This document shows, in pieces, positions 1-64,000 of a DNA stretch of 64,000 nt. A program made the position numbers and the translations under genes. Source of the stretch: Sphaerolaimus hirsutus (lineage: Eukaryota; Nematoda; Chromadorea; Monhysterida; Sphaerolaimidae). How positions within the stretch are numbered: the first letter of the stretch is position 1; every line of letters starts with the position of its first letter. Location of the stretch: NCBI GenBank assembly GCA_964036195.1, contig OZ038454.1, positions 2,232,001 through 2,296,000 on the forward strand, written 5' to 3'. A model generated the notes under the pieces. It was given only the letters and a program-made list of their open reading frames with translations. It had not been told where the DNA came from and searched no databases.

Positions 1-71
1 NNNNNNNNNNNNNNNNNNNNNNNNNNNNNNNNNNNNNNNNNNNNNNNNNNNNNNNNNNNNNNNNNNNNNNN
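1..71. other. assembly gap (N run)
   Basis: Unresolved bases. The hairpin-headed repeat that follows starts directly at the gap, so its true left end is not visible. Confidence 0.99.
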
Positions 72-745
72 TAGCACTTATATAAAGTTATAATCCCATT
101 AAAAATGGCTAAAGCCAACAAAAAGTGGACGCCATATCCAAACATGTATGCCTTTGAATGCAGAAAAGTAATATATATCATAAAAATCTTGCCATTTTAA
201 GATTGAGCTATCAAAAGAAGTATATCAAGGGTAATTTATACCTTTATTAATGATATAGGTAGGCTATCAACACAGCAAATTTTATCACAAGGATACAATT
301 TCACCAAACTTTTGCATGGCAGCGTGAGCTTTTTGTATCTTTCAAATGTGCCACACATTGACCCAGCTCACGCTGCCATGCAAAAGTTTGGTGAAATTGT
401 ATCCTTGTGATAAAATTTGCTGTGTTGATAGCCTACCTATATCATTAATAAAGGTATAAATTACCCTTGATATACTTCTTTTGATAGCTCAATCTTAAAA
501 TGGCAAGATTTTTATGATATATATTACTTTTCTGCATTCAAAGGCATACATGTTTGGATATGGCGTCCACTTTTTGTTGGCTTTAGCCATTTTTAATGGG
601 ATATACTTCTTTTTGGTGGCCACGGGCCCACTAGGATATCCATTATTAATATCAACAATGATGTCATGATTTAGAAAACCACAAATGTGTGGTGTGTGGT
701 CCATAATACCACAACTTTGAGTATGAATATGGAAAATGTTGAGTA

Positions 746-1179
746 CAGGGTCGTATCCAGGGGGGGGGGGCGGGGGGGGCTGCAGCCCCCCCCCCTCCCG
801 GGGCGAGACCAGAAAGTGACCGGAAAATTCCGACTTTTTCAACGTCAGCGTAAAAAATTTTGCGCGCAAGCGCGCATTCTTCACCAGACATAAGGTATAT
901 TATCATTCGATTTGCTTCATGTGACCGCAAATCGTTGTAAATACACTCAATGTTGTGTTTTTGCTGTTTTGTATGTATATTTACATACATATACAGCGTT
1001 CCATGGCGCTGACACCAACGCCAATGGCGCCATGGCGTGGCGCCTACTAAAGGCGCCAGCGCCATGGCGCCATTTCGCCACTATGTAGGTATAATTTTAG
1101 GGGGGGGGCTGAGCCCCCCCCCTCGCCGGCCTCCGTAAACAAGCAGCCCCCCCGCTCAAAAATCCTGGATACGTCCCTG
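746..1179. mobile_element. hAT-like non-autonomous element with G/C-homopolymer arms
   Basis: The ends are CAGGGTCGTATCCAGG and, inverted, CAGGGACGTATCCAGG, flanked by a perfect 8-bp direct repeat GTTGAGTA (738-745 and 1180-1187). Eight-base duplications and CAGGG-type termini are typical of hAT transposons. The arms carry G and C homopolymers followed by a CTGCAG palindrome, and a GGCGCC-rich patch lies at 985-1090. The related copy of the host element at 54.3 kb lacks this insert. A partial relative starts near 53016. No transposase is present. Confidence 0.8.
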
Positions 1180-1249
1180 GTTGAGTAAATACATGATGTG
1201 AAAGCTATTGTAATTATCGGAAAATGTAAGTGGAAGATGAATACCATTT

Positions 1250-2490
1250 CCAAATTTTTTATTATACACTAGTGACTAGAGTATAAAGTAAAATTTAAAC
1301 AAAAATGATAAAAAATAATTTAAGTAAAATAAAATCAATGTGTAAAAATTTTTTGATTAGAAAAAAATTATAAAAATTGAATTTAAACTTAAATCAAAAT
1401 AATAAAAAATAACCAAAAAAAATATTACAAAAATTCAATTTAAATATAAAAATCATTCATTTATTTGGATTTTTATGTAAATTAAATTTTAAAAAAGTAG
1501 ATAAGAAAAAAATTAAAAAGATAATTTAAAATGATAAAAGCTAAAATATAATTTTAAAAACTTATTTATTTATTCTACTTTTCAAACAAAAAAAATCAAC
1601 AAATTGTTTTAAATTTTTTTAATACAATACAATTAAAATTAAACTAAAATCAAAACCAAAATAATAAAAATTTATAAAAGTTAAATGTAAATATAAAAAT
1701 AATTCATTTTTTATTTTAATATAAATTGAATTGAAAAAATTAAGTAGATAAGAATAAAATTAAAAAGCAAATAATTCAAAATGATAACTTGAATATAATT
1801 TTGAAAAATTATTAAAGTGTATTAATTTTCAACCAAAAAAATCAGCAAATTTGTTTCAATTTTCTTTAATATAATTCAATTTAAACTAAAATAAAAATAG
1901 TAGAAACTAACCAAAATAAAAGAAATGTTACAAAAATTTAATTTAAATATAAAAATAATTCATTTATTTTGATTTTAATATAAATTAAATTATAAGAATA
2001 AAGTAGATAGGAATAAAATTAAAAAGCAAATAATTTAAAATGATAAAAAGCTCAAATATAATTTAAAAAATTATTTATTCATTTTAATTTTCAAACAAAA
2101 AATCAACACATTTTTTTATTAAAAAAATTAAACACATTTTCAAAAAAAATTTTTTATTAAAAATATATAAATATTTTTTTTGTGTTTATTTTTTAATAAA
2201 AATATGTTAAAACAAAGAAACAAATATAAAAGCATGAGTATAACAAAAAATAATAATTTTAAAAAATATATATAAAAAGTAATAATAATGATTTTTAAAT
2301 TTGAAAATTTAAAACAAAATTTAAGATAAACAAGTTTAAAATTTTTTTGCGTTCATTAAATTAAAAAAACAAACAAAATAAATTATTTTCAAATTTAAAA
2401 ATTCAATAACTTTAAAAAATAAACATCTAAAATTCAAAAGTTTGAAAAATAAAATAATTTAAAAAAACTTTTTTATTTATTGGCATCTCC
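1250..2490. other. extremely AT-rich non-coding tract
   Basis: About 1.2 kb of near-pure A/T with repeated short blocks such as AATTTAAATATAAAAAT and AAAATTAAAAAG, and no open frame of note. It belongs to the hairpin-headed element; the equivalent tract in copy 2 is 54420-55140. No gene is seen. Confidence 0.75.
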
Positions 2491-3317
2491 TTGTCACGCG
2501 AAATCCGTTTTTAACTAAACTGGACCCAGTATAATATCAAGCAGCACTTTCAGCACACATGCGCATTTTACACAAAACACGCAAACTCAAATAACTTTTC
2601 TAAATCTCAATCAAAATTAGCCAAAAAGAGCTCATTTGAAAGCTCTTGTCCCAGCGCACATCAACAAATTTTTTTTATTGCATACTTTGTATTCAAATTT
2701 TAAATTTATTCATGTTTTAAGATTTCAAACCGCTACTGTCCTAAAGTGGGCGGAGCCTGTAACAATTTTTTTGTAAAATAATAAATTGCATCATAAGCTC
2801 TTTCATATGAGCCATTATTCAATAAAATCGGTTGTGTTACAGGGAAGTTATTGCAGTTTGAAGTTTTTCATCCCAACAACAAGAACAAGAACAGCACCTC
2901 AGAACGAAATTCTTGAAAAACTTTTTTCCAGTTCAACCAATCGGTTTGAGAATTGAAGTCAATATACTTTCCGACACGGGCTTTCCAACGGCGTAGACGG
3001 TTTCCTTGTATCTAATGGCGTTCTAAAGTTATTTGAGTTTTAATTTTCGATTTTCCGCATTTTGCTGTCTCTGACCATATTACGGGTGGGTCGCTTGCGC
3101 CCTCCCTCGGCAGCGAGGGATGGCGCTGGCGCGCCCACCCGATATTTAATGAGTTGACACAGTTCATTGTCTGGTAGAACTCACTACATTTAATGTTATT
3201 ACATGCCTTCCACTGCCATTCTATGACAAAAAGAGTTCACTCCAAATGTCACAATACTGGTGGAAAGTGTGAAAGCACACTATGCATGCATCAACTCATT
3301 TCTCCTGTGATACTCAG

Positions 3318-6300
3318 GCAGCCCATAACAGAGAGGCAAGCCCAGTTGCTGCTGCGCTCATGGAACAGGGCAACATGCCTGATCCAGCCAACGGACAGGG
3401 GCGTGGCCGTGCGCATCTTCATGCACATGTTCAAGCTCGACCCCAAGGTCAAGGAGGTGTACGGCTACAAGAACCACAGCACCAGCCACATGCTCCACGA
3501 TGAGGCCTTTGGCGAGAAAATGGTCACCTTCCAGAAATCCCTTGACAGAATACTCAAGCAGTTGACAGATACTGAAAGAATGATACAGCATTTGAGGCAG
3601 CTAGGCAGGATGGTGTCTGTGGGGTTTTGCAAATGAAGCATCCATTTGTAAAAGTTGACAAATCTGAAAATGGTCATCTCTGTGTTGAAGTATTGCATTT
3701 TGACACTTTTTGGTAGTTTTATAAGAAAAAATTTTCTGGCAAGAGGCTGCATAGAACAAATACACCTGACAACCACTGATAATACATTTAAAATATTTCA
3801 TATTTATCCCAAGAAGATGGTAGACAAATTATAACAAAATTCTCAATCCAAATACTGTGCAATTGTGGCCTAATGCAAAGTTCCAAAAATGAAATTGATA
3901 TGTCCTAAAATGTGCAGGGATTCAATGTGTCTCTATGGAATGTGTTCGCTGAAGCAATGATAGAAACAGTGTGCTATTGGGAGGGCACTAATTGGAGATC
4001 CGGGCACAGAAAGGAGGTGATCAAACTCTGGCACTGTGCAGTCACATTGATAGTGACACACATGTCCATTGGTTTCTTTGAGGCCAAGAAAGCTGCAAGG
4101 AGCCCCAGAACTCGCAGAACTGGTGTGTTATGTGGTGAAAAAATTCAAGAAATCAAAAGCGCGTTATAAAAAAAAACAATTTTTGAAAATCAGAAAATAT
4201 TCAATATCAACAATTTTATGTCTATACTCTGCGGCCTAGTGTTGTACAATTTTCTGAATGGAATACTCCACCATGATATCATCATTAGAAAATGCTCCAG
4301 AGAATGAAATATAAGTATGAAAGTATGAAAAAGTATGTATGAAATAAGTATGAAGTAAAATCAATTAAACCAACTGACCTCTACAAATCCTTGATGCAGA
4401 TCTTCAATTTGAGTCAAATTCAGATCGAATGCCTCGACACATAAAAATTGCCACTGCTAAAATTAAAGCTGCCAGCACAAACAAATACACTAATCACATG
4501 CAAAAAATCCATCTGGAACAGAGCAATTCCTTTCCAATGGATAAGTCGCAACGACTTGACAATAATGTGTCAAGTGATGATGATGTGTTTAGTAGACCAC
4601 ACAAGACAGATGGAAAAATTGTTTTTGGCAAGTAAGTGTCAAGATTGAGTTGGTTGTTGTGTTTGTAACATGGTTCTTTTCTTTACATGGTGTGGTGACA
4701 AATATTTCGATTTTTGCAACCATTTTTGGGGATGAAAATCAACTAATCAATAGATGGGATGCCTCGATCGATCGTCATTTGATCAGCCTCACTGCATGGA
4801 GCAATCACTCAATTTTATAAATCATGCAATAATGTACACTAGATAACTTATTCTTCTCATGCCCATGCTGATGAGTTCATGCAAGTAAACTACTTTTTTC
4901 ATCAGGACAATACAATATGAAAAAGGTAATTCAAGAGGAGGAGTTATTTTTTACATACACTACATACACACCACACCAGAGTTGGAAAAACGTATTTACG
5001 TTTACCCGAAATACCCGGTTATTCGGGTATTTATATTTACGTTTACGTTTACGTTTTCCAAAAATACCATTACGTTTTGTTACGTTTTCCTGACCGAAAT
5101 ACCCGGGTACTGGGGAAAACGTAAAAATTCTGATATTTAGTAGTTTCTTAGTGGCCGCGCCCTCAGACGGAACTGCGTATTTCCATGAATTCTCTACAGA
5201 TTTTGATCGTTGAGCACTTAAAATGATCAGAATGATGTGGCGATCGCTTTAGTGCAGCGATTAGGATGATTACAAACAATAGCTAAAACATTTGATTAAC
5301 TTCGATGTTATGAGATTATGATTAAAAATGTTTTGGTGATAAATGCGCTTTGTGATCTTTTCTCTTCGTTACGTATTTATGCTCCACCATGGGTCAGTAC
5401 GGGAGCTTAATCGAGGACTCCAATAAAAGTATCGACTTAGACATTGCTCTGAACATATGGTGGACGAGCAGGGGATCGAACCCTGGACTTCTCGCATGCA
5501 AAGTGCACTCAATGGATTTTTCGTAAAATCACCCTTGCAACTAGCAACAGCGCGAATCTGCATATATTAAAATTGCGAAATTACGAAATTTTTAAATTTA
5601 AATTTAAATTCCTAAAAGTAGTAGATTCTCATAACATAATCTACAACACACCGGTAATCCCATTTGATGAGCAGGATAGATCTCACAAATGTCCAAATCG
5701 CGCAATTGATTAGTATGCCTTTCAGAACACTCTTCATAGGTGCACACTCTAATTAACAAAACACGCGCGGGCACATACCGACCATTTTCGAGTTTGATTG
5801 GTTCATCAGTTCGATGATGCCGATAAAACACCTAAAAATTGACAGCGAAAATTGTTTTAGACATTAAAACACATAGACATGGAAAATGGTATCCAAAATT
5901 TGATTATTCAAAGGGAATTCAAAAAATAAAACCAAAACTAACATCAATGTTACACGACTTGACCTCTTTTATCGAATACGCTTTGTCCTCGCGCCTCATA
6001 CAAGAAATTTCAGCAAAATATTGGCGCCCTTCCAATTTTCGATTTTCATGCTGCTCGTGCGTAAAATCGACGAATTCGATTTCAATTTGATCCACCTGCC
6101 CGCCCAAACGCGACGAAACTGCAAATATAAAATATTTCTAGCAATATTTTATAACAAAACCTTCAGTTAAACCAATTTTGGCCTACATGAACATAGCAAA
6201 TACAAGCAACTTTATCAAGCCGTTTTTCACATAAAACATAGTTAATGCAAGCAATTTTAGCACTACTTTTTGCATACAACACAGCAAACAACATGCATGC

Positions 6301-9300
6301 AAAAATAAAATAAGAATTTCATGCAAATAAGGAGAATTTTGAACACAGCAAACAACATGCATGCAAAAATAAGAGAAGAAAAAACGTCGATTCTAACCAA
6401 TCCGAGTATTTTCATGCTGCGATAATAACAACTTCGCGGCATCATTCAAATGCATTAGATTGACATTCGTGCCATTTTCCATCCACTCATTTGGAGTGCG
6501 ACGCTTTTGGCCGTCACACCAAAATTGTGCATGGCAAGGATGGAAGGCGCGAGCAACTTGGAGGCGTGCCAACTTCTCCAAAGAATCTGAATAATTGTTA
6601 ATAATTGAATAATAGATTAATATTACCTATTTATGAGCAATATACAAAACAAACCAGCGGTAGTGGTCGAACTAGAACTCGACATTCTTTAGAATACTAA
6701 ATATCACTCTTTGAATAAAACACAAAATAAAGTGACGTATGCATACGTCTTTTGATTTTATTTTTTTTTTTTAAATGAAATTTGGATACGTGAGTCGAAT
6801 AAATAGACAGAAACGAGAAATACACATTTCCACATTCAACCAATATAAACAATCAAAAAACAATACAATGACACTTCGGAAAAGCGTTCAAACAGCTCCA
6901 GCGAAACAACAATGGCTCAGCTACAAGCAGGCAAGCAAGACAGCCAACAAAAGGCACTGCAACAAAAGATTTTGAACGGATTTTGCTACACAGCAAAATG
7001 CCACATGACTACTTGCCAACGGTAAGAATGCTCATGTATTCATGAGTATAATTATTAGAAATCTTGAGTAATGTTGTTATCTATTTTCAAAATTGTTATC
7101 AAAATTAAAATAAAAATTTTACAAAATTTGAAAATTATTAAAATTCATAATAAAATTAAATATTGTTCAACAATTTTTATCATAGTTGCGGACCATTCGT
7201 GCAAATGGTAGCTGCCGAAGTGGTAAATCGGGAGACAAACAACACTGACCTGGCGAAATCTCTGGTGCAAACAAAAGATCAGTTGACAAAATTGCAAAAT
7301 GACTATGAAAAAGTGGTTCATGAATTGAATTTGTTCAAAATGAGTGGATTTCAGGTAAAATAGTATTTGGATCTGAATAGTAAAATTTTGATTAACGACA
7401 ACAGAATAATTAATGGATGGATTTGGATATTAAAAATTTTAATTAAATTTAAATTTAAATTTTAAAATTATAAAATTATTCAAGTTAACCCTCAAAACTC
7501 AACACTTTACTGTTATGTATTTAAAACTTAAAATTTATATTTAAATTTTAATAATTTTCAATTATTTTTCCAATATTTAGCTACCAATGGCTATGTCGCA
7601 AACATTCAAAATGCCCAAAACGCCAAATTTGCCAAAACCAGTGGGTTTGGAGACCATGTTGGACGGACATGCTATGGAACACCCTGAAAGATTGGCGCAC
7701 ACGTTGGCAAACCACAACAGCAATATGGACATGGAATACAACCAATTTGGGTCGCCAATGTTTGGCAATTCGCGCGGTTTTGGCCGTGGTGGCTTCCGAG
7801 GCAGGAACATGCGTCACAGGGGCAGCAATTTAAAATTAATTTAAATATATATTTAAAAAAATATATTTTAAATTCAATTTGAAATTACATTAATATTCTA
7901 ATATTAATTTTAAATATAGGGTGAAAGTTGGATGAACGATTCACGAGTGGTGGTTGTGTACCAGAATGAAAGTTCCAGCACTGCGATGACTGGAATGGGT
8001 GGAACTATGCAACCGTCTGGTGAAACTCCACACATCAGCGCATCTCAAACAAGCACTGCGGCAGCCAGCAAAATGGCCAATTTGACATTGAAAAAACAAG
8101 CCTTCCAGCCTCCCCAATATCAAGCTCAGGCTAAAGAAACTGGTCAAAACACTGCCATGGACATTGCAGGAACGTCCAAAATGCCAAAAGACAAACCCGT
8201 TAGTATAAAAAAAATGCAATTTTTTTTTTATGCCCTCTAGGAGTATTAATTTTCCCATGATTTTAAAATATATTAAATTAAAAATAAAATACAATATTTT
8301 CCAAAAATTAAAAAAAAAAAATAAAAATAAAATAAAATATTTCAGGTACTTAAAGTGCCGCCAAACAACCACCTAGAGGGCCTCACAATTCAAAAAGTAT
8401 TGTCATTCGAAAGTCAATTATTACAAATTGATGAACCAGTAATGGGAATAGCAATCAGTGAAGAGGAAGAATAAATGTTATTGTCATTTAACATTAATGA
8501 CATCATCATTGGACAATTTCAGCTAGCTGCCGAGCTACCCCCCGAACTAGAGCAATTGACACCGCAGAACGACAACAACAACATGCCGGACAACGACAAC
8601 AACGCCAACGACAACAACGACAACGACAACAACTCCATCCCCACTGACAACAACTCCAATTTCAGCATGTAGTGATTTTAAGGAAAATTGAAAAATAAAA
8701 TTTAAAAGAGGTGAATGTGTTATGAGATTATGATTAAAAATGTTTTGGTGATAAATGCGCTTTGTGATCTTTTCTCTTCGTTACGTATTTATGCTCCACC
8801 ATGGGTCAGTACGGGAGCTTAATCGAGGACTCCAATAAAAGTATCGACTTAGACATTGCTCTGAACATAAATATTGTATTTTATTTTTAATTTAATATAT
8901 TTTAAAATCATGGGAAATAATTTTTATTCATGGTGCCAGAAAATTTGCTAGATAGGTTCTGGAGAATGGTCTTTGTGGCCAAATTCAAAGATTGTGCCAA
9001 AGACGTGTATAAGTCATACACAAGCGAACAAAAATCCAACTACAAATTCATTGTGGAACAATTCAAAGCCATGTTCAAAACACATACCCAAAGGCTCACA
9101 GTGCATCAATGGGGACGACTTGCACAGCAAGAAAATGATACGTGCATCATGTTCTGCGCCAGATTAATGGCAAAATTGCCATTGGAATACTACAAACGAT
9201 TGGCAGAAGATGACAAAAATTACATAATTCTGACCCGTTTCATGAACGGCATTCGAACGGCATGGTTCGATGAAAATGTGTTATTAACATTGCAAAAAGA

Positions 9301-12300
9301 TATAGAGTCTGGAACTGTCACAGAACCCAGGGAGGCAGCCCTGAGATTGGATGATTATTTGTTCACACTCAAACGCCTGGGAATGAGAAGAAATAATCCC
9401 ACAATTGCACCAAAATCACTGGACAGCAAACCAACTAATCAGACAAAATCAACAACTTTCAACCGCGACCAAATGAAACAGACGAATTTCAACCGTGACC
9501 GATTCATCACTTGTCTCACGTGCAAAAAACAAGGGCACCGGGCGGCAAATTGCTTCTCAAAGCAACTAACATCACAACAAAACAGAATGCCACCATCAGC
9601 AGGGTATACTGGGGTCAAAACTGTCGGACCAACTTCAACTCACAATAACCCGGTGCTGAATAAGCCAAATACTGCCAAATTTTACAATCAACAATCAACC
9701 ACAAAATCAAATGACAAAAAGCCAATGACCGGACCCTTGGCACCTAGACAGGTACAGATCAATGTCGCAGAATTTTGAGGGTGATATGGTTGCCCGGAAA
9801 TATGTTTTACATTCCAATTCGCCAGCAATTGAACAATATTTTTAGAATGAAATTCTAATGCATTATCGGTTATTAATGTACCAGGTGGCCCATAAATTGT
9901 CAAAAAATGTTGTTCAAACACTCTTGCTATAGTTTCTGATTTTCTATTTCGCATTGGTATTGCTACAGCGTATCTTGTTAGAGCACAAATAATTACTAAC
10001 AAATACTGAAAACCTCTTTTTTTAGGTAATTCCACCATGTCCATGTGGACTGTGTTAAATGGTTGATCTGGAGTTGGTGTTAATAAGAGGGCTGGTTTTC
10101 CATGTTTATGTGACTTGAAATGGTGACATGTACTACATTTTTCACAATAATTTAGAATATCTTGGCGAATTTTTGGCCATGTTCCAAAAGATGTTAGTAG
10201 AGCCAGTGTTTTTTCCACATTTCCATGTGTGCCATAAAGGCCTGCGTGAGCTTGATCAATAAATAGTTGTTTCCAATGATTTGGAACCCATTTTACAAAC
10301 ATGTTCGGTCGATATGGTGATTGCACATATACTATATCATCAATTAAAACAAAATTTTCCATTTTTATTCCATTTAGTAATTTTTGTTTGCAATCCAAAA
10401 TAGCAGGATCAGTTTCCTGATTTTGAATCCATAGTTGGTTCTGTTCTGTTGTCATTTCAGAAGTTGTCATGCAAGGTTGATTATTCGATTGATTTTCTAT
10501 GGAATTACTATTAAGTATTGAAATAATGTCTGGGGAAGGTGGCATTAATGATGGTATGACATCAATTAATTTAGCAGTATCATGAAGTAATTTATCATCT
10601 AGATTGTCTTCTATTTCAATAGGATTTCTACTCAACTGATCTGCTAATTTGTTCATATTTGCAGGTCTATGTTCAATTCGTGTGATGGTTGATTGTAGGT
10701 ACATTGACCATCTCTCTAAAACGGATGGATTTGGTGTTTTAAATGCTTGCACTATTCCTGAGTTGTCTGTTTGTACAACTACTTTTTGTCCATCAATGAT
10801 TGGTGAAAGTCGTCTGCATGCATATGCTACTGCTAATGCTTCTAGCATTGCAGCACTCCAATTTCTATATTCAGCATGAACTCTTTTGCTGATATATGCT
10901 ATTGGATGAAATTTTCCATCTCCATGTTTTTGTAAAAGAACAGCTGAAAGTCCATATTTACAAGCGTCTGTTTGTATGTAAAATTCACGTCCATCATAAA
11001 TTGGATGTGCCAGACAGGGTGCATGTGTCAATGCATGAATTAGTGTGTTCCAGGCATTATTCATTTTTATATTCCATTCTAATGGAGTTTGTCCTTTTTT
11101 AGGAAATTTGGTTGAAATTGCATGATATAGAGGCGCTGCTACGTCAGCATATTGTGGAATAAAATGACTTAAATAAGTTGTTTTTCCTAAAAAACGTCTC
11201 ATATCTTGACATGTGGAGGGTTTTGGTTGTTTGGTTACAGCAGCTATTCTATCTAAAGCTGGTTTGATTCCATGTTCATTAATGTCATGTCCCAGATACC
11301 TTAGTTGTTTTACCAAAAATAAGCACTTTTTGGGGCCTAATTTCAGTTTTGCCCATCTTAGTCTTTGGAAAATTTTTTCTAGACAAACTAAATGGTGATC
11401 AATTGTGTCTGTGGTTATAAGCAAATCATCTAGATAGCTTCTAGCCCATGGTCTATTTGCTTCTTCTGGTAATACTAAACCTCTTAGCATTACGTTCATC
11501 AACCTTTGAAAAGTTGCTGGACTGCCTGAAGCGCCCATGGGGCACCTTTTGAATCGGAATTGACCCATGCTGCATACAAATGCAGTGATATCTTTAGTCT
11601 GCTCATCTGCCAATGGTAGGTTGTAAAATCCATGTTTCAAATCTAATGATGAAAAAATTTTTCTTCCTGCTAATTCTGTTAAAATGTGCCCTATTTGAGG
11701 TAATGGGTAGGATTGGACTTGAGTAATTTGATTAACCAGGCGATAATCAACTGTCAAGCGCCAATCTGTTTCTCCTTTTTTAACTACATTAATGGGGCTA
11801 GCCCATGGTGAATCACAAGGTTCTATAATTCCGCGTGCCAGCATTTGTTCAATAGTTGATTGAATATATGGCCTTTTTTGAGGTGCCTCATATCTAACAG
11901 CGTGTTTGATGGGTTTTTGTGATGGATCTAATCTAATTGTATGAGCTATTAAATTAGTGCATCCAACATCGAACTCTCCACAGCTAAAGACGTCGTGAAA
12001 TTTTGAAATTAATTTGTCAAATATGGTTTTTTGGCTATTTGAAAGGTGATTTAATTTTGATATTTGTAGAATATTTTTGATATGTTTTATTCTTTCTGAT
12101 GGCTCTGAGGGAAAATCAGGTTCTGGTGGTTTAAAATGTGGTGGATGTGGTTCGGATATTGCCACATTTATGTGTTCTTGTGTAAATTTATATTTTTGAA
12201 ATTCCAATTTTGGATACCATTTTCCAATTGACATCGATTTTTTAAGTATTAACTTTTGTGAAGTTGTATTGCATAACAATGCAGTGAATGATTCAGATTT

Positions 12301-14311
12301 TGTTGATGGGATCAACAAATCAGCAGCTTCTATCCATGGGCAATTTTTGTTTAATTTTTCAAAAGAAATAATTCCTTGTTTGTCAATTATTTTATCTATG
12401 TTGTGTATTAAAATTTTTACTGGTTGAGAAGAAAATGGTTGAACAACTGTTTTTTGTTTTGGATATATATTATGTTTATAATGGATTTTTGGATTGATTT
12501 GTTGTTTAAAATAAGTTTCAATTATTTTATGTGCATTTAGATGTTTCATTAAATCTAAACCAATTAACAATTTTGAATTTGCTGTTTTACAGCAATTGAC
12601 TAAAAATGGCCAATCAAAAACTTTCATAATTCCATTAGAACTAATGTATTCAATAGGTAATTTAGTTTGTTTTATTTCTTCTGGTTTAAATGGGCCATTT
12701 GCGTGGTTTACTTTGATGTTGGCTGGTGAAAGTATATATTTTGGATGTATCCATTTGAGTATGGACTCTGGTATGAGGCAACGAGTTGCACCAGTATCCA
12801 ATACTGCATTTAATGATACTATTTTACCTGAAATCCACTCATTTTGAACAAATTCAATTCATGAACCACTTTTTCATAGTCATTTTGCAATTTTGTCAAC
12901 TGATCTTTTGTTTGCACCAGAGATTTCGCCAGGTCAGTGTTGATACTTTTTTTTTTTTTTTTTTTAAGTCGATACTTTTATTGGAGTCCTCGATTAAGCT
13001 CCCGTACTGACCCATGGTGGAGCATAAATACGTAACGAAGAGAAAAGATCACAAAGCGCATTTATCACCAAAACATTTTTAATCATAATCTCATAACATC
13101 CGACACATACCGTATTACCTCGAAATACCCCCATGGGGGTTTATTATTTCGCCAGCAAAATTTGAGGGGGGGTTAATTCGAGGGGGGGGGTTTATTCGAG
13201 GGGGGGTTTTATTATTTCGCCAGAAATTTTCGTGAAATTCATAGTAAAGAATACACATTTTCTTACACAAAAACGGTAATAAACGTGAGAATATAGGTTA
13301 TATTGGGGCTGTAGATGTACATCTGTACACGAATGAGCGTATAAGAGTAGCTGCGATGCAAATAAGTAATAAAAAATACATCATGTACATTGCATACATG
13401 ATGTACATCATTCCGGAGGGGGGGTATTTCGAGGGGGGGGGTTATTTTCCCCCCAGCCCATTTTGAGGGGGGGGGTTAATTCGAGGGGGGGGGGTTAATT
13501 CAAGGGGGGGATAATTCGAGGTAATACGGTAGTCACCATTGTCTACCGACCATAGTCGATGCAACACAGAGAATGTAGGTAACTGTATTTTGTAATTAAC
13601 TGACAACAAATTATGAACAAAATAGTGAAAGAAATCTCATAAATAATTCTGATTTAAAATTCAACACAATTCCAGGTACCCTCTTCAGATAGGTAGGGCA
13701 GATTTCACAGTATATTTGATGGAGTGTTTTTCCAAACAAGACTAAAAACAGTTTTAAAAGTTTCAATGCACTGAAATTACTGTCTGTTCCCCTTACATAG
13801 GTGGCTGTAGAGTGACCATTTAGCCATGGGCTTGTGAAATTTGCTAAAATAATCAGTTGATAATTAATAATAATAATAGTTGTCTCACACATGTTGTTGA
13901 TTATGGTGATTGACGATTGATTGACCCATCCAAAGGTGATAATAATGGTATTTTCCAAAGCAAAGTGGCAAATACAACACATATGACATTTTTACGTTTA
14001 CGCTTTTTTTTACGTATTCCTTGGTATTTTAAAAATACCTTATGTTTTAGTATTTATACTTTTGATTTGGAAAAGGTATTTACGTTTTCGTTCACGTTTT
14101 CTAAAAATACCAGTATTTGTACAACTCTGCACCACACACACTTGCAGGCACCAGCAGTGCATCAAACTACCCATCACACCAGCAGTGAGGCAGCCAGCAC
14201 CACTGCCAAAACCTGTCAAAGTTGACAATGTATACACGGACACCATGCACTTGGCAAGCGCGCAGAACTTGGCACCAATCCAACAGGTCAAACTGTTCAC
14301 AAGCCAGCAAG
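3318..14311 (+). CDS. globin-like gene with C-terminal extension (partial; 4 exons recognised)
   Basis: Exons: 3318-3612, 3918-4122, 4424-4631 and 14148-14311. Exon 1 follows a TACTCAG acceptor and encodes the A-E helix region (ITERQAQLLLRSW, IFMHMFKLDPK, MVTFQKSLDRIL, IQHLRQLGR). Exon 2 encodes the G-H region (SLWNVFAEAMIETV ... MSIGFF). Exon 3 (KIATAKIKAAS ... HKTDGKIVFGK) and exon 4 (PAVRQPAPLPKPVKV) form a basic, proline-containing tail. The exon 2/3 junction (phase 1) and exon 3/4 junction (phase 2) match exactly, which supports one gene. The last intron holds the 9.15 kb hAT insertion. The distal (E7) position reads lysine in FGEKMV, and no proximal (F8) histidine is seen after LGRM, although an in-frame stop soon after leaves the exon 1 end uncertain. 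It may be a non-haem globin fold, a pseudogene, or a misread exon border. The first exon and the final exons are not identified. Confidence 0.7.
5306..5455 (+). repeat. Ty3/gypsy long terminal repeat, left copy
   Basis: A 150-bp repeat starting TGTTATGAGATT and ending CTCTGAACA. The same sequence stands at 8718-8867 on + and, truncated, at 12966-13098 on -. It contains AATAAA near its 3' end. A tRNA-like primer-binding site begins two bases after its end. The left flank TTCGA resembles TCCGA at the far right end of the complex (13099-13103), a possible 5-bp duplication with one mismatch. Confidence 0.9.
5458..5508 (+). promoter_or_regulatory. extended tRNA-Ala-like primer-binding site
   Basis: Starts with TGG two bases after the LTR, as expected for reverse transcription primed by a tRNA ending in CCA. 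Read on the minus strand the match continues beyond the usual ~18 bases. It shows an acceptor strand CTCGTCC plus ACCA, a perfect T-arm (CAGGG, loop TTCGATC, CCCTG), a variable region, and an anticodon arm TTTGCAT GCGAG like tRNA-Ala(UGC). About 45 bases of tRNA-like sequence are therefore captured. It is not a full tRNA gene, because the 5' half is missing. Confidence 0.75.
5604..6685 (-). CDS. unknown 4-exon gene inside the LTR unit
   Basis: Exons on the minus strand: 6685-6655 (ATG, serine/threonine-rich start), 6586-6398, 6118-5943 and 5831-5604 (stop). All internal borders have GT/AG sites and all three intron phases match, giving a continuous frame of about 207 residues. Recognisable pieces are HPCHAQFWCDGQKRR (Cys/His and basic) in exon 2, an acidic stretch VDQIEIEFVDFTHEQ in exon 3, and exon 4 with VCTYEECSERH and a final VCCRLCYEN. 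The cysteines could bind zinc. No family was recognised. It is transcribed away from the + strand gene starting at 6912, so the pair probably shares the 6686-6911 region as promoter. The last exon ends about 150 bases from the left LTR's primer site. Confidence 0.65.
6912..8474 (+). CDS. unknown multi-exon gene inside the LTR unit
   Basis: Exons: 6912-7021 (ATG, MAQLQAGKQDSQQ), 7186-7354, 7581 to about 7844, 7920-8198 and 8346-8474 (stop after EEEE). Borders at 7021/7186 (phase 2), 7354/7581 (phase 0) and 8198/8346 (phase 0) fit GT/AG splicing in frame. The exon 3 to 4 join has no clear donor, so that step is unresolved or damaged. Features: a Cys-rich segment CYTAKCHMTTCQRCG, a charged stretch likely to be coiled coil (TKDQLTKLQNDYEKVVHEL), a Gly/Arg-rich patch RGFGRGGFRGRNMRHRG, and a Ser/Thr/Gln-rich tail. 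RG-rich and coiled-coil parts suggest an RNA-binding or capsid-like protein, but no family is recognised. Part of exon 2 plus the first bases of intron 2 recur at 12852-12945 fused to pol. Confidence 0.55.
8475..8672 (+). other. Asn/Asp-rich open frame after the unknown gene
   Basis: An open frame follows the stop of the preceding gene. A possible acceptor (GGACAATTTCAG) precedes codons for a low-complexity Asn/Asp run (NDNNANDNNDNDNN). It could be an alternative last exon of the 6912 gene, or chance. It ends just before the purine tract of the right LTR. Confidence 0.3.
8718..8867 (+). repeat. Ty3/gypsy LTR, middle copy
   Basis: 150 bp, essentially identical to 5306-5455. It is preceded by a purine tract and so serves as the 3' LTR of the left unit. 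It is followed by a ~48-bp stretch (8869-8916) that is the reverse complement of 8251-8298 in the last intron of the unknown gene, a sign of inversion or self-integration at this LTR edge. Confidence 0.9.
8930..9778 (+). CDS. gag: Ty3/gypsy-type Gag with CCHC zinc knuckle
   Basis: A 282-residue open frame starting MVPENLLDRFWRMVF. The middle has the helical retroelement Gag core (VHQWGRLAQQENDTCIMFC, RFMNGIRTAWFDENV). Near residue 200 is a zinc knuckle C-x2-C-x4-H-x4-C (CLTCKKQGHRAANC) that binds the element's RNA. A Gln/Asn/Pro-rich tail follows and ends VQINVAEF. In an intact element the protease frame would follow. Here the downstream sequence is pol in the opposite orientation, so gag and pol are tail to tail and cannot be made from one transcript. 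Confidence 0.85.
   Translation: MVPENLLDRFWRMVFVAKFKDCAKDVYKSYTSEQKSNYKFIVEQFKAMFKTHTQRLTVHQWGRLAQQENDTCIMFCARLMAKLPLEYYKRLAEDDKNYIILTRFMNGIRTAWFDENVLLTLQKDIESGTVTEPREAALRLDDYLFTLKRLGMRRNNPTIAPKSLDSKPTNQTKSTTFNRDQMKQTNFNRDRFITCLTCKKQGHRAANCFSKQLTSQQNRMPPSAGYTGVKTVGPTSTHNNPVLNKPNTAKFYNQQSTTKSNDKKPMTGPLAPRQVQINVAEF
9774..12850 (-). pseudogene. pol: Ty3/gypsy Pol (protease-RT-RNase H-integrase), 3'-truncated and inverted
   Basis: One long frame read on the minus strand. In order: aspartic protease (LDTGATRCLIP near its start), reverse transcriptase (VDYRLVNQ, FSSLDLKHGFYNLPL, CPMGASGSPATFQ, catalytic YLDDLL near residue 460), RNase H (IQTDACKYGLSAVL, VVQTDNSG), integrase zinc domain (HAGLYGTHGN ... 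CEKCSTCHHF), then the integrase core (MDMVEL, LITDNALEFHS). The frame breaks off in the core after GQPYHPQN and runs into antisense gag, so the last catalytic Glu region and C-terminus are missing. Upstream it begins abruptly after a captured piece of the 6912 gene. The polyprotein looks young, with no internal stops, but the copy is dead through rearrangement. Confidence 0.92.
12852..12945 (-). repeat. captured fragment of the 6912 gene exon 2
   Basis: The reverse complement of about 7240-7367: the coiled-coil end of exon 2 and the first ~12 bases of its intron. It is joined directly to the protease start on one side and to a poly(T)/poly(A) tract on the other. Retention of intron bases means the source was DNA or unspliced RNA. 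Confidence 0.85.
12946..13098 (-). repeat. inverted, truncated LTR ending in a poly(A) tract
   Basis: On the minus strand the LTR runs from TGTTATGAG through AATAAAAGTATCGACTT, then breaks into ~19 A residues instead of the normal LTR end. This is what a polyadenylated element transcript looks like and marks the transcript 3' end (R/U5 border). It forms the outer right border of the gypsy complex. Confidence 0.85.
13110..13529. mobile_element. TA-flanked palindromic element with G-runs (CCGTATT family)
   Basis: Termini CCGTATTACCTCGAAATACC at both ends, inverted, flanked by TA. The arms carry repeated GGGGGG-TTAATTCGAGG words. TA flanks suggest a Tc1/mariner-like non-autonomous element. There is no coding sequence. 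It sits 11 bases from the inverted LTR, within the large hAT insertion. Confidence 0.75.
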
Positions 14312-14475
14312 GTGCACAGTGTGCTCCAGTGAATTTGTGTCCAAGTTTGGATCTGGGTACACAGGAACGGATCCAGGGATCATGTGAACAACAGTGCCAC
14401 TTGAGACCACATCAGCCGCATGTTGGTCATTGATGCAATCACTTTGACTAAAGCTATGGTATAGATAGCCGGCAG

Positions 14476-15450
14476 ACATGATACTCTACAAATAGATATG
14501 ATTTATGTCTTCAGCTGGCAGACAGCCAACCGAAAACTTATGAACCGACGTCTGCCCACCCCACTCACCCCGACTCTGCACCGGTGCAGTCAGCTGCAGT
14601 TCACTGCGCTGCGGTGATGAAGTGTTACCTCCATAGAAAAATGTAGGGTCTAATGCAGAGTTGCGAAAGTGTATTTACACTTACCCGAAATACCTGGGTA
14701 AATGGGTATTTATATTTACACTTACACTTACACTTTCATAAAATACCCATGCACTTTTTTACACTTTCCTGGGCAAAATACCCAGGTACAGAAAGTGTAT
14801 TTTTTTTCTTTCAGATGGCCCTGTTTTATGCTTTTGAGAAAGCATAAAATAGGGTCATGTACAAAAATGCATTGAATGTAGAAAATATGGCAAATGTACA
14901 AACTAGCCTTTGATCTACAACCTTTGATCAGTACTCATGGCATTCTACAGTTTCATCATACTTTTGTAAAAAGGACAAGATCAATGGAAGTTCACCAACT
15001 GGACACAAAGTCAACTTTTGCATTGACATTAGCTGCATGTCCATTCTTGCATTTGAACAGTGTGTATCGCATTGCTTAATCAGTAAAACATCAACACTGA
15101 AAAACTGCCATTATTAGGGAACTTCATACCACTACAGTATTTGTTACAGTCTGAAATGTTTCATAAAAGGCTGTAAAATGTGAAATAATGCATGAAAATG
15201 ATAAATAAATTGATCTAAAGGTGAGAACAGCGGTGTTTTCTAATGCTCAACCGTGAGAGCTCTTTCTAAAAAAATCTTTTACACTTACACTTTTTTTGCA
15301 CTTTCCTAGGTATTTTTAAAATACCTTACACTTTTGGTATCCATACTCAAAATTTGGAAAGTGTATTTACACTTACACTTACACTTTCCAAAAATACCGG
15401 TATTTTAACAACTGTGGTCTAATGTCGCCCGAGTATACTTCCACGATTTA
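14476..15450. repeat. dispersed repeat (TATTTATAGATATGATTTATGTC type) with hAT insertion
   Basis: Bases 14476-14655 plus 15425-15450 match 30620-30845: 'gatatgatttatgtctt', 'ctggcagacagccaacc', 'gtgttacctcca', then 'aatgtcgcccgag'. Copy 1 is split by the hAT element 14656-15416. Copy 2 shows the uninterrupted site. No gene is seen. Confidence 0.7.
14656..15416. mobile_element. hAT-like palindromic element, TTACAC subfamily
   Basis: Ends CAGAGTTG / CAACTGTG with a perfect 8-bp duplication GTCTAATG (14648-14655, 15417-15424). Both termini are arrays of TTACAC-type words (ACTTACACTTACACTTTC). The terminal scaffold (GTATTTAC..TTACCCGAAATACC) is the same as in the TTTACG subfamily. It is about 760 bp, with no transposase. 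Confidence 0.88.
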
Positions 15451-15459
15451 ACCCCTGCC

Positions 15460-15620
15460 CAACGATGGCAAAAAAAAGATTCGAAAATTCGAAAACATTT
15501 TCGAATTTTCGAATTTTTTAGGACTTTTCGAATTTTTATTGCACCCCTAGAAAAAATACTTAAAATCGATTTTTTTCTAGAAAAATTCGAAAACGTTTCC
15601 GAATTTTCAAATCTTTTTCC
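15460..15620. repeat. TTCGAA-word element end
   Basis: Begins AACGATGGCAAAAAAA followed by reiterated ATTCGAAAA / TTTTCGAAT words. It is one end of the family seen complete at 30345-31630 and 60899-62058. The other end is not found here. Confidence 0.65.
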
Positions 15621-15811
15621 TATTTTTGGTTGAAAACGCATTAAAAATTGCAGAAACGCAATCCAAAACATCAATTTTACATGAAGTTTTTATAGCGGTA
15701 GAACAATAAATGTGATCAGTGCAAGTTGGGGAAAAAACAACATTCAACTCAAATGACACAACAACATAATACAAGATTTTACCTTCAATATATCCTAAAA
15801 TTAGTCCCAAG

Positions 15812-16373
15812 TAGGGTGTCAACTTTCCGTTTTCCATTTTCCGTTTCCGCTTTCCGCAGGCAAATTTTTTTCCATTTCCGTTTCCGTTTTCCGGCTGCTA
15901 ATTTTTTTTTCCGTTTCCTTTTTCCGGCTCATTTTCTGTTTTCCGGCTAAATTTTCAGTTTTTCCAGCTTTTTTCCATTTTCCATTTCAATTGTCTGTTT
16001 TTCAAACTTTTTCCACTTTCTAGCTCAAGTTTTCTGTTGCAGCCAAACTGGTAAACGCGAAATTTTTCTTATTCTAGCGAGATTTCTGCAAAATTTTTTA
16101 TTTCCGGATAAATTTCAGCAAATTTTTTTTTGTTTCTGGCAAAAGTTCAGCAAATTTTTTTCCGATTCCGGCATAATTTCAGCAAATTTTTTCCATTTCT
16201 GGCATACTTTCAGCAAATTTTTCCGTTTCTGTTTTCTGGCCTTTCATTTTTCCATTTTCCGTTTTCCGGCAAGTGCCAAAATTTTTCTGTTTCTGTTTCC
16301 GTTTTCCGGCAAGTGCCAAAAATTTTCCGTTTACGTTTCCGTTTTCCGCCAAAAAGTTTTTGTTGACACCCTA
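15812..16373. mobile_element. TTTCCG-word palindromic element
   Basis: Ends TAGGGTGTCAAC / GTTGACACCCTA. The interior consists of reiterated TTTCCG words alternating with GCAAATTTTT blocks. Flanks GTCCCAAG and GTCCAAGG are an imperfect 8-bp duplication. A sister copy at 34459-34987 has a perfect duplication, so hAT affinity is likely. Confidence 0.75.
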
Positions 16374-16387
16374 GTCCAAGGGAGTTA

Positions 16388-16825
16388 CCGTATTACCTCG
16401 AATTAACCCCCCCCCCCTTGAATTAACCCCCCCCCCCCTCGAAATACCCCCCCCCCCTAAATTTTAGCTGAGGAAATAATAAACCCCCCCCCCTCGAAAT
16501 ACCCCCCTCCCCTAAAATTGAGTGTAACGTGAACGTACATGACAAATACCGCAGTTTGTGATCTGTACAATGCAGAACACACGTTTAAAACTGATGATTG
16601 AGTGATGTTAGGGAAAGATTTATGCGTATATACAGTTATATATGCCTATAAACACATATACATCTATGTAATTGTTTGATTTTTCTACGTCTGCGTATGG
16701 GGAATTTCCGAAAATTCTGGCGAAATAATAGACCCCCCCTCGAATAAACCCCCCCTCGAATTATCCCCCCTCAAATTTTGCTGGCGAAATAATAAACCCC
16801 CTGGGGGTATTTCGAGGTAATACGG
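16388..16825. mobile_element. TA-flanked CCGTATT element with C-runs
   Basis: Termini CCGTATTACCTCGAATTAACC and GGTATTTCGAGGTAATACGG between TA dinucleotides. The arms are runs of C punctuated by TCGAA/TCGAAATA words, around a ~190-bp unique centre that is nearly the same as in 19630-20053. Confidence 0.8.
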
Positions 16826-17070
16826 TATTCTTGTCAGACTTTTTGACTGGTGAGTATTTGAGGTGGTGGGAGTTATTCAAGGGGAGCACTTATTTTCTAA
16901 GCACCAAAAATTACGCCAAACACTAAGCCATGGCACTTTTTTAGCAAAATAGGACCAAAATTTCCATGGTGCTTTTTCATCACTAGTCAAGTTATATTAA
17001 TATACAAACTTGTCAAATTTTACACAAAATGTCAAAAGTTCAGTATTACAATGTTTTCAGGTAAATTGAC

Positions 17071-17270
17071 NNNNNNNNNNNNNNNNNNNNNNNNNNNNNN
17101 NNNNNNNNNNNNNNNNNNNNNNNNNNNNNNNNNNNNNNNNNNNNNNNNNNNNNNNNNNNNNNNNNNNNNNNNNNNNNNNNNNNNNNNNNNNNNNNNNNNN
17201 NNNNNNNNNNNNNNNNNNNNNNNNNNNNNNNNNNNNNNNNNNNNNNNNNNNNNNNNNNNNNNNNNNNNNN
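17071..17270. other. assembly gap (N run)
   Basis: 200 unresolved bases. The gap ends at the left terminus of a C/G-run element, and homopolymer arms may explain the assembly break. Confidence 0.99.
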
Positions 17271-17271
17271 A

Positions 17272-17717
17272 CCGTATTTCCTCGAAATACCCCCGGGGGG
17301 TTTATTGTTTCATAGTGAGAATTTTGAGGGGGGGTTAAACGAGGGGGGGGGTATTTCGAGGGGGGGGTTTATTATTTCGCCAGAAATTTTTTGAAAACCA
17401 AGTACTAAATTGTCGTCTGAAACGTACGCAGACGTCGAAAATGCAACAAAAATCGCCATTTATAAGACTCTAAAGACTTGTATAAGTGTGTAGACGTATA
17501 ACCACTGTTCTCACATAACAGAGTCATCGTTTTTAACGTGTGTTTTGCATTACCCAGATGACAAACCGCAGCCTTTGTCATTTACGTGCTCTATACACTA
17601 AATTTGGGGGGGGGTATTTCGAGGGGGGGGTTTATAAGTTCATAGTGTCCATTTTGAGGGGGGGTATTTCGAGGGAGGGGGGTATTTCGAGGGGGGGGGT
17701 ATTTCGAGGAAATACGG
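17272..17717. mobile_element. TA-flanked CCGTATTTCC element
   Basis: Termini CCGTATTTCCTCGAAATACC / inverted, arms of G-runs with TTTCGAGG words, and a unique centre shared with 59613-60048 (opposite orientation). The right flank is TA; the left flank is in the gap. Confidence 0.75.
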
Positions 17718-17861
17718 TATATCCTTTGAAAAAGCTGCAAACACCGAAAAGTTTTGAAAATGAAATTCGTGTGCATTCTAGCGATGGTGAGTGATTATAG
17801 TGTATAAGCCCAGTTTACATCATGACAACTGATAATAGGTAAAACGAAAAAATTCTGGTGC

Positions 17862-18300
17862 CACTCCCAGACCCTGTAAAAAGCCCTGTAAAATGTCGAA
17901 TGTCATACAAAGTGTCAAAAGTTATGAAAACACGTTTGCCAGTTTGCAGGGCATTTTCCTTTTGACATTTTACAGGGCTTTTTACAGGGTCTGGGATGGT
18001 GATGTGAAAGCGCCATGGCGCTGGCGCCTGGCGCTAGCGCCAAAGCAAAAAGCGCCATGGCGCTTTTGGCGCTTGGCGCTAAAATGCTGTGGCGCCATTG
18101 GCGCTTTGCGCCGTGTTTCCGAAAAGCGCCATGGCGCTTTTGGCGCTTGGCGCTACTTTCCAGTGGCGCCATTGGCGCTTGGCGCCATTTTGCTGTGGCG
18201 CCATTGGCGCTTGGCGCTAGTTCCGGAAAAGCGCCATGGCGCTTTTGGCGCTTGGCGCCAAAAGTCTGGCGCTTTTTACATCACTAGTCTGGGAGTGCCC
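17862..18300. mobile_element. CCCAGACCCTGT palindromic element interrupted by a GGCGCC-word element
   Basis: The left terminus TGCCACTCCCAGACCCTG is mirrored by GGGTCTGGGAGTGCC once the insert at 17997-18286 is removed. The arms contain TGTAAAATGTC and ATGCAAAGTGTC-type words and fold back on each other. Relatives are at 19256-19440, 29126-29312, 30166-30344 and 31200-31370. Confidence 0.7.
17997..18286. mobile_element. GGCGCC-word hAT-like element (290 bp)
   Basis: Ends TGGTGATG / CATCACTA, with a perfect 8-bp duplication GTCTGGGA (17989-17996, 18287-18294). The whole body is made of GCGCCATGGCGC, TTTTGGCGCTTGGCGCT and close variants, so either strand can fold extensively. No coding capacity should be read into the open frames it creates. 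Confidence 0.88.
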
Positions 18301-19145
18301 CTACTTGGGATAAATTCAAAACATGCAAGAACGCATAGGGATAGACGGTAAATTCCCAAATCGACATCAATTGAATGATCAAAATCAAATCAAAATTTTA
18401 TTTACATCAAAATTTCGCAACGGAATTGTCGAAAGTAGCTAAATTTTGATGTCACATTTATACCTTGAGTATTACTGAACTTTTCTTAAATAATTTTTGG
18501 ACACAATTAGGTAGGTAGATAGTGAGTGTTTCCAACATGTCATTTTGGGGTAAAGATTAATTAATGTCAAATGTCATGCCAAGTGTCTACAATCATGGAA
18601 ATGCCCCGTAAAATGTCAAGTGTCAGGTGAGCCAATAGCCTATGTACCTAAATACGTGCAAACACAGGTTTTGGTGAGTGCATACGGGTCTCTGCCGCCA
18701 AACCCACCTCCAACCGGGGACAAAACACCCCCCGGCCCCCCGCCAGGTGAGAATGGCTTCTAGGTGTATTCATATCAATACCCCCCAAGTCTAAAAGAGA
18801 GGGTATAATTGAACCTGTGATCAGTAAACGCTTAGCGGACTGCATTCTATGCTTTTTTTGAATGAAGCAGTCCATCATGACGTCACCATTTAGAAAATAA
18901 AGGTGAATTCAAAAAAAGGAAAACATGTTAAGCATGTTCCTTTTTGGAACCGATCTTTCGTTTTTATAAAGTGTGAGCATGCATGAGAGTCCAGCTCACG
19001 CATTTTCGAAAATGCATAAGTAATTGCGCACCACAGAGTATACCAAAGCGAAATTGTCCACGCTTTTTCTTTATGTCCAAACTGCACTTTCTAACAGTTT
19101 TTTAAAACTTCAAATCCAAAAACCTCCAACCCAATCTACTCCCAG
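18300..19145. other. intergenic/intronic stretch, one possible exon
   Basis: Mostly unremarkable. At 18668-18746 (+) a CAAACACAG acceptor and an AG/GTGAGA donor frame a short Pro-rich open stretch (SAAKPTSNRGQNTPRPP), which might be an upstream exon of the thyroglobulin-domain gene. Bases 18830-18890 hold a dispersed motif (CTCCATCATGACGTCA-like) also at 23160 and, degenerate, at 30780 and 44345. Confidence 0.3.
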
Positions 19146-20216
19146 ACTGTGCATCGAAGGAAGCCAAGGCAAAGGCAGACCTTGACCAGCTGATAGCCAG
19201 CGGCGCCATGGTCGACACATTCCACATGCCAGAGTGCACCCCCGATGGTGGGTGGGGCTGGGGGCAGTCCCAGACCCTGTAAAATGTCAAGTGTCATGCA
19301 AATTGTCTAAAGTCGTGGAAAATGCCCTGCAAAATGGCAACGAGTTGCCATTTTGCAGGGCATTTTCCACGACTTTTGACACTTTGCATGACATTTGACA
19401 TTTTCCAGGGCTTTTTACAGGGTCTGGGATTGCCACCAGGACTCAGTGTGATTGGACTTACCTATCAACTTATCACAATTTTGGCAAATTCATCAACATG
19501 TGACATTTTTGACACAAATTTTTCCTTCAAAAATGGTGAAACCGAGTCTAGATACCATCTCCAGGCTCGACTCAACTTTCAAACTTTTGGACTTATCAAC
19601 TTTTACAAGACGACTTACCTATTTATATACCGTATTACCTCGAATTAACCCCCCCTTGCATTAACCCCCCCCTCGAAATACCCCCCCTAAATTTCGGCTG
19701 AGGAAATAATAAACCCCCCCCTCGAAATACCCCCCCTACGATTGAGTGTAACGTGAACGTACATGACAAATACCGCAGTTTGTGATCTGTACAATGCAGA
19801 ACACACGTTAAAACTGATGATTAAATGACATTAGGGAAGGGTTTTTGTGTATATACAGTTATATATGCGTATAAACACATATACATCAATGTAATTGTTC
19901 GATTTTTCTACGTCCGCGTATGGGGAATTTCCGAAAATTTCTGGCGAAATAATAGACCCCCCCTCGAATAAACCCCCCCCCCCTCGAATTATCCCCCCTC
20001 AAATTTTGCTGGCGAAATAATAAACCCCCTGGGGGTATTTCGAGGTAATACGGTACTCACCATGCAGGTCTCCTATACAAGCGTGAGCAATGCATGGTGG
20101 GCATAATGAGTGCATGCTGGTGTGTTGACCCGGTGACTGGCGAGGAGGAGGAGGGCACTAGACTGTACGGCCCCGAGTTTCACAACAGACCAATTCCCTG
20201 CGGTGCTGTGGTCTGA
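19146..20216 (+). CDS. thyroglobulin type-1 domain protein, last two exons
   Basis: Exon 19146-19247 (acceptor CTACTCCCAG, donor GATG/GTGGGT) encodes the first half of the domain: a Cys, a helix with KEAKAKADLDQL, then MPECTPDG. Exon 20068-20216 (acceptor CACCATGCAG) continues in the same phase (G|GT) with YKREQC and the hallmark CWCVDPVTGEE..GTR, then a last Cys and a stop. The order C..PECTPDG..QC..CWCV..C is the thyroglobulin type-1 repeat, an extracellular disulphide domain that often inhibits cysteine proteases or binds partners. The intron is packed with two palindromic elements (19256-19440, 19630-20053). Upstream exons are not identified, so the parent protein is unknown. Confidence 0.78.
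19256..19440. mobile_element. CCCAGACCCTGT palindromic element
   Basis: Near-perfect foldback: GGCAGTCCCAGACCCTG at the left, CAGGGTCTGGGATTGCC at the right, with internal AAAATGTC, TGCAAA and GCCCTGCAAAATGGCAA words mirrored around the centre near 19335. It lies directly after the donor site of the first thyroglobulin-domain exon. Confidence 0.75.
19630..20053. mobile_element. TA-flanked CCGTATT element with C-runs
   Basis: Termini CCGTATTACCTCG..., inverted at the right end, with TA on both sides. The centre closely matches 16388-16825, suggesting recent amplification. It ends 14 bases before the second thyroglobulin-domain exon. Confidence 0.82.
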
Positions 20217-22390
20217 TTGTTGAATGTGCACCCTGCAATCGGTGATTTCCACTTACCTAATTGGTGAATATTTTTTGAGCTCACACCATGGATCAAATTG
20301 AATTGAATCAAATGATAAAATAACAATTATAATAAATAACAACAATTCTAATATCTGTTGATAAATATGGAGATATAACAGGGGTGGACCCCCAATGCTT
20401 GACCTACCTATCTTGCCCAGACCCCACTCTTCAGTGCAGTGCCATTTTTATGGACTGGCACCAATTAATGATTTTCAATTTGTCTTTCCCATGGGATTAC
20501 ATTTGGAGGTTATGGTAATGCAGCTTCCAAAACAAAGTGCATCATTGTAGACAGCCAGCACCATCAGAAACCATCATAAATGTATTTATTGCTTCATGAT
20601 TTGCAAATTTTTAAACCACAGGGGTACTATTTGGGGGTTACAAACACAGTCAAAGTAGGTAGTGTTGAATACACATTTGATGTCAGCAAGATGAGAAAAC
20701 CCCTGGTTCACTGGTTCATCATTTGCAATTTTTGAGCCCTATCACTGAAAACTGAGCAATCCATGCCCAAATCAATTTAGTTTTGCTTTAAAATGTAAAA
20801 ATTGAACTATAAAATATTGCACATTGATGCAATCGTCCAGACACTTAGAGCCAGTTTCTTTACTTTCTGAAGATAGCTAAAAATTAACATTCTATAAACA
20901 CACTTACCCAATACGCCGACAGAGTAGTTTCAAGTTCTGACTACTAAATGGTTTGACTCTTCGTAACATTTGATATGTACAGTCAATAAACACGAACTTA
21001 CTTACCAGCTTTGCAGGGCATTTTGCATGACATTCGACATTTTACAGGGTCTGGGTTGGGTTGAGAATCCGACCCGACCCGACCCGAACCCGCTACCCGC
21101 ACTTTTTAGAACCGAAACCCGAACCCGACTCTGCTACCCGAACCCGATACCCGACCTCAATACCTGAACCCCACTCAATACCCGAAAATACCCGCAAAAA
21201 TTTCCCACATGTTCAGTCTTTAAAGCAGTTTGGAAGTGTTCTGAATACAACTTCCAGTTGTTTGGTGCAGTTGTGATTTAGACACTTTTAATTGGTTTGT
21301 TTCAATTAGTTCAGATATGATTCTATTTTGTACTGCATGTTTTCATTCACATTTGAAAAACAATTGATTCAATTGAAGACAAAGCTGCCTTTCCCTTATT
21401 GGCCGAAACGGCTGCCAGATATATGGGAATGGGTGCACTTGATTCAAGTTTTCTCCTCAGTGTGTTCAGTTGCGCTGGTTCAGTGAGGTAGACAGTCTGA
21501 CTGGGTGCACTGCCAGGCACGGTGCCAGAGCAATTTAGAAAAAAGTTGTCTGCTCAACTGCAGAATGTCCACACAGTTGAGTTTGCACTGTTTTGTAATC
21601 AGGCATTGAGAATTGATATTTTGAGTGTGCCAACAGTTACACATTATTGCGATCCTGTGAATGCCACTGGAATACTGCCACCATTAACTAAGATGTTTCA
21701 AGCACTATTGAACCTTTTGGTGGGTTTAATCAATTAAGCTCAAGGTTTAGTCACTCAATTTTGGTAAAGCTCAATTGCTACAATTGGATATCATTACTAA
21801 GAATCATTGAAACATATTTCTTTTAGGTTCACAGTGCAATGGCTTTGGCAGTTATTACCCAAGCAAGTTGAGGTCACACTGTAAGCCAATCTGAATCCAC
21901 CAAAAATATGTTTCACAATTGTTAGGGGCCTCAGCCACCATGGTGTGATGGTATCCCACAACAAGTGGGGTTACATTTTATTTATATCAAAAATTATGGT
22001 CATGCTTTTTTCTTGAGCAAGATGATTTTTTGGAATAACTGGGGAGTTTCATTCCAAAAACGCATATATCCTCAATTTTCAATTTTTCAAAATCACATTT
22101 TAAAGTTTGACGATGGCCCGATGGCGCTATGTTTGGGTGACAAAGCTTGCTTTGCCATTTTCAGATAGATCCGACATTTCTCTACAATTTTTGTGAATAC
22201 AAATTTCGTTGGCCAGGAAATATTGAGGGAGTTATGTGAGATTTTCAAGATGTGAGATAAGTCACCCAAAATTGGGAACAAATCTGAACATTTGAAATTA
22301 AATGTTGAATAACTTCGTGCATCACAGGCAAAAGTACACTACTGCAAAGCCCGTGTCTAAAAGTACATCTAAATAAATTTTCAGATCAAT
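20217..22390. other. no recognised gene; one ACCCGA-word repeat end
   Basis: After the stop codon of the thyroglobulin-domain gene no convincing exon is seen. Bases 21005-21056 are the right end of a CCCAGACCC element. Bases 21059-21200 are a run of ACCCGA/CCCGAACCCG words of the same reiterated-word style, but no matching second end was found. 21522-21737 has an open frame of no known family. Confidence 0.5.
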
Positions 22391-22391
22391 A

Positions 22392-22570
22392 CCGTATTTC
22401 CTCGAAATACCCCCCGGGGGGTGATTGTTTCATAGTGGTCCCGAGAGGGGGGGGGTTAAACGAGGGGGGGGGGGGGGTATTTCGAGGGGGGGTTATTATT
22501 TCACAAGAAAATTTTTGAAAACCAAGTACAAAATAGTCGTCTGAAACGTACGCAGACGTCGAAAAATGCA
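22392..22570. mobile_element. left half of a TA-flanked CCGTATTTCC element
   Basis: CCGTATTTCCTCGAAATACC terminus after TA, then G-runs with TTTCGAGG, then the ACGTACGCAGACGTCG centre also seen in 17272-17717. The right half is absent or diverged. Confidence 0.6.
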
Positions 22571-22937
22571 ACAAAAACCGCCATTTATAAGGTTCTGTAG
22601 ACTAATATTAGTATGTACCTATATACATGCATATTTGATTTATAGTGCAAAATAGATTTGGAAATTCATGTATGCATTTTTGGAAATGAAACTTTATTTT
22701 GTATGGGAATTCCGGCCAGCTCTTCGCGGCCGCTCCGAAGCACGCGTGCATTTTTTTGAAATGATCCTATTTTTTGGATATGTGCATTTTCGATATGAAA
22801 CTCCAGTGGTCTGAGATGGATTGATGCATTTTCAATGTGAAAGTCCTGTTTTTCATAGGGGACCGGTCATGGATATGTGAACTTTCGATGTGAAAATTGT
22901 GATTATTTCGGTACCACTGTATCTCTGGAACGAAATG

Positions 22938-23102
22938 GACTATAACGCTAATTTTTGTTCTAAAATGTGAAAAACTATACGTGGAGGTCAAATCCATGCT
23001 TAATACGATTTTTCTGGATTTGGCGCTTGTGAACTTTTGGAACAGAACTCCCCAAGTGTTGCATCTCCATGTGTATTTGCATTTAGATATACACCTTGTG
23101 AT
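22938..23102. repeat. dispersed 165-bp repeat
   Basis: Matches 37639-37801 along its whole length with few differences (GGACTATAACGCT, ACTATACGTGGAGGTCAAATCC, GTTGCATCTCCATGTG). Nothing coding is seen. Confidence 0.75.
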
Positions 23103-24211
23103 AGATGCTGTTTTTTTGTTGTTCAATCCAATATACTCCACGGACCGCATGCTATGCATTTTTCTGAAGGAAACACTCCATCATGACGTCATCAAAAATA
23201 AAATTAAAATAATTCCAGTAAAAAAGTTAAAAAAATATTTCGGGAAAAACATTCCTCATTTGTATGCGACTCCGCCTTTTTTAAAATATTTTTCTTTTTG
23301 TGAAAGTGCATACATAAGTATGCAGCTCGCGCGTTATCGACCAAGACATGTTTTGGACCCGAACGCGGACATTTCAATCGTGTGCGTACTACGTACAATT
23401 GCCCAAGATTTAATTGGGCAGGCAGATTTCTTGCCTACCTGCCCGGCGCCTGACACGCCCGTCACGCCTGCCAGGCGCCTGACACGTAAGTTGTGCCTGC
23501 CAGACGTGCCCTCATTCGTGCCAGATTTGCAGAGTTGTGCAAATACTGGTATTTTTGGAAAACGTAAACGTAAACGTAAATTTAAAGTGTTTTTAGATTT
23601 TGCAAGAAAAAATAGCCAATAGGTGGAATTTTTATGTAACTGAGTTTAATAAATACCAACATTTGAAAACATCAATCTAAACCAGAATTTAAGATTCTGG
23701 CACCCTGTTTCGACCATTTCCAGCAGACAGGGATTTCTAAGAGAGTAGCATGGTCTCGTCAGTGCTCACTCTCTGGAAATCTACTAACCCCCCCAGAAAA
23801 AACCCCCCGTGTATACCGCGTCCGGCGCGCCGCCGGTGGGGCTGGTGAGCTCGCTGCCCGAGTGCTTGCTGGCCGGCATGTTGTCGTGACGCCTCTTGCC
23901 AAGCGGCATGCAAATCTGCGGTGCGTCGGCGGGCGGGCGTGTGAAACCAAGGCGTGTGAAGGCACGAATGACCAACGCATGGAAAAACCGCTCTATTTAT
24001 GTCGCGTGTGCATGGACTTTTTTTACTCGGAATACCGTATTCCTAATAGTTTCGTAATCATTCAAATTCGTGCCTTTTCTGAAACTCAAGGAAAACGATA
24101 CAGCCTTGTTTAATCACCAAAGTAGGGGTATATGTCAACTAGGTGGATAGATTAAATCTCTACGTATTTAGTTAAAAATAATGGAATATAGTGAATGTGT
24201 AAGTAGAAAAG

Positions 24212-27034
24212 TCACTCAATTAATTGAATAATTTCAACCATTAATTGTGTATCAGGATATTTATTCCAATGATACAATAAATCACTGTATTTCAAGCTGC
24301 ATTGAAGAGCCACTTGTAGCAGTGTCTTCTTATCATATGCATTTTCTTTAAAGCCTTTAATTATTGGTTCAATACCTAGCTTGAAGTTATTCCAGCTAGA
24401 GCTTAGTCTAAGGGTGTGTAACCAGTGCCCAAAAAATGTTCCCAATTTAACTTTCTCAGAATGAGCAGACTCATAGTGTGTCGTCGTAATGCATTTGAAT
24501 GAAAAGTCCCATCTTTTGTCATAAAGTTTCCAGCTTTTATTTGAGAAATCAATGTGCATATCCAGGAATTCTGTAGAAACACTATTGTCATCTGTTCTAC
24601 TTATGGGCATGCTATCTGGATAAATCTCTGAAACGATTTTGGCTGGGTCTATGTTTGCAGATGCATGAAAACACAGTAGCAGGTCATCTATGTAGCGAAA
24701 ACTACGCAAAAGTTGATACTGTGTTTGTCTGTTTTTGCTTAGCCATATCATTTCCATGCTTAGCAGTGTACTACAAGCTAAACTAGGTGCAGAAGAACAT
24801 CCCATTGGTAGACCGGATACTTGTTTAAAAGTTTTTTGTGCAAAAACCAAATAGTTTTCAGATAGTATTGTGTGGACTAATGTAACAAATTCCGTAATAT
24901 CTAGGCTTGGCATACATTTATGTCTTTCATTAGCATACCATACTTTCTTCCAGCCTACCACTACATATCTCTTTTTTGCATTTTTATAGCATTTTTGTGC
25001 AAGGAAGTTCATATGTTTAATGATTTCAGAGTGGTCCATGTTTGGATACAATGTGGAGAAATCCCCACAGAATCCTCTCAGATCAATATTTTCTTGTTTA
25101 CAATGTTCCAGAAAGGTTTTGACATCTAATGATGAGTCACAAGGCCAGTAATCTGTACAAGCAGTTTCATTAGCATCTGTATAGGATATGCAATAATTTT
25201 TAATGTGCTTTTTGAAGTGTTGTACGATTCTGTGCAGTAATATAGCTAATGGTTTGAGTGGTGCGTACGTACCGGCAGTAATAAATCTAAATTTAGTTGG
25301 GTTTTTATGCATTTTTGGGATCAGGTAAATTCTAGGAACTGACTGTTTAACTTTGTTTGGATGAATGCCATAATTTTGAAGAATTTGTCTGTGTCTAGAA
25401 AGTATCTGGTCTTCTGTGGTAGGGACTGGACTGTATGTTTTGTTGCCATTGGTCAGAAGTTGAGAATTAACGATGGTTATACCCAGTTCTTTCATCATAA
25501 TAATTGCTGCATATTTTTTGCAAATTATAATCATATTACTTGTGGCTTTGTCAGCGGGAGCAATAATGTATTTTGTCTGTAGTGTTTTTGCCTTTTCTTT
25601 AAGTTGACGTAAATTGATATCCAGACATTGAGGTTTAGGAGTCCAATGTTTGGTTCTTTTGCGCACATATGGCAGTACTTTGGAAAGTAAATCCATTTTA
25701 TTTGCAATGTGGTATTTTTCTGCCAATTTTTCTATCATGTTGTGCATCATAATGTGACAATTTGCTACAGTGTTGTCTTGTGCCATTATATATTTAGATC
25801 CCATTGTTAAAGCATTTATTATGTATGGATCTTCAACCACGGACAGATCACCAGTGATGATATGTTTGTGGAATGCATCAACATATTGTGAAGTTGCACA
25901 TGTGCAATCCATAGTTGCCATGTCAATTAATTCCTTTTCTGTAATATTAGTGAATTCCTTGTTGTGATTACAGAAGGTTTTAGATAATGGCATGTTATAT
26001 TTGTAGTAAACAACAAACTTATTATGCTTAAGCCAGTCATTGCTAATTGAATCTGTGAAGATTTTGCTATTCAGAAATTTAGATGGTCTTATGCAATCCA
26101 TTGTGCTACCAGGGAACAAACATTCAATGTAGTGTTTTTTCCTTAAATCTTTTGGTTTTGTTGCTTCCTTTTTCCATTTACTTGTTAAAAAGGCAACAAC
26201 AGCAAGTGCTAGGTCAGTGGAGTAATTACACAATTTCCGATGTAATGTTCCAATTTCTTTCTGTAGTTGCAATAGTTCACCTTTTCTTAATTTTGACAAA
26301 TAACCTATCGCTTTATGGAAACCTTGACTATGACACTGTATTTGTTCCAAGCCCAATATAATGTCTTGAAATGTCAAAATTTTCTGTTTTGTCTTTTTAC
26401 CTCTTATGCGGTCTTTGTGATCCCTGGGGACTGGACGTGAGAAATAGGGGCTGTTTTTTGTTCTAGGGATTGAGAACCGAGAAATGTTGCCGTAGCCTTT
26501 TATCTTAGTGTTCAGACTGAACGGATATGCTGTGTTCAAAATCAGAGTCCATTCTAGTTCAGCATCCGGTAAAGTATCTTTTGGGTAACACCCTAGTACT
26601 TTGAATTTTGGGTTGTGTCCACACATTGAAAAGTGTCTAACTAGCTCAGTGTTTAGTTTGCCTTTTTGAAAACTTCTAATGTGTTCTCCAATGCGTATTT
26701 TAAGTTTACGGCTAGTCATTCCCACATAGCTGATGCCACAGTCGGAACAGAAGCAGTGATAAACAACGTTGGTACTGTTACAATTAATATTTTGATTTGT
26801 TTGTCCGCTTAAATATCTATATCCAGTGCTACATGCTGAGTGTAAAGGGTTTTCGTCAATATATTCACAATATTTACAGTTATTACATTTATTTGTTATT
26901 AGTGCTGTATCCTGGGGATCTGCCAATGTCACGGCAAACTGTTTGTTTGCGCAAGAAACCATGCAAGTGCGATCCAGGAAAGCGAAGGTTTTAGGGTAGG
27001 TAGCAGGCCAAGGGAAGGTCTGAGGCCGGCCCAA
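24212..27034 (-). CDS. Penelope-like retroelement polyprotein, N-terminal GIY-YIG (Naiad type)
   Basis: An uninterrupted 940-residue frame. Residues ~50-56 form a small zinc motif CNNCKYC. Residues ~90-150 form a GIY-YIG nuclease domain (VVYHCFC, GISYVGMTSRKLKIRIGEHI). A long linker follows, then a reverse transcriptase with Penelope-type motifs: IAPADKATSNMIIICKK, PRIYLIPKMHKNPTKFRF, motif A GDFSTLYPNMDH (~660), motif B GLPMGCSSAPS (~745), catalytic motif C RYIDDLLL (~780), then TEFLDMHIDF. Canonical Penelope elements carry GIY-YIG at the C-terminus. The N-terminal order plus the zinc motif matches the permuted Naiad clade. The nuclease nicks DNA and the RT copies the element RNA from the nick. 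The frame is intact, so the copy is young or active. Terminal repeats or a hammerhead motif were not identified. Confidence 0.9.
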   Translation of the reverse strand: MGRPQTFPWPATYPKTFAFLDRTCMVSCANKQFAVTLADPQDTALITNKCNNCKYCEYIDENPLHSACSTGYRYLSGQTNQNINCNSTNVVYHCFCSDCGISYVGMTSRKLKIRIGEHIRSFQKGKLNTELVRHFSMCGHNPKFKVLGCYPKDTLPDAELEWTLILNTAYPFSLNTKIKGYGNISRFSIPRTKNSPYFSRPVPRDHKDRIRGKKTKQKILTFQDIILGLEQIQCHSQGFHKAIGYLSKLRKGELLQLQKEIGTLHRKLCNYSTDLALAVVAFLTSKWKKEATKPKDLRKKHYIECLFPGSTMDCIRPSKFLNSKIFTDSISNDWLKHNKFVVYYKYNMPLSKTFCNHNKEFTNITEKELIDMATMDCTCATSQYVDAFHKHIITGDLSVVEDPYIINALTMGSKYIMAQDNTVANCHIMMHNMIEKLAEKYHIANKMDLLSKVLPYVRKRTKHWTPKPQCLDINLRQLKEKAKTLQTKYIIAPADKATSNMIIICKKYAAIIMMKELGITIVNSQLLTNGNKTYSPVPTTEDQILSRHRQILQNYGIHPNKVKQSVPRIYLIPKMHKNPTKFRFITAGTYAPLKPLAILLHRIVQHFKKHIKNYCISYTDANETACTDYWPCDSSLDVKTFLEHCKQENIDLRGFCGDFSTLYPNMDHSEIIKHMNFLAQKCYKNAKKRYVVVGWKKVWYANERHKCMPSLDITEFVTLVHTILSENYLVFAQKTFKQVSGLPMGCSSAPSLACSTLLSMEMIWLSKNRQTQYQLLRSFRYIDDLLLCFHASANIDPAKIVSEIYPDSMPISRTDDNSVSTEFLDMHIDFSNKSWKLYDKRWDFSFKCITTTHYESAHSEKVKLGTFFGHWLHTLRLSSSWNNFKLGIEPIIKGFKENAYDKKTLLQVALQCSLKYSDLLYHWNKYPDTQLMVEIIQLIE

Positions 27035-27204
27035 GCCCCAGACCTGTAAAAAAAGGGGTGCCAGTTCTGTTGGGCATCTCTGCCTTTAAAGGCGGGCCGG
27101 TATCCCTGAATAGGGAATCCCACCTTTTGACCATGTGCGAGGCATGCCACAGTGTAGGACTGGCCCCCTACACTGTTTACAAGCCGATCCTCGCACACTT
27201 CCAT
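27035..27204 (-). other. leader region of the Penelope-like element with a second open frame
   Basis: Upstream of the 940-residue frame another minus-strand frame is open (27204 to 26929: MEVCEDRLVNSVGGQ, AFKGRDAQQNWHPFF). It overlaps the start of the main ORF. It could be an upstream coding segment joined by frameshift, or simple leader sequence. A possible + strand exon also lies at 27298-27354, between TTCTTTGTAG and GTACTTAA. Confidence 0.35.
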
Positions 27205-27933
27205 GCTAATTGTGTTATCTCATTGGCGAAGAAACATGTAGAAATTTGTATTTGTAATTTGGCTAATCACGGCATTTTGTGCATTTTTTCTTTGTAGAAA
27301 AGGAAAAGGCAAATCACCCCTCAGGGTGGTAGGCAAGTTCAAGATGATCCCCAGGTACTTAACCAAAACTGTTAAATAATTTATGTTGACGAATGTTTCA
27401 GGATAAATAGGTTAATTTGAGATGACAAAGATTTACAAATAAATTTATTTATAGACCAAAGTAAATAATCGTATCGAGTCGCGTAGAAATAAATTAAAAT
27501 GCAAACAAAGGGTATGAGTAAATGACATTAAAATGTTTCCAAAGATGAATAAGTAAATATAACTTTTAGGCACTACCATTTATGGTATTTTTATCTTCAG
27601 AGTATGCTGATAAATGGTACTGCCTATTTTCAGTAGTAAAGTGTAGCATAAAGATGCCCTATTTTGCACATATCACAATGGTTTAATCATTGACCGTAGG
27701 TGTAAAATAAGAGTTGGACAGAAGTGCAGTGAAAAACTGGTCGGATATCGATACCAGCCGCGCTACTGGGCACCGATCCGGCGTGGGCAGCAACATAGGC
27801 ACTGACCGAGGTAAGGGCCAAGCCCCCTCGCGGTCTGTACCGAAGTCACCGGCCACACAGAACCGGCCCCCGGACACGCTTCCGGCACTGAAACCCACCC
27901 AGCAAATCTTGTGTGGAGAAGTCTGGAGGGGCA

Positions 27934-28320
27934 CTAGGTGGAAGCCGACGACGGCCCCGCCACTGCAGACCCGTCCGGCGTGGGCCGCGACCCCGACACA
28001 GTCCCCGGCGCGGGCTGAGCCCCCACCGCGGTCTGTACCTGAGCCGCCGCCCCCGTCGAACTGGCCACCAGTAGCGTGCCCGGCGGCGGAATCCACCCAG
28101 CACCCATTTTAGAAGGGTCAATGATTAAACCCTCTTCACGTATCCACTCTTCGTAGGTTAACACCTTGGTGCCGAATTTGAACCGATTCCCCATCAATTT
28201 GACAGCGCGGCGCATGTCGACGTTGCGCTTGCAGCACAGCGCGGCGGCCACCTCTCGGCAGCGCACGATATCCCAGCTGCTAATAAACACATTTTTTAGC
28301 ACAACAAATCGTTTTTGCAA
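27934..28320 (-). CDS. unknown protein fragment with GC-rich low-complexity tail
   Basis: The minus-strand open frame is convincing from about 28278, where a TTTATTAG acceptor precedes DIVRCREVAAALCCKRNVD, then VKLMGNRFKFGTKV, LTYEEWIREEGLI and DPSKM. The C-terminal half is Ala/Gly/Pro/Thr-rich in unusually GC-rich DNA, unlike the surroundings, and may be untranslated. A nearby minus-strand start exon (28894-28838: MSAGASFDAFHYTGH, donor GTAAGT) does not match in phase, so the two are not joined directly. No family was recognised. It lies inside the 6.26 kb hAT insertion and so could be element-borne. Confidence 0.4.
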   Translation of the reverse strand: MQKRFVVLKNVFISSWDIVRCREVAAALCCKRNVDMRRAVKLMGNRFKFGTKVLTYEEWIREEGLIIDPSKMGAGWIPPPGTLLVASSTGAAAQVQTAVGAQPAPGTVSGSRPTPDGSAVAGPSSAST

Positions 28321-29125
28321 GTTTTAAGTACCCGAAAATGGTTCGATTTATTGTATTTGAGAAATTGATAGAAAGCGCAGGTGTTTGGTGGAACTTTAAA
28401 TAAGTAACGAGGTTTTTTGGAATTTTTTTCCTGGCGTCAGCACAGGTTTTGAAGGTGATTGAAAGAATGCCCAAATTAACCGGCCATCAGGTGTGTAATT
28501 CCTATTGATCGAAACGGCCCTTTCGCATCCCATTTTAAAATTTTTGAAGTTTTCATATTTGGCCTTTCAATCAAAAATGAATTTCACATCTTGGTCGCAC
28601 GTCAATCTGACAATCAGCACATGATTGGCCGTCGTGCTATTTTTCCCCCCGCCTCTGACCGTAGACAAAAAAGATGTGATCTAATAGATGGCGCTAGCCA
28701 ATAAGACAGAAACAAAAAAAGGGGAAAGTAATACACTGAAATTTCTGGATTATTAACAGAGCCATTATTAGATCACATTCCTGGATTCTATCCACGCGGC
28801 GCGTGCCACCCGGGCCAAATCAGTCATCTAAAGGTACTTACAAACTCTGTAATGTGTCCTGTATAGTGAAACGCGTCAAACGATGCACCGGCAGACATGT
28901 GAAGAGCACCAAATACCATTTCCAAATCAAAAGTATAAATACTAAAACGTAAGGTATTTTTCAAATACCAAGGAATACGTAAAAAAAACGTAAACGTAAA
29001 AATTTTACACACAGTATTTGCCATTGTGCTTTGGAAAATAACATAATTTTTACCTTTGGATGGGTAAATCGCTCCATCTGCACCACTTTCTGTTGTAAGT
29101 GTGGCCAAATCAAACTACGCTGGTG

Positions 29126-29312
29126 ATTCTGGGGGAGTCCCAGACCCTGTAAAATGCTTTGTAAAATGTCAAATGGCATGCAAAGTGTCTAAAGTCATGC
29201 AAAATGCCCTGGAAGGTGACCAATTTTTGCCATTTTGCTGGGCATTTTAAATAAGTTTTGACATTTGCATGAAATTTTACATTTTACAGGGCATCCTACA
29301 GAGTCTGGCATT
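29126..29312. repeat. CCCAGACCCTGT palindromic element
   Basis: Left end GAGTCCCAGACCCTGTAAAATGC and right end CAGAGTCTGGCATTGG, with the AAAATGTC/TGCAAAGTGTC words of this family mirrored around 29225. It is more diverged than the 19.3 kb copy. Confidence 0.65.
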
Positions 29313-30165
29313 GGCACCAGAGCTTGCACTCGAACCTCCAGTTTCAAAATGTGTGCTACTCACAGTTGTTGCAAGTGGCATCGTCAGAATTCATCACAAA
29401 AAAATTTATAAACGCAAGGCTCTACAAACAAACAAAAAGGTTTCTGTGTTCAGCATTTGAACACATTTTTGAATATGTACCCGAAATTCCATGTGTACGT
29501 GCAAGCATGCAGTCACTTTTTACATACACCGCTTTTTTGTACATAAACATGTTACATTTATGCAAAAACATGAGAATATTGTTGGCTGCAGGTGGTGCAA
29601 CCCATTTGAACATGTGCACGTGAGAACGATCACAAGTTTTTTTACGTTTTCCCTAGTACCCGGGTATTTTGGTCAGGAAAACGTAACAAAACGTAATGGT
29701 ATTTTTGGAAAACGTAAACGTAAACGTAAGTATAAATACCCAAATAACCGGGTATTTCGGGTAAACGTAAATACGTTTTTCCAACTCTGCAGATTTGCCC
29801 GAAAAATGGCAAACGAGATTTAATTGCGAGGGCAGGTCAGGCAAAATTAAAAGAAGGCAATATCTGCCCTGCACACTCGGGGGTGCAGGGCAGACATTAT
29901 TTACATTAAATAAACGTATGAACCGTATGAAAAAAATGTGCGAAACGTGCCAAAACTTCAAAATCGCCAAAAATATATAAGTAAAATAGGAACCATGTAT
30001 AAAAGCGTATGAAAACCGATGTGTGTATAAACAAAATAGTGATTATGACGGGGGGGTGTTTCGCTGAATAAATGTTCGATTACACGGAATAAACTCGCTG
30101 TGAGATGACACCATTTTTACAGAAACAACCACTCGATATTGTAGGAGAGTCAGTGGGCCAGAGTT

Positions 30166-30344
30166 GGTCAGGTGCCAGTCCCAGACCGGGTAAAATTCCC
30201 TGTAAAATGTCAAATGTCATGCAACGTATGAAAAGTCATGGAAAATGCCCTGCAAAATGGCAACCGAGTTTGCATGACTTTAGACACTCAGCATGACATT
30301 TGCCGTTTTACCGGTCATTTACAGGGTCTGGGACTGCCGCCAGG
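30166..30344. repeat. CCCAGACC palindromic element, target of a TTCGAA-word insertion
   Basis: GTGCCAGTCCCAGACC at the left and GGTCTGGGACTGCCGCC at the right, with mirrored AAAATGTCAAATGTC words. The right flank CCGCCAGG is duplicated on both sides of the adjoining element 30345-31630. Confidence 0.65.
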
Positions 30345-31630
30345 TAACGATGGCAAACCCTCCAAAAAAAAGTATTTAAATTTTTAAGTGTTTTTTCCAA
30401 AATGAGTTTTTGAATTTTCGAATTTTTCCTGAAATGAATTTTCGAATTCCAAATTTAATTTTTAATTAATTTAATTTAATTTAATTTTCAAATCTTTTTT
30501 GGCAATTTTCGAATTTTTTTTGGCTATTTTCAAATGTTTTCAAATAATTTTTGAATTTTTTTGTAAAAGTATTGAATCTGAAGTTTTAAATGAAGAATTT
30601 GGACTGTTTTGGACGTGGCTATACTCGGCAGATGTGATACTCTACAAATAGATATGATTTATGTCTTTGGCTGGCAGACAGCCAACCAAAAACTTGTGAA
30701 CCGACTCCCCACTCCACTCCACTTCATCCCAACTCTGAACTAATTCAGTGAGCCGGAAGTTCACTGCCAACTGCAATTATGACATCATGATGGAGTGTTA
30801 CCTCCAGAAAAATGTACAGTGTAATGTCGCCCGAGTGTAGCACACTGAGCGTACTCAGTGCATACAGTGCTAACTTCACAAGATACAGGTAAATACTTCT
30901 CAAACCACTCTTCTTTGATAATATCTTTGATCACATCTCTTTTATACTCCAGTAACATTACACCCTGCATGCGTGGTTCCCGCTGGAAGCGTGCCAAATA
31001 TTTTTCTACACATGTGATTTTTATAAAAAGTTCATCTCAGTTATAACGCGATATGTTAACTTATTCACAACAATGATTTTTTTCATATTTTATACAAAAA
31101 TAGCATGCTTTGTGATTATTGGCACACTTCCAACGTGAGACATAAATCAGGCAGAGTATCATGTTCACCGAGTATACTTATAAATATGTGCAGTTCCTAT
31201 GGGCCGTCCCAGACATCTGTAAAATGCTCTGTGAAATGTCAAATGTTATGCAAAGTGTCTAAAGTCATGGAAATGCTGTGGAAAATTGCAAATATGTTAA
31301 CCATTTTCCCGGGCATTTTCATAACTTTTGACACTTGCACATTTTACAGGGCATTTTACATTTCAACGTTTTTGGACGTTTTTTTGTTTTGTTTCGCTTT
31401 CTCATACGCACCGCGTACCAAATGTCAATTTATTGAGCATGTTGAACTTAAGAGTTAGTTTTGTTGCCTTGAATTCCCTGAAAAATTTGAAAAGTATTTT
31501 CAAATTTTCGAATTTTTTGAAAAATAAATCGATTTTTAAGTGTTTTTTCTAGGGGTGAAATAAAATTTCGAAAATTATGAAAAAATTCGAAAATGTTTTC
31601 GAATTTTCGAATCTTTTTTTGCCATCGTTA
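30345..31630. mobile_element. TTCGAA-word hAT-like element (1286 bp)
   Basis: Ends TAACGATGGCAAA / TTTGCCATCGTTA with a perfect 8-bp duplication CCGCCAGG (30337-30344, 31631-31638). The arms are reiterated TTTTCGAATTTT words, with shared inner blocks (CACCCCTAG/CTAGGGGTG, GCCTTGAATT) also in 60899-62058. A dispersed repeat (30620-30845) and a CCCAGAC element (31200-31370) are nested inside. No transposase. Confidence 0.85.
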
Positions 31631-31639
31631 CCGCCAGGA

Positions 31640-31887
31640 CATTGCAGCACGTAGCTGCCACGGTGCAAGCTGGTAGTGATAAGGCCAATCAAACAAAGTA
31701 TTAGCCGCACCGCAGAGCCGCGCAGCGCGCGCTCGACCGGCTAAGTTGAGTGGGTCAGTGGCACAATTCATTTTTCATCCAGCAACCCCTTAGTTTTTTG
31801 TAGCTTACTGCAGAGGAAAATTTCGACGGGGCGCCGCGCAGCCTCTGTGCTATTTGGAAGAAATGCTTAGATTAGGTGGGGCATAAC
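31640..31887. other. no recognised feature
   Basis: About 250 bases of unique, moderately GC-rich sequence between two insertions. No convincing exon or repeat is seen. Confidence 0.5.
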
Positions 31888-33077
31888 TAGTGATGTAAAA
31901 GCGCCATGGCGCTTTTGGCGCTTGGCGCTATGATGTTGTGGCGCCATTGCCGCTTGGCGCTAGTGTTTTATAAAGCCCCAAAAAAGCGCCAAGTAGTACA
32001 AAAAAGAATCATTTTTCTTATGTAAAAAGACCTTACCTACATGAGTTACATGTAAGTAAATGTGTTACTGTAAGTGTGTTACAGTAAGAACAAACCCTCT
32101 ACTTGCTTATTTTGTAAACCATGTCCATGCAATTGCAAGGATATTCAAAACTTGTACCAAAAAATGGGCCTACACGCAATAGTTTTTAACGACATTTTAT
32201 GTCAACTGGTTTTCATCCAAATTCAAGGCTTCATGACGAGCCGACGAACAGCGTTCAAATGCATAGTGTTGCATTTAGGGTGTCAACAAAAACTTTTTGG
32301 CGGAAAACGGAAACGGAAACGGTAAAAAATTTGCACTTGCCGGAAAACGGAAACGGAAACGGAAAAAAATTTGCACCTGCCGGAAAACGGAAAATGGAAA
32401 AATGAAAGGCCGGAAAACGGAAGCGGAAACGGAAAAATTTGCTGAAATTATGCCGGAAACGGAAAAAATTTGCTGAAATTTTGCCGGAAATGGAAAAAAA
32501 TTGCAGAAATTTATCCTGAAATCAAAAAATTTGCAGAAATCTTACTAGAAATAGAAACAATTCACATAATTGAGAACCTGCATGCATTGTTTACCAGTTT
32601 GGCTGAAACAGAAAACAGATAATTGAGCCAGAAAATGAAAAAAAGTTGGAAAAACAGACAATTGAGCTGGAAAACGGAAAAAAAAGCGGAAAAACTGAAA
32701 TTTTAGCCGGAAAATGGAAATTGAGCTGGAAAAACGGAAACGGAAACGGAAAAAAAATTTGCAGCCAGAAAACGGAAACGGAAACGGAAAAAAAATGAAT
32801 TGGGATGGAACCAGTTGACAAACAAATTGATAGCACTGCATTTGCATCTCTGCACTTTATGCAGCAAAATTTTTTGGCGCTGGCGCTATTGGCGCTTGGC
32901 GCTATCATCCCCTGGCGCCATTGGCCCTTGGCGCTACGGTCTAGAAAAGCGCCATGGCGCTTTTGGCGCTTGGCGCTATTTTGCTGTGGCGCCATTGGCG
33001 CTTGGCGCTCGCATGCCAAAAGCGCCATGGTGCTTTTGGCGCTTGGCGCCAAAAGTCTGGCGCTTTCTACATCACTA
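31888..33077. mobile_element. GGCGCC-word hAT-like element (1190 bp) with nested TTTCCG element
   Basis: Ends TAGTGATG / CATCACTA, flanked by GGCATAAC and GGCATGAC (7 of 8 match). GCGCCATGGCGC-type words form the outer arms (31905-31950 and 32875-33062). The middle contains a TTTCCG-word element starting at 32276 (TAGGGTGTCAAC) whose opposite end is eroded near 32800. The 32030-32270 segment is unique. Confidence 0.8.
32276..32800 (-). mobile_element. TTTCCG-word element, one end intact
   Basis: Begins TAGGGTGTCAACAAAAACTT and continues with reiterated CGGAAA words, the reverse orientation of 34459-34987. The far end lacks the GTTGACACCC terminus. Nested in a GGCGCC-word element. Confidence 0.7.
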
Positions 33078-33236
33078 GGCATGACGCAAGTTTTACGGTC
33101 TATATGACAGGTTATATGCAGTTGGTTACTTTTAAGATTGTGGCTGAGAGATTGTGGCCAGTGAAACGACATCAGCTATGCTATTTGAAGAGACCTATTT
33201 TGGGCGATTTATTTTAAGAGATGGATGGGCGGGTAT

Positions 33237-33579
33237 CACAGCAAAAAACGGGGGGTTGATGCGTCGTGAAGCGTCTTGAAGTGTCTTCACGGCAACACTT
33301 CCCGACGCTTCACGAAGCTGGTCGGCGCTTCCCGGCGCTTCACGAAGTTGAACGTGAAGACACTTCACATCACAGATGTGCGTCAACGATGCTGCACAAT
33401 GTTTGTGAAGTGTCTTCACTGTGTCACTGAGCGCGCTTCACGAAATTTTGGCCATCGTGAAGCTAGGTGAAGTGTGTGGAAGACACTTCACCAAAAATCT
33501 CATGAAGCGTGTTGAAGCGTGTGGAAGTGTCTTCACAGAGGCCGCTTCACGACGCATCACACCCCCATTTTTTGCTGTG
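33237..33579. mobile_element. CTTCAC/GTGAAG-word palindromic element
   Basis: Ends CACAGCAAAAAACGGGGG / CCCCCATTTTTTGCTGTG, flanked by TAT on both sides, so the duplication is TAT or TA. The 343-bp body is a dense mosaic of GTGAAG, CTTCAC and GACGCTTCACGA words. No coding content. Confidence 0.8.
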
Positions 33580-34458
33580 TATTACTGATCAAACTGAGGT
33601 GAATGAATTACTCATAAGGTACTCGGTAGTGTACAATAGCTGCAAAAACAAGTTACCTTACTCATAAGTTCTGGGCAAAGCAGATGTGGAATTGAGTGTA
33701 ATCCAGCGCACAGTAGAGTGGAGTGGTTACAGTGCAGTTACAGTTACAGTTTCAGTTACAGTGCAGTCAACAATTGGTGTCAAAATTTTGAGTGTTTGAG
33801 GAGTGTGCTGCAAATGGGAACCTCTCCCATCCATATTTACCTAAATTAGTTCATAATATACTCTACTAAATTTCAAATGCCCGAACCCGTGTATTGCGCC
33901 ACTGTTAGTAGACAAGGAAGTGCTGTGCATTACTTTAATTATCGGAAGGGCTTAAATATCATTATTTACCTGTGTCAGTTCAGTGTGTATCTCATTTATG
34001 GCTTTTGGTACTGTGTAGATAATTTTCATGTCACTTCAACACCCAATGTCACTTCCACACCCAATGTCCCTTCATGTATATGAATAGAATTTAAGTAATG
34101 AGATAGAACCCGCTTGTTCATGCAGTAGTGATGTTAAAAGAACCGGCAAATATGCAGAGTTGTTAAAAGGTACGTACGTTTACTCAAAAAATACGCGTAA
34201 ATACGTTTACATATACTTTTTAAAAAAATACCATACGCAGTCGTACGTGTACATTTTCAAAGCATACACGTACATAAAATGTATTTCAGAAAATTCAATG
34301 CGGGGGATATTTATAGAGTGACTACAGTGCTATGTATTTACAGACGTGGTTCCGTTGAATTTAAAAGATACCCGGGGGTAGCGCGCTTGAAAAATAAATA
34401 AAAAAACAACCAAATCGAAATGGGTGCGGAGACAATTGAAGTGGAAACGAGTGGCGAG
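33580..34458. other. no gene; CAGTTA tract and fragment of a TTACTC-type hAT element
   Basis: A short CAGTTACAGTTACAG tract stands at 33725-33765. At 34155 an isolated CAGAGTTGTTAAAA terminus of the hAT family begins, with TACGTTTACTC words to about 34290; its partner end was not found. No gene is seen. Confidence 0.5.
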
Positions 34459-34987
34459 TAGGGTGTCAACTTTCCGTTTTCCGTTTTCCGTTTCCGCTTT
34501 CCGCAGGCAAATTTTTTTCCGTTTCCGTTTCCGTTTTCCGGCTGCTAAATTTTTTTTCCGTTTCCGTTTTTCCGGCTCATTGTCCGTTTTCCGGCTAAAT
34601 TTTGGGTTTTTCCGCTTTTTTTCCGTTTTCTGGTTCAATTATCTGTTTTTCCAGCTTTTTTCACTTTCCAGCTCAATTTTTTGTTTTCTGTTTCAGCCAA
34701 ACTGGTAAACATGCATGCAGGCTCTTAATTATGTGAATTTTGCCCATTTTTAGCAAAATTTCTGCAAATTTGTTTCCGTTTCCGGCAACATTTCAGCAAA
34801 TTATTTCCGTTTCCGGCATATATTTGGCAAATTTTTCCGTTTCCGTTTCCGTTTTCCAGCCTTTCATTTTTCCGTTTTCTGGCAAGTGCAAAATTTTTTT
34901 CCGTATCCGTTTCCGTTTTCCGGCAAGTGCAAAAATTTTTCCGTTTCCGTTTCCGTTTTCCGCCAAAAAGTTTTTGTTGACACCCTA
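34459..34987. mobile_element. TTTCCG-word hAT-like element (529 bp)
   Basis: Ends TAGGGTGTCAAC / GTTGACACCCTA with a perfect 8-bp duplication GTGGCGAG (34451-34458, 34988-34995). The interior is a series of TTTCCG words separated by GCAAATTT spacers. It sits 22 bases before the start codon of the BED-finger gene, so it lies in its 5' region. Confidence 0.9.
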
Positions 34988-35009
34988 GTGGCGAGAGCAT
35001 CCATCATTC

Positions 35010-35900
35010 ATGGATCATTCATTCGGCACCGCTGAAATCCCAGCTGGGGATAGGCTGGAGCGCGGGCATCCGATACGTTTGGGCTTGTTTTATAGTTTTA
35101 TATGGCGACAATTTGTTGACAAACAGCAGACTCCCGCTGGCGAAAAGTATCAATGCAGCCATTGTAGGAGATGGGTGAGTGCAGCCTTTTTTGATTTGTT
35201 TTCTACAGGGATGTTCGATAAAATGCACAGTTTTATTCAATGTGGTTCCGATCAAATTGTCACCAAACATTTGCAAACTAATATGTTCACTTTCATTGCA
35301 GCTGAAAGGTGGTGCCGGCATAGACAAAAAAATGTTCAATATTTCTGGCGGTGACAGTGAGTGACAGCTATTTGAGAGGCGGTGACACCTCATATAATAA
35401 CTTTACTACTGCAGGTAATTTGAGAGATTTTTTCACAAGTTTCAAGTTCTACAAGAGTTTTCACTCAAAAAAGGCTTATTTTTGCTCCATTTAGCCTATT
35501 TTCACCTTCACTTTTGCTTATTTTCACCTATTATTTGCCTATTTCTGCTTTCTACTTCCAATCAATTTAAATGGCAGTGATTGTCACCGCGATGAGACGC
35601 TATTTTGTTGCGGTGACACCCGGAATCTACGCGATGACAATCACTGCGTCACCGCCACATTTTTCGTCACTGGGTGCCGGTAACCTCGTGAAAAATGTGC
35701 AGCGAAAGCACAAAACTGCGTACACGGGCTTTGTCAAAGCAACGCGAGGAGCTATGGAAGCTTCACAAATTGGTCAAAGCAGTACAGAACCTGATATCAG
35801 AGCACTTTTGCAGCAGAGAACCGAGGCGAACAGTTTGGCGGTCAGTCATGTAGTGATTGAAAAGCGCCAGAAAAAAGGGCGCCATTTCGGGGGGGGGGGG
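35010..35900 (+). pseudogene. BED-type zinc-finger gene start, exon 2 interrupted by a hAT element
   Basis: Exon 1 (35010-35174) runs from ATG through IRLGLFYSFIWRQFVD to QCSHCRRW and a GTGAGT donor. Exon 2 starts at 35302 after TTCATTGCAG, in phase 0, with LKGGAG. It is cut at 35318 by the element 35319-35672 and continues at 35681 with NLVKNVQRKHKTAY. Removing the insert and one target copy gives CxxC plus a final RKH with the spacing of a BED finger, a DNA-binding domain common in hAT transposases and chromatin proteins. The usual first ligand His (often KHL) reads Asn here. Downstream the frame runs to about 35900 (RGAMEASQIGQSS, DIRALLQQRTEA). No transposase core is seen, so it may be a domesticated or decayed hAT gene. 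Disrupted as it stands. Confidence 0.65.
35319..35672. mobile_element. GTGAC-word hAT-like element inside an exon (354 bp)
   Basis: Ends CATAGACAAAAAAATG / CATTTTTCGTCACTG, flanked by a perfect 8-bp duplication GGTGCCGG (35311-35318, 35673-35680). The interior carries GGTGACA, GTGAGTGACA and GTCACCG words near both ends and a unique centre. It splits a coding exon. Confidence 0.88.
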
Positions 35901-36034
35901 TCTTTTGTTTGTTAATTTACATTGTCTTTAAACTCAATTTGGCTGGGCGTATTTTTTCCATCGTTTTTTTAGCCGGCACCTTGCGTGCCTTGTGTAATTT
36001 CTTCTAAGTATGTGCTCGATATATTTCATATTTA

Positions 36035-36190
36035 CTGGAACCACAGTCGCGGAAACATGGTTACTTTTACTTGAAAAATACCTTATGCAAAAGAACCGAG
36101 TAAATACATTTACGTTTCATCTAAAAAGTACCTGTACTCACTTTTACATATACTTTTTAAAATTATCTAGGTGCATAAAATGTATTTTTT
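36035..36190. repeat. TTACTC-type hAT-family fragment
   Basis: Contains ACTTTTACTTGAAAAATACC, GAGTAAATACATTTACG and GTACTCACTTTTACATATAC words like those of 51080-51574. No terminal CAGAGTTG is found. Confidence 0.5.
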
Positions 36191-36339
36191 TATGTTGATG
36201 TCGATTTTTTATTGTTTTTTATTCAATTCATTGTATATTTTGGGGAAAAAATCATGAAATTATAGCATTGTTTGGCATTGAAGGTAAATGGTTTGTTTGT
36301 CTAAAAAGCTTTGAATATTTGGTGGTCATATTGGCCTTA

Positions 36340-36570
36340 CACACACTAGTTTTCACCGTGACCGATGTGAACACTGAAATGGCCACATGGCGACATCTAG
36401 CCTACTCTTTTTGTATGCTATATGTGTTTTAGTTTTAAAATATTAAAATTTGAACTTTCATTAATTTAAATTCCAATTAAGATTTAATAAAATCATCCAA
36501 CCGTGTTCATTAATTTGCATTTGATAAATTTTCAGTTTTCACACGAAGTCACGGTGAAAACTAGTGTGTG
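36340..36570. mobile_element. TA-flanked small inverted-repeat element (231 bp)
   Basis: Ends CACACACTAGTTTTCACCGTGAC / inverted, between TA dinucleotides. The centre is AT-rich. A related element with ACACTAGTTTA ends lies at about 63297-63495. Confidence 0.75.
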
Positions 36571-36996
36571 TAGGCACAATGGAACGTATTCCTTGAACGT
36601 ATTCAAAATGAATCAGTGTGAGAAATAATCAGTCATTAAAATTTTTTATGAATTTCTTTCAAATTTTGGTTGTATGGTTATTTTATTTACCTATTTCTTT
36701 CAAATTTCAGTTGAATAGATTTCATTTCAATTACCTAAATAAACCACAATATACTCGGCCGATAATAGAAACCTAGTAAAGAAAACTAGTAAAGAAACCT
36801 ACCATAAATTAATGAACAAAATCTTGTGATAAATCTTGTAAAAAAGTATTACATAGTAACTATGAAATATCATGATGAACAAACTGTAATAATTTTGGTT
36901 CATTATTCAGATGTGTTATGGTAGGTTTCATACTAAATGTGATGTCCGCTGAGTATACCTAGAAACATCAACGCATAAATAGAAATGTGTACAATC

Positions 36997-37150
36997 CAGA
37001 GTTGCGAAAGCGTATTTACCTTTACCCGAAATACCCGGATAAATGGGTTTTTATACTTACGCTTACGCTTACGCTTTCATAAAATACCTATACGCTTTTT
37101 TACGCTTTCCCGGCAGAATTACCCGGGTACTAAAAGCGTAAAAAAACGTT
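36997..37150. repeat. hAT-like terminus, TTACGC subfamily
   Basis: Begins CAGAGTTGCGAAAGCG and shows the family scaffold (GTATTTAC..TTACCCGAAATACCCGG..GGGTTTTTATA) with every word as TTACGC / GCTTAC. Only one end is present; the right end was not found nearby. Confidence 0.75.
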
Positions 37151-37638
37151 TCACACGGTCCAGTTTTATGCTTTTGAAAAAGTGTAAAAAAAAAAAAACG
37201 GAAATGAACGAAAACACATACGAAAAAAATGACTGTGTGTGTGCAGTATCACACTAAACACAGCAGCAAATGTACAAATTCTGTTGAAATACAAATGTCT
37301 CGTTAAAATTGTCTTGCCTAGCAATATCGTAGCTTCAGATTGGGAATTTTGGGGCTGAAAATGGATTCTGAAAACTGTCGCTGAGAGCTTTATTGTGAAA
37401 CAGTTCACTGAACAAAAACAGACAGAATCCGGTATGGATCACCTTTGCCGCCACTGTATGTGAGTATATAGTCGCCTGGTATGTATATTTACTTGATTGT
37501 GAATGCATACAGAAACTTAATGTATAATAAGTATGCAACTGTGTACTAATGGGCCACCATGTTAGGCATTTTTAGCCCGCCAAATTGTTTGATGCCTGCG
37601 GAAAAATCGGCCGCTGCATCATGTTGAATAAAGCTTTG

Positions 37639-37801
37639 GACTATAACGCTGAATTTTTTTCTAAAATGTGAAAAACTATACGTGGAGGTCAAATCCACGC
37701 TTAACTCGATTTTTCTGGAGTGAGCGCTTGTGAAATTTTGAAACGGAACTCCCCAACTGTTGCATCTCCATGTGTATTTGCATTTAGATATACACCTTGT
37801 A
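37639..37801. repeat. dispersed repeat, second copy
   Basis: Matches 22938-23102. It lies immediately downstream of the last recognised EF2 exon and may mark where the gene's 3' part was lost or displaced. Confidence 0.75.
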
Positions 37802-37877
37802 TTGGTACCCTTGACTTGTAGAGCCAGCAGCGGTATGTGTGTTAAATAAATAAAAACCTCTGAAAAGTTTTCTCCAC

Positions 37878-40800
37878 CAAGTCTGATTTCTGTCCTGGAA
37901 CATAGTTCTGGCCCTGTATTCTCACTTTCAAACCACTGCCCACTGTACCACTGAACACCCTGCCAAATGCATAAAACCTGCCCTTGTCACTAGTGGGTAT
38001 CATTTTACTGATATACATCATCAATGGGCCACTTGGGTCACATGCCTTGATCGCTGAATAATAATATATTTTATTTGTGGTTGTATCCTGTCACAGGTGA
38101 ATTTTTGTTGAAACCCTTTATCAATCATCCTTACAACTCGTGCACCCACAACAAGGGCAGATGAAACCTGCCCTTACCATTAGTGGCAGCTGAAACTCTC
38201 AGTATATATAGTCTAAATATGGTTCTACTTTTTACATGCAATCATGCATTTTCACATACACATTAATATTGTGGTTGTCTTTATTGTTTTTGTTGTGTCT
38301 TAAGTGGCAAAACTTCCGATACCAAATCATGCCACCACATAGCAGATACTAAGGCACAGTTACTGTAAATAAATAATAGAATTCAAAGAAAATACCCATT
38401 GCTGCCTCGTCATCTAGTGGGCCTTCATAGAGTAGTTCACATCTGTATTTTTGTGCCTTCACTGGGCTGGGTAAATGATGTACAATCATTTGGAATAGGG
38501 TGTCTCCTGCTGGCAGCCACTGGTGCATTATTGACTGCATTTCAATTGCATGGATGATTTTTTATCTTATCAACTGTTATTTAAAAAAAACTGTAGCTAG
38601 GTCACTCACTTTCAATAATTTCTTCCCATCCATTTCTCTATCTTCCTTACTCAATTTCACACCCAATTTCTCAGTTAGCTTGAACACCTCTGACATGTCA
38701 CTCTGGATTACAGCATTGAAAAGCCTGTAAATTGGCTCAAGAACAAAGAAAACAAATGCTCTCTTGAATCCAGTTTTATGGGATGTTGACCATTCTCCAC
38801 TCCTTGGATTGAAATAATTCTTGCCCCACAGTTTTTTCATCAAGTCATCAGCTGACATATTGACTTTCTCTGTCAGGATGTCAGCAAAGTTTCTCAGTGT
38901 AAATGCCCAGCCTTGTAAAGCTGAACCAAAACCAACATTGCCCTATGATGGGTCCAACTGTTGTTGGGGTAGCAAAAGTTGCAATGTGCAAGTTGAAAAA
39001 TCTATGATGTTTCAAATTCACCAGGATGTTGCCCATTGGACTATTCTCTTCTCCATATGTAGCCACAATTGCATTGATCCCTTCCACGATCCTGTTCAAA
39101 CATTGATACAATTCTTCAGGCTCCAATTTCAGCTCAAGTAATGCCCTGTCCATTTTATTCATGAACAAAATTGGCTCTATCCGTTCTGCAATAGCCTGTC
39201 TCAAAACCGTCTGTGTCTGCACACATACACCTGAAAAGGGTGTCATCAGGGTAAAAGGGTATGAAAAGGGTAACTTGTCAGCAATTTGTCAGCTAGCTGT
39301 TTTTCACTGTAAACCTGAAACACAATCCACAACCACCAGGGCGCCATCAGACACTCTCAAAGCCGCTGTCACCTCTGAACTGAAGTCTACATGACTGGGT
39401 GAATCGATCAAATTGATTAGATAGCCATTGTTTGCCACTGGTTTTTGAGACACATTTTCTGTGCTCGATGGTGCTTCTGTCTTTTGGGCTGAATTTTCCT
39501 CGAAATACCGTATTACCTCCAATGTAAGGCATCCCTCTAATATAAAACACGCAAAATAATAAAAACGGTTGCTAAACATGGCGGAAAATGATGAAAATGG
39601 TGCTGAAGGGCACTGCGATGACTCTTCGTCGACTTCCGCCACTGAAAAGTGTGTCAGTTTACGGCGGCACTATTCACTCGAAGAGAAATCTTGAATTGTT
39701 GACCAGACGAAAATCTGGTGAAAAAAAATGAAGGTACCCTCTAATAAACACCTTCCCAGTCACGTCCGGCACCCTATTTTTGATGACACTTGTGACATCC
39801 TATCTCCAGTTCTATGGTGCGCCAGAAGCTGAAACTTGGGGAAAATATTGACGGAACCCCCCTCTACTTCGCATGAATTTGGGGGGTCGCGGCAACAATT
39901 TTAGAGGGTGGGTCGCCATAAGTACAAAAATTTTATTGGCTTTTCTGGTGTCCCTCACAGGTCCGGCACCCACTGATTTTTTAGCTGTGAGAGGGCTATG
40001 AATCTAAAATTTTGGGGATGTGTTACTAACACCCCTCCCCTACTATACACTATTCAAAAATGTGAGATTAATGTGAGAAATTTCTAAAATATTCTTTTAT
40101 TCTCTAAAAAAACATGACCACCCAATAGATGGATGACAAAAAATTCACTTTTTGGAACTTTTTTATTAGACACTTGAAAAGCTGGTTTACGATACTTTAA
40201 AGTGAAGGGGTTGATGATTAAAGTTATGTAAAGAACCACACCTCTAAAACGCCTGCATTGCAAAATTTACTTGGGAGGAATTTTAAAGTGTAAATTTTGT
40301 AAATTTTTGTTCCTGAAATGATGTCATTATGGTGTCATAAAATTCCCCCTAAGTAAATTTTGCAATGCAGGCATTTTAGAGGTATGGTTCTTTACATATC
40401 TTTAATCATCAAACCCTTCCCTTTAAGGTATTGTAAACCAGCTCTTCAAGTGCCTAATAAAAAAGTTCCAAAAAGTGAATTATTTGTCATCCATCTATTG
40501 GGTGGTCATGTTTTTTATGTCATGTCAATGGGACAGTCGATTTTTTTCAATGAAACGAAATTGCTTGAAAAGAGACCCTGCGAAGCGAGCGATTTTTCAA
40601 CTTTAAAAATAAAATAAGTTTTGGATATAAATGGTACATTTTGCAATTTGAATAAGTGTATCAAATTGCATCTTTAATTGCTTTATTTCACAATAATCGC
40701 GCATTTTCTACACTGATGTGTTCATTTTTGAACAAGAAACCAGTGACGGACCCGATGGGACAGTTTTTTTCTTCAATGAAATGAAATTGAACCGCAGCAA

Positions 40801-41628
40801 CCGGGAATTTAGTGAGTCGCCGGAGGCCGCCTTGAGAGGGTATAGTAGGAGAGGGTGTTGTCTATACTCCCCCCAAATTGCAGCTCTTTATCACCCCCAC
40901 AGCTGGAGGTACGGCATCCGAAGTGTCGCAAAATAAAGTGGGTGCCGGACCTGTGCAGGACACTCAAAAAGCCAAAAAAAAACTTTGCGTACACGGCGAC
41001 TCACCCTGTAGCGGGTCGCCATGGCCTCATGCAGCGTAGAGGGGGGTTGCAAGTATATACCCCCCATTTTCAGCTTTCTACTCCGCCCGCAGCGGGAGTT
41101 AGGGCACCCGGAGTGAAATCAAAAATAGGGTGCCGGACCTGACCGGGAAGGTGTTTACAAGGTATAACTTTTGGCTCTAAAAATCTGACAAAAACAATAT
41201 AAGGTATACCTTATATTAGAGGTAATACGGTACATTGAAATTGCACTGGAAATATGTGGTTTGAAGTTTTCATACTAAAAGACTTTTAAAATTTAAACTT
41301 CCATTCCGAATTGGCTCACGTGCTTTTAATAGTGATGCCTCTCAGCTTTTCCTCACTACTGTAATGGGTGTAACAAGTTTCCCCGGCTTTTCCCTGTGCT
41401 ATTATACCAGCCTTTGCTATCAATGAATCAGTCAATGAGGTTTTGCCATGATCCACATGAGCGATTACCGACAAATTTCTAATGCTTTCCTGTTTTGACA
41501 TCTGATTTTGCAGATTTGGGATGCTGAATTTCACCTGTTTTGATGTTTGGGAATATTTGGCATAAATCTATGGCTGGAATAAATAAAATGAACTACTTTA
41601 AAGATAAATATGTATACGTACTTACCAT
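37878..41628 (-). pseudogene. EEF2: translation elongation factor 2 (EF2), 5' part, exon 3 disrupted
   Basis: Seven exons on the minus strand: ending 41626 (the ATG alone, before GTAAGT); 41534-41320; 41245-41231 plus 39505-39315 (split); 39230-39022; 38942-38610; 38534-38396; 38053-37878. Every junction keeps phase. Exon 2 has the GTPase P-loop [10 protein letters not shown], exon 3 the G3 motif [11 protein letters not shown] (usual Gly reads Ser), exon 4 the G4 motif [10 protein letters not shown], later exons [26 protein letters not shown] and [22 protein letters not shown]2 moves tRNA and mRNA through the ribosome in the cytosol. Only domains I and part of II are present; domains III-V, including the diphthamide loop, are not found downstream. 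A 1.7 kb TA-flanked element splits exon 3 between codons for AISM and YFEENS. It is thus probably a non-functional partial copy, although the reading frames are otherwise clean. Confidence 0.9.
39508..41230. mobile_element. TA-flanked CCGTATTACC element (1723 bp) in an EF2 exon
   Basis: Ends CCGTATTACCTCCAATGTAAGG / TTATATTAGAGGTAATACGG between duplicated TA (39506-39507, 41231-41232). Inside is a large hairpin (about 40110-40520; arms with CCACCCAATAGATGGATGAC and GGAACTTTTTTATTAG and their complements) and repeated GGTCCGGCACCC words. No transposase was found. Confidence 0.85.
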
Positions 41629-41785
41629 CCTGACTATGCTTATATTTCAGTCTAGAAGTTATTCTTGTTAATTTTGCATTGAATCTAGAAATGAAGTAGC
41701 CAGTTTTACTATTCAAGTTACATTTCCATTCTTTTGAAGCTATTTATATCCAGACCAACACCCTGGCCGCTATGTTACAAAAGTA

Positions 41786-42736
41786 GGCTATTTACACAGG
41801 TCCCGGCCGGGGACCGGGACCCGGCAAAAAATAATTTTTTTCAAAAATGAATAATTGGCGTGTATGGGTTGTTTGCATGTTAATTAGGTGAATTATCACC
41901 AAATTAGCATGCACAAAATTTTTGCGAGACGGTGACATGCGCTGATGCAAATTTTTTTTGGGGGGTGTATAGTTTTTTTCGATTTGTCTGAATTTTGGCA
42001 TGTGTGTACTCCTTCGTTTACTGAGTACACATGCCAAATTTCAGCTCAGCACCGTTAACGTTTATCATTTTATTCACACTTCAAAGTTTTTCGATCACTG
42101 TATTTTTGTATAGTTATCAAAATTCTGCCGGGGTCCGGTCCCCGGCAACGTTGAAATGGCCCCGACCGGGGTCAAACGTCCCTGGTGAGAAATTTTTTTT
42201 TCAGTGAACAAAGAATTTTGGTCCCAGACTGGGGACGTTCGTCCCCGACAGGGGACAAATTTTTAGTCCCCTGCTGGGGACAAACATCCCCGGTTGGGGA
42301 CCAAAATTCTTTGTTTACTGAAAACAAAATTTCTCACCGGGGAAGTTTGACCCCGGTCGGGGCCATTTCGACGTTGCCGGGGACCGGACCCCTGCAGAAT
42401 TTTGATCACTATACAAAAATACAGTGATCAAAAAAAAATGAAGTGTGAATAAAATGACAAACGTTAACGGTGCTCAGCTGAAATTTGGCATGTGTACTCA
42501 GTAAACAAAGGAGTACACACATGCCACATTTGAGATAAATCAAAAAAAACTATACACCCCCTAAAAAAAATTTGCATCAGCGCATGTCACCGTCTCGCAA
42601 AAATTTTGTACATGCTAATTTGGTGATATATCACCTTATTAACATGCAAACAACCCATACACGCTAATTATTCATTTTTGAAAAAAATTATTTTTTGCCA
42701 GGTCCCGGTCCCCTGCCGGGACCTGTGTAAATAGCC
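41786..42736. mobile_element. long foldback element with 9-bp duplication (MULE/Merlin-like)
   Basis: Ends GGCTATTTACACAGGTCCCG and its inverse, flanked by a perfect 9-bp duplication ACAAAAGTA (41777-41785, 42737-42745). The element is almost wholly palindromic, with arms of over 400 bases around a centre near 42255 rich in GGGGAC/GTCCCC words. Long inverted repeats starting GG with a 9-bp duplication are typical of Mutator-like elements; Merlin is the alternative. It lies just upstream of EF2 exon 1. Confidence 0.85.
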
Positions 42737-42745
42737 ACAAAAGTA

Positions 42746-43365
42746 TGGTGCAATATTTTGCACGTTTTTTCTGCACCCATCTAGATTGGAAAAAAGCCTA
42801 ATAATGTTCTGTAAGTTAATACCTACATTAGTTACATGTAAGAGTTACATAGTGGGTACAATGTTGACATCACTGATATGGAATATACAATGTTTTAGTA
42901 GAAAATAGTGCTTATCAAGGATGTGTATCCAAATTCCAGTTCACGTGTATATGCAAGAAAAGTGAAAATGTATGATTCAGCTGAGGGAAACAGCAAAATC
43001 CAGACAGTGTCTCCATGGATCCATGCATGTACTATTTGCATACTGTGTACAATTGAAAGCATACAGTAAAAAAAATGCAGCCTGTTTGTATGAACTGTGT
43101 TTCTGTTTGTTAAAGATTTGTGTTCAAAATAGGTACATTTGTGATATACATAATAAAAATAATATTTCATTTGTTTTACATATTGAAATCTACTTTCTTG
43201 TGAGTTGTGACTTCATGACAAGGATTTAACAAAGTGCATAAAATATATCAGTAGACCTGGGAGTGTTCATAAATATGTAACGCTTTTATGCAACTGGTAT
43301 GAGACATGTATCTGCAAGTAAAAATCACAATTCTGAAACCTCAATTAAATATTCACAAAATCAAA
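42746..43365. other. intergenic stretch between EF2 and the hydroxylase gene
   Basis: No recognised exon or repeat. The 3' end of the minus-strand hydroxylase gene at 43366 abuts it, so it probably holds that gene's 3' untranslated region. Confidence 0.5.
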
Positions 43366-46300
43366 TTAGTCAGAGTGAGCATTCTTGTCTGCTGCACATT
43401 TAACCACATGTACATAAAGCAGGAAAGGAACCCATAACATGAGGGCTGCGATGGAGGCACCCATGAGCAGGTGGAATATTGGCCAGGTGCCAAAGCACAC
43501 CATGAATGAGTGACTGGTGAATTTGCTGTAGTATAGTCCCAGAATGACTGCGCTTTTGCACACCTCTGTCCAGGCAACATGTGTCATTCTGTGGGGGGTT
43601 TTTGTTATTGAATTTGTGTTATTGTCATTTGTTTTGTTTTTTGGCTTTTTTTGTGACTTTCATGGTTTAGTACTGTTTTTCCAAAGAGCATATATTATTA
43701 TCTGACCCTTGAAATATTGAATTAAGTTTCCATCAACTTTTACCTTTGATCAATAGATGCATTCATCACCACAATTGTTGCCAGCATATTTGCCATCCAA
43801 AGCATTTTGCCATGTTCCTGCAATGAGAATGCAATATTAGGGCCTTCAGATTATCATAGCATTTTTTTCCACTGCAAAGCATAATTTATGTTTATGTATT
43901 TACATAGTTAATGATGTTTTTCCACTTTTCCATGTTCTATATTGGTGAATAAAGTGTAAAAGATAGTGCAAGTGGAACAGCAAATATTGAAAGCACCGGA
44001 TGCCAACCTTCAACAGATGTGGTCTTGACAATACACTGACACCAGTGAGCACAACTACCTGTATGCTTGCATACACAACCAGCCAATTCTGCACCCACTT
44101 GCCATAGTGTTTGTGTTTCACTGGCAGAATGCCAAGCACTTCTTTTGATACTGGCCATTGCTGCCGCCTCTCAGTTTCAGCATTCTAGGAGGTGTTGAAT
44201 TTGAATGTTTAACAACTTATGTAACAATTTTAAAAATACATGATATATCTGCTTCCTGTAAACATTTGAGTGGCAAACTTGAACCGAAACCAACTTCAAT
44301 TAAGACAACTGTTTTTGAGCAATTCTTCTTTTATTAATTTTGACGCCACCATGGACTGTTTCATTCAGAAAAATGCATAAAATGCTGTCTGCCATGTATA
44401 AAAATGAAGAATGTGCACTTGCAATTACCAGGATGTTTTGATCATCAGTCAGTTGTATCTCATGATCAGGAAACACAAACAGGGCCTTGATTTTATTCCA
44501 TATGCCAACCTGCTGCAGGGCCACACTAAACACATTGATATGCTCATAAACCTGAAATGAGAGTATTTACATGTACAAGTTATTGTCATAATCCATACCA
44601 CTTAGAGTACTCATCTACTGCATCTACCACAAGTGAAATGCATTCAATTATTTGATAAGATCAACATTTTTCACATAAATGTGATGCCTCAATGTTTTTC
44701 ACATCAATGTCATCAAATATCAACATCCTACCTAAGTCACTTGTCAAATACTGAATGTCAATTTAAGTAAATACAAATGATGTCAAACAGTGAACATATT
44801 TACAATGGGTCAGAACTTAATAAATACAAGGCACAATGGATCAGAAAAAAAGTGTTTATCAAATGCTCAATGAAAGCATATCTAATTCAAGACTTGCTAC
44901 TTAAAGTTACAAATACTCAGGCTCAGACTCAAATGTCAAACCTCATTATACACAGGATCTTTGCTGCCTTCCTGTACAACCAGCCCATAGTGTACTGGCC
45001 CAGCAGTGTCAAACTCAGTGTAAGTGCCAAAAAGTCTATCAAAAATGGATAGGACACCACCAAAGTTTTTATTGAAGTAGTGAGCATTCCTTCCATGGTG
45101 AACTTTGTGGGCCTCTGAGGTCATGAAAAGCCATCCAAGCCACTTTGGACTTGAGGGCAGCACCAGGTTAATCTGTAAATTGATTTTGGTAATTAGTATT
45201 TACATCACTCCTGAGGAAATTAGATTTTTCAATCTTCTTGTGCTCAATTTGCTGAAAAATTCCTGTGAGTGTAGAATAACATTAATTATTTCAAAAATTG
45301 GCCATCTTATTAGCATAATCAACCTGAGTTTAAAACTAAATTGATGAAAATTTAAATTTAGGAAAAATGGTTGAAAAACTTACATTGGTGTGGGTGTAGA
45401 TCGTGTGATATAAGGCTATCAATAGCTGAAACATGACAATTTTCGGTGGGATGAAGTATGTTACAATATAAAGCGTTATTGCCCGATAATACACCTGCAA
45501 AATGTAAAAATCATGATTAAAGCATCCTCAAAAGTATCTCAAACATCCACGTGAGATTTAGGTATCAACTGTCTATTTTGAAGATGTGGTGCAACAGCAC
45601 TGGGTAACAACGGCAAACCCGGTGGAATTTTTTTTTAATTTCCAATGTTTTCTTTCTAAAAATGACTTTTCGAAATTCGATTTAAAAAAGGTTTCAAATT
45701 TTAAAACTCAATTTTCAAATTTTAGAATCTTTTTGGAATACTTTTTGAATTTTGAATTTTTTCACTAAATTACCTATTGCATTTTCCTTGTGAATTTTTA
45801 TACAGATATTCTTCCATTCCAAACTTCCAAGCTGTTACTGCAGACACTTCTGTACATTTTTTCTGCACCTAAAAATATACCTATTCAGGTGTGTGTGTGT
45901 GTTGTGTATAGGTTTAAAAATATACCTACCGTACTTCCTCGAAATACCACCCGGGGGTGATTGTTTCAGCGTTAGGATTTTGAGGGGGGTTAAACGAGGG
46001 AAGGGGGTATTTCGAGAGGGGGCGTATTTTCCTTCCAGAATTTTTTTTAAATTTCAGTACTAAATTGTTGTTTGTAACATACGCAGTCATAGAAAAATGC
46101 AACAATAACCGCTTTATATAAGAGTCTATGGAAGTCTAAGTATGTAACACTGTTCTAAGGTAACAATTTATTGTTTTTAACGTGTGTTTTGCATTGCCCG
46201 AACCACAAACCGCAGTTTTGTCATGAATGTTCTCTGTACACCAGAGTTGGTCAAATACTGGTATTTTTGGAAAACGTAAACGTAAACGTAAATACCTTTT

Positions 46301-49300
46301 CCAAAATGAAAGTATAAATACTAAAACGTAAGGTATTTTTAAAATACCTGGGAAAACGTAAAATAAAACGTAAACGTAAAAAAATTGTGACCATATTTCA
46401 TATAATAGAAGGGTGCCCTTCTATTTTTCACCAACTTTCTATTATGGAGACGCCGTCTGTTGGAAGCTGCCCTTCTATTTTTTTGCCAGTTTTTCAATCA
46501 ATTTTTCACGTTCTGTCAACGTTTTCCCAAGTGTTATGTCACAAAAACATGATGTTATGACGATTCATTGAGTTCTTTCAACATTTGATCGTCAAATAGG
46601 ACAAAATCAATCCACGAAAGCCACTAGATAACAGCATCTGCTGACTTTTTTTAAGCATTTGGCACAATTCGAGTTTGGGAAATGATACATAATATTTTAT
46701 TCTGCACTGCAGGTGGGGTCGAACTATAGAGTAATTTAAATATTGAATAGGTATACTTTTTTTGAAAATACGGCTTCTGTGGAAGAAAAGTGTGCGCTGG
46801 CGCGCAAAAATTTTTTAAGTTGTCGAAAATTTTTGGCGGAAGTTGCATTTTGCTGAAAAATTTTTGGTCTCACAACGTTTTTTACGTTTTCTCTGGTACC
46901 TGGGTATTTCGGTCAGGAAAACGTAACAAAACGTAATGGTATTTTATGAAAACGTAAACGTAAACGTAAGTATAAATACCCGAATAACCGGGTATTTCGG
47001 GTAAACGTAAATACGTTTTTGCAACTCTGCTGTACACTCAATTTGGGGGGGGGGATTTCGAGGGGGACAAATAAATTCATAGTGGCCATTTTGGGGGGGG
47101 GGTACTTCGAGACGGGGGTATTTCGAGGAAATACGGTGTACACAGTAGAAGTAGCATTAGTAGAACAATGTGCACTAACTACATGTGTTAAGCCATTCCG
47201 CATTGAAATCATACTGTTCATGTGTTCAGCTGCATGGTGGTCCTTGTGCCAACGCCAAAACAGGGGAACATCTGAAATTGTGAAGGGTGTTGTTGTATTA
47301 AAGTATGCTTTTGAGGCGTCCACTTGTAAAGGCGATACCTGCAAAAAGTTAATTTTGAGAAAATCGCATATTAAGTTTTGTTTGCAATGCGCGTCCAATG
47401 GCCTACTTAAGTTATCTTCCAGTCTGTCATAAAGTTCCAAATGTTGGTAAAAACTGTAAGATATTCCGCCTGCATTTTACATGCATTTGAAAAAAAAACA
47501 TTTCCAAATCTATGAATTTTAGAATTTTACTAGAATAACATCGAATTTGAGTATTTATTGTGTTTTTTTCTGCTCCAAACAAATTAGAAAACTCACGGAA
47601 AAAAATGTTTGTTTGCCTTCTCAGTTTCAAATGATTTCAAAATGGAGGATTTATGCTGCGATTACAGCTCGGGCGTAAAATTGAATGGGCATAAATTGAT
47701 TTTGGGTGTAAAATTTATTACAGATGGATAACGATACAACATTGTTATTTCAGTCAAAGAAAGCATAGATGCAGAAGTTTCTTGTGTCCAAAGCTCATGA
47801 GTTAATTTTAATCGTACTGGGAGTTGTGAATTTTATGAATTATGAATTTTAGCACAATTTTTCCAAGTATGCACTGTAAGTTGCGTAAAATTAGGGCATA
47901 AAATAAAAAAATGTGCACAAAAATTCATAACTTCTAGTACAATTAAAATAAACTGATGAGCTTTTGGACACAAGCAGCATCTGCATGCAGAGTTGTACAA
48001 ATACTGGTATTTTTGGAAAACGTAAACATAAATGTAAATACCTTTTCCAAATCAGAAGTATAAATACTAAAACGTAAAGTATTTTTTAATACCTGGGAAA
48101 ATGTAAAATAAAATGTAAATGTAAAATTTTTATTAAGTGCTTCCACTGTGAGAGGACATAAAAAGCCATGTTTTTACAACATCACAGTTGTTTCTATGAT
48201 CTCCATCCACATTATCTGCTTTTATTTTATCTAGAGGGATGAAAAATAGTGAATTTTTGGAGGAACGAAAAATGAGACAGTGATGCTGTCATTATCACCA
48301 CCTGTTTTTCACTGTGATGACATGTCGTTTTGTTGCATCATGCATTTTTTGTCGTCATCACCAGACTCATTCATTGACAGTTCAGTATGCAATTTATCAA
48401 TTTATTTTGAAGACATTTGATTGATGGGTAAAACCAGCGTGCACCAAATTAGCATTCACAAAACGATCACACAGACCGCGCAATGAAAACCCACCTCAAT
48501 TCAGTTCTTATATTTTCAATACCTAAATGGTATTTTTTGTGTACATATTTACATAGGTGAGTGTTGCGGAGTGCGAACAGAAAGCATTCTGTCTAATGTA
48601 TATTCCTTTGGGACCTTTTACACATTGTTTGAAAGTGCATTTCTGAGAATAAGCTATTAAATGTTTTCTCAAATAACGTTTTTCACGTTTTCTCTGGTAC
48701 CCGGGTATTTTGGCCAGGAGAACGTAACAAAACGTAATGGTATTTTTTGAAAACGTAACTGTAAACGTATATATAAATACCCGAATAACCGGGTATTTCG
48801 GGTAAATGTAAATACGTTTTTCCAACTCTGTCTGCATGTGCGCTTTCTTTGACTGAAATTACAACACCATATCTTTATCCATTCACCTGTAATTAATTTT
48901 GTGCCCAAAAATTAATTTTACGTCCAAAAATTAATTTTACGCCCTGTCAATTTTACACCCGAGCTGTAATTGCAGCATTATGGATGATTATATTTATGAG
49001 GAATTCTATCTTTGTGAAAATCGACATAATTGTTTACAATATTACACTTATTGTGTGAATGAACAACAATGTTTAAAAAAGTTTAAAGAACTCACTATGA
49101 GCAGCTCTGTGTCCCAAGTAGAATAAAAATTCAACGATAAAGTAATAGGCAGCAAATAGACCATAGAATTGAATGTTACTATTGCAATCAATATGGATTA
49201 TGCTATTTTTCTTATACAACGAATGGTAGACGCCGAAGATATCATCATTAACGCCAGGACCAGGAGAGATGATAAATAAACTTATTTGTGTGACAGGCAT

Positions 49301-50896
49301 CTGTTGATGTTACCGTATATCCTCATATATTAACCTCCCTGACACCTCCTTCCAAATACCCCCAGATCTGAGTGAACTGGTGGCAGGCAACTTCTAATTG
49401 AACTGCAGGTTTCCAATAGAAGGGCATCTCCAATAGAAGGTACACAAAGTGCTGGAATTGTGCAAAATGCACAAAAAATATATACCGTATTACCTCGAAA
49501 TACTGCAAAGGGGGTTTATTATTTCGCCAGCAAAATTCGTAAGGATCGTAGTGAATAGTAAGCATTTGCGTACCCAAAACAGGTAATAAATGTGTCCAAG
49601 CAGGATATATTTGGACATAAAAATGTAGATAGCTACACAAACTAGTCTACCGTAAATCCTCGAATAAGTCCCCGGGGGAGTTATTTTTTCGTCAGAATTT
49701 TCTGACGGGGGACTTTTTCGAGGGGGGGAGTTATTCGAGGGGAGGAGTTATTATTTCGTCAGAATATTACGTAAAATACATTATCAATATATTATATGAA
49801 TGGGGTTAAATTCATACATAAATCTGTATTTAATGCAATGAAATCAATGCCAGTGAACATTAGCTGCAAAAGAATACATTCTTTTTAATATAAACAGATC
49901 TCTACAGCGTTTTTGTACATTACGTTTTTTCCACCACATAAAGTAGGGGGGAGTTAATCGAGGGGGGGAGTTATTTTTTCCTCAGTCAGCTAACAGGGGG
50001 GAGTTATTCGAGGGGGGGAATTATTCGAGGGGGAGGACTTATTCGAGGATTTACGGTATGTGTAGCTGCTATGCAAATTAGCAGTAATAAATACGTCATG
50101 TACATTGCATACATGATGTACATCATTCTGGGGGGGGGGGGTATTTCGAGGGGGTTTATTATTTCCACAGCCCATTTTGAGGGGGGGTCAATTCAAGGGG
50201 GGATAATTCAAGGTAATTCGGTAAATGTACGCTGCGATTTATTGGCTTTGGTCCATTCATTTTGTGCTTTTTTAACATCCAATGTTGAATGAACTCTATG
50301 TATCGCCATTCTGTTTGCCATAGTAAAAACGAAATATTATGATGTAAAAACGGTATAATTTTTGGTTCATTTTTCAGATGATGGGTTATGGTAGGTTTTC
50401 GTACTATTTAAGTGTGCTGTCCGCCACGTATATGTAAAAGCGCGTTCCTTATTATAAATTTCCAAGAAAATTTCTGACGAAATAATAAACCCCCTCGAAT
50501 AAGCCCCCCTCGAAATACCCCCCTCAAAATTTCCACTCTGAAAAAAAGCCCCTGGCGGGGGTATTTCATAGAAATACGGTATATCAGTTCAGCTGTGACA
50601 AGCACCAAATCACCGGTCAATTATCTTCTCTCCAGCACCGAGTATCAATCTGAAGGAAGGTAAATAGATTTACATTCAAATTTACATGTTGCATTGCATT
50701 CATTGTGAAATATTAAAAAAAGTCTCACTGTTTCTAAGAAAATGCAGTGACAAAAAACTGACCTGCAAATAACATATGCAGCGCAGTTATTGGTAACTGA
50801 GAGAACAACCTCTCTCAAACTGACTTTGAATCCACTTTTTCCAATTAGTGATATGAGCAATTCCAGTGAGAAACATGTGACCATAAAGTAAATTGA
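43366..50896 (-). CDS. AGMO: alkylglycerol monooxygenase-like membrane hydroxylase (5' end missing)
   Basis: Minus-strand exons: 50896-50763, ~49280-49096, 47271-47183, 45494-45384, 45172-44942, 44551-44429, ~44184-43990, 43817-43744 and 43588-43366 (stop). Phases agree from the first to the sixth. The three iron-binding histidine clusters of the fatty-acid hydroxylase family are present in order: HRAAH (exon 2 end), HKDHH (exon 3), HKVHHGRN (exon 5), the last in the AGMO-like context HHGRN..NKNFGGVLSIFDRLFGT. Hydrophobic stretches (YFMVTCFSLELLISL, YGLFAAYYFIVEFLF, and the last two exons) fit a multi-pass ER membrane enzyme. AGMO cleaves ether lipids using tetrahydrobiopterin. The exon at ~44 kb has an uncertain 3' border. 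N-terminal exons are not found upstream. The large introns are full of palindromic elements, all outside exons. Confidence 0.88.
45600..45775. repeat. TTCGAA-word element, diverged
   Basis: Starts TAACAACGGCAAACCC, followed by degenerate TTCGAAATTCG / CAAATTTT words. One end only. It lies in an intron of the hydroxylase gene. Confidence 0.6.
45929..47136. mobile_element. CCGTACTTCC element hosting a nested hAT element
   Basis: Left end CCGTACTTCCTCGAAATACC and right end GGTATTTCGAGGAAATACGG; flanks TA and TG. The body is split by the 788-bp hAT element at 46242-47029. Without the insert the centre reads CTGTACACTCAATTTGGGG, as in related copies (CTATACACTAAATTTGGGG at 17.6 kb). Confidence 0.8.
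46242..47029. mobile_element. hAT-like palindromic element, TTTACG subfamily (788 bp)
   Basis: Ends CAGAGTTG / CAACTCTG with a perfect 8-bp duplication CTGTACAC (46234-46241, 47030-47037). AAACGTAAACGTAAACGTAA words occur at both ends, plus CCCGAATAACCGGGTATTTC. The centre (46390-46860) contains a fragment resembling the 58974 element end (ATAGAAGG, GCCCTTCTATTTTT). Confidence 0.92.
47654..48977. mobile_element. TTA-flanked palindromic element (PIF/Harbinger-like), with nested hAT element
   Basis: Ends TGCTGCGATTACAGCTCGGG / CCCGAGCTGTAATTGCAGCA, flanked by TTA on both sides (47651-47653, 48978-48980), the target duplication of PIF/Harbinger transposons. The arms repeat GGGYGTAAAATT and AAAATTAATTTT words. 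Interrupted by the hAT element 47988-48830. In an intron of the hydroxylase gene. Confidence 0.8.
47988..48830. mobile_element. hAT-like palindromic element, TTTACG subfamily (843 bp)
   Basis: Ends CAGAGTTGTACAAATAC / ACGTTTTTCCAACTCTG with a perfect 8-bp duplication TCTGCATG (47980-47987, 48831-48838). Same scaffold as 46242-47029, with some words decayed to AAATGTAAATGTAA at the left. Centre unique. Confidence 0.92.
49495..50221. mobile_element. TA-flanked CCGTATTACC element containing a second, related element
   Basis: Outer ends CCGTATTACCTCGAAATACTGC and CAAGGTAATTCGG. The inner element 49650-50056 has ends CCGTAAATCCTCGAATAAGTCC / inverted between TA, with GGGGGAGTTATTCGAGG words. Another left terminus (CCGTATATCCTCATATATT) begins at about 49316. 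It is a stack of at least two members of one superfamily. Confidence 0.75.
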
Positions 50897-50957
50897 CTGT
50901 GGAATAATGATATTTAAACATAATTTTTTTAGAAAGAAACGTATTTACAAACAATTA

Positions 50958-51893
50958 CCGTATTTCTTCCAATACAACGGCATACCTCCAGAGGGGTACC
51001 TCCAATAGAACGACCGGTAAAAATTTCCTTGGAACAATGCCAAAATACAATAATATTTGAGATGCCGAGAACATCAAAGCATAGTTGTTAAAACGTGTTA
51101 ACTTTTACTCGATAAATACGTATACTCAAGTACAGAGTAAATACGTTTACTCTGAAACAAAGTACTTGTACTCACTTGACGTATACTTTTTGAAAGTGCT
51201 CGAGTACAGAAAACGTATTTCTGGTAGACTTTTTATAGAGCTTTTCAAGGCATTGAAGGGAAAAAAGGGAGATGATATGCTAAAAATAACGGAAAATAGT
51301 CGAAAATGTATATATAAGCACAGACATATCCAAAAATTACTTGAAATAGTGAAAAAAGTCACGATAATTTGTGATTTTAAGCGAAAATTGGGGTGACTTT
51401 TTTCAAAAATACTCACGTTTACGTTTTCTGTGGGCAAAAGTACGTTTACTCACGTTTATTCATGAGTAAAAGTAAAAAATTCTGCTTTAAGTTTTCTGTA
51501 CTCAGGGGGTGAGTTTAAAATTACTTTACATTTTTGTAGACTTTGAAAAAAGTTCGGTAGTTTTAACAACTCAGCATCAAAGGTACACCGACTTTTGATT
51601 TATGGGTTGTTTTCACATTTGGTTTTGTTTGAATTGATGTTCTGGTATAGGTAAAAACGTTTCTCATATTTCATCAATAACACCATGTTCACATTAAAAA
51701 TTTGTGGAAAAAATTGGTGAAATATAGAAAGGAACGATCCAATTTCCAATAAAACGGTAGGTAATTGACGAACAAATAAAACGGCACCCTCCAATAAAAC
51801 GGCATCCTCCAATAGAACGGCACCTCCGATAGAACGGCAGGTAAAAAGTTGATGAAAAAATGGAACGGCACTCTTATATTAGAATAAATACGG
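50958..51893. mobile_element. TA-flanked CCGTATTTCTTCC element with nested hAT element
   Basis: Ends CCGTATTTCTTCCAATACAACGG and inverted CCGTATTTATTCTAATATAAG, with TA flanks. The arms repeat AATAAAACGGCA / CCTCCAATAGAACGGCA words. Split by the hAT element 51080-51574. Confidence 0.8.
51080..51574. mobile_element. hAT-like palindromic element, TACTCA subfamily (495 bp)
   Basis: Ends CATAGTTGTTAAAA / TTTTAACAACTCAG with a perfect 8-bp duplication CATCAAAG (51072-51079, 51575-51582). The words are TACTC, GAGTA and CACGTTTAC in both orientations. Sister copy at 58193-58709. Confidence 0.88.
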
Positions 51894-52266
51894 TAGTATA
51901 TATACACCGTTTTCTAACCTCGTTTCCATACGAATGAATCGGTAGTTTTGTGCAACTTTCTATAAGATACTTACGATTATCTGATAAATGTGTAGTGTTC
52001 ATGGTGGTAACTACGTGAATTTTTTGTAGATCGTTGGCGGATGTTTAAAATCGTTCTCAATGTGCTGACTGGAAAATTTGCTTAGCTAGGCTCTGTAAAA
52101 AAAAAAAAAATTATGTGCTCATATGGGTGTCTTTTTATAATAATTAAAATAATTATTCAAAGCATATCAATAACAGTTGGAGATGAAAAATTGTGCAGAA
52201 GAAATCTACGACTCTCTCTCACTGTTGATCTTCACATAAAAAATCAATAATTCTAATTTTTAGATA

Positions 52267-52679
52267 CCGTATATCCTTGAATAAGACCCCCCCCCCCCTT
52301 GAATAATACCCCCCCTTGAATAACACCCCCCTGTTGGCCAGGTGAGGAAAAATAACGCCCCCCCTTGAATAACTCCCCCCTCTTGAATGAGTCCCCCCTC
52401 TGGGTAAAACGACAATGTGTATTTGAATGATTCAGACGCCGATGAACACGAATTTTAGGATGGATACGTTGTTTTTGTTCTTGTTGAACTGGTCATTTTC
52501 TGCGTTTGATGTGTTACGTAATGCATACAAACAATGAATAAAGTGAAAGTTTTCCTGGAAGTTCTGAGGAAAAAATAACTCCACCCCTTGAATAGTACCC
52601 CCCCTTGAATAACTCCCCCCCCCCCCAAAACCTCTGACGAAATAATAACGCCCCTGGGGTCTTATTCAAGGATATACGG
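52267..52679. mobile_element. TA-flanked CCGTATATCCTTG element with C-runs
   Basis: Ends CCGTATATCCTTGAATAAGACC / GGTCTTATTCAAGGATATACGG between TA. The words are TTGAATAACTCCCCCC. The same terminal seven bases as the other members are followed by a different word. Confidence 0.85.
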
Positions 52680-52859
52680 TAGTCATTAAATGAACAAATT
52701 ATGTATTATTGAATGGACTGGGCTAAATCTGAAGATAAAATTGTAATTAGCGTTCTAAAAATCTCTGGGAGATTTATATTTAAAAAATCTCTGTAAATAT
52801 AATTAGACTGGATCTACTATAAATGCACTATTTTTTCGCGTGCAAAGTTGGCAGAGATT

Positions 52860-53210
52860 GGCACTCTGAATTTATTAACCCCCCTCGAAATACCCCCCCC
52901 CCCAAATTAAGTGTATAGAGGACCTAAATGACAATAGTTGCGGTTTGTGATTAGGGCAACGCGGAACAGACGTTAAAAACAGTGACTGTGTTTTGTAAGA
53001 GCATGTTTATACCAAGGACGTACCCAGGGGGGGGGGGGGGGGGGGGGGGGGCTGCAGCCCCCCCCCTTCCCGGGGTCAGACCTAAAAAGTACCGGAAAAT
53101 TCAAATTTTCCTATTTATTTTTCGATGTTCCTTAAAAATGTTGTGTGCAAGCGCTATTCGCGATATATCGCTATTTTCTGTTTTTTTCTATGGTTGGTCA
53201 TAGTCAATGA
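52860..53210. repeat. fragment of C-run element and G-run hAT-like terminus
   Basis: 52862-52985 resembles the inner part of the CCGTATTTCC elements. At 53016 begins AGGACGTACCCAGGGG followed by a ~30-base G run, CTGCAG, a C run and GGTCAGACC, like the left arm of 746-1179. Its other end was not found. Confidence 0.65.
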
Positions 53211-53689
53211 TGGGTAATTCTTCAAATAAAAACACTTTCTGTATTTAGATTTTTTTCACATAAAAAACTTGAGATTCAGCATTGTATTTCTGTGTTTTTT
53301 TTGTCGTAAAAACTCACGTTTTTTGTGAAAATTTGAGTTTTTTGTGGTAAAAACACAAGTAAAAGTTTTTACTAAAAGTTGCGTTTTACAATATCTTAAT
53401 GCTTAAATAGTGGTTTTCTTCTGGATCTACTACAAAATGCACTATTTTTTCGCGTGCAAAGTATGCCACAAAGCAAAACATAGCTGTTAAAATAGCGTGG
53501 GGTTTGCGCGTTCAAAAAAAAGTGACTGCGTTCTGTGTTAAATAATACACAAATGGGGCACAATGTTTCTGTGAATCAAGGAAGTTTCATAGCACGTTCA
53601 ACATAGCAGGATTCTCTCCGACCTTTGGTCGGGTTTCGCATCTTTCTACACTTTCACAATGGACACGTATTACCACATCAATTACAAAT

Positions 53690-55492
53690 ACCCGTGCAAA
53701 AAATACTTTTCATGGTATGCTCCTATACCAAAAGCAAGATGCAATATTGAATATCTCATAAAAAATGGCGAACGCCAACAAAAAGTGGACACTGCACAAA
53801 TGTATTGCAGTCAGGTGTATGCATTTGAATGCAGAAAAGAAGTATATCACTTACTATCCTACAGTGAGTCTGTCAGTTTGAGCTCTGAAAAGGAGTATAT
53901 CACCTGATGTTACATAGTGTGGTTGAGTTCTTTAAGTATATTAAAGGTTTCTTCGAGCAACAGTGGTGAAATGTAGTACAATTTCAACCAACTCTATCAC
54001 ACCAGCGTGGGCTCTGTGGAAGTGATACACACTTCAGACATACAAAAAGCTAATGCTGGTGTGATAAAGTTGGGTGAAATTGTACTACATTTCACCACTG
54101 TTGCTTGAAGAAACCTTTAATATACTTAAAGAACTCAACCACACTATGTAACATCAGGTGATATACTCCTTTTCAGAGCTCAAACTGACAGACTCACTGT
54201 AGGATAGTAAGTGATATACTTATTTTCTGCATTCAAATGCATACACCTGACTGCAATACATTTGTGCAGTGTCCACTTTTTGTTGGCATTCGCAATTTTT
54301 TATGAGATATACTTCTTTTGGGGGGCCACAGGCCCACTAACATATGTCTTTGCTATTATAAAAAACAATGATGTTATGATTCAGGAAACTTTATAAGGTG
54401 TGTTCCACAGAGTATCACATAAAATTAAAAATCAACCAAAAATAGAAATAAAAAAATAAAATAGATAAAGAATTTTTTAATAGAAATAAATATAACAAAA
54501 TCATCTAAAAATGAATAAAATAACAAATAAAATGTAAATAGTAAAAAATGTAAAACAAAACAAACAATTATATGAAAAAAACATGGGAAAAGTTTAAAGT
54601 TAAATACAAAAAGAACAGAGTAAAAAGAAAAACTTTTTAAAAAATAATTAAATTTTACAAAAAAATGAAATTAAAATACTAAAAATTACAAAATACTATT
54701 TAAAGTCAAATACAAATATAAATAAACAGAATAAAAAATTTTTAAAAATAATTGAATTTTAGATAAAAAATTAGATTAAAATATTAAAAATGACAACAGA
54801 ACATGAAAAAATAAAATTGTAATAAAAAACATTGAAAAAATAATAAATAAAATAGATACAATAACAAAATACAAACAATAAAAAATTGATAAAAAGATAA
54901 ATGAATAAAGCATTGAAAAAAGGTTAAAAAAACAATTTGATAAAAATATAAAAAATGATAAAATAAAATGTACACAAAAAGTATAAGCAAAAAAATATAT
55001 TTAAATATAAATGAAATATAATAATAAAATAACATAAATAATTATTTAACAAATAATAAAAAAATGATTAAATTATTTTTTTTAAATCATTAAATATAAA
55101 AAATATAAAAATGATAATAATTCAAAAATAAAAATCTGATAAGAGTCCTAAAATTCACATGCTTTTATTCTACCAGCAGTCAGTATTGCGCAAATTATGC
55201 AAAACATGCAAACTTGAATAACTTTTCTAAATGTCAACTAAAATTGACAAAAAAAGGCTCATTTGAATGCTCTTGCCACTGCACATGTCAACAAATTTTT
55301 TTATTGTCAGATTTGTATTCAAATTTTAAATTTATCAAGGTTTAAAAATTTCAAATGGCTACTGTCCTAAAGTGGGCGGAGCTTGTGAAAAAATATTTTT
55401 CAAATAACAAATCATGCACTTTCATATGAGCCATAACATATCAAAATCGGTTGAGTTGCAAAGAAGTTATTGCACTTTTAAGTATCACGGGC

Positions 55493-55524
<32 letters not shown>

Positions 55525-55780
55525 GAATGCCTCCTCAGAAATAAAATCTTGAATAACTTTTTTCTAACTCAACCAATCGATCTGAAAATTGGTGTCAAGG
55601 TACTATCTGACACGGGCTTTCCAACGGTATATACGGTTACCGTGTAGCTCATGGCGTTCTTGAGTTATTTGGGTTTTAATTTCCTAATTTCCGCAATTTG
55701 CTGTCTCTGACCATATTATGGGTGGGTCGCTTGCGCCCTCCCTCGACAGCGAGGGATGGCGCTGGCGCGCCCACCCGATC
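53690..55780. mobile_element. hairpin-headed AT-rich element, copy 2
   Basis: Inverted repeat 53690-54310 centred near 54030 (AAAAAGTGGAC, ATGCATTTGAATGCAGAAAA and their complements), AT-rich tract 54420-55140, then the segment 55175-55780. That segment matches 2520-3150 (GCAAACTTGAATAACTTTTC, AAAGTGGGCGGAGC, GACACGGGCTTTCCAACGG) and ends in the same GC-rich hairpin GGGTGGG..CCCACCCGAT. A (CAA)n microsatellite at 55493-55523 replaces a shorter tract in copy 1. No coding sequence is supported. Confidence 0.72.
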
Positions 55781-57890
55781 GAGAATATCGAATATTGACT
55801 ATTTTTAACTATTGAATGTGGATATCAAGGTTCCAAATCATTGTAAGAGCGTTTTTACGATGGGAAAAACACCACCCCACAAAATTTTAGACAAACAAAT
55901 GCAATAATAATTCACGGAACGTAAACTACTATGTATGTTGTGAACTAAATTTGGGCAAACTTTCTCAGACATTGCGACGGCTTTTCGACGGCAACGGGGA
56001 CTGCATGGCATGCACAGCCCTGCAGTGGGCTGCGCAGTACCCCGTCAGAGCACTGCATCGCAAGATCGACGCCGCTACATGGGCTGACCGAGTTCGCCAT
56101 GTTTTCTAGTGGTTGTAGTGCTCTGCACAATTTCGTTTCCTTACCCCCCAATTTTTATTACTATTTTCGTGCGCCAAATCTATTTAAGTCAATTTAGCTA
56201 GGTTATGTCTAACTTAGGTGTAACTGCATTCCACATGGCATAAGGTGAGAGGGGAATTTCACATTTTTCACTTTGAAATGCCGCGGCGCGGCGTGTGGCC
56301 GCCTTTGGGCTCGCCGGCACACTGTTGTGACTCTCTGGGCAGTTTAAAGCACATTCTACCCTTTACTTATCTTTGGGCAGAGGCGGAGACTGACGGCTGA
56401 TAGGTAGGTGGCGACCGGAAGCCAGGAACAATGAATTTCACTCAAAAAATACAAAAGCACTGTTCCGCGTTCCTCCCCATGTTGACTAGATTGTCGTGCG
56501 TCATCTAGTATCGGTGGGTGGTAGGAACAGCTTCTGATAACGCCCCAAGTGACAAGTCGCAGTCCAAAAAATACTTTTCCGCCGCCCTAGCATAAATAGC
56601 TCCTCGCGCTCGGAAGGGTGTGGCCATCGGGCTGAAACCTTTCTCACGGGCGCTAGCTGATCGGATAGTCACAATAGTGGGTCGCGGGGTCGGAGGTGAT
56701 AAGCATTTCGCGCCTGCGAGCATTCTCTAGCTACCGTAACTTATGAATACAAAACCCCCAAACAAAGTTTCCATGTGACATGTAGAAACTGTTGTACATA
56801 GCGTGTTACGCCAATGCTTTTCGTTCCCACGAGCTTAATTAATCGTTCTGTATCTTAATTAATTAACATTAGTTGTAAGCCTGTGTTAGCTGTCTAATTA
56901 TTGATTAGCTTAAATTGCTGTGCTGGATCATGATGCCGTAATTGCCTTTGCACATACTTTGTTCATTCCGTTTTTGCAAATATGCGTTGCACTGCACTGT
57001 TATCTGTTTTAAGTCGTCTTATATTAAGTAGGAATTTGTAGGTAATTATGGAAGTGAGTAATTGTCGTATCAAGTAAACTTGTAAATTATAGATTAAGCC
57101 CCATGTCGCATGAAGCTTTTAATTACTTTTATTAGCTGATATTAAGTTGTACTCTTTTCATAAGCAGCTGTGTTACGTACGATTTTACTAAGTGCTTACA
57201 TCAGAGCTTATGTGATTTGAAAGTGATTTTGTAACCTCGCAATTTTATGTCTTTTTTAGCTTTCCATTCAAGTCGATTATGGTAGTCTTGATTGCCTTAT
57301 AAGTAGCTGAAATTGTTTTTTCCCCCAACTTCGTCGATGCGACGTAAGCTGATTTGCTTCTACTCTGCCGCTACTGTTCTTCCATCGCCCTAAAAAATAA
57401 ACTCTCTTCTCAACCCAACTTGGACCCCCTTTTGTATTGGCACTAAGTACTAACTGATTTCCCTTAGTTAGCTAATTAACAACTGCTCTAATTACCGCGC
57501 TGCTTATGCTGAGTGTAAGTGCCGTGCGTGCTGCGGGAAACGGAACAGCGTGAGCCACCGAGTGGTTCATCGCACGTTCTGAAAAACCTACCGTCTTCGG
57601 ACACGTTTCCTTAAAATTTACAACACGCATTTATAACCTGGACCTCCGGGCCCAGTGCAGTGCACTGCAGCGGCAAGCGGCCGGTGAGGTGGGAATAGAG
57701 GGAAAAGTGCGGTAAAAAACCTCGTGAATTGTGTAGCCGAAAAACAGCTGAATACACGGATTCATGACATCATATCGATATCAAATATTGAGTTTCAGAA
57801 AAAATATCAAATATTGATATCAAAAAGTTATATCATTCGAACCCTACCTTGTCCTTGTGTACTTGTATAAAAAAGTGTCCACGTTTACAT
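55781..57890. other. no recognised gene
   Basis: About 2.1 kb of unique sequence, GC-richer at 55950-56720 (GCCGCGGCGCGGCG at 56280) and then ordinary, with only short random frames. It could be intronic or a promoter region. No repeat of the word-based type is seen. Confidence 0.5.
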
Positions 57891-58063
57891 ATTTTATGAA
57901 GAAAAGTCCTGGTTTCTACACTCACAGAAAAGTACTCACATTTATGCGTGAGTACTAGTAAAAATTGAGTATTTTACGTTTTCTATACTTTGTGGTGAGT
58001 AAAAAAAAAATACTTTACGTTTACATAAACTTTTAAAAAAGTTCAGTATTTCTAACAACTCTG
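57885..58063. repeat. right end of a TACTCA-type hAT element
   Basis: ACTCACA, GTGAGTACTAGTAAAAATTGAG and TTTACGTTTAC words lead to the terminus TCTAACAACTCTG at 58063. The left end was not recognised. Confidence 0.6.
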
Positions 58064-58192
58064 CTTAGATTGGTCGGTCAACTACAAGGTGCTGTACTAT
58101 GATTCATCAGCAAAAAGCATGCAATCAATTGACTGTGGTGCTCGAACACCCCAGTACGAATGGTCATCAACTAAATACAAGTTGCTGTACTA

Positions 58193-58709
58193 CAGAGTTG
58201 TTAAAAGTACTGAACTTTTTTCAAAGAAAACGTAAACATAAAGTATATTTTTATCACTCACACCTGAGTACAGAAAACGTAAAGTAAGAACTTTTTACTT
58301 CTACTCATACGTGAGTAAAATACTTTTTTCATTGGAAAACGTAAAAGTGAGCTTTTTTCAAAAATGTGGCTTCAAATTTCACTTTAAATCATGTATGTTC
58401 ATACTTTTTGCCCATTTTCACCTTCAAATTAACTAGTTCATGGGCTTTTTGGCCAATTTTCAGCTTTTCTTGACAATATTTACACTAAATTTTTACTATT
58501 TTGCTCTACTTTGAGTTTTTTCTTACTTTTTCCCTAAAAAAATCAAATATAACAAACTGTACTAAATACATTATCGGTGCTCACGTACTTTTAAAAATAT
58601 GTGAGTAAGTGAGTACTGGTATTTTTCACGGGAGGAACGTAAACGTATTTACGCAGTACTCAAGTATCTGTATTTCTTGAGTAAATGTAATCACGTTTTA
58701 TCAACTATG
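58193..58709. mobile_element. hAT-like palindromic element, TACTCA subfamily (517 bp)
   Basis: Ends CAGAGTTGTTAAAAG / TTTTATCAACTATG, flanked by CTGTACTA and TTGTACTA (7 of 8). The words are GTGAGTA, TACTCA and AACGTAAA. Confidence 0.82.
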
Positions 58710-58973
58710 TTGTACTACGATCCATGAGCAAAAAAACATGAAATAAATTGACTGTGGTCCGCGAATAGAGAGTGTTCCACTTTTCATCCCTAACGGTTTA
58801 CATGCTCACGGTTTTCATCTCAAATGCTCTGCTTTACTAGCTGAAACGTACGGTTTTCAAACCCCATACATGTTTTCTCATGCCAAACTGATGTGACACT
58901 TTTCATCCCAGAGTATAACAGTTTACGTGCCAAATTATTACGGTTTTCAAGCCACAGACATGTCAGATAAATA

Positions 58974-59158
58974 CCGTATTTCTCCTGATAGAAGCCCTTC
59001 TATTTTTTCATCAAATATTTTACTAACCTTCTATTTGGAATCCACCCTTCTATTTTTTCGCCTATTTTTTCAGACATGTTTTCTCAAGTTCAGCCAACAT
59101 TTTACAGGGTATACTCAACAGTCATTTTTAGAATCATTTGGAACAAATTTTAGAATTC
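58974..59158. mobile_element. left end of a CCGTATTTCTCC element, running into a gap
   Basis: CCGTATTTCTCCTGATAGAAG after TA, followed by CCCTTCTATTTTTTC words. The rest is lost in the N run. A related fragment sits inside 46242-47029. Confidence 0.6.
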
Positions 59159-59358
59159 NNNNNNNNNNNNNNNNNNNNNNNNNNNNNNNNNNNNNNNNNN
59201 NNNNNNNNNNNNNNNNNNNNNNNNNNNNNNNNNNNNNNNNNNNNNNNNNNNNNNNNNNNNNNNNNNNNNNNNNNNNNNNNNNNNNNNNNNNNNNNNNNNN
59301 NNNNNNNNNNNNNNNNNNNNNNNNNNNNNNNNNNNNNNNNNNNNNNNNNNNNNNNNNN
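59159..59358. other. assembly gap (N run)
   Basis: 200 unresolved bases. Confidence 0.99.
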
Positions 59359-59612
59359 CTCATCTTGTCTACGGACCTTTATAAGCACTAATTAATCATA
59401 CCTATACACAAGAGTGAAAATATTTACATCTTACACATCAATTAGGTATACAGATTCATTCTAATATTTTAAATTTACTCACAGCCTGATTACATAATAT
59501 GTAGGTAAATCAAAATTTTTTACTTTTACCTAAAAAACTGCACCTGGACAAAGAAAGCAAAAAACAGTGGTACCCATTTGAAGAATTTTTAGACTACAAT
59601 CCTTTGTCTATA

Positions 59613-60048
59613 CCGTATTTCCTCGAAATACCCCCCCCCTCGAAATACCCCCCCTCAAAATGGACACTATGAACTTATAAACCCCCCCCCCCCCCTCGAA
59701 ATACCCCCCCCCCCAAATTTAGTGTATAGAGAACGTAAATGACAAAGGCTGCGGTTTGTCATCTGGGTAATGCAAAACACACGTTAAAAACGATGACTCT
59801 GTTATGTGAGAAGAGTGATTATACGTCTACACACTTATACAAGTCTTTAGAGTCTTACAAATGGCGATTTTTGTTGCATTTTTGACGTCTGCGTACATTT
59901 CAGACGACAATTTAGTACTTGATTTTCAAAAAATTTCTGGCGAAATAATAAACCCCCCCTCGAAATACCCCCCCCCCTCGTTTAACCCCCCCTCAAAATT
60001 CTCACTCTGAAACAATAAACCCCCCGGGGGTATTTCGAGGAAATACGG
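59613..60048. mobile_element. TA-flanked CCGTATTTCC element with C-runs
   Basis: Ends CCGTATTTCCTCGAAATACC / inverted between TA. C-run arms with CTCGAAATA words and a unique centre (GGCTGCGGTTTGTCATCTGG ...) matching the reverse of 17272-17717. Confidence 0.85.
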
Positions 60049-60219
60049 TATATTTATAGGTATATTACCTAGATACAATTATAAGATGTGGTTTATTACC
60101 TATATACAATTATAAGCTGCAGTTTATGTGGCTTTTAATATTGAGGAAAATGGTATGACACATTGCTCTTCTTTAGATGCTTCTGAGATGATCTACATGC
60201 TGAAAAAATTGCGTTAATT

Positions 60220-60566
60220 GTTGGCGCCATTTTGGCGCCTGGCGCCATTTTCTCTGGCACCCTTTTGGCGCTGGCGCCATTTTTTCAGATGGCGCCGTGG
60301 CGCCATTTTCTCTGGCGCCCTTTTGGCGCTGGCGCCATTTTTTCAGTTGGCGCCGTGGCGCCATTGGCGCCTGGCGCCATTTTTCCTGGCGCTTTTCCAT
60401 CACTACACACCTGATTAGTGATGTAAAAGCGCCATGGCGCTGGCGCTTGGCGCTAGCGCCAAAGCAAAAAGCGCCATGGCGCTTTTGGCGCTTGGCGCTA
60501 AAGTCTTGGCGCTTTTTTCATCACTACACCTGACGCCATTTTTCCTGGCGCTTTTCCATCACTACT
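60220..60566. mobile_element. GGCGCC-word element with a second copy inserted in it
   Basis: The outer element is GGCGCC words from 60220 to the terminus CATCACTA at 60559-60566; its left end is eroded. An inner 111-bp element (60416-60526) with ends TAGTGATG / CATCACTA is flanked by CACCTGAT and CACCTGAC. Members of the family thus insert into each other. Confidence 0.78.
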
Positions 60567-60619
60567 CATGAGTCAAATTGAGTTGAGTAGAGTTTGAGCA
60601 CTGGAACCAACTTACTTAC

Positions 60620-60684
60620 CTCTGTTCCATTTTGTGCAGTGAGCAACCATTCACCAGGGCGCAGTTCCGATGCTCTCACATTTG
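60620..60684 (-). CDS. orphan internal exon of an unknown gene
   Basis: A 65-base open stretch on the minus strand between a good acceptor (TTTCTTCACGCAG) and a consensus donor (GAG/GTAAGT). It encodes VRASELRPGEWLLTAQNGTE. It lies between repeats with no partner exon recognised; the hydroxylase gene further down has the same orientation but no matching segment is known. Confidence 0.45.
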
Positions 60685-60898
60685 CTGCGTGAAGAAATGC
60701 GATTTACACTATTTATTTATTGTGGAGAGGGGTAGAAAATGACTACACATATTTTTTTATGTGACTATCTGATGTCTAGAATATTCATTAGAGAAGTCGC
60801 CGACTTTCAATATGCTAACCATATTTCTTCTAGTAGTAAAATTGCCATTCTATTTTTGTCGACTTTTTACCTGCTCTTCTCTGATGGTGTTGTTCAAC

Positions 60899-62058
60899 TA
60901 ACGATGGCCAAAAAAGATTCGAAAATTCGAAAACATTTTCGAATTTTCGAATTTTTTCGGAATTTTCGAATTTTTATTTCACCCCTAGAAAAAACACTTA
61001 AAAATCGATTTATTTTTCAAAAAATTCGAAAATTCAAAAATTCGAAAATAGTTTTCGAATTTTTCAGGCAATTCAAGGCAACAAAACACATTCTTAAGTT
61101 CAACGTGCTAAATAAAGCGACAATTGATATGTGGCGCGTATGAAAAAGCTAAACGTAACAAAAAAAACATTGAAATGTCATCCGCGGCGGAAGAGGCGGA
61201 CTTCGACACAATCGTTTTTATACCGTATTTCCTTGAAATATCCTCCCCCCTCAAACTACCCCCCTCAATATTTGCCCTATGAATTTATAACCCCCCCTCG
61301 AAATACCGCCCCCAAATTTGGTGTATAGAGAGAACGTTTGTGCGGTTTGTTATCTGGGAAACACGTTCAAAACAATGACTGTGTTGCGTTAGAACAGGGT
61401 TTGTACTGTCTACGTACTTATATAAGTCTATAGAGTCTTATAAATGGCGGTTTTTATTGCATTTTTTACATCTGTGTTACTTACAAAAAAACAATTTAGC
61501 ACTGGGATTTCGAAAAATTTCTGGCAAAGTAATAGACCCCCAGGGGGGGGGGGGGTAATTCAAGGAAATACGGTATTTGATGCCAATATTTTATTTCATG
61601 CCAATATTCTATTTGATGCCAATATTTTATTTGACACCGATTTTTCAATTGTTGTTTTTATTGCCTTTGCTGCGTTGGTGAATTAAATGTGTCAATGTGT
61701 GAATTAAATGAAGAAGTTGGACACTGGTCCGTATAACTCCTTCCACCATTTTTAATGCTAAATTATGGTAAAAATAAGGTTATAAAAACTGAGGAGAATA
61801 TGAATACAGTCCAAATAATGTGTTTAAATCTTCAGATTCAACATTTTTCCAAAAAAATTCGAAAATTATTTGAAAAAATTCGAAAACTGGCCAAAAAAAT
61901 TCGAAAATTGCTAAAAAAGATTCGAAAATTCTAAAATTCGAAAATTAAATTCGAAATTCGAAAATTAATTTGGAGAAAAATTTGAAAATTCGAAAATTAA
62001 TTTTAGAAAAAACACTTAAAAATTTAAATACTTTTTTCTTGGGGGTTTGCCATCGTTA
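60899..62058. mobile_element. TTCGAA-word hAT-like element (1160 bp) with nested C-run element
   Basis: Ends TAACGATGGCCAAA / TTTGCCATCGTTA with a perfect 8-bp duplication TGTTCAAC (60891-60898, 62059-62066). The arms consist of ATTCGAAAATTCG words. A CCGTATTTCC element is nested at 61223-61573, flanked by TA. Shares inner blocks with 30345-31630. Confidence 0.87.
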
Positions 62059-62237
62059 TGTTCAACTGAAGGGTGATGTTCTATTGTTTTTGTGAGTGCA
62101 AAAACGTGCAAAAACCCGCCATTCTATTGGAGGTGCCCTTATATTGAGGGAATACTATTCTATTAGAAGAAATATGTTGGATAATGTTATGTTGAAATAT
62201 GAAACCGTTGGAAAAATCTTACCATATTACCCAGGGG

Positions 62238-63817
62238 TAGTGATGGAAAAGCGCCATGGCGCTGGCGCCTGGCGCTAGCGCCAAAGCAAAAAGCGCCATG
62301 ACGCTTTTGGCGCTTGGCGCTAAAACACTCTGGCGCCATTGGCGCTTGGCGCCGCGATCTCAGAAAGCGCCGTGGCGCTTTTGGCGCTTGGCGCTATTTT
62401 CTAGTGGCGCTATTGGCGCTTGGCGCCAGCATTTTAAATGGCGCCAAAAAAGCGCCAACCATAATGATAAAAATGATGAAAATACAGGTAAATACATTGG
62501 TACTCCACTCTTCAGTTGCAACAATTTTGAGGACAATTCAATATTGTCTAATATTTAGATTTTTATTGGACTTAACATACTGATACTGACTTAGAATGAT
62601 ACAATACAAAGAATATGGATAAATAAATATTAGCAGAGGCGCTGAAATGTGTTCATTGTACTTACTTAATTGATTTTGAAAAACATCTGACTTAACTGTG
62701 TTGCCAATGTGTCCAGTCGTTATCATTATCCTTCACTTTACTATTTTTTTAAGTTTTACTTAAAATTTTATCGGTATAGAAAATTACAGAGCTGTGAAAA
62801 ACACAATACCGTATTTTCTCGAATTACCCCACAGGGGGTTTATTTTTCAGAGTGAAAATTTTGAGAGAAAAACGTGAAAAATGCAAAAATAACCACCATT
62901 TATAAGTTTTTACAGCCTTATATAAGGATGTAGATGGTATAAACAATGTTCTAACGTAAGACAGTAAGTGTTTTGAACGTCTGTTATGCATTTCCCGGAC
63001 CACAAATTCATAGTGCCCATTTTGAGAGGGGTATTTCGAGGAAATATGGTAAATTCTGAAACAATTCCTCTCACTTTAATAGCTGACCTTTAAGCCAAGT
63101 GAGGAACAAATCATTCCCATTGATAACTCCCCTGGTTAGCTATGTGGGGAACAAATTACCGCCCCCTTGAATAGCTCCCCACACATATAATCTGACTAAA
63201 AAATCTCTGGGAATGAGTTGATATGCTACAATACAAAGTAAGCCACATTATAATGGTTGATTGAACATTTCCTACAACTATATCTTGTCGATGCATACAC
63301 TAGTTTATTAATGAAATTTGAATAATTTAGTAAACTCATAGCAGCCTTGAATGTATTTGATTCTTCTGAATGAGTCAATGAAATCATATGATTCCAATAT
63401 TCAATACTGTTCAGAGTTCATTTATGAGTTTGCTAAATTAATAATTAGCAAACTTAATTTATAAGTGAACTGTCAGTAAACTAGTGTGTGTAGTGCTTTT
63501 TTCAGTTAAAGTTCAATCAATTAAACACTACAACATTGGGAGTATTTACGGGTACCAATTTATGTCACATTAATGTTCTCATTATTCTGCAAACGAATTG
63601 CCGAACAATTCTTTGGCGCTGGCGCTATTGGCGCTTGGCGCCATCATCGTCTGGCGCCATTGGCGCTTGGCGCCGAGGTCCAAAAAAGCGCCATGGCGCT
63701 TTTGGCGCTTGGCGCTATTTTGCTCTGGCGCCATTGGTGCTTGGCGCTGGGGGACGGAAAAGCGCCATGGCGCTTTTGGCGCTTGGCGCCAAAACCTTGG
63801 CGCTTTTTCCATCACTA
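62238..63817. mobile_element. GGCGCC-word hAT-like element (1580 bp)
   Basis: Ends TAGTGATG / CATCACTA with a perfect 8-bp duplication CCCAGGGG (62230-62237, 63818-63825). GGCGCC words fill both arms (62250-62455, 63612-63805). Two TA-flanked elements lie between: 62819-63049 (CCGTATTTTCTCGAATTACC) and about 63297-63495 (ACACTAGTTTA ends). It is itself inserted into a CCGTATT-type element that resumes at 63826 and leaves the window. Confidence 0.87.
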
Positions 63818-64000
63818 CCCAGGGGTTTCTTATTTCCCCAGCAAAATTTGAGGAGGTTGGGGTGGGGGGGGGTAATTCGAGGGTGGCTTATTCGCAGGGG
63901 GGTCTATTATTTCGCAAGAAATTTTTGGAAATTCCCCATACTCAGACGTAGAAAAATACAACAATGTCAGAGATGTATAGGTTTTTATAGGTATATAAAC

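Follow-up and report, generated by a model that had tools for sequence, protein, structure and literature searches.

Reiterated private words in mobile elements of Sphaerolaimus hirsutus as probable transposase-binding subterminal repeats of hAT type, with in-step word differences between sister dialects

The short words reiterated in the mobile elements of the analysed window (64,000 bp of contig OZ038454.1 of the nematode Sphaerolaimus hirsutus) are most probably not products of host copying but subterminal repeats to which transposases bind, comparable to those of maize Ac. This reading is favoured because hAT-bearing elements share ends, words and target duplications with the window families and carry the words near their ends. 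We put the probability that the words are bound by hAT-type transposases, each family carrying many copies of the site of its own mover, at roughly 70%. The TTTACG, TTTCCG and TTCGAA elements are hAT transposons, and a subterminal-repeat structure is demonstrated for them. It is likely for the GGCGCC elements, and for GTCCCC, CTTCAC, GTAAAATT, GTGAC and CCCCCTCGAA it would apply only by analogy. The new observation is that the words of sister dialects of the CAGAGTTG family differ in step, as though the binding address had changed on two occasions.

The elements of the window are listed in Table 1. The shuffle test, in which element boundaries were set by eye, differed from the later ones by a few bases and in some spans included nested elements, showed that word counts exceeded every one of 300 dinucleotide shuffles in 16 of 18 element/word rows of the window copies. 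This bears out the preliminary description, which had listed nine private reiterated words. The two rows below the shuffle maximum were the old TTTACG copy and the short GGCGCC copy, whose commonest words were AGCGCC/GCGCCA. The word of the first element of Table 1, GTGTAA/TTACAC, was absent from that list. Target duplications (TSDs) had also been claimed, and they were found at 8/8 bases for TTTACG, TTTCCG, TTCGAA and GGCGCC and at 9/9 for GTCCCC; the 3/3 matches of CTTCAC and GTAAAATT are weak evidence, being three bases only. No duplication of the GTGAC stretch (35350..35672) was found with the single end motif tried. The TA flanks of the CCCCCTCGAA elements are part of the search pattern and indistinguishable from part of the inverted repeat, and give no evidence of a TA duplication of the Tc1/mariner or pogo kind.

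Table 1. Elements of the window, with target duplications, word counts and matches to other loci (window coordinates).
Element	Position	Strand	Evidence
CAGAGTTG hAT non-autonomous, GTG dialect (GTGTAA/TTACAC)	14656..15416	+	TSD GTCTAATG 8/8; end identity of 83% and 94% to L085, a locus with a transposase piece
TTCGAA-word fragment, YAACGATGGCAAA-like end	15463..15640	+	6 TTCGAA vs shuffle mean 1.2; no right end seen
TTTCCG-word element, ends TAGGGTGTCAAC/GTTGACACCCTA	15812..16376	+	20 words vs shuffle mean 1.4; duplication approximate only, by eye
CCGTATT-ended element, CCCCCTCGAA words	16388..16829	+	shuffle test, end-pattern search
GGCGCC (GCGCCA) element, TAGTGATG ends	17997..18286	+	TSD GTCTGGGA 8/8; 31 GCGCCA
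CCGTATT-ended CCCCCTCGAA element	19630..20055	+	shuffle test, end-pattern search
TTCGAA hAT element, middle partly retained	30345..31630	+	TSD CCGCCAGG 8/8; ends 80-83% identical to hAT-bearing L026, two shorter middle matches
GGCGCC element, nested TTTCCG piece (about 32276-32800)	31888..33077	+	TSD 7/8
CTTCAC palindrome, ends CACAGCAAAAAA/TTTTTTGCTGTG	33237..33579	+	TSD TAT 3/3; 14 words vs 0.4
TTTCCG (AAACGG inside) hAT non-autonomous element	34459..34987	+	TSD GTGGCGAG 8/8; 1-194 and 237-529 match transposase-bearing L028 1-200 (89%) and 833-1120 (86%)
GTGAC-word stretch, probably incomplete	35350..35672	+	7 words vs 0.5
GTCCCC palindrome, arms 474 bp	41786..42736	+	TSD ACAAAAGTA 9/9
TTTACG hAT non-autonomous element, ACG dialect	46242..47029	+	TSD CTGTACAC 8/8; both ends 93-94% identical to hAT-bearing L012
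GTAAAATT element, interrupted by nested TTTACG element 47988..48830	47654..48977	+	TSD TTA 3/3
Older TTTACG element inside GTAAAATT element	47988..48830	+	TSD TCTGCATG 8/8; only 2 intact TTTACG
Diverged CAGAGTTG-family element	51080..51574	+	TSD CATCAAAG 8/8
CCGTATA-ended element, words read CCCCCTTGAA	52267..52679	+	end-pattern search; TTGAA 5 and 3 in its two ends, TCGAA 0
Diverged CAGAGTTG-family element	58193..58709	+	TSD 7/8
CCGTATT-ended CCCCCTCGAA element	59613..60048	+	shuffle test, end-pattern search
Short GGCGCC-family element	60416..60526	+	TSD 7/8; 10 AGCGCC
TTCGAA hAT element, nested CCGTATT element	60899..62058	+	TSD TGTTCAAC 8/8; two blocks 79-87% identical to both ends of hAT-bearing L022 and L026
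GGCGCC element, nested insert	62238..63817	+	TSD CCCAGGGG 8/8; 44 GCGCCA

The hAT dimerisation domain (PF05699) was matched at 28 loci. Seventeen of these loci are enclosed by matching TIRs and TSDs, the latter 8/8 in 16 cases and 7/8 in one, and share their ends, words and target duplications with the window families. The 8-bp TSD (8/8 in window copies) and a hAT transposase between the same TIRs, in its C-terminal part only, were found for TTTACG/CAGAGTTG, TTTCCG/TAGGGTGTCAA and TTCGAA/YAACGATGG. The preliminary description had suggested the binding hexamers of the Ac (hAT) transposase as an explanation for one family; this lead holds up for three or more of the nine words, which lie near the ends of hAT-bearing elements. 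All seven transposase pieces submitted matched PF05699, two of them under the curated cut-off, and their solved relatives are transposases, the best being a Hermes chain (E 5e-9). The remnants recovered are C-terminal, with no DNA-binding (BED) or catalytic domain among them; neither a BED zinc finger nor an RNase-H-like catalytic core was found in the ORFs of five loci read by eye. The five window copies tested kept ends matching those of transposase-bearing elements, with the middle wholly or partly missing. The transposase pieces of the CAGAGTTG, TTCGAA and TTTCCG families are homologous, with 29–44% shared between families, and the earlier view of the families as unrelated was wrong. Between hAT families, the word goes with the transposase.

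The words were concentrated in the outer fifths of the 15 transposase-bearing copies, with 4 of 345 in the middle 60% (six deciles). An interior filled with the word, as first described, is thus not general, and in the GTCCCC window copy a central cluster of words accompanies those at the two ends. That central cluster is one of three observations in line with the proposal that a host-level process copies one word through an element, by template switching on hairpins or by within-element conversion. The others are three long palindromes with arms 93–95% complementary, of which only the GTCCCC one holds a listed word, and tandem units of 37–40 bp in the TTTCCG elements. These units show that word clusters have been duplicated in the TTTCCG family. 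Where it could be tested, however, host copying was unsupported, and we consider it quite improbable: words are nearly absent mid-element, and in the CAGAGTTG family the word base changes at both ends while each site keeps its own flanks. Copying or template switching should bring neighbouring bases along. This counter-evidence covers the CAGAGTTG family and the 15 transposase-bearing elements. No transposase was seen for GTCCCC, CTTCAC, GTAAAATT, GTGAC or CCCCCTCGAA, and copying may have acted in those elements.

The CAGAGTTG family comprises three sister dialects, ACGTAA, GCGTAA and GTGTAA. The same base differs at 15/15 word sites between dialect consensuses, and non-word differences number 28/241 and 17/243. 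At 13 of the 15 sites, flank identity of the same site across dialects was 0.88 and 0.85, and that between different sites within one dialect was about 0.5. A three-word pattern matched 4,314 places (reversed control 0). Three identical words occurred in 78 of 100 among the matches listed (of 4,314); the permutation expectation was 10.5 on average and 23 at most in 10,000. Of 36 copies fetched, 24 were complete, all with an 8/8 TSD, and 12 were incomplete. Own-type words in the complete copies numbered 112/120 (ACG), 87/90 (GCG) and 140/150 (GTG); the 36 copies had been picked for three pure tandem words, and the other 12 words lie outside this selection. CGCGTA words were mainly at one end.

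The GTG dialect might be merely a CpG-decayed GCG family, with similar dialects as mutational artefacts. GCG to GTG is indeed a C-to-T change in CpG, GCG words have decayed to both GTG and GCA in L107 and L108, and the CpG observed/expected ratio of the window is 0.81. We judge this very unlikely. Decay yields GCA too, but 150 word calls in the 10 complete GTG copies included 0 GCA and 0 GCG, and the ACG to GCG change does not involve CpG. The GTG copies also showed the lowest divergence (these 10 copies had a median of 0.011 outside words and CpG sites) and had exact TSDs; together with the lack of GCA and GCG, this indicates that they moved as GTG elements. The ACG and GCG dialects were not separated in age. 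Strand-specific editing of all words at once would fit the common register of the 15/15 changes relative to the word. It has an extremely small chance of being correct, since sites changed both from A to G and from C to T would call for two separate processes, and other C in GC contexts of the same consensus ends are unchanged.

Transposase loci are one for the GTG dialect and two for GCG (L090 and L103, both without TSD). Over 49 residues, the GTG piece in L085 shares 80% identity with the ACG piece in L012, whereas the identity of L012 to the decayed ACG remnants L097 and L098 is 74%. Transposase and word sites may have changed jointly, but the C-terminal pieces within the family do not sort cleanly by dialect, which counts against this.

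A similar division was seen in the GGCGCC elements. Eleven TAGTGATG pairs were found, seven with an 8/8 TSD (four with GCGCCA words, three with CGGTGC words) and four with 7/8, including L035 without such words and L030, which encloses other elements. Among the 30 TAGTGATG ends carrying three or more words, two dialects were apparent and almost never mixed: 20 were pure GCGCC, nine pure GCACC, and one GCACC with one GCGCC. Among the hAT-domain loci, no transposase was found within GGCGCC elements; the hAT domain of L017 (from 1501) adjoins a TAGTGATG pair (38-1314) and is not inside it.

For the other words, a 9-bp target duplication is typical of Mutator-like elements. Beyond the window copy, GTCCCC duplications matched at 9/9 in seven of nine short copies, at 8/9 in the other two, and at 8/9 in L111 (3,204 bp). 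GTCCCC elements move as 42–49 bp palindromes without an interior; the preferred model, as it stands, misfits this family. CACTA/CMC elements have a 3-bp duplication, CACTA/CACTG ends and multiple binding sites in subterminal repeats, and PIF/Harbinger elements duplicate TWA. CTTCAC duplications are 3 bp in both copies (TAT, and ATG in L012 542-915), with ends reading CACAG, and the one GTAAAATT copy has TTA. A shared design across superfamilies is unsurprising because Galileo and CACTA also carry multiple binding sites. The cited account of Galileo describes multiple THAP binding sites in its long repeats (PMC3688188).

Among the closest known systems is maize Ac/Ds, which the cited account describes as hAT elements with 8-bp TSDs, internal-deletion derivatives and, within 200 bp of the ends, many short repeats bound by the transposase (PMC3260210); the transposase pieces recovered here are partial (C-terminal). 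AAACGG, the same hexamer as the maize subterminal one, occurs 14–23 times in each of eight TTTCCG elements. Unlike Ac/Ds, one genome here holds several families with different private words, plus sister dialects. Two findings in that account count against the preferred reading: the Ac hexamers are absent from 314/331 Ds1 elements, and Ds-like elements with hexamers showed no excision when tested (PMC3260210). Hermes, a hAT element and solved relative of a piece here, likewise has short motifs reiterated in its ends, but its site is AAGT/AAGC, and no dialects are described in the cited account (PMC10368747). Its left end kept about 70% activity with the putative BED sites mutated, which also counts against our reading (PMC10368747). 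CGG-binding proteins and hAT-19 transposases have hAT-derived DNA-binding domains preferring CGG, GCGC or AT-rich sequences, types comparable to the words here, and the motifs of four hAT-encoded proteins are reported to match the subterminal regions of their own elements (PMC8097297). That work measured proteins, whereas here the sites differ together between sister families.

The words could instead be recognised by a protein that the elements encode for anti-silencing or regulation, as with VANC of Arabidopsis VANDAL elements. As reported there, VANC targets are private, short, reiterated noncoding motifs that differ between related families and co-evolve with the element-encoded protein (PMC5735166, PMC10398659); the words here likewise lie outside coding remnants. 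We regard this as unlikely, because in hAT elements the words occupy the outer fifths, the region in which the Ac and Hermes repeats are located (PMC3260210, PMC10368747). In addition, the evolution of VANDAL motifs is described as proceeding through tandem repeat formation, whereas the elements here, of another transposon group and with another protein, show base changes in place with contexts kept.

If the words are transposase-binding sites, they would probably be read by the N-terminal (BED-type) domain. With a shift in binding preference, the best-fitting elements would have moved most, and after successive bursts all sites would follow the new preference. CpG loss from words by methylation decay may have provided some starting variation and begun some switches. 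Tentatively, and at somewhat less than even odds, we speculate that hAT lineages have repeatedly switched dialect, with about fifteen subterminal sites following the transposase preference in place and bursts becoming separate addresses without a common mover. ACG, GCG and GTG, and also GGCGCC vs GGCACC, could possibly represent such bursts. The odds are lowered because the C-terminal pieces are not cleanly sorted by dialect.

If true, the genome would be a dated record of transposase-site co-evolution, and the private words would be barriers between element families. The puzzle of a shared design becomes a testable rule: one word in many copies, one mover. Sister families with the same base changed at every compared site are a natural experiment on specificity change in a many-site enzyme, which seems hard because every site must follow. 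With over four thousand places matching the three-word pattern, a temporal order of the steps could be worked out. The findings are also relevant to the splitting of new transposon families and to the question of how a non-autonomous element retains or loses its mover.

The word test covered nine words in 18 element/word rows, with 300 dinucleotide-preserving shuffles per row. The words lay above every shuffle in 16 of the 18 rows; the exceptions were one old copy of the TTTACG type and one short copy of the GGCGCC type. The top word of the GGCGCC elements was GCGCCA, which occurred 31 times in one element and 44 times in another; that of the better TTTACG copy was AAACGT (17). Hand-marked word-bearing spans covered 30% of positions 14656-63817. 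Inverted ends with target site duplications (TSDs) were scanned in the window and in the fetched genome loci (L-numbers); repeats with identical duplication and length were dropped, which omitted L025, another locus of the contig that carries L024. The scan showed 8/8 TSDs for TTTACG, TTTCCG, TTCGAA and GGCGCC copies, a 9/9 TSD for GTCCCC, 3/3 TSDs for CTTCAC and GTAAAATT elements, and none for GTGAC. An Rfam scan at the gathering threshold gave no match.

A search of the genome (348 Mb, 762 contigs) for the hAT dimerisation domain PF05699 gave 28 matches. Seventeen of these loci were located between the terminal inverted repeats (TIRs) of three word families, with TSDs of 8/8 in 16 cases and 7/8 in one: nine in TAGGGTGTCAA elements with TTTCCG, two in CAGAGTTG elements with TTTACG, and six in YAACGATGG elements with TTCGAA. 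The middle 60% of the element held 4 of 345 words (15 of the 17 elements mapped). All seven transposase pieces given to Pfam matched PF05699, though two scored under the curated cut-off; the L012 piece matched four solved sequences, all transposases, two of which are named Hermes. The ends of five window copies were compared with those of hAT-bearing elements (see table). Judged from these alignments, the palindromic elements compared are hAT ends with little or no coding middle, and the words appear to fill them because that middle is little or gone. ORFs of L008, L040, L085, L094 and L017 were read for a BED domain, the N-terminal domain that would read the word, or a full transposase, and none was found.

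Identity to the L012 piece was 33-39% for the TTCGAA pieces and 32-38% for the TTTCCG ones. The preliminary description of elements sharing one design was largely right, and its claim that all families are unrelated was rejected, three of them being hAT. Since the pieces diverge along word-family lines, the word goes with the transposase between hAT families.

A further hAT family was found at L019 1086-2474, with TIR TAGGGTTCAAACGA, a 7/8 TSD and 29 ATATCG (TATCGATA) words in its ends. L016 carried a hAT domain amid the same ATATCG words, with no convincing ends. L020 1816-2646 had YAACGATGG ends and TSD GCCGTCAC (8/8), with AAACACAG-like and AAACTC words in place of TTCGAA, and is possibly a second dialect of the TTCGAA family. 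L038 1209-1697 was considered as a TTTCCA dialect and rejected as a decayed mix (4 TTTCCG, 14 TTTCCA, 8 TTTCTG).

Features of the window and related genome loci
Feature	Position	Strand	Remarks
GTGTAA-word element	14656-15416		TSD GTCTAATG; exact start of the region first described; word missing from the preliminary list; both ends match L085
Word-bearing copy	30345-31630		both ends match L026; part of middle kept
Word-bearing copy	34459-34987		matches L028 positions 1-200 and 833-1120
Word-bearing copy	46242-47029		both ends 93-94% to L012; no match shown for its middle
Word-bearing copy	60899-62058, nested insert left out		both ends match L022 and L026
Palindromic repeat, ~140-190 bp	17855-17996, 19258-19439, 29129-29321, 30168-30343, 31202-31359		CCCAGACCCTGTAAAATG-like ends, TGTCA words
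LTR retroelement	9691-12858	minus	1,056-aa open frame: reverse transcriptase, RNase H, integrase; weak protease matches
Globin domain match	3178-3636	plus	152-aa frame; weak, over cut-off
Long palindrome	53751-54310		arms 95% complementary; no repeated word noticed
Long palindrome	40107-40516		arms 93% complementary; no repeated word noticed
Near-perfect palindromes, 42-49 bp	L112-L120 (contigs C1 and C2 of the same genome, G000)		consist almost wholly of two GGCTATTTACACAGGTCCC ends; family of window 41786-42736

The CAGAGTTG family occurs in three dialects, ACG (ACGTAA), GCG (GCGTAA) and GTG (GTGTAA). A GTG element could be aligned with a TTTACG element over about 140 bp per end, with a systematic difference of AACGTAA versus AGTGTAA. 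The pattern GGAAANNNTAANNNTAANNNTAAATAC, which leaves three triplets free, had 4,314 genome matches, and its backwards-read control had none. Among the 100 matches listed, all on contig C1, 35 were pure ACG, 24 pure GCG, 19 pure GTG and 22 other combinations; column permutation of these places gave a mean of 10.5 pure places and at most 23 in 10,000. Taken by itself, such concordance could mean that three masters were copied, and the stronger evidence is the comparison of the masters themselves. Thirty-six copies, 12 per dialect, were fetched for their pure triplets; the 12 words outside the triplet played no part in the choice. Both ends were present in 24 copies, all with 8/8 TSDs; the other 12 were incomplete in the fetched stretch and were excluded from later counts.

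The consensus word sites read ACG, GCG and GTG, respectively, at 15 of 15 sites (7 left, 8 right), and the non-word consensus positions differed at 28/241 (ACG-GCG) and 17/243 (GCG-GTG). Own-type words made up 112/120 in ACG, 87/90 in GCG and 140/150 in GTG copies. Flank identity at the same site was 0.88 and 0.85 between dialects, and between different sites within a dialect it was 0.50 and 0.48 (13 of 15 sites). The flanks of a site are kept across dialects, unlike those between sites, which argues that the CAGAGTTG words changed in place. A host-level copying process filling elements with their own word had been proposed earlier. It is unneeded, and is disfavoured where testable: each CAGAGTTG site keeps its own flanks across dialects, and copying was rejected for this family.

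The median divergence at non-word, non-CpG sites was 0.036 for ACG (n = 8), 0.029 for GCG (n = 6) and 0.011 for GTG (n = 10, with one outlier of 0.155). These values superseded a first estimate with noisy alignment (left/right ACG 0.140/0.027, GCG 0.061/0.051, GTG 0.066/0.009). GTG is the youngest dialect, and ACG and GCG are not separated in age. GCG occurred at 5/120 words of ACG copies, perhaps from decay or from standing variation. The six listed copies in which the three triplets are mixed were retrieved and inspected. Two were GTG carrying one GCG; two were GCG in which GTG and GCA both occurred as well, as expected from CpG decay, and the right end of one of these could not be read; one was heavily decayed, and the last was GCG apart from one ACG and two GCA. 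No clear half-switched element was seen among these six. From the word counts of the complete GTG copies, the view that the GTG dialect arose simply by CpG decay was rejected.

The 102-aa piece of L012 (ACG) had 149 genome matches, and the surroundings of 25 were read (L080-L099, L100-L104). Pieces in ACG-word elements were those of L012, L015, L097 and L098, and a piece in a GTG-word element was that of L085. CGCGTA words, mainly at one end, formed a further set (L094, L095, L099, L100, L101, L102), all six with 8/8 TSDs. The only GCG transposase loci were L090 and L103, both without a TSD. C-terminal identity to L012 was 80% for L085 (GTG), 74% for L097/L098 (decayed ACG remnants), 71% for L103 (GCG) and 68% for L094 (CGCGTA). 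One-to-one sorting of transposase lineage and dialect was expected within the CAGAGTTG family and was not borne out by these identities. The C-terminal pieces neither show nor exclude transposase-word co-evolution, because the putative word-reading domain is not among the pieces recovered.

Among the sequences examined, 30 distinct TAGTGATG ends, the outer ends of GGCGCC elements, carried three or more words within 130 bp; ends with fewer were dropped. Twenty of the 30 carried GCGCC words exclusively and 10 carried GCACC words, nine of these without GCGCC. There are two nearly exclusive word dialects under one common outer end. Several aligned sites are suggestive of GGCGCC to GGCACC changes in place, in an alignment that is unsafe on such repetitive sequence.

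The GTCCCC ends had 746 exact genome matches, and nine inward pairs among the listed places totalled 42-49 bp, two TIRs face to face. Their duplications were 9/9 in seven and 8/9 in two. The window copy has words at its ends and in its centre. The GTCCCC family can move without interior words, because the 42-49 bp copies carry 9-bp duplications, and the subterminal-repeat model does not extend to it on present evidence. One short palindrome, L117, was flanked by GGCGCC words.

The CCGTAT group included copies with TCGAA words and copies with TTGAA words, as if in dialects; no dialect is claimed because mixed copies are common. Many elements at window positions 49313-62809 share the CCGTAT end with varying inner words (CCCCCTCGAA, CCCCCTTGAA, AACGGCACC, CTTCTATTT). 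Most words (TTTACG, TTTCCG, TTCGAA, GGCGCC, CCCCCTCGAA, TATCGATA and the AAACGG of Ac) contain CpG; GTG, the youngest dialect, does not. The CpG observed/expected ratio of the window was 0.81. The CCCAGACCCTGTAAAATG-like repeats had no clear target duplication by eye in several window copies. The globin ORF gave no relatives at E 0.001 in a protein search, and a tblastn search of phages with a 957-aa ORF gave nothing useful.

Published work describes several related systems. Many Ds1 elements lack Ac hexamers (PMC3260210); the Ac hexamer AAACGG was also found in eight TTTCCG elements here, with 14-23 copies each. DNA-binding proteins derived from hAT elements favour CGG, GCGC or AT-rich sequences, and four hAT-encoded binding proteins have motif matches in the subterminal regions of their own elements (PMC8097297). 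Hermes kept about 70% of its activity after mutation of putative left-end BED sites (PMC10368747). In Arabidopsis VANDAL elements, tandem repeat formation is the route by which VANC proteins co-evolve with their motifs (PMC5735166, PMC10398659). The reiterated-word design is already known, and a single genome with a set of private words extends it. The literature searched, with subscription journals mostly outside reach, yielded no recognised account of words switching in place in hAT ends, and as far as that literature shows, in-place switching of every site from one sister hAT family to another is undescribed. A more precise finding is left: transposon families whose putative binding words, at every site compared, are one base apart.
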